Below are positions 1-64,000 of a stretch of DNA of 64,000 nucleotides, piece after piece (positions within the stretch are counted from its first letter, which is position 1; every line of letters begins with the position of its first letter). Source of the stretch: Branchiostoma floridae (lineage: Eukaryota > Chordata > Leptocardii > Amphioxiformes > Branchiostomatidae); assembly GCF_000003815.2 (NCBI RefSeq), contig NC_049984.1, positions 3,164,878 to 3,228,877 on the forward strand. Direction: 5' to 3'. The notes beneath the pieces are model-generated. The model searched no databases, had not been told where the DNA came from, and saw only the letters and a list, made by a program, of their open reading frames with translations. The position numbers and the translations under genes are program-made.

Positions 1-251
1 ATCCAGTGCAATGGCCTATTAGCCTTGGGCGAAAAGTATTCGGTCGCCGAGTCTGCGAGCTTTAAATAACGAGAACGCATGCCCCTGAGGGGAGGGGGGG
101 GGGGGGGGACTCTGCCATTTCTTCGTCGGCATCATGGTCATGCCTCCTCGTAATTTAGAGCTCGCAGACTCGTCGTCCGATCGATTTTCGCCTAATGTAA
201 AGGGGGTAAAACAACAATTCTTCAACAACCTTTACTGTTCAATTGCCGGTT

Positions 252-398
252 TCCAAGTCCTTCTACAGCAACAGTTTCTTTTCCCAGGCAGCAAAATTAT
301 GGAACTCACTTGACGACACTTGTTTCCCTCCTGTCTACAACTTATCAGCCTTCAAAACAAATGTCCACCGCTATCTCCGTACACAGTTTCCAACTTAG
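252..398 (+). mobile_element. LINE reverse-transcriptase C-terminal fragment
   Basis: One frame reads SKSFYSNSFFSQAAKLWNS followed by LSAFKTNVHRYLR and a stop. This is the usual end of a non-LTR retrotransposon ORF2 (SFF...A..WNSL...SL..FK pattern). Only the last 48 codons are readable here, so it is a 5'-truncated copy. Confidence 0.6.
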
Positions 399-1211
399 TT
401 CGTAGTTCATTGCCTTGAAGTGGTCTCGTGACCTTGCTTTGAACAATCTCGTTAAAAAAATAAAAAAAAAAAAAACTGTAGAAATGATACCACCCAAGAA
501 AATAATTCAGAACTTAATATTATTTCAAAATACATCTTTACACAATGTCCTGAACACACGTACAGTTGAGTCGGTGTAGTATTTCATATTTATTTTCAAT
601 AAAATTCTCGACCCTCTTTGACATTCTCTGATGAAGACATCCTTACAGAATCCACCATAATCAACTCTGCAACATTTTTTTCTCAACCCATTTCTTCACC
701 ATATGGGAAAATTCCCCTCCATAATATACTAGTAGTACTTCTTCTTGGTTTGTATACACTAACAGGCTGCTAAAAAGATGTACATATATACAAGCACCTA
801 ACTAATACACTACTGAAACATGTACACAGAATTCAAACTGACAAAAGGAAGAGGAAACTTGTGCCTGTACTGTCTTACATGTAGCTTGGAACTTAAGAAG
901 TTTTTTTTTCTTCCAAAGACAAAGTTAGCTCTCTCTGTTAGTGTGAATTTGTAATGGCAATTGTAAACCTAGACATATGAATGGACAGCGGAATGCTGCT
1001 TGTCAAACAATTGCTCTTTTGCCAAGTAAATAGCTGTTTGATTTTATCTGTCATCCATGGAGGCGGCCATCTTGTTTTTCTTAAAAACAGAATGTAAAAC
1101 GGTGAAACATGTGACTTAAAATAGCCGTAAGTGGCTTAAATATGTTTGATAAATTACTTTGCAATGGTGACCACTTCCTGTTTTAGGCAGACTTGGTATT
1201 TCATATATCAC

Positions 1212-1532
1212 TAATCTCCAAGCAGATCCTACGGTAGCATAAGATACTGTAAATGCAGAAATGTTCGCGGTGGATTAATTTTTCTATAATGGTATTAGAC
1301 TGCAGTTTATGGTGTTATCGCGAACTCAAATCCACCGCGAAAAGCCCCTTTTCCCGCTACCGCAAAATTAAATCCCAGCGAACTTAAATGCATTTACAGT
1401 AGTATCAAAAGCTGGCAGAGGAGTGAAGCCAGCCTAGGAGTGCGTTTGACTCCCTTTGGCCAGGCTATACTCCTTAGCCAGATTTAATACTACAACTTAT
1501 CTTATGCCTCTGATAAATCTGCCTGGAGATTA
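1212..1532. mobile_element. Nested MITE: TAATCTCCAAGCAGAT-ended element
   Basis: Ends are imperfect inverted repeats of about 35 bp: TAATCTCCAAGCAGAT...GCATAAGATA at left, and the reverse complement TAATCTCCAGGCAGAT...GCATAAGATA at right. A second, palindromic MITE (1245-1401) is inserted just inside the left end. Confidence 0.6.
1245..1401. mobile_element. Palindromic MITE, TACTGTAAATGCA family, copy A
   Basis: It starts TACTGTAAATGCAGAAATG and ends ATGCATTTACAGTA, with GTTCGCGGTGG and CCACCGCGAA blocks inside. TA at both ends suggests a TA target duplication (Tc1/mariner-like). Other copies in the window are at 12446, 24868, 44392, 45827 and 47167. Confidence 0.7.
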
Positions 1533-2485
1533 CAATATCACCTTTTTTAATCTACCAATGAAACAATATCATCATAGCAGGCTGACAGCATAAAACTCAC
1601 CACTACCACAAATCTAAAACAGAACCGTGCTTGGAAGAGTGATGAACAAGTTTGATACTAACCATATATTACCTCTTAATGCATCCTTACTAAAAAAAGC
1701 ATCTTAAATTGCGATTGCTTGGTTTACAGTCATATTACTATGCCCAGCATTGCCCACTGCTAAAAGAAGCATCAAAAACAGAAATCAACATACATCACCA
1801 AAACATCCCATAAAACGGAGCATCTACAAATGTATGTAACTTTACACCTTGAAGCTCACACCTTACACATTCAATTTTATCAATTCACGTATCAAGAATA
1901 TTCACTTATTCCACAGGTACAAAGAAAGGTTAACAGATGTACTATGCAGCAGAGGTCACGAGAAAATGTACAATAATGTACCCACAGAGAAACAAGTAAC
2001 ACCGTAAAAGCCAGTTTGGTCTGTAAATTGATTTGTTTTAGTGTGTATACATGTGCGTTAGTATAATATCTTTTTTATGAGGAATTGTTCTCCAGTAACA
2101 ATACAAATATCTTTACATGAATTATATGAATATTATTGGCACATGTTTATCAATCTGTTAGGACTAACAGACTAAAAGTTCCAATAATTTGATGATTATT
2201 GACAGGATCAACTTCAAAGCTTTGGCATTAGCTATTAGTAAGACATTCTGGAAAGTGCATTTTCAGGAAAGCGTTCCTCAATTTCAAGACGGTACTGACA
2301 AATATCATGCTGTACAACATTCAAATTACACAGAGAAGACAGAAACGACCAAGGATCAAGACACTATTTGGGCCTGCTTTAAAGTTTGTGGGCGAAACAA
2401 TTCCTTAGTATAAACGTTTTATTTTAAGTATTTGAATTCTTCACAGAAACACAGTCTTGCAAGCATTGCACAGGTTTTCCTTTCA

Positions 2486-5400
2486 TTATCGAAATTTTGT
2501 GGCAACTAATATAATAAACATGATAATAACTATGACAGCCAGTACCAGGATCAGCAGCATTTTTCTGTTCTTTTTCTGGTATTTCTCCGCCTGTAAAGTA
2601 TGAAAAAAACAATCACATAGGTGAGTTGATGCAGATATCCATGAAACCCCCATCACAAAGTTGACAGACTTTGGCCACATTTGTTGATCGTCAGAAAGCT
2701 GCAGAATCTAAATTTAAAAAAAAATCGCCAGAGGCTTAAGCATACTCTTCGGGTGAAAATCAAACTTTTATGGACCTAAAAACAATCTTAAATAGTCATG
2801 CAATGGTCAAATGGCCTAATTATTGTCCGTTTATCCCCAAAAATTAAATGAAAACTTCTTTAAAGAATTGGACAGATTCTAATAATTCTTTTATGATAGT
2901 AGAAATCGTTTCTCTCACCTTTTGTAATTGTTGTAGCCCAGCATCAACTTTTGTAGCAGTATGCTCGATGTTGTAGTCTATTCTGTCCAACACTGTGCCC
3001 TGTCAGAAATGGAAATAATGTTACTTAAAGACAAATCAGAAATCTCTACAACTACAGATCACTTCTGGACATTTCAAGTGACATACATCACTCTTATTCA
3101 TCAGTATCAATAGAAAGGTAACATTTGCAAGCAAATACTTAATCTCTTCACATGGTCTACCCATAGAAAATACTGCTCTGTTTATTACCTCCATGAAATG
3201 TCATGGAGGTTATATTTTCTGTTATGTGTCTCTGTCTGTGTACAAGATTACTCAAGAATGGCTGGATGGATTGGTTTCATACTTGTTGTGTTGGTAGAGT
3301 GTGATGAAAGCTCGAATCGATGAGATTTTGGGTGCCGTATCTGTCGTTATAATCGATGTAATAATATCAGAAATCACCCCTATATCTGCGATATATTGGA
3401 ACAGGCATCGTGCTTTAAGTGTTTGTTAATGGGCTTAGCTCAAAGCAGATAGTGAGGTGATTTGTATGACAGCTGTTTGGGGAACCCCGAGTTTTTTTGA
3501 ATATGATAATTAGTTTTATTTTGTCTGCTTAGGATATCAAGGAGATGTGAAGCGTAAGTATAATTGTAAGAAGTTGAGGTACATTTAACGGTAATGCTTA
3601 ACAGGTATGGATATCTCACATACTGTACTGCTGATTTGAGTGACATGGTGATTAAAATGCCATTAGGTCCTCTCATCTTAGATGGGTTGGGTGTCAGAAG
3701 TTTTATGGGCGATACAGATGTTCTGATTTCGTTACGATAAGGGACAGTTGTTAGTTGTCTCTTTTGTAGCCAATGGTAATTGTTTTTTAGCAGACGGGGT
3801 TGGCGCCAAGTATTCATCTTACAGTTGGTGTAGGGCTGTCAGAGGAAAGTGTGCATCTCGTTTTTGTACCATGTGAACAGCTGATGTTATGACATATTGG
3901 TGGAAAATCAAATCAGCATCTGACTAAAGTTGGCCACATGCCTTCTTCTTTCTGAGTTTCCCAACTTCCTCCCACCACACCGCTCTGAGGCACATAGTCG
4001 AACCTCAATACTGCTGACAACCGTAGACAGTTTAAATGTCAAACATCAAGCTTAAGGAACACCACGCTACCACATGTCGACCTCATAAACGCACATTACA
4101 CAATTAAGTGTCACATTTTAATAATTACTAATCAGATGGACATCCTCTGTGTCATTAAATAAATACACCACTACTTTCCCATAACATTTATAACCATTAC
4201 TCTCAAATACAACCGACTATAAACATACATACCATCCACAAAAAAGCAATAAATATTTCATGGAGATATGAGGTCCCCGAACTCTAGTTCCTAGTATTTT
4301 AACACATTCATCTACACAATCATGTATGTGGTGACCCAGCTGTCCTACCACTTGCTACATCATGTAATTTAACACCAGTAGATGTCTGCCAGTTTACCTG
4401 TAACCATGGTGACAGATGTCCGGTCTAGGTCATTGACCTTATTTGTTTACAGACGGGAAAGATGAAGAAACAGGGCAATAACAATATTATGTTAACTTGA
4501 AAGTTCATCTGGGTTGGTAGAAGTCATTCTTGAAATAGTTGAACTGTAATTTCCAACACAAAAATTGGACTCACCCCAATTTTCGACTGCACAGCATCAT
4601 TCCTTGACAAAAACTGATGCTGTGCAGTCGAAAATTGAGGTCCAATTCTTATGTCGGAAATTACAGATCAACTATTTCAAGAACAATATTACGACTGTAT
4701 GTTTCACTTCTGTGAAGGTAAACTTAAATACCAACAGATAGAAATAACGTCTCTGACCTGTTCGACGACTATCTGTGCCAGATCTCTGAAGATCTCGTTG
4801 AGATCTGAGATGGATTGCACGATCTTGTTGATCTCCCGCTCCCTCTCCTCCACAACCTCCGAGTTCTCATCAACCATCTGGATCTGGGCTGGCGTGAACC
4901 CCTGGGACAGAGAGGGGGAATGTGAGGCAGTGTGCTCCGGGACAGAGAGGGGAATGTCAGGCAGTGTGCTCTGGGACAGAGAGGGGAATGTCAGGCAGTG
5001 TGCTCCGGGACAGAGAGGTTAAAAGTAAAGGTCTCACTCATGCGTTATATCTTGACATTGTGAGCAATGTACAAATACGTGGTTTACATGGGCATGTTCA
5101 TAATAAACCTACAAGCCATTCATTCTATGTTGAGCATGTTTACCTTTATCATTTTAGAAATTGCAGAAAACCTCATACCACACAATCCCGGTGTGTGGCA
5201 ATTACGACCTGTACTTAGCTACACCCTAGAAGAGGCAATGCCCACTGCTGGCGTACGACTGCACCACTCAAAACCCAGGTCTGAGCACCTCTGCCCCAGC
5301 GCTTGCTTCCAAGAATTACCTGCTTATTTCTTAAGTTACAATACAAACATGCTTTCACCAGATTGAGGTTTGAGATCAGTTCCACAACCTAAAAGGGAAT

Positions 5401-8400
5401 TTCTCACCGCTATAACTATATAGTATAAGCACACCATGGTTTGCTCTTTGTGTCGGTACTCTTTCAGGATACCCACTTTTTAGGGCACTCACCTTATCAT
5501 AGTAGTCATCCTTTAGAAGTGAAGCAAAGAAAGAGGAAGACAGATTTTATAGACATTAGTAATGAATGAATTAGTATCGAAAGTGTTGGGAAAGACATCA
5601 AGGTGTGCAGTCTAACTAGGGTGAGCCCGCTGGACAGAGCTGCTTGGAAGCGTAGTGTGAAGACTAGCCAACTAAAACAAGCCAGCCCGTGTAAGAGATC
5701 CCAGCAGCTGTATAGTCAATTACTGGATACTACTACTACTACCTACTACTAGTTATTGGTGTGAATAGGATAGAATAAAACTACTAGTTTACTTCAAGTA
5801 ACCTACCCTGTCGTACAGCTCATCCACTGCCACCTCCTCCTCTGTCATGAGTGAGCTGCCTGACGTGATCCCGGGCTCGAAAAACTGTCTGGACCGCTCC
5901 TCTCTGTTCTTCAATCCTGGGGAGCAAATAGGCACAGCTCAGTGTATGCAATGTCATAATGTGGGTAGAGTTGCTCCTCTACATATGTGCTGTAATATTA
6001 TGTGTAAATGACTTGTATTGTAAACACTAGAAACAGCGAAAGGACAAATACATCAGCCTGATATCAATACATGTACTATAAATCTATACCGGGGCAACGG
6101 CCAAGAGGGTATAATGTTTGCCCTGTATTTGACGGTTCATGAGTTTGATTCCCGGCCGAGTCATACCAAAGACTTTAAAAATGTTACATGCTGCTTTCTC
6201 TGGTTAGCACTCAGCATTCGGGAAATACATGTAATATGGAAGTTGAACACACACCACTACCAGTGGACTAACCCCCTGCTGTAGTGACTGCACAAAAGTT
6301 GTGAGGCCCAGAGTTACTGAAACATACATGTATGGTGAGATGGCATATACCCTAATACTGAAAATGGCTACCCAAAGTGATTCTGGGTACTACGACAAAT
6401 GTACAAGGGTTTGAAGGAATGAACAAACTCACTTCTGAGATATGCGGACTGTATGTACAAGGTTTAGAACCAATGAACACACTAACTTCTGAGATAGGCA
6501 GAATGAATGAACCAACTCACTTCTGAGATACACAGACTGCCCCTTCCTAAACTGTATGTACAAGGTTTAGAACCAATGAACACACTCACTTCTGAGATAG
6601 GCAGACTGAATGAACCAACTCACTTCTGAGATAGGCTGACTGCCCCTTCCTAAACTGTATGTACAAGGTTTAGAATGAATGAACACACTAACTTCTGAGA
6701 TAGGCTGACTGCCCCTTCCTAAACTGTATGTACAAGGTTTAGAACCAATGAACACACTCACTTCTGAGATAGGCAGACTGCCCCTTCCTAAACTGTATGT
6801 ACAAGGTTTAGAACCAATGAACACACTCACTTCTGAGATAGGCAGACTGCCCCTTCCTAAACTGTATGTACAAGGTTTAGAACCAATGAACACACTAACT
6901 TCTGAGATAGGCAGACTGAATGAACCAACTCACTTCTGAGATTGGCAGACTGCCCCTTCCTAAACTGTATGTACAAGGTTTAGAACCAATGAACACACTA
7001 ACTTCTGAGATAGGCAGACTGAATGAACCAACTCACTTCTGAGATTGGCAGACTGCCCCTTCCTAAACTGTATGTACAAGGTTTAGAACCAATGAACACA
7101 CTCACTTCTGAGATAGGCGGACTGCCCCTTCCTAAACTGTATGTACAAGGTTTAGAACCAATGAACACACTTACTTCTGAGATAGGCAGACTGAATGAAC
7201 CAACTCACTTCTGAGATAGGCGGACTGCCCCTTCCTAAACTGTATGTACAAGGTTTAGAATGAATGAACACACTAACTTCTGAGATAGGCAGACTGCCCC
7301 TTCCTAAACTGTATGTACAAGGTTTAGAACCAATGAACACACTAACTTCTGAGATAGGCTGACTGCCCCTTCCTGAACTGTATGTACAAGGTTTAGAACC
7401 AATGAACACACTAACTTCTGAGATAGGCTGACTGCCCCTTCCTAAACTGTATGTACAAGGTTTAGAATGATGAACACACTTACTTCTGAGATAGGCTGAC
7501 TGCCCCTTCCTAAACTGTATGTACAAGGTTTAGAACCAATGAACACACTAACTTCTGAGATAGGCTGACTGCCCCTTCCTAAACTGTATGTACAAGGTTT
7601 AGAATGATGAACACACTCACTTCTGAGATAGGCTGACTGCCCCTTCCTAAACTGTATGTACAAGGTTTAGAATGATGAACACACTTACTTCTGAGATAGG
7701 CTGACTGCCCCTTCCTAAACTGTATGTACAAGGTTTAGAACCAATGAACACACTAACTTCTGAGATAGGCAGACTGCCCCTTCCTAAACTGTATGTACAA
7801 GGTTTAGAACCAATGAACACACTAACTTCTGAGATAGGCAGACTGCCCCTTCCTAAACTGTATGTACAAGGTTTAGAATGATGAACACACTAACTTCTGA
7901 GAGTGACTGTATGTACAAGGTTTAGAACCAATTAACACACTACAGGGCTCGAAATACTGGGGTTTTGTGCACCCATGTGCACCCAAAATTAGAGCTGTGC
8001 ACCCAATTTATTTCTGTGGTGCACCTTTATTTCATAGGCTTATGTATGTTAAGATGTCAGTATACTAAGTAAACACCATATTCTTGACATCTATGTGTTA
8101 GAAAGAAATTATAATGACTGTCATCGTACTTCCGATTTCTGATTCAAATTACTAATTTAGTAGGTTTGCAATTAGGTTATTCTGATATTCTACTTTATTT
8201 TATGTGGTGCACCCAAAAATATTTTGGTGCACCCAATTTTCTAGGTTGGGTGCACCAGTGCACAGTGCACCTATTCCCAAAAATGAATTTCGAGCCCTGC
8301 ACTTACTTCTGAGGTACGCGGACTGCCCCTTCCTGAACTGTATGGAGAGATCCTGCAGGTTGCTGGCGTGGGAGGACATGATGTTCTTGGTGACCCTCTG

Positions 8401-11400
8401 CTCCTGCGTGGACGCGTACCGACTCTTGTTCCCGATGTTCTGGATGGCCCGCTGACATCTGTGGAACATCTAGAGGAAGACAAGGCTTAGCGTTAAAGTG
8501 TGTTGGGTATCAGTAAACTTAAAGCCTGGGTACCACCTGTGTAGTAGTTGGCTCCAGGCTTTTAGCCAGGCATGCGTCAACGTCATCTTGACGTACTTTT
8601 CTTAGAATAACAAGAAATTTTATGCCCCTGGACGCCCTTACACTGGGGAGAAAATTGTCTGACATTGATAAGCATGAAATTCTGATTGACCAGGGATGCT
8701 ACCAGGTAATCTGTGGTCACAGTCTTCTACTGTGACCTCTGGAACAGTATTTTTGCCTCTTGGGATACCTAAGAATGCACTTTTTAAACTTAAAATCATC
8801 AAAAACTCTGCACCATGGAAGGTGGATGCCCCCAGAACCCCCTACAATAGTCACTTACCGCGACTCACCAATAAGTTTGGACTCCCTATTATAAAATCCT
8901 AGCTAAAAGCCTGGTTGGCTCCTATGTTTGCTTCTGCTGTCTGCGGAACTGTGTATTCAAATCTTTTGGTGGTAACGTCAGTTAATGAGCGAAATAAGGA
9001 ATGGATTCTGGAGCGCTCGTCTGATGACAACAGGCCCTCCTGCAAGTGGAGGGAGGGCATTTCGGTGTACCAATATAATTTGAGACTTTATGCGAGACTT
9101 TTTCAAAGAAAATCTATCAGGCACAATACTTATTCCCTGAGTGATTACCTGAGAAATAATCTCGATGGCATGTTAAGGAAAGCCCCCTAACCCACCTGAG
9201 TGATTTCCTGAGTGATAATCTCGATGGCATGTTCCTCCTCCATGGAATCGTCCAGTGTGGGTCTGTTCATCTGTTTGTCATGCAGGACTGACAGCTCCTT
9301 CACTGAGAGGGGCAGAATGGAAAATCTTTTGATTATCAATTATTCATCAACCCTGTGCTCAAAATACTCTTTTCAGACAGGCTGCCCAGGCAGCAACCTG
9401 AGTCAAAAGCCAGGCACTTCCAAGTTATTACTTCTTTTTCAGCTATTTATCCATTGACTTTTCTTCCCCTTGCATGTAACTCCTTTTGTTTTATCAAAAA
9501 ATAAACACAAAAGCTTATGCGCATACATATAGGTGGGGGAAAAGTGGTGTTCCAACTGCAAAATTTCAGGTTGTGCACTGAGCTACCTGGATTTAGAACT
9601 AAGTTGCGCCAAGCAAAATGTGGTTGCATTTGCACGTGGGTATTTTGAGCACTGTTAACCTAACATGAGAAATAGCTCCCAAAAAAACATGAGAAAAATT
9701 AATCAAACTCCTTACAACTATGCAAGGTTTTTAAAATCTGTTTTCTTACTTTTTTGCCTAATCTTGGTAATCTCATAGCTGACATCTTCCACACCATCCA
9801 CCCTGGAAAATAACATGGGAGAAAATTTTATTACAACAACGTTGGTAACAGTTAGGGGTGGGTACTGGCACAAAGTGGTTTTTCTCCTTGGATCAGTCCA
9901 AAAAAAACGGACCAGATAAAAATCTGTGGACCAGATTTTGGGCCGAGTAGAAAATGACCGGAATATATTGGCAAGGATATAAATGTTTTGGCGATTGCTG
10001 GGTCAAGAAAATAACAAAAGCGAAGTAGAATAGAACTTATAGTCATTTTCTACAGTCAAACTTAGAGTTTACATGAAGATTTTAAAACATGATTTATGGG
10101 CGTACACTGTAATCCAACATAGATGACATCAAATGAAATGCTGGTGTTCTAGTACAGTAGACAAATATGTAGTACAGATGTAAGGTTGATTATATATATA
10201 TACAGTAGAAGCCATTTGATTGTACAGCCTATTCACCAATGTATTTCATGCATTTATCTGGCTGGTGCAATAATGTAAAGTTATCTGGCTGGACCGCACT
10301 GGTTTAGGATTTGGGGATTCCGTGCAGTTAGAGAAGTGTGCGGTAATCCGTTGTGCAATTAACTGGCTTCTACTGTATAAATTTTTGTTGTTACCAGTCT
10401 GGAGGAAAGGAGCTCTTGTGCACCCCGATGGAAGCGTCAGGGTCGGTGGAGATACCAGACACCAGCGCCATCCTGTCATCGGGAACCTGGGGGGAGGGGG
10501 GCACAGACAAACATGCATGCAGACGTGCCATCAGACTGTGATTGTCTAAAAGATTTGTACATAACAAAGTAGGTAGACCAACTCTAGCCTGGGTACCATA
10601 CTCCGTAGTGACCACTGGCTCAATACCTTTCATGGTTAGCAAGCACTTCCTGTACTACTGCCCAAGGTATGAGAGCAGCAGACACAGAATGTACAACGAG
10701 GTGGACAACATATACCAAGAACTCAGTACACGGGAGAAAGAGAGAAGGCTGGACATAGTGACGCTAGCAGGGATGAGAGAAGATCTGGGAGAAGAAACAA
10801 ACAAAAAGATGTACAAGGCATTCTCAAAGTATATAGAAGACACAGGGAGATTTGCCGGGGAGGACTAATAGGTTACTAACTTACTATACACGAATGTGCA
10901 AAGCACCAGAGGTCAAGCACCAAGGAGGAACAATCACATGAGAAGCACCTAGATGGAAATAGTACCTGGAGCTCACGTCTAGCGAAGAAATAGACGTTAA
11001 GCAGGGACAACAACAACAACAACAATAGCAAGCTAAAGTATTGAGTCAGCAGTTATTATGGAGGATTGTAGTCAGACTAGAGTCTAGAAGATTGATTCTG
11101 GGATGAAAACATTTCTGTATCTGAAACACACTATACACACACACATTTAAGTAATACACAAAAAAATTGTGTCAGATGAAAGAGACGAGGCAAACAATGA
11201 AATCTACTCTACTCTTAGTCTTATGCAAATATACTAATAATCACATAACAAAAACAAACATTAACTTCCACACAACATGCAACAGCACACGTTTAGAAGC
11301 TGAGCCTACAATGTACTAGTAAAAGCGAGCAGTGCAAAAAATTTCCAACAGTAGGCATTACCTATTTGTGTAAAATCTTCAATAAATTAAATAATTTGAC

Positions 11401-11900
11401 AGGGGAACATGTAGAAATCTTTGGGGTATTTTTAAAACCTGAGATGATAGTGCCATAGAACGAATAAATCAAATCAATGCGTCATTTCCGTCTGTGCTAC
11501 GTAAGACAGGTTTTACTCATTAGCGTCAGGGCTATTAAAAACTCATGAATAACATCGTGTGTATTAAATCCTTGATGAGACCTCAACTTCAAGTGAACTA
11601 CATGCGTTTACATATAACTTCAACACACCTCAAATAATTTTTTGCAGCCCCAGCCACCGCACACTTGCATGAAGATGCAATACAAATTCCAACATCTCTT
11701 CAATTTTGCATCAACAAACACCAGAACCTATGAATATTTTGACCTTTTCTTCCGAACACCGCAGTTTTGTGTAGACTCTCACTCACCGAAACATCATCTG
11801 CTGAAGAACGGGTACTCACTTGCTCGGCGAACATGTGCCTATTCTGCGCGGCGTTATTCCGCATCAGGATAAAAATCTCCGTCAAACTCCGAGTCGCCAT
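2486..11900 (-). CDS. STX16: Syntaxin-16 (Qa-SNARE), complete, 9 coding exons
   Basis: Qa-SNARE of the trans-Golgi/early-endosome fusion machinery (yeast Tlg2 relative); it is anchored by a C-terminal membrane helix. Coding exons, 5' to 3' on the minus strand: 11900-11820, 10486-10395, 9802-9750, 9302-9196, 8469-8307, 5916-5807, 4901-4758, 2999-2919, 2590-2486. All junctions have GT/AG and the phases join to 311 residues (human is about 325). The N-terminus [16 protein letters not shown] matches the family's Vps45-binding N-peptide. Further landmarks are [19 protein letters not shown] with EEEHAIEI, and FHRCQRA of the Habc region, then the SNARE motif ([15 protein letters not shown]) with the zero-layer glutamine at residue 250 (end of exon 7), followed by VLDRIDYN. 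The last exon reads [11 protein letters not shown] and then a hydrophobic helix ending ATKFR. Exons 4, 5 and 7 have tandemly copied splice sites (see findings). Family assignment is very secure. Confidence 0.96.
3186..4285. mobile_element. Possible element with CCTCCATGAAAT hairpin end, STX16 intron 7
   Basis: The left side has a small palindrome (CCTCCATGAAATGTCATGG, then AGG) and the right side has AATATTTCATGGAGATATGAGG, resembling a half of it. No coding region was recognised between. Boundaries are guesses. Confidence 0.3.
4529..4681. repeat. Long intronic hairpin, arms about 70 bp
   Basis: Bases 4529-4599 and 4615-4681 are inverted copies with few mismatches (both read CTTGAAATAGTTGA... 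and end ...ACTGCACAGCATCA on opposite strands), separated by a 15-bp loop. The hairpin lies in intron 7 of STX16, downstream of exon 7 in the gene's sense. It looks like a fold-back element and would form a long RNA stem if transcribed. Confidence 0.8.
4902..5018. repeat. 34-bp minisatellite at the acceptor of STX16 exon 7
   Basis: The unit GGGACAGAGAGGGGAATGTC plus AGGCAGTGTGCTC(C/T) repeats with starts at about 4904, 4939, 4973 and 5007. On the gene strand the first unit contains the real polypyrimidine tract and acceptor (CCCTCTCTGTCCCAG) of exon 7, so the acceptor region has been tandemly copied into the intron. Confidence 0.85.
6418..7942. repeat. Minisatellite of about 25 units (main period 69 bp) copying the end of STX16 exon 5
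   Basis: Units read ACTTCTGAGATAGGCAGACT, then GCCCCTTCCTAAACTGTATG, then TACAAGGTTTAGAACCAATG and AACACACT. Shorter variants of about 31 bp lack the middle. On the gene strand each full unit carries CATACAGTTTAGGAAGG, then GGCAGTCTGCCTATCTCAGAA and a donor-like GTNAGTG. This is the last roughly 35 bp of exon 5 (coding [11 protein letters not shown]) with its 5' splice site. The array lies just downstream of exon 5, separated only by a transposon inserted at 7943-8299. Because 69 is a multiple of three, spurious open frames run through it. Confidence 0.92.
7943..8299. mobile_element. CAGGGCTCGAAAT-ended element, GTGCACCCA subfamily, copy A
   Basis: It has perfect terminal inverted repeats CAGGGCTCGAAAT / ATTTCGAGCCCTG. 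GTGCACCC motifs recur in both orientations near both ends. It is inserted within the exon-5 minisatellite: the flanks ACACACTA and CACTTACT are array sequence. No exact target duplication is visible. Confidence 0.75.
8555..8913. mobile_element. hAT-like non-autonomous element, STX16 intron 4
   Basis: Ends are CAGGCTTTTAGCCAGG... and ...CCTAGCTAAAAGCCTG, flanked by a perfect 8-bp target duplication GTTGGCTC (8547-8554 and 8914-8921). Eight-base duplications are typical of hAT transposition. Related copies are at 22865 and 42954. Confidence 0.85.
9137..9178. repeat. Copy of the 3' end and donor of STX16 exon 4
   Basis: About 40 bp (CTGAGTGATTACCTGAGAAA, then TAATCTCGATGGCATGTT) repeats the end of exon 4 at 9196-9237 with a few changes, 59 bp downstream on the gene strand. 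The copied exon text would read HAIEIISQ, followed by GTAATC in place of the next exon codons. Confidence 0.75.
9352..9655. mobile_element. Element with GTGCTCAAAATAC ends, STX16 intron 3
   Basis: It starts GTGCTCAAAATAC and ends GTATTTTGAGCAC, with GCAACCTGAGTCAAAAGCCA near the left and TTGCGCCAAGCAAAATGTGG near the right. Similar copies lie at about 30100-30440 (left end degraded) and 31514-31809. The ends resemble those of the CAGGGCTCGAAAT family. Confidence 0.6.
10201..10377. mobile_element. Pogo/Tigger-like MITE, STX16 intron 2
   Basis: It starts TACAGTAGAAGCCATTTGAT and ends AATTAACTGGCTTCTACTGTA less its first base; the TA ends fit Tc1/pogo target use. A clearer copy is at 27002-27179. 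It lies in intron 2 of STX16, next to exon 2. Confidence 0.65.
10560..11030 (+). mobile_element. LINE 3' end with (CAA)n tail, STX16 intron 1
   Basis: A reading frame ending at 10868 includes [20 protein letters not shown] and continues [12 protein letters not shown]...[11 protein letters not shown] before stop. The H(x)n C pattern is the usual C-terminal region of a non-LTR retrotransposon ORF2. After about 150 bp of 3' UTR it ends in ACAACAACAACAACAACAAT. It is antisense to the host gene. Confidence 0.6.
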
Positions 11901-12240
11901 GGTGTTCCAGAGTCTTGGCCAGCAACCGACAAAAATTTGAAGCGATCCGATTCAAAGCAGCTCGTTGAGAGACGTTTTATTGCAAAAATCACTAAATTTT
12001 GCTTCCCACCGACGCCATGTTGGATCTGACACGTATCCCAACAGCCACCAGTAAATCACGTGACGTACCGTCTCGTCCCCAGGATTTCGAGTCACATCTC
12101 CAAGCAGATGCAGCGCGCGACTGATTTCAATAGAGTTTTTCAAGCGTCTTGTATGCCTTTTTCGATGTTCCGCGTTTAAAGCTATTCTCGGGGAGACAGA
12201 TGCTTCCAAAATATTAGACATTACTCTAACGGGTACCTAC
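11901..12240 (-). promoter_or_regulatory. STX16 5' region with CLEAR-like E-box
   Basis: Sequence upstream of the STX16 ATG contains ATCACGTGAC (12055-12064), one mismatch from the lysosomal CLEAR consensus GTCACGTGAC, running into a CRE-like TGACGTA. A CCATGTT motif (12015) lies nearby. Placement 150-165 bp upstream of the start codon fits a TATA-less promoter, but the transcription start is not known. Confidence 0.4.
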
Positions 12241-12445
12241 TGGCTGTCGCTCAAGGTGAATACTCAAGGTGAATACAACTAGAGAGAAGTACAATATGCA
12301 ACGAAGTACACAGCACCTAACATCTGCTTAGAGATATTAAACTGGAAAGTTTCATGAGTTTCCCTAGTGACGTTACTAGTAGTACTTTGGGTCATCACTG
12401 AGTCTCATTATTTAGGTGGCAAACATGTGACTTATTTTCGTAAGA

Positions 12446-12651
12446 TATTGTAAATGCAGAAATGTTCGCGGTGGATTAATGTTCGCGGTTTTCGCGGTGT
12501 CTGACCGTCGCCACTTCACCGCGAATTTAAAACCACCGCGAACATTTTTCTATTATGGTATCAGACTGCAGTCTATGGTGTTACCGTGAACTTAAATCCA
12601 CCGCAAAAAGTCCCTTTTCCAGCTACCGCGAAATTAAATGCATTTACACTA
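12446..12651. mobile_element. Palindromic MITE, TACTGTAAATGCA family, copy B
   Basis: It begins TATTGTAAATGCAGAAATG and ends ATGCATTTACACTA, with GTTCGCGGTGG / CCACCGCGAAC inverted blocks inside. It lies about 550 bp upstream of the STX16 start codon. Confidence 0.7.
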
Positions 12652-15600
12652 CGAGATTGATTAAAGATTGAGGGCACTCAACAAGAAGAAGAATGTACTA
12701 TATGATACATGTACTGGAGTTTTCTTTTACTGAACCAGTGCTGTCAATCTCACCTGCTTGCGTTTCGCTGTCTATCAGGCACCTTCTTCAGAGCCGCTAG
12801 GCTGGAGAGTTGTTTCTTGCCGCTATTTGTAGCCGATGTAGACTGTGGTTTTGTCCACTGGATTTTACTCCAAAGCCAGATTTTTAATTTATCAGGTTGT
12901 GCTCTTATCTTGAAGTGTTTCAAACACATTCATTTATACAATTTCAACCATTTGCATAATGGGTTGAATAAAGGGGTTGTGGTTACACAAAACTCGCTTT
13001 TCTAAAAAAAGGACATATTTTGTTGGATACCACAAAAGGATTAAATTCCTGTTCAGATGGAACTAAAATATTTGTTTGAACGTCTTGCAAAGCAGTCTCA
13101 TGGTATAGCACCTCACCTCACTTCACCCTAGACCATCCATAACACACCAGGTTTGTATTGTGAAGTACAAGCTGCATATCTGGACAATTTTATTTGATTC
13201 ATTGACCAATGGCAACAGATCATACCAAATTCCCCATTTCTTCGCACCACAAAAGAAAACTTTATTTTCTGCGCAATCTACAAATGTCATGTATACATAT
13301 ACTAATGTTGGATTTACATGTAACCAAATAATGGGACTAGTTGGGTACTGTTTAGCTATCAGGGTTTCAGATCACGGGTTGCTTTCAGTTTTCTACTTCT
13401 TGTGTTTCAAACCATGAACTACATAGTTATGCAGTTTGGCATCACAGTCCTATGGCAAGGGCAACTCTAAGTCACCAGTCCTGAGTTGAACATCCTCCAT
13501 GAAGCAAACAGAAGTTTAAGGCACACTCAGTTTGCAATGAGTGAATGAAGGTTAGAAATCCAGGTACAGTAATAAGACATGCAAGACGACATTTACTAAA
13601 AAAACTGGACGGATTTATAAGCGGTCAGACGTATCGGGTAACATCCACTACCTTACGTCAGTGACTGCAGTTTCGGTGGTTCGAGGGGTATTTGAGTGTG
13701 TCATGTTTCAAACTACGTACAGCGTTGCATGATACAGAGATGTGAATGCAAATATGGTCTTGTATACTGTGTTTAACATGACTCCCTGAGTCAGTCACAG
13801 CTAATGTTTGCATTATTGACATGATCTGAAGAGCTGGTAGTGATATAACTGCATGTAGTAGTGATGTCTACTTATTTGTTAGTTTACAAACTTGTCATAT
13901 TTCCTTGCTTCTTTTTATTCTATGATTTACACACTATTAGATAACTAAAAAAAATGTCAGCACTTGAAACAGCACTGTACCTAGTGGAAGAAAATAAGGC
14001 AAATATTTACATTTATATTGAAGTGTAACTTGTATGGCAGACGGTCAGAGTTTGCTTTCGTGCTTTGCCCATTTATTATTAGTGGGCACAGTTGGAAACT
14101 CAACCAACAAAAAAGAATGAATACGTCGATGAAGGTCTGTTTATGAAGGTTAGACATCCAGGTAAACAATATTCAAATACAATTCAATCTCTACAACTGG
14201 ATAAAAAATGGATATTTACCTCCGGACGTTTCGACGTCATGAAGGTTAGATACCTAAGTGATAAGATACGACAAATAGCAATAAGGTACTCAAGCAACTG
14301 GATATGACTTTCGAATTCAAAGTCATATCCCATCGCTTGAATAACTGTTATTTGGCCAAAAAAAAGGTGAAATAATGGAAGTGTAACTTGAACTGTGGAA
14401 GTTTAGAGCTTGCTTTCATTCTTTGTCCATTTTTCGTTCCTTGTCCGTCTTTCGTTCTTCGTCCGTTTGGCGGGGAGAGTCGGTGCAACGTCAGAGTCTG
14501 AGCTTGACCCTGAGGTTGTGCCAGTCTCTCTGTCCGCAGCCAAGCCACGGGGCCTGCAGGGAGACAGAGAGACAGTCACACACTGCAGGGTCAAACTCTC
14601 ACTCTAACATTACACACAACGATCACCTTTATCTGTGGGGTAGCCTATATCTGTTAATTGTGAAGATTGAGCATTTCGGGTAAATACCAGCACATATGAA
14701 TTATCTACTGATGCAACAATAACCTGAATTACAGTTTTGACAAGAAGCAGAAGCTCTCTGTTACACCGAGGATGTAAGGAGGAACTGTGGCAATCTGCCA
14801 AGTCATCCATTAGGATACATTGTGTCTACTGCCTGAGTAAGTGTAGCGAGTCGGTACCATAGCTACTCTCGGGTGTATCAGTCTTCAAAGGAGTACAAAA
14901 TGTAACTGTAAAGCTCTTCGCTGTACGGTAGCACTTTGCAGGGTTTTAGACTGAGCACAACACAACTGAGCACAACGTTGTTGACAATTCTACAGGAATG
15001 TCCGGGATTCATTATACAGAGGAAGTACACACTTGGCAAGACAATACAACTGCCTAACCGGGCTGTATCAAATACAACTTGGATACAAAGGGGCAACAAA
15101 GAGTCGCCATTTATAATGTCAGAAACAGATGTCTGTGTTTTCGAGTGGGTGTTAAATAACACAAAATTTAGGCATTACATAGACACAACAGTTTCTTAAA
15201 TGTTCACCTTTTCCCTCTTATTTGAACAATCAAACACTCAATCACTGCAATGTTGTGACTACAGCATCTCTCGGAGCAGTCTGTGGTGGTGTTGTTTACA
15301 ACTTTTGTCGATGTCAAATCACACTGAGTAGAAAACCTTGTTCTCTTTTGAAACATTGTAATAGGTATGACGTTGTGCAATGAACCAACTAACAACACAT
15401 TTCTATTCTTGGCTTTGGGTTGGTGCCTTCTTGCTGGATGACACTGGTCAGCCTTTTGGGTGTTGAGATGTTAAGGCCAAGACACTGAGTGTTTGTTCCT
15501 TAAGTTCCTTATTCAGGTAAGACAGACTCACAATTATAATTTGTACAACAGTATAAAGGGTACAGAATTACAATTTATCTCTATCAAAGTCAAAGTAGGA

Positions 15601-16284
15601 CCAACATGTCATGATCAAACCGACTGACTTTGGGCTGGTGCTGTCTTGCTGGATCACACCTTTTAGTAAGACCCTCACGGTTGTCAAGATGTTGACAGCT
15701 AAGACACTAATTGTTCCTTGACAGTCAAGGTCACTTTTCCACATACATGTATGCATAACGCAGACAACAGTAATGACACCCCTACAAAGATGGTGCACAG
15801 TTGTCACGTGCTGAATTACGTCGTCTTACTTAGCAAAGTCACTCTGACCAGAAGCATTTGTCAGAAAGAATTGCATTTCGATCCTGCAATTTGTGCCAGC
15901 TGTGGCGACTTGCTAGCCAGGTTACAATCATACATAGTTTTCCATGGGCTCAATCTTTTAGCTTGCTAACTAGTTAGCAATGATATCAGGGTTTTCTAAT
16001 CATAGTATCAAATGAGAACTGGCAGTCACATAACAACATCAAAAGTAAATCAAGACCCAGCCATTCAGAAAGAGTCCAGGAGTTGAATGTACGACAATAG
16101 ATGAAACATAATTTGTATTAATATTCAGACAAAATCTTACAAAGTCACAACAGTAGCAGGTGTCACATATTTTTTTCCATAGAAACAGGGTTATACGGGG
16201 TAACAACGATTTCATTCTACCATGTTGCATCTGTAGGAAGAGGATAATGTTCCACAAGTTTGCAGTATCATTTTTGAACTTTCT

Positions 16285-16532
16285 AACAAGAGAGGACTAG
16301 TCCAGTGTGCTGATTGGTCAGACCAGAATACAGGTGCATACATAATCTGACCAATCGGCATTCTGTTAAAGAGGACAGGACAAGTCCAGGGTGCTGATTG
16401 GTCAGAGCATGTGTTGGGTGCTGACCAATCAGCATCTTCTAATGGTGGACAGGAACTAGTCCAGCATGCTGATTGGTTAGACCATGTTTCAGGTGCACAT
16501 GAATCTGACCAATCAGCATCCTGTTAAGGAGG
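16285..16532. repeat. Three-unit palindromic array with six CCAAT boxes
   Basis: Each unit pairs GCTGATTGGTCAGA with CTGACCAATCAGC in inverted order, joined by spacer text such as AGGACAGGACAAGTCCAG. ATTGG/CCAAT occurs six times in about 250 bp, alternating in orientation. It may be a decayed fold-back repeat or an NF-Y-binding cluster; no adjacent gene start was recognised. Confidence 0.75.
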
Positions 16533-16869
16533 GCAGTGAACACAATCAAAAACATTGTAATACTGGCTTTTAAGTACTTTCAGTTGCATATCTGGGTACA
16601 GTTGCATTTTTTTATAACAGAAAGTTCACGAAATCTAACAAATATTGAATGTGAATAAAACTAAATATCTTGGATCTGCCAAAGAACAATTAGAAAATGA
16701 TGTACAATCTTGTGAAATAAGACGTGTTGTATCTAACGAAAATCAAGCCATTAGTCAAATATTGAATATCTGACAGGCCATTGTCTTCCAGTGGCGGAAT
16801 CACAGTTTTTTTAAACTCACAAATTGACGTTTGCCACTCGGAAGGTTGAAGACTTTAACTAATTGTGAC

Positions 16870-17235
16870 TAAGGCCACACCAATTCAATTTCTTGGTTCA
16901 CGGATTTTTTCATAAAAAATATGGAGCGAGAGGGCGAAATAAAAATAAAAATTGTAAAATGGTTGGGGTAAAGGTAACGGCTAATCCAAAACATAAAGAA
17001 AAAAGTTTTCAGCTTGAAAAAAGTACAAAAATACTATTATTGTACAGTAACAGCACCTGTACCCACACTTTAAGGAGCTTATAATATTAAGGCCAATTTG
17101 CTACACCAGAAAGTTAGTGAATGCTTTCATTAATGGTGAAAATTTGCTGAGTGGTAATTTTTATTTTTATTCTATTTTCCAAAAAATAGGAGCGAGCGAA
17201 TCCGTGAACCAAGAAATTAAATTGGTGTGGCCTAA
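16870..17235. mobile_element. Long-TIR MITE, TAAGGCCACACCAATT family
   Basis: About 35-bp inverted ends: TAAGGCCACACCAATTCAAT... at left and ...TTAAATTGGTGTGGCCTAA at right, with TTGGTTCACGGATT inside each end. A second copy, lacking its left end, is at 25252-25580; a diverged relative is at 33151-33450. Confidence 0.75.
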
Positions 17236-20200
17236 CGCTTAGATACATAACTGAACAAGATCCTGCCTTCCACCATACGAACAAAAAATCCACTCAATTG
17301 TTGTAATAATGTACAATGAATTATTCCTTTACAAAGTCTATGATGTTGTATGTTAGGTTACAGTACAGACAAGGCAAGAAGGTGCAAAACTTGAGAAAGG
17401 AGAACTTTCATTCCACTATCATTTCAAACAACTTCTTATATATCCAAATAAGGGAATGATGCTCCCCAGGGACTGTTCCAAATGTTTCCAGTTTCTCTAA
17501 AAGAAGTCTAATTGTTTGATCTGAGATATAATTTGATCTGAAAGACAGTTTTTGAATTTCCAAGGCAACTTATAAAACCATGTGTCATTACAAAGTAAGG
17601 GGCTCCGATTTTCAATATTCATTTTTTTTCCCTTGAAGTTTCCAGACTATAGTGCTAGAGTACAAACATTATTTGAGAACTTAAAAATTGCCACACCAAC
17701 ATAACCATATACATAACAGTACACCATGTTTTTACAAAAATACCGTACAAAAAAAAAATTTGTTGAAAGCGAACACCATGCAGAAATTACAACCATAACC
17801 AAATGTACAGTATACCAACAAGATAGGGAGGACCTGGTGTATATTTTTTACCTCTACTACATAAAGGAAGTGGATACAAAACTTATTCCTAACCCTAATA
17901 TCATGACCTTGAAGTGTTTCCAAATTTCAGGCCCCAATTGTGTATTCCTTGTTTAATCAGAATGACTTGCTTTTCTTTGTTTTCATACCAAGAAAATGCA
18001 AAGATAGTAATTAATGGGACATGCGCCCTCACAGAGGTAGAAGTGGCCAGATAAAGAAAGAGGGGACATACCTGTACATGTGCACATTTTGTAGTAAATT
18101 GTACAAGTGACTACGATGTTTCAGGCCCTTAAACTGCCTTTTTCACACTCCTTTTTTAAATCAAATATGATTGGTACAGTAGCATTTCTTTGTTTCCGTA
18201 TCTAGAAAATTTTGTGCTTGTGAGTTGTGACAACGCTCCGTCTTGGAGATTTAAAAAAAAAGTAATGTTATAACATTCAAGGCATGTTATAACAGGTAAT
18301 CTGATATTTGTCAGCCATGTCGTACCACCTGGCTCTCTGGGTCATCTTTAATACATGTAACAAGTTTACCATAAAAGTTTACCTAAAATGAGTATTACAT
18401 GTACTTGGCAGAATTCTGTTAGGTCCTAGCAGGAGTACAAGCAACCTGGTCCCTGTCGGCAACGAGCAACCCGATATTTGTCAGCCATGTTGTTACACGA
18501 TGACAATGCACAGCACCGACATGTAATACGAGAACATTTATCGTGTTCTGGAAACTCTTCCCTCTAGTTAACAGCTCTCAAAAGGCTGAGCTATTCTGCA
18601 ATAGTCTCTCCAAGACCCAGTGTTCTCACCATGATTTTCCCACAGCGTATATAGGGGCATCTTAGTGCAGCAAAGTCACGTGGGTAAGTAATGCAGGTGT
18701 GAGCATTGTGGGGGGGTCTGGGGAAATCCTCCCTTTAAATTTACAACCCTCAGAAATGCTTGCATTGGGCGGACCAATTTTTTTGTAGATAAAGCATTGT
18801 TTACATTTGTTACAAAACAAGAGAAAAGTACCATTCTCTGATCAAAACACAGTGCAGGGGCCAAAATCACAGCATACGGGATCCAAATCACAGCACATGG
18901 GATCCAAATCACAGCATATGGGATCCAAATCATAGCATAGAGGGCCTGGCAAGAACACTGAGACCCTTTGCTGAAGCCCTTTTGCCAATTATTTACCCTA
19001 GTTGGGCGATTTCTACACCTGTCAAGCAGGAGGTCTGGTATAGACAAGTCTTGCACTACCTCTTTACCTTAGTAAAAAGTTACCTAATTCTTCAGAATAA
19101 GTTGCATGTACATGTACGGATGTTTATGTCTATTGTAAGTGGAAACATAAATTATTGTACAAAAAAATAATACACCATGAGATGATGCAAGATACATAGT
19201 TCTTGGAGGAGTACTAATAACTGATGAACATTTTCTAAGATCTATTGCAATGGAACCAAAGATGAGGTGTTAAAAATAGTGGCGGTGCTGGAAAAGTTAT
19301 AAAATGTACTTTTCAAAAAAGTATGTTTTTCCACAACATCACAGTCATTTACCTTCTTAGCCTCCCCTAAAACGGAAGGATGAAAACAGAAGAAAGACAG
19401 AACAGGGCTATTTTGTGGTTTTCTTAGGCAAACAAGAACGATACCGTAGAACACAAAAACCAGTATGAGAGGGTTACACCATTTACCGAGCTAACAGGGG
19501 GTACACGGTAGTTATCTTACTACACACTTTCGCTCTCATTTCTTACGAAAGATTTTACATCAATCTCTTTCCTTTTTCTTTTACTCGCACAAACTTTTTC
19601 CTTTTCAGTTTTCCAGTCCATTTCCTTCATTTTCAAATCATCCCTCCTTTCCTACCATAATGGTATACCCCAAATGTACAGGTGTACCTGTCTATCACAA
19701 GTGGAGGCTGTGATAGGGGTCTTGGGTTAATCAGATTTGAGGCCGAGATGCTAAGAATGCGAGGTAAAGTATCTTGGTCTTCCCCCAATCTCACCCTCCA
19801 AGTAGCCAATGAGAAGTTGGGAGAAATTCAAATGATGTAAGTGCTACTCTTTGATTGGTTGTGTAAAGGGCCAATCACATTGTGCCATAAGAAGGTGTCA
19901 ATCATGTCCTATATTTCAGGCTTCTTTAGTGGCTTTTCCCCACCTTTCTTGTTACTTCCACACAAAAACGTTGAAGGCACTTTATTTTCTAAGTCCAAGT
20001 TTCCTGAAACCCCCTAATAGTTTCCAGAACAGTATACTCAATACCCCTATGCCAGACTCCATTTACTGAACGATATACTCACAGAAGATGTTTAAATTCG
20101 ACCACATGGTGTCATAGACAATTTGCATCATAGACTTTAGTATCAGTAACAACGTGATGTTCTGGTTTTCAATCTGACTCTGAGCACATTTTTTCCTTCC

Positions 20201-20659
20201 GAAGTTCTTTGACCGACCATTCCAACTACAGCTATCCTAAGAAACTGCCTGATTCAACAACTGCCAAACCCCCTTCATATCCTTTCCCTTGCTATGTACA
20301 ACACTTCAAGCAGGTCCCGTATAACTGCAACAAGAAGCTAGACACCCCTATATCATCATAATGAAATAGTCCACAACAAGACAACTGCATATCAAGTTGC
20401 TGCTTTAAAGGAAAATTAAGACAGTAATACACAGGTAGCACAAGACAATACAAGGAAATATAGCATGTCACAAAAAAGGGGGAAGAGAAAAATGGGACCA
20501 AAAAATATTTTCCTTTGTTAAAAATTTGCGCCAGCATTTCCGACAACAACAAACAAGAAGATCCTTTCTTGTCCGTTCCCAAAACGGACAAGTACAAGTC
20601 AGAACAATTAACGATGGACTATTCCATCTGAGACGAGGGGTGTCCAGGTTCCGTTGGCC

Positions 20660-23600
20660 TTACATACTAGTATACCATCTGTGCAACAAGTACAGCCCCC
20701 CTGCCAAGGCCACCCCTATAGATGCCTGAAGTAGAATAGGCTTCCAGAACAACCACCTTTCCCTGTCCGCCTCCGTCTTGCGCTGCTTTCTCTTCATCTC
20801 GGCAAGTTTCTCCGACGTGCTGCTTATCCTCTCATCTCGTCTTCTTTTCCTCAACTCCGCTTCTCTACGGGGAAAAAGAACATGTATGAAATGCCGGCAT
20901 GTGACAAGAGCTTAAGGAAAAGGACTAACCAGGGCTTTTTTTGTATATATAACCTTGAAAATTACCTGCACCAGACAAATTTTACCTGCACCACTCTGAC
21001 CAAGGGCGCACCCGGGGAAGCCATAATCACAAATACCAACCCATCTTCACCAGTTCCGACACATATAAAAACTCATTTTTCCCACGCACCATTCCTGAGT
21101 GGAATGCCCTGCCTGGCACGGTTGTAAGTGCTCCCAACGTTGAGTGCTTCCGTGCCAGGCAGGCGGCCTGCCCGCCCTAACCCGGGAGCCTCAGCCCCCC
21201 CCCCCCCCCCCCACGATGCCCCATGCAGGGCCATTTGGGGGTATATGTGTGGAGATGTAGATGTAGACTTTAAGAAGTATGGATCATATTAAAATTATTC
21301 AGATACCACTGCTATTTTTTCTTTTATACTTTATAGGTAGTTACATTCAATGCAGCTAATAACAATCCACATACACCTTGTAGGACATATATGATTGTAT
21401 AAAACTCAGTACATGGACCAGTGCAGGTTAGGTGCAGGTAGACACCAAAAATACCTGCACAGCTCCAATTCTACCTGCACTAACCTCATTCGACCCTCGT
21501 TCTTGTTATGATACTGGGCAACACCCCTAGTTTGTTGGGGCAAACCACCCAGGGCGTAGTGCTGTTGTGTTATTGGCTGTTCCTCAGATGTTGTAATACC
21601 TCTTCCTTAAACTTAACGGGGTTAGCTTGAAGGGTGGTAGAGTATGGTAAAGTATTCCACTTGTTCTAAATTCTCCCCTTCGTATTTTCGTTTAAACCCA
21701 AATTAGTGATTTTTGTAAAATTTGCCTTTCAGAAACCCGTTGCCATGGCAACACGAAAAATCACCAAGTTTGGTTGTTTTAGCACAAGCTGTTTGGGACC
21801 TATACGACATCAAAGTTGGCGCGCGGGTGCACTTTTAGGGTTAAAGCATGATGCCTTTTCATCTATATCTAGCTTTTTGCGCAATGCGGCTTCACCATGG
21901 CTTGCATTTTTTTGCATACTTCTTCAAGTTCAACTGGCAAAGACTTAATGCCTGGGGCTCCCTATACAATGGACCGATGCATTCAAGCCCTATACAAAAA
22001 TAATTTAGTATGTCCACTTAAAAAGAATGGATGTAGAATCCCCAAATCTCAAAGTCAATGTCTGAACTTGAATTTGAGTTCTGGGAAGGCTTCACCAACC
22101 TGCATGCAAGCACTTCCAAGAAGCCTGGTGAGCCAACCGGGGATGCAGACAAGTTACGTGAACAGATATCTAATGACAATGCACACGGCACCTGTCTGAT
22201 ATAGCTACATCATTCATTTTCAGTGCTGGCTGCCAATAGGATGGGTGAAAATTTTGCACAAAGTATCAAGACTATCATTAGCCATTTGACTTTGCAATAT
22301 CAGTCTGTAACTACAAGCTAACTAAAATTAAAACAACTATTCAAGTATCCATGCATGATAAAAATGAATTTGTCATTTAATGTAAGTCATTCCTTTCAAA
22401 AACAAATTAAGATAAATTGTCTCAAACAATTTGACCATGTATCTATTAATTTCTTTTCATATTTCAAGTTTTACATAATATCAAGGTTTAGGGTATGCAA
22501 AAGAAATTACACCGTGAGTAGTATGCAAATAAGCACCTATAAGACAGACAATCAGAGCAGCTGCAGGTAAATTTCTTTTGCTTGTGTAACAGAGAACTTC
22601 ACTGTCCAACAGGAACACAAGTTCGAAGAGATTTGTGTTGCGTCAGAGTCCCAGGGCTGTCTCCAGCTTTAAATTTTTTTCCATCCCACTAAAAATAATT
22701 GTTTGGGAGCCCATGTTGTTGATTTTCCTTGTTTTAACATATCAGCTGAAATGAAAATAGGTTTTCAACAGTGTCATGTCACAATGTGGACGGATATGGG
22801 GTGATGCGTTTGTTCGTCCCAACCAGAAAATTTCCGTCCTGGGACAAAACCTGCCTAAGACACACAGGCTTTTCGCAAGGTACGTATGCATCAAGGCATC
22901 ATTTGGATGAGCTTTTCTTAAAATGACAAGAAATTGGAGGCACTAGATGCCCTTATACTGGGGATTGACCAGGGATGCCACTAGATCATTTGTGGTCACA
23001 GTGTTTGACTGTGACCTTTCTGACAGTAATTTTGGTCCTCAGGATACCTTAGAATGCACCATTTTAACTTAAAATTCTCGAAAACACTGACCCCTACAAT
23101 AGTCGTGCCTATATCACGGTGACTCACCAAGAAATTTGGACTCCCTATAATAAAATACTAGCTAAAAGCTTGACGACACACATGTAAACCCTCACCTCTG
23201 TCTTTCCCTGAGGCGTTCTGTGTCTGAGGGATCCTCCGGCTCGAACTCGAACTGCTGCGCCCTCTGCTTGGAGCTGCGTCGCGAGGGGTCCCGTGGGGGG
23301 AGCGGCGGAGGTTTGTCTCTCGCGTTCTCTTCCTCGTCCTTCGTCACGATGTGGTTATGTCCGTCCTGTAGATCTGGGCTCTGAAAGGGGACGAGAGAAG
23401 GTACAGTAAGACAATAGTTTAATCAGGTTGGTACATGCAATACTAAGTTTAGACATTCTTTATAGCACAGCTTTATTTCCAGCAATGTTTCAGTGACCGT
23501 CTGTCACCTTCATCAGGGCAATTCTGACCGCAATATAAAATGTCCTGCAGACCTGGGCTCTGAAAGGGGACGAGAAAAGGTACAGTAAGTAGGGCTGTGT

Positions 23601-26600
23601 ACCTAAATACCCGTACCTTAACAAATTAAATCACTGTTGAACACTACTTTTTGAGACTAAAGATAGGTAAATTCCTAATCAAAGATGACAATTGTGATAA
23701 TCATGCAGTTAAAAATTAAGAAAACTTTGTTTTGAGGTTCAAATATTTAAATCCTCATACAAATATGATAATTTCTCACTAAAGAAGACCATTTGCTACA
23801 TTTATAACTTAGCGTTAATTGATCAAACTTGCTTAGGTACAGGTAAAGGTCCGGACCTGTACCTAAACACGTGTACCTGTACCTGTACTTAAAATTTATC
23901 TAGGTACACAGCTCTAACAGTAAGACTTGGCCTGGAAACACAACAAGGCTTAGAATTTTTTTCCATCCCACTCATTGTTTGGGAGCCCATGTTGTTGATT
24001 TCTTGGAGAAATATGTCACTTTAAGCTTATCAAATATCAGTTTCATGTCATTTTGGGATGGGATAAAATCATTTTTCCTCCTGACAAGCAAATTTCTGTC
24101 CTGGGACAGCCCTGAAACACAATGTCTCACTGCCGGGGGCTGACTGGGCCTCCTCACGGATCTTGTGGCCATTTTACCCAAACTTAAGAGAACCATTCCC
24201 TTTCTTACAGTCACCAATATCTTTATCACTATTAAATACATAGACAACATACATCATTGTTCATCTGTGGGAACTTGAACTCTATTTTTAAGTATGCGTT
24301 AGTAAGTTTAAAGTTGTTGTGAGCTAAACACATTTTAACCACACAAGACTGTCAGGTTTTACATTCAATTATTTCATTCATCATCCATTCATTCATTCAT
24401 TCTTCCATTTGTTTGTTAAATCATTTATTCATTCACTCATTCAGTCACTCACTCAATTGCTCACTCATCCATTCAACCATTGATTTACGTCCATTCATTC
24501 AATGTTGCTTATCATTTCTCTGTATGCATGTATTACAAGGTCAGTTTTCTAAAGCTTTGTTCCATACTACACATACCAGACCAGTACTCTATAACAGTGT
24601 TTTGACACATAAAAAACCGTGCTATAGGGCACCGACCTGGTATTATGTTCAGCAATGATAGACCCCAATACAGACAGCATATTGAATAAAACATTAAGTA
24701 GGAAGAGTGGAGGATTATAATCGCAGCATGGGGGATTGGTACCAGACACGCACCGCATTATGTTTGCTATGTCGAGTGAATAACTGCACCAAACACGCAG
24801 ACAGTGGACTTATCCCGACAGTCATGTTGTACTAAATCTTTCCATCACAAATCCTGATCATTTAAGTTACTGTAAATGCATTTAAGTTCGCTGGGGTTTA
24901 ATTTTGCGGTGGCGGGACAAAGGACTTTTCGCCGTGGTTTTAATTTCGCGGTAACACGTTAGACTGCAGTCTAATACCGTAATAGAAAAATGTTTGCGGT
25001 GGTTTTAAGTTTGCGATGAAGTGGTCACCGCGAAACTGCGAACATTAGTCCACCACAAACATTTCTGCATTTACAGTGTACTCTCCATATCAATAACATA
25101 TTGTTTACTTAGTAGTGTTTTAAGATTTATTGTGCATCCAAGATATAGTAGTAGTCGGAAAAATTACAGTAAGAGGAGCACCGGTGTATTTTTCCGACTA
25201 CTACCATATCTCTGCGACTCAACCTCTGCTTGGAGAGTACAAAGGCCCTGCAGTCATAAAAAATATGGAGCTAGAGGGCGAAATAAAACTAAAAATTGTA
25301 AAATGGTTGGGGTAAAGGTAACGGCTAATCCAAAACATAAAGAAAAAAGTTTTCAGCTTGAAAAAAGTACAAAAACACTATTTTTGTACAGTAACAGCAC
25401 CTGTACCCACACTTTAAGGAGCTTATAATATAAAGGAAAATTTGCTACACCAGAAAGTTGGTGAATGGTTTCATTAATGGTGAAAATTTGCTGAGTGGTA
25501 ATTTTTATTTTTATTTTTTTCCCCAAAAAATAGGAGCGAGCGAATCCGTGAACCAAGAAATTAAATCGGTGTGGCCTTAACAACCCATTCACTGGCCCCG
25601 CATGGCACCCAGACAGGGATTATGTAACAGGCTTTTCTTGGAATCCCATGTTCTCTAATTATGCTGAGCTCCATTCAAACAGTTCAAGCCTTTTCCTGGG
25701 AAACAGTTTGTTGACTGCTATTTCCGGAGTAACTAGAAACACGATCAAACAAATTTGAAAGCCCTCCTTCCAAGAAATGTAAGTTAGTGGCAGACTTCCA
25801 AAGTGAAATATTGCTGTATTACATTAGGCCATGTTGATTTGATTATATGGATGACATACCCGCGCATCAATTCATGACTGTTTCCAAAAATAAAAGTTTT
25901 AAACCATACAGTAAATCGTACAAAGCAGCTTGCAAATAAGCAAATATATGCCATGGATCTAAAAAGAAAAACATATCTGAAAATGAATACTAATGTCATA
26001 ACAGGGCTCGAAATACCACCTGCATATGCAGGTTAGTGCAGGTAAAATTGGAGCTGTGCAGGTATTTCTGGTGTCTACCTGCACCTAACCTGCACTGGTC
26101 CATGTACTGGGTTTTATACATAACTTTCATATGATGTAGGTGTATATGGATTGTTATAAGCTACATTGACTGTTACCACCTATAAAGTGTAAAAGAAAAA
26201 ATAGGAATGGTTCCTGAATAATTTTAGTATTAATCTATTCTTCCTAAATTCAGAGTGGTGCAGGTAATATTTGTCGGGTGCAGGTAATTTTCAATGTTCC
26301 CTGCACCAGTGCAGGTATGCAGAAAAAAGTATTTCGAGCCCTGGGTACACATTCTTGATCTATTGTTCGGTATACTAATATTATTCTGTGTGTTCATTCA
26401 GTATGTTCATCCTTCCTCACCACTTAGATTTCATAACGAAGACAACTTTTTTGTCCAACGTTTTTGTTATTCAAACGACTGCATCAGTTTTGGGGTTCCT
26501 AGAGGATGTCATCCACATAATCAAATCAACATGGCCTTACCAGGAAAGGAGAACTAGCCAAACTTCCGCTGTGCATAATGCAGTTCCAAGAAATTTCACT

Positions 26601-29600
26601 TGATATTGGCAGAGTTCCGATGAAATGAAGTTACATTATCAGGCAAGAGGGAGAAATGAGGGAAAATGCAGTAACACCTCTGGTGGGGGTGCGAGCGTTT
26701 TGGGGAGATCCATTCATGATCAATGAAGGGACCAACACTACAACTGTATGTTTTTAGAAGATTGCAGCTGTGATTATGATCAGAGCTTTTTACTGATTTA
26801 ACCATTTTAAGCATTGCAATCATTCACCAAAGAGAAATAATCAGAACCAGTTTTACCACATTTTCTTGATTAAATTATGCATCCCTGATTTGGGCAAGGG
26901 AGACACTCAAATAATTGCACCCCTTCTCCACCAATCTTGAACACATTTTTATTGTATCAAATTACCTTATATTTATGCACAAACATATATCCATTTCAGT
27001 GTACAGTGGAAGCCAGTTAATTGCACGCCGGATAAACGCACACTTCGGTCAATTGCATGGAATCCCAAAATCCCGTGGCGGTGCGGTCCAACTGGGTAAC
27101 TTCGCATTATCGCACACGCCGGATAATTGCACGGGATTCGCCGGCAAATTGGGTGTGCAATTAAGCGGCTTCCACTGTATTCAACTTTGAAGCACTGACA
27201 AAAACAGTCATAGGTAACGCAGATACCAGATCTACGGGTCTGCTGGTATTCAGCTTGACTTGACTTGCTCTATTTACCACCCAAGAAACAGGAACTGATA
27301 GATTTACGACAAGCAGTTCCACAGGTCACTTGGCTGGTACATGAAGTTTGGGAGCCATTTGGCTTACTTCCTAAAGTCATGCATGGAAAGGCAAGGTAAA
27401 GCATTCTCTAAAGAGGTTTGGTATGGCCAGGCCTGTCTGCAGGACCTAGCAGTCAGTCCCGGGATGGAAATTTGCTTGTCGTGACGGACAGAAATTTCAT
27501 CCCATCTGTACGAGAAAACGGAACTTGATGACATGAAATCGGTGAAAATGTATTTCAAAATGTCCCAAATAATCAATTCTGCTGCAAGATTATTAAGATA
27601 GCTGAAACCTGCCCACATACTATATATAATTGTAATCCATCCAGGGGTTCTTGAGTTATGCTGACTACAAAAATCTGGAAACAAAGACAGACACACACAC
27701 ACACAAACACAGACAGGCACACACACGCACACACACAGACAGACACACACACAAACACAGACATACATACAGATACACACACAAACACAGACAGACAGAT
27801 ACACACACAAACACAGACAGACAGACACAGACAGACAGACAGACACACACACACACACACTATATCTCCATTTTTCACTGAGATAACAAACAAACAAACA
27901 AACAAACCTCTCGCAGTGTACTGATGACCTGATCGTCCTCTGTAGCCATCCCCAGCACAGTTCTGGCCCCCTCTAACACGGCGAGACACACAGACAGGCA
28001 AACACACATCAAACAAACAAACAAACCTCTCCCAGTGTACTGATGACCTGGTCCTCCTCTGTAGCCATCCCCAGCAAAGTTCTGGCCCCCTCTTACACGG
28101 CGAGACACACAGACAGGCAAACACACATCAAACAAACAAACCTCTCCCAGTGTACTGATGACCTGGTCCTCCTCTGTAGCCATCCCCAGCACAGTTCTGG
28201 CCCCCTCTAACACAGCGAGACACACAGACAGGCAAACACACATCAAACAAACAAACAAACCTCTCCCAGTGTACTGATGACCTGATCCTCCTCTGTAGCC
28301 ATCCCCAGCACAGTTCTGGCCCCCTCTAACACGGCGAGACACACAGACAGGCAAACACACATCAAACAAACAAACAAACCTCTCCCCGTGTACTGATGAC
28401 CTGGTCGTCCTCTGTAGCCATCCCCAGCACAGTTCTGGCCCCCTGTAACACGACGAGACACACAGACAGGCAAACACACATCAAACAAACAAACAAACAA
28501 ACCTCTCCCAGTGTACTGATGACCTGATCCTCCTCTGTAGCCATCCCCAGCACAGTTCTGGCCCCCTCTAACACGGCGAGACACACAGACAGGCAAACAC
28601 ACATCAAACAAACAAACAAACAAACAAACCTCTCCCAGTGTAATGATGACCTGGTCCTCCTCTGTAGCCATCCCCAGCACAGTTCTGGCCCCCTCTAACA
28701 CGGCGAGACACACAGACAGGCAAACACAAACAAACAAACAAACAAACCTCTCCCAGGGTACTGATGACCTGGTCCTCCTCTGTAGCCATCCCCAGCACAG
28801 TTCTGGCCCCCTCTAACACGGCGAGGTAAGAGAAGCGTAGCTGGTCTGGAGTCTGGATCAGACCCATCCGGTACTGTCTCATCTCCAGCAGTAGCTGCCG
28901 CATGTTCAGACTGTTCAGGTCGCGCGTCTTGTCCAGCTGGGTAGGGATTTCAAGACTCGTGGTTATGACATTAGGACATTCAGGTGGCCGCAACTCTAGT
29001 TTAAAGTATTTTCAATGTATTTTTGTTTTTTCTAAACTTTAACTAACATGTCACATATTGACTAACATTGTTTTGACCAACTTTGTTTCAGACTCTGTCC
29101 CCCCCAAAAAACTCATCTAAGACATATTTGCCATCATGCATATATATATACATGTATCATTATAAGGCAAAATCAACTCTACACTCTGAGTAGGTATATA
29201 AAAAAAGAGATATATAATTCACAAATAAGAAAAATAAAAAACTCTCTTGACTAGACAAAGAAAGAATGGCACATGACGTTGCCAGCAGAAGCTACAGTTT
29301 GAAAGAATGCACCACTGCTCACCAGTACCAAACACGTGTCCACTAAACAGAAGACTCCCGATCTGCCGATTCCCGCGCTACAGTGCACCACGGGGGGTCC
29401 CACGTCCGACTCCAGCGACCCCGAGTTCCTGACCTCCTGCAGGAAGTGGAGGAAGGCCGCCGGGGATTCTGGGACGCCAAAGTCCGGCCACCGCGTGTAG
29501 TGGAAGTGAAATACTTTTCTGCTCTCGTTGGTCTGGTGGGAACGGAAAAAACTTGTTACCTTCTTTATAATGAGAACAATTTGAAAACAGGTTATGTAAT

Positions 29601-32600
29601 AAACGTATTAACGCTAGTTCACCTTTATCCGCGGGGTAACCTATATCCGTTGTTTTTCCAAACGGGGTATTTAGGCACGTCAAGCTGACGGCTGGTAGTT
29701 TTAGACTGCAATATACTAAAAAAACATTGCAATTTGAAACCAACGTTCGTCGACATGATGTCCCCAAATACCCTGTTTTTAAAAGCAACGGATATAGGTT
29801 ACCCAATGGATAAAGGTGAACTAGTGTTACACAGAAAATTTAAAAAAAAAAGGCCATTTCATGGTAAGATCACTCAATTTTAGATGCCAACAACTTAATA
29901 TGTGATTGTACAATAGTCAAACCTGTGCAAGTGACCACCCCTGAATAAGGTCCAACTGGCCAATGAGTAGTTTTTCCCATTGACGCAAGCATTAAGAATC
30001 CTGTCTGTAGTGACCACCTGTCCACATATACCTGTAGACCAGATTTTACCAGTCTCTCAAATGGTGTTTTGGGGCTAGTGTGACTGCATTTCAAACTCTA
30101 TGCTCGAAGTCCTTTTTTCAGCCAGGTTTCTAATGCGGCAAAGTCAAAAGCCAGGTTGCATCATCAACATTTCAGGGTGCCCCACTTCCAAGTTATTACT
30201 TTCTTCAAATCAGTTACTTATCCATTGTCTTTTCTTCCAGTTAAATGTAACATTTTCTCTAATCAAGAAATAAAAACATTTTTTGTACATATATATATAT
30301 TAAGCTTATGCAGGTAGGTGAAGGAAAAGCAGTGTTCCAACTGCAAAATTTCACATTGCACACTGCACTACCTGGGTTTAGAATTAAGTTGCGCCAAGCA
30401 AAATGTGGTTGCATTTGCAAGTGGGTATTTCGATCACTGTTACAGTGACCACCTGTCCACATTCATGTGGACCAAATTTTACCAATCCCTCCAGTGGTGT
30501 TTTGTGGCTAGTTTGACCCTTAACCTACTGACCTTTAACCTATGCAGCAGGTAGGTCCTGATGGTGAAGTAGGGTCTGACATCCTCCTCCAGCAGCGTGA
30601 CCTTGTACCCTGTCTCCTCAAGGTCAAGTTCGTCCGAGTACCCGTTGACCTCCCCTTGGGGCCAGTACTGAGCACATTTTATCTGAGGGAGTCAATATGA
30701 GAGGGATTTGAAACAATAATGATTGGTCAAGTTCGATCCCCAACCAAGTCATACCGAAGACTTTAAAAACAGTACACGCCGCGTTGTCTTTTACTCAGCA
30801 ATTGAGAAGTAGTAAGACATTACACACCACTAATGGACTAACCACCTTCTGTAGTGACTGTAGTTAGTCTCAACCATGCAGGCACACCCACACACACACA
30901 TACAGTCTCACACTCACACAGACGCACATACACAGACAGACACACACACACAGGTCTGCCTCCAGCATTAAGCTTGTGAAAATACATTTTCATCAGTTTT
31001 ATCAAAAAAATTATTTTTACAAATTTTTTCCTGGTTCAAACAAGTATACATACAGACAAAACACCTTTTTTACACGTACAACCAGAGAGTGGAATAATCT
31101 CCCAGCGTACGTGGCACTCTCGACATCTCTTTCAACTTTTAAATCCAAAGTTTAACTTCTCCAGACTTGGGCAGTAGACCCCATGAAATTTAAAGGCTGC
31201 AGAATATGAGAATAAGAAGTAAACTTCCCTCCTTGGATGGAGGGACGGGTCTTGGGGACAGTCCTACACATACAGACTCAAGAACAAAATAACAGTTACT
31301 CACTGTTCCCTTCTCGATAACCCTGTTCAGCATGACGACTGCTTTTGTGCGCTGCTCCCAAACCATCTCCCAGAAGTGACCTATAGTGGACGGAAGTGGT
31401 CCCTGTAGGCAAACATACATCATGGATTAAACACATGGAGAAGGTTATGTTTGTGTGTATGTATGTGCATCTGTGTGTGCTTGTGGTATGTATGTGTGCG
31501 TGTGTGTGTAAAGTGCTCGAAATACTTTCTTCAGCCTTGTTGCCCAAGCGGCAACCTGAGTCAAAAGCCACTTTGCACCATCAACATTTCAGGTTGGCTA
31601 CCCATTCCAAGTTATTACTTTCTTCAAATCATCTTTTAACTACAAGTACTTGAATCTGTATGTTAAAACAAAGCTTATGCACATACATGTAGGTGGGGGA
31701 AAACTGCAAAATTTTAGGTTGCGCACTGCGCTACCTGGGTTTAAAATAAGTTGCGCCAAGCAAAATGTGGTTGAGTTTGCAAGTGGCCAAATGTGTATTT
31801 TGAGCACTTAAATAATGGTAAACATGGTTGGCAACATTTGTGTGTATGTGTGTGTGTCTTCGTGTGCGTGCTTGTGGTGTGTGACACTGGCACTTTGAAA
31901 ACTTTCCTAGTGGCGCCTTTCTTAATCTTGTTATTTGTTAATATTCAAGAATGGGACCATGACAAATGCAAGACAATTTGAGCCATAAGTGGCAACATTT
32001 TGTCAGCTGATTAGGTGCAGATATACATCATAGTAATAAAAAAACCTGCATGGATCCAATTTTACCTGCTTGTGCTCATAATGCCAACCACATGCAGAGC
32101 TCACTGCCCATTACATTGTATATCACATGTTGTAACACTTCCAGTAAATTCTATTGTTACAAAGCAGCCAGGTTTTCCGCTGATCGACTGTCAGAGAAGC
32201 ATCTTTGCCAACCACATCCGGTCTTTTGTCCAAACAATCGGAGCCTTCAGAACAGAGAATGTGGCATGCATCAAAACATCACATGGCAAGTGCAACGTAG
32301 CCTGGAAAAAACGACTACTTAACATTCTACAGGTGCCAAGAAGGGCTTTGTTGTATCAAACAGACAACCTTGTCTTTTGACTCTTATTTTCACTTCCTAT
32401 TGGACTATATAAGATTTTTCTTCACCTTATTTGCATAATATGAAGTCATTGTGTTTGGTAAGACAAAAAAAAACTGCTCTTTAACATGCAGATCTTGCTC
32501 TGTGTCACTGACGGAGGACAGACCCGATGCTGTCTGTATTGTCTGACCAATTCTTGGCACCCATAGAATGTCACGACTTGTCAGTTTTTCCAGGAAAAAT

Positions 32601-35600
32601 CGTGCCTTGGTTACGCCAGACTTGCCATGTGATGTGATGTCTTGATGCCACATTCTCTCTTCTTGACTTAAGAATTTCCTGAAGGCTGAGATTATTTGAA
32701 CAAAAGGCATGATGTGAATGGAACAAATGTTGCTCAGACAGTCTGTTTTGTGTATGTCAAACATTCATCAACGAACCTAAGTTAAAGCCTCTAGTGTACA
32801 CATTGCCTTTTACAAGAGGTAACCAGGGTGTTCAATTCAAATGGTGGCAAGCAAGAAGGTTGTCACCTTTAGCAAGCTTATTTGTCGTTTAAACCTACAT
32901 TTGTAGTTTACAAATCCAGGTGGCACACTGAGAAACTTAAGGGTATAAACTTAAGGATTTACGTGTGCCCTAAAGATATATGTCTTAACTTTTAAAGGAT
33001 TCAGGTGTGTCATGAAATGAGGTGTGTCTTAGCATTGTCTTAAGGATTCAGGTTTAAGGATTTAGTTATGCCTTCAGGATGCAGGTGTACCTCATGAAAT
33101 TAGGTATATCTTAAAGACTCAGGTGTGTCTTAAGGATTTAAGTGTGCCTTTAAGGCCATGCCAATTGATTTACGTACTTGGTTCTCAAATTTTTGAAAAT
33201 AAAAATACAGCAAGCGGACATCATAAAAGCAACAGGAAGGGAGGAAAACTCGAATATGACCATATTCCAGACTTTATACAACTTGAATATGACGGTATTC
33301 GCTCAATAAAACTCCATTAAACTCCATAAAACCTTGAGTGCACCAAGGCGTAAACTCAGCCCTCAGGCTTTGTTTTTACTATGTTTTTCCAGTTAAGCAT
33401 ATTTTTTTTCTTAAAATCTGAGAACCATCAAATCAAATTGGTGTCCTTCAGGACTGAATCCTTAAAGGTTCAGATGTGTCTTTAAGGATTCAGGCATGTC
33501 TTAAGCTAAGGCCACAACCCGTCGTATGTGCAAATACGTGCTGTCTACATGCCAAAACGTTGGCAATCTTGCGGGATCTGTAAGTGGAAAGTACCACCTC
33601 TGTACAAACTCGTAGGGAATCCGATTTTGGAGCACGCAGACACGCCGTAGAACTTAACGTGCAGGTAAAGCTTTGTGTGCCATTGGGCTGCGGATTCGCC
33701 CCCCGGTACGTGCCAGTACGGGCGACGCGCCTGCCCTGTACAGCCTGAACGTAGAAATATGTGGCCTGCAAAAAAAAAACACGTGCAGACAAATTGCACG
33801 TATGACGGGTTGTGCCCTTAGCTTTAAGGATTCAAATGTGTCTTACCTGTGCGAGAATGTACTGTCTATTTGCCTCTGTTGCCTGTGAATTAGAAAAACA
33901 GACAAGGGTTAACTACCGTGGTCAAAACAGATCCAAATCTCCTGTATGGTTTACCCTTTACCAAGCATGTAAGTTCAATCTGACAACTCGAGCCTGCTTA
34001 ACTCATCACACCCATGCTAACTATGTGTGGCACATTCAACACATTCAACAGAAATAGGGCACAAATTCATGTGACTGCATCTGCAATTGCCCTAATTTTT
34101 GCGTTAGCATGAGGCTTTGAGGTTTCCTATCAAAATATTTGGGGAATAAAAGATCATGATACAACCATAATTCTAGTATGAGAGATTCAAACTTTTTCAC
34201 TGTGCTTGGTATAAATCTTATGAATGTACATGTACATACACACACAGCTATGTTTGCAGTTAGCAAGACAAACATTCACAACAATTTTTGGCAAATATAT
34301 TTCAGCCCTTGTTATAGAACCAAACTAAACTGTCCTAAAGTGCCAAAAAATGTGTGCTTATTTCAAATTTTGGTTGGGGAGGCAGGTATTGTTTCTTGGT
34401 AATTGTGCAATTACGTACCCGAAGGCTAATTGCAAATATGTGTTGTATAGAATGATGATAATAAGTACAGTACAGTGAGATCAACAGGAGATACCTACAT
34501 TGTAGATTAAGGTACCAATGAAGTGAAAAACTAAGCTCTAGAGCTACTTCTGTATATATGGTTTGACTTCTTTGTTGGAGGCAGTGGACACGAACAGTAA
34601 TACAAGTATGAAGTACATGTATGTGGGTTCCCTGATTTTGATAGTGGAGCTGTTCTTTCTTATACGGCTTTATTTTGGTTGGCTGCGCAAACTCATATTC
34701 ATAATTCCCTCGCCTCCCATCAAAGTGTGCTAAGTAACGATTTGACAAACTACCATGAGAGCTAGCCTGAGGGCTATTCAAGAATGATAAGAGTTTGTCG
34801 CAAAATCATTGATCACTATTCTTGGAACTGTTCAGAAAAGAACACACAGTTCTGGGAAATCTACCCCTGGGGAACTGGCATTGGGGTTGTCTCCAAGATC
34901 AGTCCCTCCGTCCAGTGATGGAATTTTGCTTCTTTGTATGGAAAAAAACTACACCCATCCCATCTAAAACTAAAGATTCTTAAATTATTTTCCAAAATTT
35001 TCATAGTGAAATTTTTAACAACAGGCCATCAAACATTAGAGATTAAGTGAGTCTAAGAAAATTTAAGCCCTACATGTAGATATTTTGACAGAATTCTAAG
35101 CAAAATACAGTTCATAGCTTGGGACGCTTTCGGGACGTACTCTGTCTCTTTGTCAACCCGGTAGATCTCATCTTCTCATTTTCTTGCCACATGACGGCAA
35201 ACATTATCAGACTTTGTCACAGCACCGCAAATGACCAACCACGATGCGAGCTGATCAGGACTCCAGGGCTCTAAAAGAATCAATAAAAGTTTTCCACGAA
35301 ATCCTTGACCATTTTACCTGGAACTGTTGAGAACACGACACATGATTCTGGAAAATCTACTTATGGGGAATTGGAATTCCTAGAAGGGACATAAAATGGC
35401 CATTGGGGGTCCCATGTTCATGTTAAGGTATCTCGGTTGCGCAAACTGATATCTACTAACGATCTGTAGTTATTAAGAATTAATTTTTTTTAATTAGATG
35501 AAAACAAACATTTTATAATTACTACAGATCATTAGTAGATATCAATTTGCGCAACACTACGTTTGTAGCTTCCATCATTATGCAACGAAAAACGAAGTTT

Positions 35601-38600
35601 CATTACAGTGGTATGTACCAAAGTGCTGTATTTTGTCATAGAAAAAAATAATATAAGAGGTAATAAAAATGATGACGTCATCAATTTGGCCCCCAAAAAG
35701 TCAGATTTAGAATTCTTTAATGCCCATCCATCAACATTCGTTATGGCTCCATTCTTTCTTAATTCATTAATAAGAAAACAGTGGAAGGTCAAAATACCAA
35801 TTTAGCCAACCGAGATACCTTAAATGGGATGGGTTAGCAACCCCTGCCTGTAACAATACACCCTGCTACAGAAACAGTAAGAAAACTTGTTTTCTAATGT
35901 ACCAGCGGGGACTACAAGGGTCTGAACAAATGAAAGAACAAATGGGGTTTGGCAGTACAGAAGGGGATTACGACTGTTTCTAGCCATTATGGGGGGATGA
36001 AATATTTCAAGGATTTCACACAACAAAGTTTGCTACTTGGGAGGCTTTCGAGATGCCCACAGTCTCTTTTCAACCAGGTAGATAATAATGTATCTTGGAG
36101 TTCTCTTGCAATGTGACAGAGGAAATTAATTATCACATGACAAGACACAGTTTCTGTTTCTTGTTTTGACTCACCTCCACGAGACTTGCATTGATGTAAT
36201 CGTTGTCCCCATCCTGGAGTTGTACCCTGCTGTGGTCGTCTGAAATCACAGAAAACATCACAATTATATAATTCTTAAAACACCAGAATCATTCTGCAAA
36301 TTTAAAAGCTTCTCAGCTTAGACCTAGTTGATGGCACTAAAACATAACAGGTCCAGATTACATATATTCACTATTCAATAAACTTTTCGTCTGAAATCAC
36401 AGAAAACATCACAATATAATTCTTAAAACACCAGAATCATTCTGCAGATTTAAAAGCTTCTCAGCTTTGACCTAGTTAATGGCACTAAAACATAACAGGT
36501 CCAGATTACATATATTCACTTTTCAATAAACTTGCTTTATTTGCTTTTGAAAGGATTTATGCAAGCCGCAGTGCCAGATCTTAAAAAATGTTTACCAAGC
36601 TCACTGTGACTGTGTGACATCATAGACAGGATTTAATTTGATTACATGCCTCATGTGACCTAGAAGGAAATGAACTAATTTCATTTGATAGGTGTAAGGA
36701 AGATGTATTCTGTAGTGTAAATTTTGTGCTACATGTACATATATTTCCACACACTATGTGCAAAATAGGTAAGACCATTCCAATTAAATTTTTTTGTCTC
36801 AGAATCTCTGCACCTTTTTTCATAATTTGAAATTTAAAAAAATGGCCAAGACTCCATTCTACAGTGCTGCCAAACTTTGGTTCAGTTTAAAAAAACACAA
36901 TGTCTGGATCTGGTACTTGACTTCAAATTGCAAAACTAAAAATCATCTAAAACTATAAAGTGGTGAGACAATGACACTAAAATGCAATGGCTAGAACCCT
37001 GCAGAATAGAGAAACAAGGGTATTCTGTTCATGTATGGCTTCTGGAGTTATCCACCTGTTCAACCACGAAAACCACAGACATGACCACAAAAATGCACTT
37101 CTGAAAACATAAACATTCTTGACAAAGGTGATTATCAGGGCTCAAAGCACATGTGAGCACTCAAAATTGGAGCTATGCTGCTGAGTATGCACCTTATCTT
37201 TGCCTGTGGGTGCACGTACTAGTACATGTTTGTCTAGGGTTATGTACATAAAGATACTATTGTTCACTAGTACATCATGTACATTATCATTGGCAATGCC
37301 GAGTGTAAAAAAAAACAACTCTGTTCTATCATTTGTTTGAAATTTTAAAATTAGATGTAGAATTTCAGATTCAATTTCTGAAGAGTGACAGTGAGCTTTG
37401 TATTTAGGTTAGCTGGAATTCTAATTTCCATTACACATATTGAACACAAAACAAAACACAAGCAACTATAGCTAACTTGAAAACTTTTCTGCGGATCTAA
37501 TTTTTCAGAATATGTGCACCAGTGCATTTAATTCCAAAATGCATTTCGAACCCTGATAACAATACAGTGTACATTTTAATTGCTGACACAGGTGTACTTA
37601 CACGGGCTGACGTCCCTGTACCTGTTCCTGAACTTGTTCTCCGGTTTCCGCGCACATTTCAACGTGTGGTTGTGTTCCGCCGCCTCTTGCCGTATACCCT
37701 GTACAAACAACAGCGCACACACTACAGGTCATGTAAGGTCACGGCCACTGACAGGTTGCACTTGAATCCACGATGTAACTTTTAAAAAAAATTTCTGCCC
37801 ACATAAAACAGTATAACCATATTTTCCGCAATACCCCAATTTTTAACCATTTCCAAAAAAAATTTTAAAAATTTTGAAACACACTGTAAATCATACCAAG
37901 CAGCTGTAATTGACCATTTATACCGGATGCTGTAAATTTAAATTGCCAAAATGAATACTATTGTCATATAATGCCAAAGTAAATTACAACTTAAAAGATG
38001 ATGTGAAAGAACAAAAATGAAAATATTGACTAAGCTTGATGGTACTTACACGCGTATGCTGAGGGCCGTTCTTAATAAGTCATGGAAACAACATCCTACC
38101 AAAGAACAGTTGTATGGTAATATTCCCGCCATATCAACCATCATCAGGGAGCGTAGGACCAGATTTGCCGGTCATTGTTTTAGGAACAAAGCAGAGCTTG
38201 CTAGTGAACTCATTCTGTGGAAACCAACACACGGGTATGCACATGCTGGGCGACCTATACTAACATACTAGTACATAGACCAGCTTGCTCGTGATGTGGG
38301 GTTGCGGGTTGAGGACTTAGAGAATGCCATGGGGGACAGAGACGTTTGGAAAGAGAGAGTGGACCTGGTCCGGGCAAGCAGCCCGCGACGATGATGATGA
38401 TGTTTGGTATACTTCACTAAGTTAGCGTGTATAGTCATTTGTTAACCTATTTGACTACTTAGATTTCATACTGAAATCAACTTTTTTTATTCTCACGCTC
38501 ACATCAGTTTTGGGGTTCCCAGAGGATGTCGACCGTATAATCAAAGCAACATAGCCAGGGTTCTCCCCAGAATTTTTTAGTAGAGTGGAGGCCGGAGGGG

Positions 38601-41600
38601 CTGGCAAAAATAACCCGCACCAACGCGCTGCACTTTCATGAAAATGGGTTCATTTTGCAATGACAGAGGGTGTCAAATACTACAAGTATAATATACTGTT
38701 GTTATTCCTTTGTTGTGAAGTGGCAAAACTACTATTATTTTGATCATTGCTCATTCACAAGTTTTTGCAGACAATGCTGACTGGAAAAGTGATGCCACTT
38801 GGTACAAAAATCTGTGAATTGTCATTAATCTTAGCAAAACTAACGAAGAAAATAGGGAAGAAACACACTAAATTTGAAAAATAGTATAGTGGAGCTGGCT
38901 GAGAGTATAGTGGAGGGCCTCCCTTAAGCCACTCTCTGGGGAGAACCCTGATAGCCTTAGGTAAAGTTCCAAACAGTTCCTGGAAAAGCTGTTTGCCCAG
39001 TTGTCTGGTACAAATTCCAAACAAACATTTGGCTTTTAGCATACAAGTTTTGCCAACACTACAGTTCCACACAGTACCAGTCTCTAGTCAGACTTACGAC
39101 TAGTAACTACATATTCAGGGCTCGAAATACTGGGTGCATGTGCACCCAGGTGCACCCAAAATTAGAGCTGTGCACCCAATTATTTTCTGTGGGTGCACAG
39201 GGTGCACCCAAATATTTTCTTACACTTATGTCTGTAAAAATATCAAAGTATACCAGACTGAGTGTATATCATATTCTGGACATCTAAGTGTTGGAAAGAT
39301 AATGAAAATGTCTGTCATGGCACTTGTTTAAGAAGAATTTGATAGCCTGTAACTAGGTTTTGCTGTTAGGTTATTACTTAAATTTAAGTGGTGCACCCAA
39401 AAAGTTTTTGCACCCAATTTTTTAAGCTGGGTGCAACAGTGCACCTAATCCCAAAAATTAATTTCGAGCCCTGTGTATTTCTTGCTAACAAAATTTTTTC
39501 TCAAAAATTCAAGCAGACAATCAAAATACTTTTCAGGCACTGAAGCATGTTGAATGTACAATGCACATCTTTAGACATCAAAATTCGAGCAGGAGTTGAT
39601 ACCTTAGTATTGACAGTCTGATCTAGAATTGAATGGCTGTATGTACATGTACAGATTCATTGCTCTTTTTGCTCAATACACGTATTAACACAAATGCACC
39701 TAAACAGAAAGTATGAACGTAGGCTAACCATTGGAAGAAGAAGAAAACCTTTGATAAGTTGAGAAACACCTGGCCATCGTACCACGTTTTGATGATCCCT
39801 TATATTAAGTTATAATTACTATAATTTTCCCACTGACACTAGCATTAAGAGTCCTGTATAGGGATGTGTACAATCAATTAGGTACAGGTACAAAATGGAA
39901 CACTGATGTACTGGTACTGGACCTGTATCTAATTAGTGCAAGCCAGGCAGGATAACAGGTCAGGGGATGGCCACTTTGACAGATAAAATTACTGTGAAAT
40001 TACCATAGCAGTCTCTGAGCCCCAGTGAGGGAAAAGCAACAATTCTGTAAGGGTCAAATTTTTGTTGCATCATGTGTCTACCATATAATAAACAGGTTTT
40101 TATTGGTTCAAACAGGCTTCTATCCTTTTTAATACATTGTTTTGCCATTATAACATATTATAATATAATATCATGATATAATAGTCAATGCCATGCATTT
40201 ATGTCAGGACTTATTAGGTCCGGACCTGTACCTAAACCTCTGGATTCGAATCCAGACCTGTACCTAAACGTGGGTTTAGGTACGCATCCCTAGTCCTGTA
40301 TATATCTTCTGTCCATATAGACCAAACTTTCTTAGTCCACAAAGTGGTCTTCTTGAGAAGGTTTGACAGGGATTAGATTTGTAAACAAAAAAAAGATAAA
40401 CAAAAAAACATAACAGGAGACAGAGAGAGTAAGCCCACCTGTGACCTCTGTGGTAAGGCCAAGGCCCAAGGGCATATGACATCATTCATACATGATTGAC
40501 AGCAGGACAGTACCATGTCATTAACGGCTTTACCTAGTCTATATTTATAAACCCTTCCACGGCAACATCTGCCACTCAAGGGGCAAATGTACATCATGGC
40601 TTCTTGAATAGAACTGCTAGTAGCTTGTTCCACACCTTTAGATCTTTTTCTTTAACCTTCTTGAAGCCGAGGGGTAGGGTTGGTCCAGACCTGAATACCT
40701 GTTCCTATACCTTAAAATAAACTAACTCACTAAGTGGATATGCCTTTTAAAGACTACAGATAAACAAATTGCATATCAATGAAGACAATTGTTGCAGTTA
40801 AATAAAAATTAAGAAAACTTTGTTTTGAGGTTCAATATGTAAATCTTCATCCAAAGATGGCAATCTATTACAATAAAAATTGGTTGGCTACATCTAAAAT
40901 TGACACATACTTAATCAAACATGTTTAGGTACATGTTCAGGTCCGGACCTGTACCTAAACCCGTGTACCTAAAATCTACTAGTATCTAAAGGTACAAAGC
41001 TCTACTGAAGGTTTATCCAGAGTTCTTAACTTGCCTTTGCTAGGCAAGGTACAGCAAGAAGTTTAAATTTTAAAATTTACTACCTTAAGGTACAAAGCTC
41101 TACTGAAGGTTTATCCACAGTTCTTAACTTGCCTTTGCTAGGCAAGGTACAGCAAGAAGTTTAAATTTTAAAATTTACTACCTTAAGGTACAAAGCTCTA
41201 CTGAAGGTTTATCCAGAGTTCTTAACTTGCCTTTGCTAGGCAAGGTACAGCAAGAAGTTTAAATTTTAAAATTTACTACCTTAACTGAATGTTTGAAAAT
41301 AGTCTAGGATTCTAGAAACCAAGTCAGAAACCAAGTCTGATTCTAGAAACCAAGTCAGAAATGTAATATTTGACATGATTTCAAGATACACAGTAAACAA
41401 TGTCAGGGTCATTTTTGAGAGATAACCATTCTGCCTTGGAGCACAGTTAGATTAATGGTGTCATCAATTATTCATCTGAATGTGTCTACATCAGTGGCTT
41501 TTGGCACAGCTAGATTGCATTTTCACTTTAACAAGGAATAAATCTGTTTACTAAATGAATGAATGTCGATACTACAAAGTACAAGTCCTTTCTTGGGCGT

Positions 41601-41682
41601 TCTTATGTCTTCGCCAAGGCGTTTTTATCAAGGGAGTTTATCCTGGTAGTTTTTGCTGCATGCATGTATGTACGCACACACA

Positions 41683-41751
<69 letters not shown>

Positions 41752-44700
41752 CAACTTACATACATGTCTGACTCTGAGGTATCTCAGATAGAGACCAACA
41801 AACTATTTGAAGCAGGGTTGTAGCCAGCGCCTGTCCTTTCGTCCTTTGACGGAATTTTGCAGCTGGGGATGGAAAAAAAATTTGCCCATCCTCGCCTTTG
41901 TGAGACCAAAATCAATATGTAAAGATATTATTTAACTGTCTCCTTGTGCAATTCTTCACCAAAATAGATGCCGTTGAACAGCTAAGTCTACCAGCAAAGT
42001 TTACACCTCAAAATGCAGGAAATAGCATTTCAGAGGGTCTAGATTTCAAAATTTTTCAGGGGAGCATGCCCCCGGACCCCAGTAGGAAGGCGCGATGTTT
42101 CGCGCCTTGGACACTCGACAAGATTCAAAATCAAGGGGACGTAAAAGGATTTCAGGCTGGCTACAAGCAACCCTGATTTGAAGCATAAATTTCTTCAATT
42201 CTTGTCACCAGTCAAGTACTAGTACAAAATGAACATTACAGGAGCAGCTTGTTCCTATGAAACGTTCACAATCAATTTTCTCTCAGTCTGATACAAGTAG
42301 TTTCAAAACGTTTAGGTACAATTATTAAAGGAGAATTAACATTATTCATTAAGTTTCCTTTGGCACTTCCAAAAATCTATCTTCTGTCACTCATACTGCT
42401 AATAGGAACACAGGGCTGACAATACTGGGAGCATATGCACCTTTGCGCATCTATTAATGTATTGGTGTTTGGTGCACCTAAATGTTCAGGTTAGGTGTAC
42501 CAGTGCACCTACAAGTGGTCGCTTGGGCCACGTTGCTTAATGCTTGTGTCTATTGGGAGGAAAATCGGGACCGGCCAAAAGCGGTCGTTATAGGCCGATG
42601 GTCGTCTTACGGACGTGGTCGCTTATACAAGTTTCACTGTACTCTCAAATACTTACTAATTTCAAGCATTGGCACTACAACATTTGTACTAGTATATGCA
42701 TACTAGTAGTACACGTACACCTGGCATCACAGAACTGCATGTGCCACTTAACGTCTATAATTAGGGTGTGTCCAATCTGCCAATTATCTCTATTTTCCCC
42801 ATAATTGGTCTGATTTACGTCACCTTTCTAAAGCTGCACAACTGCATTGTGTCCAAAGGGTAACCTACCAGCTCGGGCTATTGTAAGGGTTAGGTACTGA
42901 TACATACTGCAGCAGTCCAGGGCTCGAAATACTTTTTTCTGCATACCTGCACTCAGGCTTTTAGCTAGGATTTTATAATAGGGAGTCCAAAGTTATTGGT
43001 GAGTCGCGGTAAGTGACTATTGTAGGGGGGTCTGTGGGCATCCACCTTCCATGGTACAGAGTTTTTGATGATTTTAAGTTTAAAAAGTGCATTCTTAGGT
43101 TTACCAAGAGGCAAAAATACTGTTCCAGAGGTCATAGTAGAAGACTGTGACCACAGATGACCTGGTAGCTTCCCTGGTCAATCAGAATTTCATGCTTGTA
43201 AGACGATTTTCTCTGTAGTGAAAGGGCGTCCAGGGGCATCAAATTTCTTGTTATTCTAAGAAAAGTGCATCCAGATGACCAGTTGACGCATGCCTGGCTA
43301 AAAGCCTGCCTGCACTTGTGCAGGTAACATTGAAAATTACCTGTACCAGACAAATTTTACCTGCACCACTCTGAATTTAGGAAGTATGGATCATGCTAAA
43401 ATTGTTCAGGAACCATTGCTATAGGTGGTAAAACTAAAAGCCAATGCAGCTAAGAACAACCCACATACACCTACATCATAGGACATTTATGTGTAAAACC
43501 CAGTACATGGACCAGTGCAGGTAGACACCAGAAATACCTGCACAGCTCGAATTTTACCTGCACTAACCTGCATATGCAGGTGGTATTTCGAGCCCTGATA
43601 CTGGGTTTGGGGAATTGTGGAACTCGGACGTACCCCTACTCTAATCAGAGAAAATAATACATGTGCTTAAGGTGTGGCCAGGTCAACGACTTAGCACCCC
43701 CTTTAATGGACTATCCCTCCAGTGGCGTGAAAACTGACACCCCCTACAATTAAGGACTGCCTTTCTCATGGCATGAAAAATGCTGCTCCTACATATAAAT
43801 GCCATACTAATGGCATGAAAATTCATGATTCAGGACACCATTCCGACTGACCAACATACAAGCATCAACATTATTTCATAATCCAAAAACAGTACTGCCA
43901 ACTACATCTACATCTACATATCTATACCCCCAGATAACCCCACGAGGGGCAAAGTAGGGAGGGGGGGGGGGGGTGAGCTGAGGCTCCCGGGTTAGAACTA
44001 GACCTAGACCTGACCACATCTTTCTGACTACATGAAACAACAAAAAAGATTCAGGTGTCGATGTTATAAAAAAAGAAATTCCACGTGATTACCTACACCC
44101 ATTACAAAACTTTGCTGTAGATGAAAAAAAGATATTTGGGAGCTAGAAAAAAAGCCATTTCACGGAGATCAGATCGCATGTGCAGCGACAAGAATTCAAG
44201 GTAATATGTTAAAGGATAAGGCCCACAAGAAGAAAAGAAAACCCATCTGGACGTTGTTATGCAAATCGAAACAAATTATGGTCGAGACAAGTCACCAGGA
44301 CTGTTTTCTTTTCGAGGCCTTTACCTTTGACATAGTACCTAGAATTCCTCACCTGTCACCACACATGCCTTCTGATCTCTGTGAAAGGACTTACTGTAAG
44401 TGCATTTAAGTTTGCGGGGACTTACTTTCACGTTAGCGGGAAAATGGAGTGTTCGTGGTGGTTTTAAGTTCCCGGTAGCGCCATAGACTGAAGTCACATA
44501 CTGGTCCCTATTGAAAACCAGTGTACTAGCACTGAATAGGCTACCCAGGTGTATGAAAATAAACAACAACAAAAAACAAAACAAAACATACTAAAATGAG
44601 AAAATGTTTGTGGTGGTTTTAAGTTCGTGGTGAAGTGGCCACCACGAAAACCGCGAACATTTCTGCATTTACAGTATCAAAAAAAGGTTGACTGATCGAT

Positions 44701-45168
44701 CATAAATAGACTCCCTGATAGATTTATTATCCAGGTGTCATGTGTTCCTGTGTGTTCCTGTGTATGAACACCTGACTGTTCCTACCGTCAACTCTGCAGG
44801 GTCTGAGTTCTGATGATTTCTCCAGCACAAACTGTACGTTTCCCTGTACTGTAGATCCTCAAAATTTAAGCGTAAAGCTAAAAGGCGGTCAGTTTGAAGA
44901 CTCCCACGCTCCGAAACAGACTTCAAATTGTTAGAAGTATAGTTTTGCTTTCATCTTTAACGTGCAGAGAACCTCAACACCAGTCGTGTAGCGTTGTTCT
45001 TCGCTGTCCACCAAAGAAAAGAAAAGGGAACCGAAAGGCCTGTCCACCCACGGACTGACCAGGCCAGAGGGGTCGCCCCTCTTGACCAGAAGCCTTCTGA
45101 GGCGAGCTCACCTGATAAACCTGCCCCCACGCGCCGGATTTGTCGATCTCCCGGAACTCCGCCTCCAT
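20660..45168 (-). CDS. PTPN1/PTPN2-like: Non-receptor tyrosine phosphatase, PTPN1/PTPN2 pro-ortholog, complete, 10 coding exons
   Basis: ER-anchored phosphotyrosine phosphatase of the PTP1B/TC-PTP family, whose vertebrate members dephosphorylate insulin receptor, JAKs and STATs. Coding exons: 45168-45112, 37698-37602, 36239-36175, 33882-33847, 31402-31304, 30682-30533, 29532-29323, 28936-28748, 23380-23196, 20864-20660. Phases join cleanly to 430 residues (human PTP1B 435). Visible motifs: [14 protein letters not shown] (pTyr loop), [28 protein letters not shown] loop at 183-185 (general acid D185), [11 protein letters not shown] with nucleophile C219 and R225, [13 protein letters not shown] (Q-loop). 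The tail has KPPPLPPR, fitting a PxxPxR SH3 ligand as in PTP1B, and ends in a basic stretch plus a hydrophobic anchor (WLFWKPILL...LYLLHRW). One gene in place of the vertebrate pair suggests the pre-duplication state. Exons 3, 4, 8 and 9 border tandem duplications. Confidence 0.96.
20930..21498. mobile_element. CAGGGCT-ended element (GTGCAGGTA subfamily) interrupted by a LINE
   Basis: The left end is CAGGGCTTTTTTTGTATA, the right end CATTCGACCCT. Internal TACCTGCACC motifs match the copies at 26002 and 42918. Between CCACTCTGA and TTTAAGAAGTATGGATCAT, which are contiguous in the other copies apart from small changes, lies a truncated LINE (about 20998-21268). Confidence 0.65.
20998..21268 (+). 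mobile_element. 5'-truncated LINE, RT C-terminus and (GATGTA)n tail
   Basis: Translation gives [17 protein letters not shown], then [18 protein letters not shown] and [16 protein letters not shown] before a stop. A poly-C run and a GGAGATGTAGATGTAGA tail follow. The same 3' region occurs on the minus strand at about 43905-44010. Confidence 0.8.
22865..23172. mobile_element. hAT-like element next to phosphatase exon 9
   Basis: Ends are CAGGCTTTTCGC... and ...GCTAAAAGCTTG, flanked by near-identical octamers AAGACACA and ACGACACA. It lies 23 bp downstream of the exon 9 donor on the gene strand and belongs to the family of 8555-8913. Confidence 0.7.
23541..23588. repeat. Copy of the acceptor region of phosphatase exon 9
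   Basis: Forty-eight bases repeat 23362-23409 with about three differences, 179 bp upstream on the gene strand. The shared text includes the pyrimidine tract, the CAG acceptor (gene-strand CGTCCCCTTTCAG) and the first exon bases (AGCCCAG). The copy therefore carries a decoy acceptor. Confidence 0.85.
23590..23916. mobile_element. hAT-like element, TAGGGCTG ends
   Basis: Ends TAGGGCTGTGTACCTA / TAGGTACACAGCTCTA are inverted, flanked by a perfect 8-bp duplication ACAGTAAG. Repeated GTACCTGTACCT/GGTCCGGACCTG motifs lie inside. A relative is at 39859-40292. Confidence 0.85.
24868..25078. mobile_element. Palindromic MITE, TACTGTAAATGCA family, copy C
   Basis: It begins TACTGTAAATGCATTTAAG and ends TTCTGCATTTACAGT, inverted relative to copy A. 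It lies in intron 8 of the phosphatase gene. Confidence 0.7.
25252..25580. mobile_element. TAAGGCCACACC-type MITE lacking its left end
   Basis: From ATAAAAAATATGGAGC to CCGGTGTGGCC-like right end (TCGGTGTGGCCTTAA) it is nearly identical to 16910-17235, but the left inverted repeat is missing. It is replaced by sequence containing ACCTCTGCTTGGAGAGTAC. Confidence 0.7.
25825..26539. mobile_element. TIR element with nested CAGGGCTCGAAAT element
   Basis: The outer ends TAGGCCATGTTGATTTGAT... and ...TCAAATCAACATGGCCTTA form an inverted repeat of about 33 bp. A GTGCAGGTA-subfamily copy (26002-26343) is inserted inside. Internal text (CATCAGTTTTGGGGTTCC) recurs at about 38500, where another degraded copy lies. 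Confidence 0.7.
26002..26343. mobile_element. CAGGGCTCGAAAT-ended element, GTGCAGGTA subfamily
   Basis: It has perfect inverted ends. TGCAGGT replaces TGCACCC at the corresponding internal motif positions seen in the GTGCACCCA subfamily. No coding capacity was seen. Confidence 0.75.
27002..27179. mobile_element. Pogo/Tigger-like MITE
   Basis: Ends TACAGTGGAAGCCAGTTAAT and ATTAAGCGGCTTCCACTGTA are inverted, with TA termini. It is GC-richer than its surroundings and lies in intron 8 of the phosphatase. Confidence 0.75.
27691..27866. repeat. CA/GACA microsatellite
   Basis: It mixes (CA)n, CAGACAGA and CACAAACA tracts. Spurious open frames rich in Cys/Val or Thr/His run through it on both strands. 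It sits directly downstream of the exon 8 array on the gene strand. Confidence 0.9.
27907..28826. repeat. Eight tandem copies of the end and donor of phosphatase exon 8
   Basis: Exon 8 text (CCTCTCCCAGTGTACTGATG ... CTCTAACACGGCGAG on the plus strand) begins at 27907, 28026, 28141, 28260, 28379, 28502, 28629 and 28747. The last is the authentic exon. Spacing is 115-127 bp and varies in steps of about 4 because of (AAAC)n tracts. Each copy retains about 75 bp of coding text ([20 protein letters not shown]) and the exon donor GAG|GTTTGT. In the seven intronic copies, ACACACAGACAGGCAAACAC replaces the upstream half of the exon. Confidence 0.93.
31042..31155 (+). mobile_element. LINE RT C-terminal fragment
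   Basis: It reads [19 protein letters not shown], then [18 protein letters not shown] and a stop, the standard end of a non-LTR ORF2. The 3' UTR seems to run on to about 31215. It is in intron 5 of the phosphatase, antisense. Confidence 0.7.
31514..31809. mobile_element. Element with AGTGCTCGAAATAC ends
   Basis: It starts AGTGCTCGAAATACTTTC and ends GTATTTTGAGCACT; it contains the GCAACCTGAGTCAAAAGCCA and TTGCGCCAAGCAAAATGTGG blocks shared with 9352-9655 and about 30100-30440. It lies just upstream of exon 5 on the gene strand. Confidence 0.65.
32183..32755. repeat. Long inverted repeat, arms about 190 bp, phosphatase intron 4
   Basis: Plus-strand text at about 32183-32365 (AGAGAATGTGGCATGCATCA, ACATCACATGGCAAGT, AGGTGCCAAGAA) recurs inverted at about 32545-32755 with insertions and mismatches (AGAGAATGTGGCATCAAGAC, ACATGGCAAGT, GGTGCCAAGAA). 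A spacer of about 180 bp separates them. No open frame was recognised. Confidence 0.7.
33151..33450. mobile_element. Diverged TAAGGCCA-type MITE
   Basis: Ends TAAGGCCATGCCAATTGAT and ATCAAATTGGTGTCCTTCA less one base are inverted and related to the 16870 element; TGGTTCTCA lies inside each end. It is inserted in the degenerate array. Confidence 0.55.
33501..33827. mobile_element. Long-TIR MITE, TTAAGCTAAGGCCACAACCC family
   Basis: The left TTAAGCTAAGGCCACAACCC GTCGTATG and right CATATGACGGG-like end (GTATGACGGGTTGTGCCC, TTAGCTTTAA) form an inverted repeat of about 30-40 bp, with GC-rich text between. It ends 20 bp before phosphatase exon 4. Confidence 0.75.
35427..35819. mobile_element. piggyBac-like MITE in a TTAA site, with internal hairpin
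   Basis: Flanked by TTAA on both sides (35423-35426, 35820-35823); termini GGTATCTCGGTTG and CAACCGAGATACC are inverted. A second inverted repeat of about 38 bp lies inside (TTGCGCAAACTGATATCTAC at left; GTAGATATCAATTTGCGCAA near 35550). Confidence 0.75.
36237..36535. repeat. 151-bp tandem duplication of the acceptor of phosphatase exon 3
   Basis: Text beginning CGTCTGAAATCACAGAAAAC occurs at 36237 and again at 36388, followed by almost identical sequence through TTCAATAAACTT. On the gene strand the shared text includes GTGATTTCAG|ACGA, that is the true acceptor and the first exon bases. A second complete acceptor therefore lies 151 bp upstream. Confidence 0.9.
37990..38405 (+). mobile_element. 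LINE ORF2 C-terminal fragment with (GAT)n tail
   Basis: It reads [40 protein letters not shown] and, past an in-frame stop near 38269, [20 protein letters not shown] before a GATGATGATGATG tail. This is typical of a non-LTR retrotransposon end. Intron 1 of the phosphatase, antisense. Confidence 0.7.
38556..38950. mobile_element. TIR element, CAGGGTTCTCCCCAGA ends
   Basis: Perfect inverted ends CAGGGTTCTCCCCAGA / TCTGGGGAGAACCCTG; ATAGC flanks both sides (38551-38555, 38951-38955), a possible 5-bp target duplication. No coding region. Confidence 0.7.
39116..39473. mobile_element. CAGGGCTCGAAAT-ended element, GTGCACCCA subfamily, copy B
   Basis: Same ends and internal GTGCACCC motifs as 7943-8299; about the same length. 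Intron 1 of the phosphatase. Confidence 0.75.
39859..40292. mobile_element. hAT-like element, TAGGGATG ends
   Basis: Ends TAGGGATG / CATCCCTA flanked by a perfect octamer duplication GTCCTGTA (39851-39858, 40293-40300). The subterminal GGTCCGGACCTGTACCTAAA motif matches 23590-23916. It is inserted inside an older CAGTCAAACC-type MITE. Confidence 0.85.
40991..41284. repeat. 98-bp tandem repeat, three units
   Basis: GGTACAAAGCTCTACTGAAG starts units at 40991, 41089 and 41187, nearly identical. The first bases of the unit are the right end of a hAT-like element (AAAGCTCTA), so the array grew from a transposon/host junction. Confidence 0.9.
41675..41750. repeat. CACG/CA microsatellite
   Basis: Runs of (CACG)n followed by (CA)n. 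Confidence 0.9.
41813..42175. mobile_element. hAT-like element, CAGGGTTGTAGCCAGC ends
   Basis: Inverted ends CAGGGTTGTAGCCAGC / GGCTGGCTACAAGCAACCCTG (minus its first base), flanked by a perfect octamer ATTTGAAG on each side. Family of 47566-47917. Confidence 0.8.
42918..43597. mobile_element. CAGGGCTCGAAAT element (GTGCAGGTA subfamily) with nested hAT
   Basis: The outer ends are perfect inverted repeats. A CAGGCTTTTAGC hAT-like element at 42954-43308 is inserted inside with a perfect octamer duplication CCTGCACT (42946-42953, 43309-43316). The hAT insertion is therefore younger. Confidence 0.85.
43905..44010 (-). mobile_element. LINE 3' tail, minus strand
   Basis: ACTACATCTACATCTACATA, a G-run and GAGGCTCCCGGGTTAGA read on the minus strand as the same 3' UTR and (GATGTA)n tail as the LINE at 20998-21268. 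Confidence 0.65.
44392..44676. mobile_element. Palindromic MITE, TACTGTAAATGCA family, copy D
   Basis: Ends TACTGTAAGTGCATTTAAG and TTCTGCATTTACAGTA. It is longer than other copies because of an A-rich insert (about 44535-44595). Confidence 0.65.
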
Positions 45169-45488
45169 GTCTGCGCGGCAGACCGCTGCCTTACCCCCAC
45201 CTGGAGCCCAGCAACCGCCCGTCGGACGCTTTTCTCGCGCTCTTTCGCCGAATTTTCTTGATAAAGTGACGGAAAGTGAAAGTCGGCCTTTTCTCGGAGA
45301 TACCGGTAGCCTGACCGGAAATGGCGGCACGCGAACAGCGCATGCGCAGATTCTCGTTCCCAGAAGTTAAAAAGTTCATAGGTCATATCCTCTCGTTCCC
45401 ATGACACCGCTCTCGTTCCCAGAATTTCAAAGACATGACAGGTGGAGCACGAAAAAAATAACATATGCGAAATTTTGTAAGATTTATG
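45169..45488. promoter_or_regulatory. Bidirectional promoter between the phosphatase and GGCT
   Basis: This CpG-rich interval of 320 bp separates divergent start codons. On the plus strand it holds an ETS-type CCGGAAAT (45315-45322) overlapping a YY1-type AAATGGCGGC (45319-45328) and a palindromic NRF1-type GCGCATGCGC (45338-45347), a combination common in housekeeping promoters. Three copies of TCTCGTTCCCA follow (45352, 45391, 45411). Two of them continue into TTCCCAGAA (45357-45365, 45416-45424), which fits the STAT palindrome TTCNNNGAA. No TATA box was seen. Confidence 0.7.
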
Positions 45489-47128
45489 ATGGCTGGGAAA
45501 GATACGTTTCTGTATTTTGGGTATGGCAGTAACTTGCTGAAGGAAAGGATACAGATAAACTCTCCAACTGCCCAGTTTAAGGCTATTGGAAATGTGCAGG
45601 TGAGTCATAATGTTTTATGAATACAGTACACTGTGAATATGGGTTACCCTCTGAAAACAGTCGCTTTGTTTCTTTGCCTTGTCTTGATTTATGTTCAAAT
45701 TGTTCCCTGGTCCAAGTTTGTTCTTGACAGAATTGTAAGTGGAGACGGCGCTTTTGGCCTATTTGTTTCTGGTGCTGGGTTTACACGTACATTGTATAAC
45801 GTATTTTATTACACATTGATGCAGGATACTGTAAATGCAGAAACTTTCGCGGTGGTTTAATGTTCGCGGTTTTCCATGGCAGTAAGAGACTACAGTGCAT
45901 GATGCTATCGCGAACTTAAAACCACAGCGAAATGTCCCTTTTTCCGCTCTTCCACAAAATTAAATCCCTGCAAACTTAAATGCATTTACAGTAACAGTTT
46001 CTCATGTTAACGTTACTAGTACACACCTCATCGGTAAATCTACAGACTCTTGCCTCTCCTCCAGGACTACAGGCTGGGCTTCTATGGTTCCTGGAGCCGG
46101 TGGGGAGGGGGCGTGGCCACCATCGACCCCACCCCTGGACACACCCTGTGGGGCGTGGTCTGGCAGATCGGCATGGAGAACCTGGACGCTCTCAACAAGT
46201 GAAAAACTTTCTTCTTTTGTACGGTTGTTGTGGCACAATAATTTTACAATTTGATAACAGTCTTTCAGGCAAGGGGTTTTGTGCAGGTACTGTAGGTTAA
46301 TGTACAGGTACCTGTACCTGCATCTAGCCTCCATAGCAGGCTCTCTGGGGCCATTTCTTTTTATACTGGCAAAGGCCGGCAATCAGCAACCCAGTACAAA
46401 ACGAAATGGCCAATAAAAGTGTATTATAAGCCAAAAAAAGGCCCCAGAAAGCCTGCTATGGAGGCTAACCTGTATACGTACCCGCTTGGCTGTAAGCATG
46501 ATTGAGCTGTAAGGTAAGCTGCATTATTTGCACTACAGACATAATTATCTAAACACTAAAGATCAATAAATAAATAAATAAATAAATTCTACATTCATTG
46601 AACAAGCATCATGCTTTATCTCAAAGACAACGACCGTGCCCTGATTTTTTTAATGAAAAATCTAAGAAACAAACATTTTGGGCTTGTTGCTTTTTCACAT
46701 TTTTTCTGTCAGCAACATTAGACAATTGTTGTATATAGTAAAGTGGACTCATTCCTTGAAGCTAACTATGAGGCCCCAGATGTCTTACTGAGGGATGACT
46801 GCGGTGTGAACATTTGACGATAATAATTCATTTCTTTTCTTATTCCAGACAAGAGGGGGTAAAAGACAATGATCAAGGTGTGTACAGACCTGTGGAGCTC
46901 TCGGTGAAAACCTCCACAGGTGAAACCCTCACCTGCAGATCCTACCGAATCATCGACACCAGTCAGCCCAATCTCCCCTCCCCGCAGTACATGGAGGTCC
47001 TGCTAGGGGGCGCCAGACAGCAGGGGCTTCCTGAGGAGTATATACGAGAGCTGGCCGAGATTCAGACCAACGACTACAAAGGCCCTGTTCAAATCATGGA
47101 AGATTTGAAAAAGAACAGCAAGAGTTGA
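45489..47128 (+). CDS. GGCT: Gamma-glutamylcyclotransferase, complete, 3 coding exons
   Basis: Cytosolic enzyme of glutathione turnover that cyclises gamma-glutamyl amino acids to 5-oxoproline plus the free amino acid. Coding exons: 45489-45599, 46065-46198, 46849-47128; donors GTGAGT and GTGAAA, acceptors CTCCAG and TTCCAG; 174 residues (human 188). YFGYGSNLL at residues 9-17 is the substrate-binding YGSN loop. LWGVVWQI, QEGV (E84, equivalent to human catalytic E98 by alignment by eye), TCRSYR, PSPQYMEVL and NDYKGPV follow the human protein in order. The chosen ATG has A at -3 and G at +4; in-frame ATGs at 45486 and 45465 are weaker alternatives. It is divergently arranged with the phosphatase gene, about 320 bp between start codons. 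A palindromic MITE sits in intron 1 and another begins 38 bp after the stop. Confidence 0.95.
45827..45993. mobile_element. Palindromic MITE, TACTGTAAATGCA family, copy E (GGCT intron 1)
   Basis: It starts TACTGTAAATGCAGAAAC and ends ATGCATTTACAGTA, within intron 1 of GGCT. Confidence 0.7.
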
Positions 47129-47166
47129 TTTCTGTGGGACTTAGGAAATCATTTTACAATCTGTAA

Positions 47167-47378
47167 TACTGTAAATGCAGAAATGTTCGCGGTGGATTAA
47201 TGTTCGCGGTTTTTGCGGCGGTCGCTTCACCGCGAATTCAAAACCACCGCGAACATTTTTCTATAACAGTAAGAGACTGCAGTGCATGGTGCTACCGCGA
47301 AATTAAAACCACCGCGAAAAGTCCATTATCCCGCTACCGCGAAATTAAATCCCCGCGAACTTATATGCATTTACAGTA
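47167..47378. mobile_element. Palindromic MITE, TACTGTAAATGCA family, copy F
   Basis: The best-preserved copy: TACTGTAAATGCAGAAATG ... ATGCATTTACAGTA with strong internal GTTCGCGGTGG/CCACCGCGAAC pairing. It begins 38 bp after the GGCT stop codon. Confidence 0.75.
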
Positions 47379-47565
47379 GTTTTAGATTGTCAAGGCTCAA
47401 AATAATTTTTTACCCTTTTACCGATTTGTACAGTAGCAATTTTTTTCCTGAAAAAAAAAAAGGATTCTACTTATACTTCCTCAGTAGGTAATCAACAACG
47501 ACTTGCCAATGAATCTGTCTTTTTGTACCCATGTACCGGGTCATATGACACTGTAACCTTCTCAC

Positions 47566-47917
47566 CAGGGCTCTAGCCAGCGTCCGTTTTTCCGTCAATT
47601 GACGGAAATTTGCTGCGTGTGACGGAAAAATTATAAAACCAATCCATCAACATTGACGGACAAAAATCTTTGGTGGAAGCTACAGGCGGCTTGGGGACGC
47701 CGTCCACGGCCGTAAAAGCCACACGCTGTTTGTTTTGCTATTGTTATGATTGTTTGATAATGTGTGTCGGTGCCCTTTCGCATACGATAATCTCATTAAA
47801 AACCTGTTTTTCAAGATCTCAGTTCAGTCTCTCTAACTCCTGGAATAGTGTTTTGGCGGATTTCGCGACAATGGGAATTGGCTGACGGAAATAAAATTCG
47901 AGCTGGCTAGAGCCCTG
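47566..47917. mobile_element. hAT-like element, CAGGGCTCTAGCCAGC ends
   Basis: Inverted ends CAGGGCTCTAGCCAGC / GCTGGCTAGAGCCCTG with a perfect octamer target duplication CTTCTCAC (47558-47565, 47918-47925). TTGACGGAAATTTGC motifs lie inside. Confidence 0.85.
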
Positions 47918-49470
47918 CTTCTCACCCAGAATGAGATGAATGGACTGTAGCACACAGTCTGACTTTATGCTGCTAAATAAGAGAATTATCATTCATAACA
48001 TAGCACCTGAATTTTTGTAAAATATAAAATGCAAGTTGCTTTTACTTTTTTTCCTGAAAATGAATTAAGAATATGTTTAATTAAATTCACTCAGAATAAG
48101 TATTGGTATTAAAATTGGGCTTAAAAGTGACATGTTGAAATGTGACTCTTCCTTGTTTTGAGTTTCTCAACTCTGCAAGTTGAATGAAGATATAGTTCCA
48201 GAAATAGTGGTGCAATTCCACTGAGTAAAGTCCATTTGGAAAGGCCAAGGCATAGACAACAAGTTGATTAAACTGTAAAATTTTCATTTGCCGCTAGAGG
48301 TCGCTTTTGCACTGTGATCGTTTCAAAAACACAACCATCAAAGAATCATCAAATACCAATGGAAACGTTGAAGAAATGCAAGGTTTATTGAAGTAAAACG
48401 TCGCAAATGTTCAGAGTTCAGGTTCAACATCTGGTTAACTTCATGTCACGGTCAGCTTCGCGTTTCATAGTGGTCGCTGGGGTGAAGGTCAACTTGGGGT
48501 CAAGGTCAGTGACACGTGTTTATTCTCCTGCCAGTTTTTGGGGATGTTTCTTCAGAAATCTGATAAAACTTGTTACGTCTGATAAAACCTATCGTATCAT
48601 CACCCTATTGTGTGTCTAGCCAGCTATTTTCGTCTATCATTAAAACTTTTTAAAAAACTTCAGAAATGTGCAGATACCAAGGAAAGGTGCTCATTTTGCG
48701 TAAAAATAGTATAGCTAGAAATTGTATCTTTCTGTGTTTAGTTGCATCAGGCTCGTTGCCCATAAAAAACAAACACAGTACATTTCATTTCATTTCATTT
48801 CATTAGGTCTAACGTTACGTAATTAAAGACATGTCTTTCAATTTCAGCGCATGTAACGTCACACGTAGTTTCCCATACGAATTGTCAACCAGCTAACGTT
48901 AGATAAAGGGCACCCAAAGTGCGTACTATTGCGTAATCTGAACTTGGCGTCTCTGCAACTCTAACATATGGAATCACTCTTCAAGTTGTGAAAACACCCA
49001 CTCCAAGTTCAACTGTAACACAGTACATGACGTTTAAAAGCGGTCTCACACTCTTAAAAAAAAGAAAGCCCACACCGTTCATCGACTTATTTCTTAATCC
49101 TATTAAGAAACCAAACAGGTCGTAGATTTTGTTAAACGTAGCTCTGTTTTATATAGCCAGAAATTACTCTGTTTTGGCATGAAATACAGTTGACCCACAA
49201 ACCCCTTAGAGAGCCCCGTCTCCCCCACCTCAGTGCAGACGACGCGAGACTACGTGTGACCTTGGTAACTCCTTCGGGGCTTTCCTTCAAACAAACGTTG
49301 TTTGGCAGGCGGTTTAAACACACCAGTGCAAAGATGCCAGTCTCCTTTCTCCCGAAAGATTCTTTCCAGGCACACAAAGATTCAATCGTCAGTGGAAGGA
49401 TCCGAAACCTAGCTTGAAGACTTCTTCTGAACCTTTTTGGTTCCCTGGAGATCCTTGGAAAGCTAACCAC

Positions 49471-52400
49471 ATGGCAGCTGAGTGTCCCACAGGTAGGTAC
49501 CGAGTTGTGTCGTCTGATTTACTCTCCAAGCAGAGGTTAGGCGTCTGCTTGTTTATGGACGTCTTTTTAGCGTTTTTATCCGGCTTTCCACTTCGTCAAG
49601 GTTTCTTTTTACCTCCAGTCAAACGAGGGCCCAATATTGTCTACTTTAAACTAGAAAGGTGACATTTTCAAGCAGATATATTTGTTTGCATGTTGTAGTG
49701 TAACAGTAATCCTGACTACTGTTATGTTTATCCTTACTCCATCACAAATTTTATATTTAGTGACCTGAGCCCCTCCAGCTCTGTGCTAAGACATTTGCTA
49801 CATCAAGTAACCGAACACCACAGGGTGCCTGCTACTTTACCGGTAACCATGGTGACAGCTTCTGGTCCAGGTCGTTGACCTTATTTGTTTGGAGAAGAAG
49901 AGGAGGAAGAAGAAGAAACAGAGCAAAAGCAATATGTTAAAAAGCCGTCCACAACATGCCTGAGCCTAACCTCTGCTTGGAGGGTAGTCCGGTGTACCTT
50001 TCACTGCGTTCGCGCCATATGTTTTACCTTTTACGCGGGAATGTCACAGAGTGATTGATGGGGTCTTTGAGATTACTCAGCGGTGTCAGTGGTCTCATGT
50101 CAGAGGATTTTCCTGAACTAGAATTTTTGTTTCTTTCAATCGTGTGTGTAGGACTGAGGTTGTAGAATAAACATGAAAGTGTCCCCCGTGACATTGGGGG
50201 AGGTCGTTACGGGGCAACGTTTAAAGACCATTAAATAGTTGCCAATAAGCCAGTCTTTCAGGTCACTTATTACCTAACTTTCATGCTTGTATAAACTGGC
50301 CGATAAACGTCTTGAAGTGGTCTCCAACTGCAAGATATTGGGTTCTGTTTCATTGAGGACGAAGTGAGAAGTTATTTTTGTTCCGTGCAGCAGAACATAT
50401 TCTCCATTGTTGTAGATACCGTCCAAGTTCGTTGACCCCACACCAAGAAACTCATGAGGAATGAGGGCTCAAGGCTTCTCATGCCAAGTCCGACTGAGCT
50501 ATCGCCTTACCTAATCTGTTACCAATTAAAGAACACCCACCCCTTTCTTTATTCCTTACATCCGTGTGCACTGCGGAGAAAACAAGATTTGCTATGTACT
50601 CTCCAAGCAGAGGTCAGACTCCAGATTTTGTTTTAAGTCTTTGAAGGCTTTTTATCGGGCTTTCTATTTTGTGAGGGTTTCTTGTTGTCAAGTACGGCTG
50701 TCGGCCAATAGGAAAGAAGGCCTGACAATAGATCACAATAGAATTCCGGACAGAAATGTCTAACTAAAAAAACAAAACAAAAAAATAACAACAGCAGGAA
50801 CCTAATCTCTGGAGAGTAGATTTGTTGATTTTGGGCGTCATGTTTGCGCTTGGTAAAAACGCGTGAAAAGAGTAACGTTTGTTTCAGCTGTGTTGTTTGT
50901 TGTTAGAGGGCACACAGCTTACAGGATGATGGTCCACAGGATGATGCCTGCAGTGCTTGTCTTTCTCGGCTAGGGGGCGTCACCTTGGCATGGCGCATAC
51001 CATAGGGTCATGATGTCAGTCGCACACGTGGAGGCAAACTTGGATGCAAGCATTCAATCCGTCGGGTGCGAGGGTGTTGAGGGGGATTAGAAGTAACGGA
51101 AGGGAGGATGTTTTTCTTTTCTCCTTCGCTGACAAACACTATGGCGTAGATAGACGGCACGCAGTGTCCTCAATGAAGACAGTGCGTTGCTAAGACGAAT
51201 GCGGCTAAGAGTAAGAGGAAAATTATTTTGTATCGTATGTCATCCTATCCCTTGGTATCAAAAGTCTCACAACAAAATAAACTGTTGTTAATCGTAACCG
51301 TGTTCTTCTTGATGAATTGACAAAGCATCGAGGAATAGCGCCAAACGCTACGCCAAGTCTGCGAATTTGCGCTAATTCCCCCTCATTTGCGTCACTCCGT
51401 TTGACGCAGTTCGACGCAAACAGTCGTTGTACTTAAACGATACCCGCTGAAATGTCATTTGTACTTTTGTTTATATCTTACCCTCTTTGGAAATATTGAT
51501 CTATTTTCTTTTTCATTTCAGCATCAGGTGCCGATGTCCCAGAGACCACCTGTTTCGCCCTGGTGTCCTACAGCGACAGCGACAAGGACTGGGTACTCAA
51601 GCATCTCGTTCCCAACGTAGAGAGAGACGACAAGATCGTCCAACTTTTCCTCAAAGACAGGGATTTCGAGCCGGACGTGTCAAAACTCGACGCGTATTCC
51701 GAGATAGCCAGAAACTGTGACAAGATCGTCGTACTGTTTATTTATTTATTTATTTATTGATCTTTAGGGTAGTCCCTTCAGTTAACGTGGTAACTGATTT
51801 CCAAGGGAGCCCTATTTGTTGTCCCGGAGTTACGTCAGGAATGGCGCGTGTGTGTGGGAACTTGACCAAGCCTTGTCGTCCGGTCACAGACTCGTTCCCA
51901 TCGTCCTTAGCGACTGTGACGTACCACAGACTCTCAGGCCCTTCGGCCCCTTGGTGTACCGCGCAGGCGCAGGAGATGGGGACTTCTGGGAAAGACTTCG
52001 AGACACGATCACTGGAAAGACGAAAGGTTGTGGTCAATCGCATATATGGTTTATTTCAGAGTATCACATTAAACCTCTGTGTTGTAATTAGATATGCCAG
52101 TTATGTTTATAAAACAATATAACCCGATTCAAATGATTAGATGATTTTGACGCCAATGATTTATTAGAACGGCTTTTCATTGCTACTACAGTCAAATTAA
52201 AACTGCCCAAGAAGACCACTGAGGTAAATTTTGACTATGTGGACAAGTGGTCACTAAATATATAGGAGGATTCATGATGCTTGTATCAACTGAAAAAGGT
52301 ATATGTAACGGACCACCAAAAAGTGGTCATATTGGCCAGGCGGTCCTTTTGTAGAGGTTTGTACAAGTTTGACAGTATCACGACAGTGTGTATGGATATT

Positions 52401-55400
52401 TTTATTGAACCTATGTGGCGCTAAGGTCTATCTTAAGTGACTCCAAAGTTATCATTTGTTGTCTGTCCAAATCAATGAAAAATTGAAATACGTCTATTCC
52501 CATTTCTTTCCCAGATCCGTCTTTTGCAAGAGGCCGGACCAAAACGTTCCCAAAACTCCCGACTGTTCTGACACCCAGGACGGCTGATGTCAGCGCTGTT
52601 TGCGGGATGGTGCGGGAAGCCCGAGTGTCTCTCTCGCCAATGACGTCAGCTGGGGACCGAACACACGCTCTCCCGCCAATGACGTCAGCTGGGTACCGAA
52701 CACACGCTCTCCCGCCAATGACGTCAGCTGGTGGCGGAGCACAACACGTTGTCGGGATCTGGGGGATGGGCGGTAGCGGGAAGACCGTGCTGGCTGTCTT
52801 GGTGGCTCAGGCATTGGCTCAGGAGGACAGGAGAGAGGTGAGAATTGAGCATAAAGACCACACACTTACTTTAAAACATTTTTAAGTATATAGATCACAC
52901 ACATACTTTTTGGTGTCTTCCATTGGGTTACATCAAGTGCGTATTATGAGTTTTATTGGGAGTTGATTCTCAAGCTCAAGAGTTGTTACTAGGAATAAAG
53001 AAATTTAAGATGTTTCAGTCAGAAATCGACCGCATCATGTCTTGCATAAACGCTGTACCTTTTAATCATTGTAGGAAGAAAGAGGTTTTCCGTTCAGAAA
53101 TGCTGTTTTCTTTCCGCAGGTGTTTTGGATGACGTCAGGAAGACGTAACAGCGTGCTGGAGAACTTGGTGGATCTGTTCGCCGACATGACCTGCAGTTAC
53201 CTCCCCTTTACAGAACTCAGCGACATCATCAGCGCCATACGTCATCACACACATGACAAGGACTACGTCATCGTCTTGGATGACGTTAGGAATGTCGAAC
53301 ATGCGGAAGACATCATCGACGCGATGGCAGGCAGGTGCCAGGTGCTAGTGACGTCACGTGACGTGCAGGTGTTTCGCGCCTTGCAGGTGTCTCAGGTGCA
53401 CAACCTCAAGACGTTTGAGAAGCGTGAGTCCGAGACGCTGCTTCTCAAGAAAATCGGACTGAGCTACGCCTTGGATCCGTTCGACGAAAGGAGGGTGATG
53501 GTTGACGTCATCCTGCAGGCGTGCGGTGGGCTCCCCCTGGCGATTTCTGTTGGTGCTGCCACCATTCAAAACTCGGAGGATGTCAATGTGTGGAGAAGCA
53601 CAGCAAGAGCTCTGAAAAGCCACGGTCCCTCGACAAAGGAAGGCACGGGAAACAGACACGTTAGCAATGTACTAAAATCTTTTGCCGTTAGCCTAAACGC
53701 TTTGACACCAGCATTGCAGCGACGTTTTGTTCTTTGTGGGGTCTTCCCCGACAATGTTGATATCCCCATGGACACATTGGCTATGTTATGGCGCACAGAG
53801 TGTACGAATCTTTCAGAAGTTGAATCTCAGAGAAGTGCTGAAAGTCTTATCCAACGGTCGTTGTTGTTGGAAGGCAGGAAACCTTCTACCTATCGTCTGC
53901 ACGACATAGCGCAAGACATTGCCAGACCTAAGCTCGGCGACGAAGAGCCTTCGGTGCACAGACGTCTGATCGCATCGTACAGAGCAAAGTTGGGGAGGAG
54001 TTTGGAAGACTGCTGGGACGATGGTTACTTCTTCCAGCACATCTCGTATCACTTCAAGCAAGCCGGAATGACGGACAAATTGATGAAGATGTTTGTGAGC
54101 TACTCATGGTTGAAAGTCAAGCTGGAGCGCACGGATTTCTTTGCTCTTCTTTCTGAATTCAAGAACGTTGAGCTTGACCTACCCGAATCTGTTGTCCAGG
54201 TGTATGAAGCTCTAACCTTGTCGGGGCGCGTCTTGTGTGCGGACAAGACTCAACTCGGTGCACAACTTCTTGGCAGGTTGACGAAATCCACCAACAAAGA
54301 CATCATTCAGCTTCTTCAAGAAGTGGAAGACAGATCCCAGGTTGCGTTACATCCTTGTAGACAGTGCTTAACGGCCCCCGGTGGACCCACCATTGGTACC
54401 TACAACAGACTTCAAGAGGCAGTGCTTTGCATTGCTGTCACTAACGCGCTAGGGCCTAAGAGGGTCTTCATGGGGTCTGCCGACCGCACGATAAGAGTGT
54501 GGGACTTGGAGTCTTGCAGGGATGTCAGCGTTCTACTAGGTCACCATGGTGACGTGACCGCTTTGGCGATCAGGAAGGACGACGCGATCCTCGCGTCAGG
54601 ATCCCGGGATTCCGCCGTGAGGATCTGGGACGCGGATCGCCTGACCTTGCTCTGCACGCTCGAAGGTCACAGGGGCAGCGTCAACGGAGTTGCTTTCCTG
54701 GAAGATGGCGCCACTCTGGTTTCCGTGTCCAGCGATCAAACCGTGAAGGTCTGGAAGCTGGACGCCTTACCGGAACCTCAGGCGTCAAATGTGATGCTTT
54801 CGGGGAGTCATTTGACACCAATAACGTCCATAATCTGGCCAACAACCAAAGACTTTGAGATCGAAACCGTGCCAAGAACCCAGCTTTTGTCGACGTCACC
54901 GACAGAGAGTGATGACGCCAGAGACCTGCCAGGCCCGAACACGTGGCTGTGTGTGTCGACTCTAGTCGGACACACTGGAGAGATAAACGGCGTGTGCGCC
55001 TTTCATCATAAGAATATGGTGACCACGTGTTCGAACGACAACACCGTCCGACTGTGGGATTTAGACAGCCTGCAGTCACACTGTCTTGAAGGGCACGAGA
55101 AGGCGGTGTTGGACGTCGCCATAACAACGGACGACAGTTTCCTGGTTTCTGCGTCAGGCGACAGACAGGTGGGCGTGTGGGACGTGGACACGCGAGACCT
55201 GCTCCACAAGCTGGTGGGACACACGGACATGGTCGCCGCCATTGCGATCACGCCGGATGACGCCAACCTGGTGTCAGGCGGTGGGATGGACGATACCACT
55301 ATCAGGATATGGAAGCTCAGGGAGGGGAATCAGGTTGGTACGTTCAGGGGCCACGGAGAGGGAATAAAGGCACTTATAGCCGTGGACACTGAGAAGGGTC

Positions 55401-57463
55401 GAATGCTCTTGTCCGGGTCTGTAGAAGCTACTTGTAGGATATGGAAGCTTGAAGACGCTCCGCAAGACGTTGCACCTCTTCTAGGACACGATAGCCCGGT
55501 CTACGCTGTTGCCATATCAAGAAAGGGAAGGTTGGCGGTGTCGGGGTCACGTTCTGGGGAACTCAAGCTGTGGAACCTCCACTCTGGAGAGACAGAGGCC
55601 GTTGTGAGAAGCGCTCATTCGAGGTCTATCCGCGCCTTGGCTGTGTCAGAGGACGAGAGCATGGTCGTGTCGGGATCTAAGGACAGAAAGGTCAAGATCT
55701 GGGACGTGAGTCAAGACACGGAGACCTCTAGCGACATATTTAGATCGGTGCAGCCGTCTTACTTGTTCGAGAGGTCGGTGCTTCGTGGTCACGTCGGGGC
55801 GGTCCAATGCGTCGCCATCTCCCAAGATTCTAAATTGGTTGTGTCTGGAGGTTGGGACAACCTCGTTTTCTTGTGGAACGTCCAGAAGGGTAGGTGCGCT
55901 CGAAAGTTCGTCCACGTCAGCTACGGCATCATGTCTGTAGTGTTCTGTAAACAGTCTGTCGTGGCGTGTGCCAGAGATAACGTGGTCTGCAGGTGGGATG
56001 GTCTAACAGCAGAGGATAAGACCAAGCGGACTGTAGTGCGCGGTCCGAGCGCTAGATGGCTCTCTTACCCGGCGATGATGCTCCCAGACGAGGCAAAGAT
56101 TGTGAGCGGCTGTCCTGAAGACGAGCGGTACTGCCAGTGGGACAGAATCGGGAGACAGTCATTGGGGAGCTGTGGCCACCCGATCGGCTCTGTCCTCACA
56201 GCCCTGGCTGTGAGCTGCGATGGAAGAACGCTGGTTTCAGCCTCTACAGCCGGGACTATAACATCGATCAATCTCTCAACCAGTAGGAACGATGTTACAC
56301 ATTTTGTGACCCAAAAAGAAGTGGTAGCGCGTTCCGAACTCAAGAAGCAGACCAGTGCGATCACGATCTTAGAAACGGGAACGGAAGGACACACGGTTTT
56401 CTTGACGGGCGACGTGCAAGGCGCTGTCAAGATGTGGCGCACCGACAGGGGAGCAGACGTCGTCCGCTATGTGAAGGACAGATTCGAGGTTCTGGGCGCG
56501 GCTCTGGGGCAGATCACGTCCTTCTGCAACCTGTCCAGGCACCTGGCCGTGTCCGGAAGCGGCGGCGGCACGCTGGCGGTCTGGGACGCCCGCGAGCGGA
56601 GACGCCGCGACTGCTGGGAGGCGCACGACGCTGTCGTCACCGACGTCGTGACGACAGACGGAGGCGGGCGGCAGACGATCCTCAGCGTCCCGAACACGCG
56701 GCTCGTTCTCAGCGCGTCGCTAGATAGGACCATAAAGCTGTGGTTTGTTTCGGCGTCGTCGTACCAGCCTCTCCATCTCATGTTCCTACCACGCGACTGC
56801 CCGCCCGCTCTCAGGCTGGCCACCGCTCCGGACGGCTGCCACTTCGTCACAGGCTCCGTGGATAACAAGCTTCGGGCTTATGACGCCAACACGTTCGAGC
56901 TTGTCAAGGAGTACCCGTCTGACTACTACGGCGTCAACTGTGTTGGCTTCACAGCGGACGGACGGGAAATGATGTGCAGCTACAGCGGTGGATTTCTGGG
57001 TGTTTGGGATTTCAACACGGGCGAGTGCGTGAACGCAAAGCGCGACAACACGACAAGACGCCCCGACACGTGGTGCCATTTTTCCGCAGTCGTCCCAGAC
57101 ACATGTCAAGTAGGGCCTATAGTTGTCACAGGAGACTCGCAGAACAAGGTAACGGTTTGGGATTACGTCACCGGTGACGTGAAGCATTGCTTACAAGTTC
57201 CCAACCGGAAATTACGTCGATGTTCACAGGAAGTGACGTGTGTGACGGTGACGTCAGACGGTAGTAGAATCGTGTCAGGGTCTGCAGACATGACGTTACG
57301 GGTATGGGCTATCGCTCCTTCAGGAGAGACCAACTTGCTCTGTCAGTTCACGTTTGAGCACGCGCCAAGAGCGGCGGTCATCACTGACACCGGGAAGATC
57401 TGTGTGGGACTGAGTAACGGTCAAGTCTGCTTCCTTCAGCTCAAGGAACCGGTGATAGTTTAG
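49471..57463 (+). CDS. TIR-NB-ARC-WD40 STAND protein (Apaf-1/NLR-like), 4 coding exons
   Basis: Putative signal-transducing ATPase with a TIR effector domain and a WD40 sensor. Exons: 49471-49492 (MAAECPT), 51522-52026 (TIR; interrupted at 51737-51815), 52515-52837, 53120-57463 (ends TAG). Junction phases agree. TIR: CFALVSYSDSDKDWV, LKDRDFEP (box 2), NCDKIVVL, then after the interruption SRSYVRNGACVWELDQAL, LVPIVL and a FWERL box 3. NB-ARC: P-loop GMGGSGKT (nt 52764-52787), VFWMTSG, Walker B YVIVLDDV (about 53266), LVTSRD (53345), CGGLPLA (53521) and an MHD-like YRLHDIAQDIA (about 53891). From about nt 54,415 to the stop come about 18 WD40-type blades (for example DRTIRVWDL, DNTVRLWDL, DRTIKLWFV). 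About 1,700 residues in all. No LRR, death or CARD domain was seen. The architecture is clear; the ligand and output are unknown. Whether the TIR is functional depends on the interruption. Confidence 0.88.
49521..49986. mobile_element. TIR element, CTCTCCAAGCAGAGGTTAGG ends
   Basis: ACTCTCCAAGCAGAGGTTAG at left and CCTAACCTCTGCTTGGAGGG at right are inverted. It lies in intron 1 of the TIR gene; similar ends are at about 50590-50818 and 60657-61224. The interior near 49840-49930 resembles 4390-4490 (GGTAACCATGGTGACAG). Confidence 0.55.
51737..51815 (-). mobile_element. Retroposon-like tail interrupting the TIR exon
   Basis: Between the TIR codons for IVVL and LSRSYV lie 79 bp. On the minus strand they end in GACTACCCTAAAGATCAATA followed by repeated AATA. 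The same CTAAAGATCAATAAATAAA string occurs at about 46557-46585, so it is a repeated 3' tail. The insert brings an in-frame TGA and a +1 frame change. Confidence 0.65.
52187..52377. mobile_element. TACAGTCAAA-ended MITE in the TIR gene intron 2
   Basis: It starts TACAGTCAAATTAAAACTG and ends ACAAGTTTGACAGTA, with AGTGGTCACTAAAT-type text inside. Related fragments are at 29918-30090, 30440-30530 and around the hAT element at 39859. Confidence 0.6.
52637..52753 (+). repeat. 39-bp coding minisatellite, three units, N-terminal to the P-loop
   Basis: CCAATGACGTCAGCTGG starts units at 52637, 52676 and 52715. Each unit adds 13 residues of the type PMTSAG(D/Y)RTHALP to the TIR-NB-ARC linker, keeping the frame. 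The third unit is cut short and joins GGGAQHVVGIWGMGGSGKT. Confidence 0.9.
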
Positions 57464-60400
57464 ATTTCATCCAGTATGATAAGTTCCTTCAGTTTGTGTA
57501 AAGCAAACTCCGCTGTCCAGGGCTGTAGTTGGTCAATTCTAGGGGTAGGCAATTTGGGCCAAGGAGGTTATATAGATAACCTCCTTAGTTGGGCGGCCCG
57601 CCACTGAAGCGCTTTAATCAGACTAAAAGTTATCTTTGTTGTTGAATTACAATATGGAAAAAGTTAAACCGTCGATATATCCGCTCATACATTTTCGTCT
57701 GATTGTGCTAGTATTCTGGATACCGACAAACAGCAACTACTTTGTGTGAGGAGTACAGGAGGTTATCTCCATCAGGGCGCACCAACCTTATGTCAACCGG
57801 GACGAGGGGCGATATTGACTTCCAACAACCTTTGACCCATTGCTTGCGTCACACGCGCGACAAGTCACGTGTCGAGAGCGATTGCGTCAGAGAGCTGAAG
57901 AAGACTGCGTCATTCAGTCCCACCCAAATTCCAATGGTCCAATTTTTTATAAAGTCGAACAGTTTAACCATTTCCTGAATATGCAGTAGTTGTTAAATTT
58001 CCCACCAAGGAAAGCAATATCATCTCTGGTATGTCAAACGTTAGATACAATGGACATCAAGGTATTGGTGCAGTCCATAAGAGGACGTGTGTTCAGAACA
58101 TTCACGAATATTCAGTTGTCTATTTTCGTACCCTATTAGTTCAGATGCACGCAATACATAAGAGTTATTTCCACATGTATCATGGTGTATGTCTTTTAAC
58201 TTTATATGTCAAAAGCAAAATGTTTACGGTGGAAAGCCCTGTGTGAAACGATTTAGTGGTCGTCGTTTTGGTGTTGTTTTTGATGATCTAGATGAGTAAG
58301 CATTTGAGTGCTACTTCATAACTTCTGCAGGTCGAAGGACACGAAAGACTGCTGAGCATAATGATAAATATATAACGTTAACATACGGTTGAAATGACAC
58401 AGTATAGCCTATCCTATCATGTATGTTCCTTCCATATCACCTTTGAATTAAAGTGTCATTTATTTACGTCCGAAAGGAAGTGTGTTCTATTGACGTTGTA
58501 TATTAGAGAGCAATCTCCTCATGTATTCATTGGATTGGATTCACCTTGACTCCGTTCCAAAACCACCTCCACCACCCCTATTGGACTTTTCCGATAGTAT
58601 CGCCCGAAAGTTCATCGTACATTGAGTCATTGACCCACCATTAACCGATAATGGCTGACCTTCAACTCCCCGACTATGACCGACCTTTTCTGTATTTACA
58701 TTAACTCTGTTGCATCAGCACTTTTAAGATACAAAGGTTATAGATCAAAATCTACCTGAAGTAGGCTGTTTTTGTTTCACTGGGGGTGAGCAGAGGGTCG
58801 TTCGTTGTTAGGATAAACAATGCGTCAGTCGATGTTAAACTAAGATGGAATTCCGCACGCTGATATATGCCATCTAGACAGGGTAGGGTTTATCCTGACA
58901 AGCGCAGGAAAGACGTTAGAAAAATAATTTCTTTCTCCGGTCCCCCTGCCCCCAAATGTAGTTGTGCTCCATTAGAACCTTTCAGATATCATCGTGGACA
59001 TTTGGATGTTCATAGAAAATGACAAAAGTAAAGCCGGGTTCAAACGTACTTACTAGTATATAACGTTACTAGTATTCAAGTCCGTATGAGGTCCATGTGG
59101 AATTGTGCAATGTTTGTTAGAAAAATCGGACAAAGATAACGTGCCAGAGGAGTTAGCTGTCCGAGGAGAATGGTTTGAGACCAGCTAACTTTCGCTGGTA
59201 TGTTATCTGGCTATATTTGATCAATTTCTATTATTTTTCCAGCGACGTGTGTAGAGGCTGGTAGAGGCTAATACTTCCAGACGGATCTCATGCGGATTTA
59301 GGTATATATATATGCACGTGTGAACCCACCTATCTCTGGATCCGCTACACACCCCAAGCTTTTCGGCAGAGCAGTTCAGTTATGCGTTATGAGAGTGCGC
59401 AGTTGAAGCAAAGACTATAGGGGACTTGGTCAAGTGAAGGGTTCTGGAAGCTGACATATCTAAAATTTCAATGTCTACAGCTCGCGTCGTGTAAGATATC
59501 ACAGAGAATTGGAAATGGGTTGTCCTGACAAGGGGACAACGACAATGATTTAATGAACTATGTAAAGATCACAATTGGAAATATTTATGTTGTAATGTTG
59601 GAAACAAATGTCTAAAACGGATACTAATATTTCATTCTGAAAAATCACAGACCTTTGATTTTTTTATCCGGTAGGGTAGTTGTGAACCATGTATTCTATA
59701 TCAATGCCACCAGTGGCACCAGCGTTTCTTTTGGTTAGTCACAAAGAGCATGCTCTTGATAGCTCTGAACAAAGAAACCGTCTCGCAAAATGCCGTCATC
59801 AATGTTTAATAAGCGTCTAGACCGATGGTAGGGCCCAGGAAAAACTGCCGTGTTTCCCGTTACAGAGCAAAAACCAGCCGATTCTAGTATTTTTTTAGGG
59901 GGTCGATCGCTGTCAAGGGACATCAACTTTTCTATATACCATCTAAGTGATGAAAATGTTGTACATGTAGAATCGTTTTTCTCTCAAAATGTTCCCCCCA
60001 TTTCTGTTGCAACGGGAAATTGAAAATATTTCAATGTATATCGCCAAATAGGGAATAAAGGTCCTGTCGGACTCCTAAAAATTGTCCCCACCTCCTAAAA
60101 CAAGATCTCTTCAATGTCACTGACGGAAGCTATGTGACTGTTTCCAAAATCACACCTTGAGTAAGTGATATTTACCTGGCGTATCTTATTACCTGGATGT
60201 CTTACCTTCGTCGACGTACAACGTGTAACATTAATTGATATACAAATATCTCCTATGCAGAAATACAAATCTGTGCAACTTCAAATTTTGATGTTGAAAT
60301 ACCGTTGTCCTTATAAATTTCAGTTAGGTATTGTTTGTCAGATCACTTCATCCGAAGAAAAGAGAGAATCTCTGCCTTTCAATCCTAATGCTTTTGCGAC

Positions 60401-61671
60401 TGTAACGAAACGCACATCACTGATTTTCCCAGGCCCAGTGGGCCAAGGACGTGGGATACGTGCAAGGTGTTGATCACGAGCGTGACTTGACTGGCTTCAT
60501 CAGTAAGCCCTCCGACTTGTCACGCCCAATAGCGTCCTCGGAGGAATAATTATCTACTTGTAAAACGCAATAGATTATTCACGTCTGGAGGGGTCAACGC
60601 CCTGAAGCACGCATCGTACGTGTGCGTTGTGGAATACCCATACCTGGTATCAAATGTCTCCAAGCAGAGGTTAGGCTGTATTTTAAGGCGTTCGTGTATT
60701 TGTATATGCGTCGATGAAGGTTAGGCGTCCAGGTATTAAGATACGCCAAAAAGCGTACTCAGATTAATTGATATTGTTTTGGAAACGGTCAGACGTTTTA
60801 GATGGCATCCGCTATCTTTTGTCAGTGACAAGTTTCCAAAATCATATCCAGTTGCTTCAGTATTAAACTGCTCAGTTTGGCGGAGGGTACATTTGTATTT
60901 GCATCGTTTGTCGGTATTTCTTACGTTGTCAGGTTTTCTGTTTGGCTAATATCTACATCTACATCTATCCTACACTGGTGGGCACAAAGAAAATCTGAGC
61001 AAACAGAAAGCGAGAAAAAAAAACGACTAAGTAAAAGACGTAAAAAAACAACAACAACCTTTTGCTGAAGAAGAGTGATGGATGTCAGTCGAAACGTCCG
61101 GAAGTAAACATCCGTTTTTAGTCCAGTTGTAGAGATTGAATTGTATTTAAATATTGTTTACCTGGATGTCTAACCTTCATAAAGGTAACAACAACAACCG
61201 TCTCCTAACATCTGCTTGGAGAGGATTGCCTGCGTGCTCCGGAGCGCGTATCGTCTCAATCTGATTATGACGCAGACAGCCACCGCCTACTCTACAACCA
61301 ATCAGCGAGCAGTACACGTCTCACACCCCCTCTGAACCCTCTCACATAATCTTGCTATATCACTACGCAACTCCAATTAACTATAAATTGTTATGTATCC
61401 CCAAAAAACAACACTAACAATTCACAATAATTAAAAAGACAGAAGCAATTGTATATAATTTATAAAGTTTTCGTCGTTTAGCGTGTTTTTGGGTGACATG
61501 TGCTGACAGAAAATAGTGCGATTTTTGTTCCGCGGAGGGTTATTGTGAACCGCCGGAGTCCGGTTTCCGATTCTCCAGTTGGCAGCTGAACGTCACAAGA
61601 CCGGTTTATACTGTTCCTGTTGCAGTTTTAAGACTTCTTCCGACGCCTGAAGACCTTAAAAAGACGCCACC
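57464..61671. other. Region between the TIR-NB-ARC-WD40 gene and the next gene start
   Basis: It contains a palindrome just after the stop (57556-57594), nested TIR elements (60657-61224) and a CCAAT-bearing promoter-like stretch (about 61250-61670). The remainder, about 57,600-60,650, shows no recognised exon or repeat boundary. Confidence 0.5.
60657..61224. mobile_element. Nested TIR elements
   Basis: The outer ends TCTCCAAGCAGAGGTTAGG and CCTAACATCTGCTTGGAGA are inverted. Inside, GATGAAGGTTAGGCGTCCAG (60713) and TGGATGTCTAACCTTCAT (to 61180) are the ends of a second family also seen near 13540 and 14140. Confidence 0.6.
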
Positions 61672-61700
61672 ATGTCGACCATATGTGGAATATTATTTCG
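61672..61700 (+). CDS. Probable first coding exon of an unidentified gene leaving the window
   Basis: A perfect Kozak context (GCCACCATG) begins a nine-codon reading, MSTICGILF plus two bases, ending at a strong donor (CG then GTAAGT). About 370 bp upstream there is a CCAAT box (ACCAATCAGCGAGC, near 61299), consistent with a promoter. No continuing exon was recognised before position 64000, so the product is not identified. The residue order does not fit an amidotransferase start (no Cys at position 2). Confidence rests only on start context and splice site. Confidence 0.4.
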
Positions 61701-64000
61701 GTAAGTCTTTTTCTAAATTTCTTGCCCTCTGCCGGTCCGAAAATAGCTTCATGCTGAGTAGAACATCCGAACAAACGTGCAGCCCGCGCATTTTTCTCTG
61801 GGCTTGCCCCCCTCCCCGGTTAGTTCTATCCGATTTTTAGTTAGAAAACCACAGTAAAATTCCAATTATCAAAGCTTCATACACGGAAGAGATAGATGTT
61901 GTACTAAACAGAGCGGCTGGCTGGATAATTGATCGCGAATGACGCAGAACGGCACAAGTTTGCTCGCCGCGCGTTGGAACATTTTCAGAGCCGAACGGAA
62001 ATTTCCATGGCGCGATTTGTGCGCTGCGCGGCGCGCGGGGTTGAATTTACCTCGCTTTTCTGGGGAGAAATTAGGCGTGTCTTCTTAGATACAGCCTTGA
62101 ATACGTTGTCAATCCACTCCTTTTCTTTTGTGGTAGTTTGTGTTAATATTTCGTGGTTTTAGAGCGCGTAAGTTGACTAGCTGACAACAAACTTATGAAC
62201 TACGTACAACCATGCCAGGACAACTTAGACCAAACGTCCTTGCGAAAAAAACATGACATTCCGTCATTCGCCACATTGTGGCACGACCTAGAAATGTGGT
62301 CAAACATCAAGGATAGTAAAGCCTTCTTTTAAAACTATGGAGCACTTCTCAGAAGGCGTCAGAAACTACCCAAAATTTATCTACCCACCACAGACCATGT
62401 GTGCCCTCCTGCTGTTAGTGTTGAATATTAAAATCGCTACAGCAAATATCATGTTTGACACATTTGATGATGCAACAGTTGTCCAATGGCGTTGCTGTAT
62501 TATAACTTGCTATCTACAATATCTATAAACTAAACTTTAGTCCAGTCTTGTGAAACATCTGATATTTACTGTCGTTTTGATAAAACGTTGGTGGATACTT
62601 GATAGATATATCCTAAAATGTCAAACTCAAGCAATAACTTGATTAATCAGTTAGTTAGCTATTAATATTACAATAACTATGAGATTTTCAGTATCACAAA
62701 AATCCTCTTGGAGCCTCTGAATTACATAAATTCAAGACAAAGCAGCCAGGAAGTTCTGCAAGGTGACAGTATGCAGGTATGCAGGTAAAAGATTCGAGAA
62801 CAATTTGACATTTGAAAAATAACAAAAACAGTAAAGGGATGAGGACTCAAATTTGAAAAAAATATTCATGTCTGCCTCTTGCCACAATTTTGGAAAACAA
62901 TTACCCAGCATAGCTGTCCATACACTTGTAAGTTGTATAGATTTAAGATAACTGTAATAGATTTGTATGTTCTTATTCTTTATTAACACAAGTTGATCTT
63001 GTCAGCATTTCAATCAATTTGACATGCACACTTAATTTTCGAAGAAAGCAGAAATTACTTTTACCCATGTCTGACTGGTACATGGGACGATAAGTCGGAC
63101 AGGTAGGTGTGAAAAACATAAGCCCCCTCCCCAGTCAAGATGGCAGCCGGCTATCAAGTTACTATTGTATTGGTAACCGCACCCGCTGCCATAAATAGCA
63201 GTACAAACAATACAATATGCACAACAGTATTCGGGGCTCAAAATTCATTTTTGGGATTAGGTGCACTGGTGCACCCAGGTTAAAAAATTGGGTGCACCAA
63301 AAAAAATTTGCGTGCACCACTTAGATTTAAGTACAACCTAATGGCAAAACTTAGCTACAAGCTATCGAATTCTTAAACAAGTACCGTGACAGAAATTTTT
63401 ATTATCTGTCTAACACTTAGATGTCAAGAATATGATGTATACTAGTATACTTTGATATCTTTACATACATAACCCTACGAAAATATTTGGGTGCACCCAC
63501 AGAAAATATTTGGATGCACCCACAGAAAATATTTGGGTGCACCCACGGTGCACCTGGGTGCACATGCACCCAGTATTTCAAGCCGTGATAATACAATGGC
63601 TTCAATGGGAAATCATGTTATTAAGCAAAAAGTTGTATAGCTTTATTATGTACATCCACATCTTATATTACCAATGATTACACCTTTGGTTCCTATGTGT
63701 AATTACTAATTTGATTGGCCGTACTATAATTTATGAAAAATGTAAGGTATATAGTATTCAAGTAATTCAAAATGTTGAAGTTATACCGCATAATATAGAC
63801 CAGTTTTGTTACATGTTTTCTGTTTGACATTACAGTCATTAGCATTTAAAATGGCCAGAAATTTTTTTCATTGTTTTAAATAAAATCCTAAGTTAGTGCC
63901 TGCTGAGCATTAAGTTTAACACTTTGACAGTTGACCTATGTCTAGCCCAATGTTCCTTTATCCGTCTTATTTCCCTAGCAACAGCTTATTTGCCAACATT
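61701..64000. other. Right flank: presumed first intron, no exon recognised
   Basis: Downstream of the GTAAGT donor no further exon was recognised. One CAGGGCTCGAAAT-family copy lies at 63232-63587; the rest is AT-rich and unassigned. Confidence 0.4.
63232..63587. mobile_element. CAGGGCTCGAAAT-ended element, GTGCACCCA subfamily, copy C
   Basis: Inverted orientation, with slightly mutated ends (CGGGGCTCAAAAT, ATTTCAAGCCGTG). GTGCACCC/GGGTGCAC motifs recur; one motif block is tandemly repeated near 63486-63545. Confidence 0.7.

Follow-up and report, generated by a model that had tools for sequence, protein, structure and literature searches.

The founding paper on the amphioxus structures called 'mirages' reportedly dealt with Adh. 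As set out in sections of two publications (PMC3087553, PMC3902484), mirages are found in Adh3, troponin C, the globins BflGb6 and BflGb9, and PGBD5; their copy number varies between haplotypes, RT-PCR suggests regular splicing, and normal mRNA from the exon-joined copy is reported for Adh3 and the globins. The duplications described here in STX16 and an adjacent PTPN1/2-type phosphatase gene of Branchiostoma floridae are further cases of these known structures. With the mirages as those sections portray them, they share tandem copies of exon-intron boundaries on the donor or acceptor side, units of tens to about 160 bp whose copies are often imperfect, and an exon-adjacent copy that keeps the coding sequence. 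They differ from the cases covered there in the genes affected, in the presence of six such duplications across a pair of adjacent genes, and in having been tested against the intron background. A tandem genomic duplication that carries splice signals also underlies the intron gain reported for a potato RdRp gene (PMC4974935), but the STX16 and phosphatase copies sit within existing introns, and no new intron is seen. An intron-gain idea for the amphioxus structures themselves has already appeared in the globin-related text of PMC3087553, and mirages bear on intron growth and possible intron gain. No genome-wide mirage survey was found in the literature searched, a result that only weakly suggests that there is none.

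The window, meaning the whole stretch of DNA that was analyzed, comprises 64,000 nt (GCF_000003815.2, NC_049984.1:3,164,878-3,228,877; assembly 513 Mb). Gene models were assembled one exon at a time, and all read open. The phosphatase alignment to PTP1B spans residues 1-294 and extends into copy one of the array at exon 8. The STX16 microexon is absent from the exon numbering of the first-pass annotation.

Table 1. Genes, boundary duplications and other repeats in the window
Feature	Position	Strand	Size or unit	Basis or remark
STX16	2486..11900	-	10 coding exons	317-aa open frame; SNARE domain by Pfam, E 2e-20
STX16 exon 8 polypyrimidine tract and acceptor array	4902..5018	-	34 nt x 3.4	Exon 4758-4901
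STX16 exon 7 (microexon)	5493..5510	-	18 nt	Frame and splice sites
STX16 exon 5 end and donor minisatellite	6399..7942	-	Units of ~69 and 34 nt	25 extra donors
Interspersed repeat	7943..8299		~360 bp	Separates working STX16 exon 5 donor from array
STX16 exon 5	8307..8469	-		Working donor: first intron base 8306
Copy of STX16 exon 4 3' end	9136..9174	-	39 nt, 92%	Self-BLAST; sequences compared
PTPN1/2-type phosphatase	20667..45168	-	10 coding exons	Exon-by-exon model; PTPN1 chains in PDB, E 2e-125
Copy of phosphatase exon 9 acceptor and start of exon	23542..23589	-	48 nt, 94%	Exon 23196-23380
Phosphatase exon 8 array	27891..28825	-	119 nt x 7.8	Working exon end 28748-28825
Scattered motif matches (n=4)	32995..33845	-	20 nt	One adjoins exon 4 donor (exon 33847-33882)
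Phosphatase exon 3 acceptor tandem duplication	36236..36533	-	148 nt x 2, 95%	Exon 36175-36239
Array in phosphatase intron 1, off-junction	40980..41284		98 nt x 3	Counter-example
Coding frame in putative NB-ARC gene (neighbour)	52514-52837	+		Frame without stops
Repeat inside coding exon of putative NB-ARC gene	52629..52743	+	39 nt x 2.6	Unit of 13 codons; counter-example

The first-pass annotation had listed seven boundary duplications, all of whose copies were said to keep AG or GT. Six are confirmed, each at the edge of an exon. At STX16 exon 5, the estimate of about 25 donor copies holds: 26 donors were counted, 25 of them extra, and GT is kept in 26/26 (GTTAGT in 11, GTGAGT in 11, GTAAGT in 4). 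A looser recount yields 27 matches, one without GT; going by the order, we judge this odd match to be part of the inserted repeat and not a copy. BLAST within the window aligns the inserted repeat itself to related copies at 39116-39473 (74.5% identity, 381 columns) and 63234-63519 (75.2%, 311 columns). The four-copy acceptor array assigned to exon 7 is also present, but belongs to exon 8 once the microexon is counted, and AG occupies the homologous position in just two of the four polypyrimidine-tract copies, the working copy among them. For exon 4 (9196-9302), the two-copy duplication exists as a spaced repeat (9136-9174 / 9195-9233), but the copy lacks GT at the homologous position. The signal is thus lost at the homologous place in some or all extra copies of two of the six duplications, which falsifies the statement that AG or GT persists in every copy.

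The phosphatase duplications at exons 3, 8 and 9 were recovered as annotated. TRF resolves the exon 8 donor, listed as eight copies, into units that each carry the exon's last 78 nt, the donor GTTTGT and the start of the intron; a recount in which GT was no requirement finds it in 8/8 copies. At 119 nt, the unit is not divisible by three and shifts the frame. The exon 3 acceptor is doubled as stated, and its duplication holds just 4 exon bases. For the exon 9 acceptor, also given as two copies, self-BLAST aligns the 48-nt repeat at a shift of 179 bp; this pair and that of STX16 exon 4 are spaced, not head-to-tail. The seventh candidate, a 'degenerate array' abutting the exon 4 donor, was found as a tandem array by neither TRF nor self-BLAST. 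A motif search tolerating up to 4 mismatches in 20 returns only scattered matches, each with 2 mismatches and at irregular spacing.

These structures are very probably abundant, unstable minisatellites with a unit that by chance takes in an exon-intron boundary, so that no function or splice-site preference is needed. Tandem duplications would be frequent in the B. floridae genome, most likely through replication slippage and unequal exchange; those within coding exons would be purged by selection, and intronic or edge-crossing ones would survive. In STX16 and the phosphatase, edge duplications are presumably tolerated because the spliceosome can take the exon-joined copy, with normal mRNA as the result. 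The arrays would then expand, contract and homogenize, leaving out the exon-adjacent copy. In both genes, the conserved coding sequence is intact with the exon-contiguous copy, as judged from the open frames and the PTP1B alignment. In the window as a whole, self-BLAST places 8 of 14 local-repeat clusters away from junctions.

An alternative is that mutation favors exon-intron junctions, such that boundary duplications form more often than intronic ones; breaks tied to transcription or replication, close to where composition changes at the exon edge, might be one such process. We consider this unlikely. The window itself speaks for it, as its 46 junctions include 6 duplicated ones, where 1.36 are expected under random placement of repeat units (P 0.0027, uncorrected), albeit in a window picked for its duplications. 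Measured against the bases that arrays now cover, with the same selection of the window in force, the six duplicated junctions compare with 3.5 expected (P 0.14). The excess was not treated as general because the window had been selected for boundary repeats.

Independent evidence comes from genes that were not picked for repeats, in 44 blocks of the same genome that total 279 kb and hold 412 called junctions. Ab initio exon prediction was set aside for this sample because it would take exon copies within arrays for exons, and paired-intron junction calling was dropped because the 40 introns called were too few. A kinesin stretch (C2:31967300-31972200) was removed because it had been found through three repeated family matches; a stretch with a SNF2 family, CHD-like gene was never part of the sample. 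Of the 412 junctions, 10 lie in local repeats where 7.7 are expected (P 0.25; interval of the ratio 0.6-2.4); with exons barred to repeats, the expectation rises to 9.2. Five doubtful family matches with in-frame stops inside the sampled stretches were first omitted; with these exon matches re-added, the count is 12/422 against 8.2 (P 0.13). TRF arrays at junctions number 5 against 3.0 expected for periods of at least 20 (P 0.18), and 5 against 2.6 for periods of at least 30 (P 0.12). A cruder first test on part of the sample placed 3/177 exon ends, 64/2755 random intron points and 0/95 mid-exon points in repeats.

Thus, a check of these blocks along the lines proposed in the first-pass annotation reveals no clear excess, and a shared process aimed at splice junctions is unsupported with either junction count. 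The window is richer in duplicated junctions than the sample (Fisher P 0.0027), having been picked for duplications, and the sample excludes general enrichment on the scale of the window (P about 1e-6). Enrichment up to about 2.4-fold (3.9-fold for TRF arrays) is compatible with the sample. The slight surpluses of TRF arrays and of the re-added matches lean toward a junction-favoring process, as does repeat clustering in the CHD-like gene (L050, selected on its outcome), which has four more repeat clusters within 4 kb, two of them seen at exon donors. A modest junction preference is therefore compatible with the data, but a background-controlled test in genes not picked for repeats weakens the view of repeats seeking splice sites. 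Tolerance of boundary copies, one reason offered for their retention, fares better: only through the exon-contiguous copy does the conserved protein continue, and 1/222 mid-exon points of the sample lie in repeats.

It is more doubtful still that the copies are in use, as redundant splice sites or cryptic exons that yield alternative transcripts and supply material for new introns or exons. The intact GT of every STX16 exon 5 donor would suit such a role, as would two extra kinesin copies that both retain CTCC(T/C)GTAG ahead of the copied exon start, and a model of this kind is presented for globins in the pertinent text of PMC3087553. The RT-PCR described in that text points to regular splicing, however, signals have decayed at STX16 exons 4 and 8, and units such as that of phosphatase exon 8 shift the frame. 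Least credible is an assembly artefact in which the assembler made copies out of divergent haplotypes: PGBD5 copy numbers varied between assemblies, but re-sequencing upheld those repeats (PMC3902484, in its account of that gene), and although a DNA search of the assembly found no second haplotype of STX16 exon 5, the single full-length match leaving one haplotype, the copies bear private differences and an inserted repeat interrupts the STX16 array.

Within the minisatellite explanation, the working copies show a further regularity. Where arrays hold more than two copies, the sites that set the working exon end apart from all of them are mainly synonymous (11/13, a count that leaves out the two-copy duplications of phosphatase exon 9 and STX16 exon 4; the synonymous to non-synonymous ratio is 13:5 with these included). 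Perhaps the arrays are young and were seeded from another coding allele. Tentatively, such seeding could proceed through unequal exchange between the highly divergent amphioxus haplotypes, and it is conceivable that the exchange leaves one allele's exon end beside an array grown from another. Allelic seeding would explain why the differences are mainly synonymous though the arrays are non-coding, and these differences offer a testable link from allelic divergence to minisatellite birth. Two-sided growth of this kind, if repeated, may also produce entire introns; the CHD-like gene would be a case, with one intron that consists almost wholly of boundary copies.

Comparison of the window (C6:3164878-3228877 of a 513-Mb assembly in 431 contigs) with itself, at direct-repeat shifts of up to 600 bp, reveals 14 clusters of local repeats, six of which lie at one of 46 splice junctions. 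The first-pass annotation had claimed seven boundary duplications in STX16 and the phosphatase gene, and these six account for all but one. Repeat clusters coincide with the donors of STX16 exons 4 and 5 and phosphatase exon 8, and with the acceptors of phosphatase exons 3 and 9. The sixth, an STX16 acceptor, is duplicated as described but belongs to exon 8 rather than exon 7, because the gene contains an 18-nt microexon. The copies of STX16 exon 4 and phosphatase exon 9 (2/6) are spaced, not head-to-tail. The degenerate array claimed at phosphatase exon 4 is absent from the TRF and self-BLAST output for the window; a 20-nt motif search allowing up to four mismatches finds four irregularly spaced matches with two mismatches each, one of which abuts the donor. 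STX16 and the phosphatase join the genes that carry mirages, minisatellites whose repeat unit includes an exon-intron boundary; PMC3902484 lists troponin C and PGBD5 as additional mirage genes. The copy joined to the exon serves as the working unit, and the remaining copies are most simply neutral minisatellite.

Features of the window and repeat arrays at splice junctions elsewhere in the genome
Feature	Position	Strand or array	Remarks
STX16		minus	10 coding exons, 317 aa, no internal stop; SNARE (Pfam)
PTPN1/2-type phosphatase		minus	10 coding exons
Possible alternative 3' terminal exon of phosphatase	14481-14552		AG-flanked short open frame, by eye
GGCT-like gene		plus	AIG2_2 and GGACT (Pfam)
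Putative NB-ARC/WD-repeat gene		plus	NB-ARC match 20.2 bits, below the Pfam cut-off of 23.5; WD part read by eye
Exon 2 of putative NB-ARC/WD-repeat gene	51522-52026		TTTA repeat at about 51737-51758
Interspersed repeat family	7943-8299; 39116-39473; 63234-63519		about 75% alike
CCT acceptor array		112 x 3	TRF, in sample
Myosin donor array		58 x 2	TRF, in sample
Adaptin acceptor array		46 x 2	TRF, in sample
Second adaptin acceptor array		55 x 4.8	TRF, in sample
Kinesin donor array		66 x 1.9	TRF, in sample
Kinesin gene (L045)	C2:31967300-31972200		three copies: acceptor and about 95 nt of exon start
SNF2-family gene (L050)	C14:1916700-1920750		intron of donor-side, then acceptor-side copies

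Splice signals are retained unevenly. In STX16 exon 5 all 26 donors keep GT (GTTAGT in 11, GTGAGT in 11, GTAAGT in 4), the search string having included the G and not the T. An interspersed repeat separates the working donor from the array, which one copy of this family has split; a looser recount adds one match without GT that, judging by order, is within the inserted repeat. The weak GTTTGT of phosphatase exon 8 is kept in 8/8 copies, and the acceptors of exons 3 and 9 in 2/2 each. In STX16, AG stands at the homologous place in only two of the four exon 8 copies and GT is gone from the exon 4 copy; the statement that all copies keep AG or GT is therefore wrong.

Under a null model in which every array is reduced to one unit and randomly placed, six window junctions fall in repeats versus 1.36 expected (P 0.0027), as do three versus 0.61 for TRF arrays of period at least 20 (P 0.024; the STX16 exon 5 array goes uncounted because of the inserted repeat). 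A second comparison, with the bases now covered by arrays, gives 3.5 expected (P 0.14). All of these P values are compromised by the choice of the window, which was made because the pattern had been seen there. Measured against array-covered bases, the six hits are not unusual.

The suggested enrichment of repeats at splice junctions was checked in other genes of the same genome, chosen by exon matches and compactness and blind to repeats. Pfam searches supplied the exon matches (rows used: Cpn60_TCP1 54/60, Myosin_head 86/142, Adaptin_N 21/35, Kinesin 61/134), all within 46 stretches merged into 44 blocks; five stop-containing rows in these stretches were initially left out. Exon ends were assigned by splice-site scores. 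When exons of the window were cut back by 0-4 codons, this method placed 450/450 donors and 420/450 acceptors exactly, in trials that drew repeatedly on one small set of exons. The sample comprises 278,738 bp, 41 repeat clusters, and 412 junctions. Enrichment was not borne out in these blocks of four families: 10/412 junctions, spread over 9/44 blocks, lie in local repeats versus 7.7 expected (P 0.25), and mid-exon points are hit in 1/222 cases versus about 4 at equal density. Restoring the five rows gives 12/422 versus 8.2 (P 0.13; mid-exon 1/227), closing exons to repeats raises the expectation to 9.2, and tolerances of 0-20 bp yield 10-11 hits versus 7.1-9.3. TRF arrays touch five junctions, with 3.0 expected for periods of at least 20 (P 0.18) and 2.6 for at least 30 (P 0.12), and zero mid-exon points. 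In the first 20 stretches, a rougher test of single points places 3/177 exon ends, 64/2755 random intron points, and 0/95 mid-exon points in repeats. Window-like enrichment (4.4-fold) would leave 10 or fewer hits at P about 1e-6; the 95% interval for the junction ratio is 0.6-2.4 (TRF arrays, 0.5-3.9). A modest preference may exist, because every ratio estimate exceeds 1, in these four families, where several genes are compact or paralogous and the junctions are predictions from splice-site scores.

Two further genes outside the sample, L045 and L050, were outcome-selected via repeated family matches. In the kinesin gene the intron-like part of each copy ends in TAG. The L050 protein, by recognition, we take to be CHD-like. 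One intron of about 1.16 kb consists almost wholly of boundary copies, four matched donor-side followed by four acceptor-side (each count including the working copy), and a degenerate fifth donor-side copy is discernible by eye; two later exon donors within the same 4 kb are likewise repeated.

Working exon ends were compared with their copies at six multi-copy boundaries: STX16 exon 5 (18/25 copies, chosen by sufficient length), phosphatase exon 8, three boundaries of the CHD-like gene, and one in kinesin. Changes that set the working copy apart from every copy are 11 synonymous, 2 non-synonymous, and 1 in an incomplete codon, versus 21-26% synonymous expected from random change; the two outcome-selected genes contribute nine of these 11 synonymous changes and the window the other two. 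Sites at which the working copy departs from the consensus of its copies yet agrees with at least one of them comprise 8 synonymous and 2 non-synonymous differences. Variation among copies (10 synonymous, 13 non-synonymous) departs from the 11 to 2 ratio with a Fisher P of 0.033. The pattern is absent from the two-copy boundaries of STX16 exon 4 (1 synonymous, 2 non-synonymous) and phosphatase exon 9 (1 and 1). Non-synonymous changes should predominate among those the copies share if, once separated from the exon, they had evolved as non-coding DNA. The synonymous pattern would be accounted for if the arrays are young and were seeded from another coding allele or recombined next to one, a post hoc idea from small numbers; alternatively, where an array is old, the exon alone may have changed slowly. 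Heterozygosity in B. floridae is about 3% according to PMC12862219.

Elsewhere in the window, the second exon of the putative NB-ARC gene runs into stops at its TTTA repeat, which could reflect an unannotated intron, an allele, or a pseudogene.
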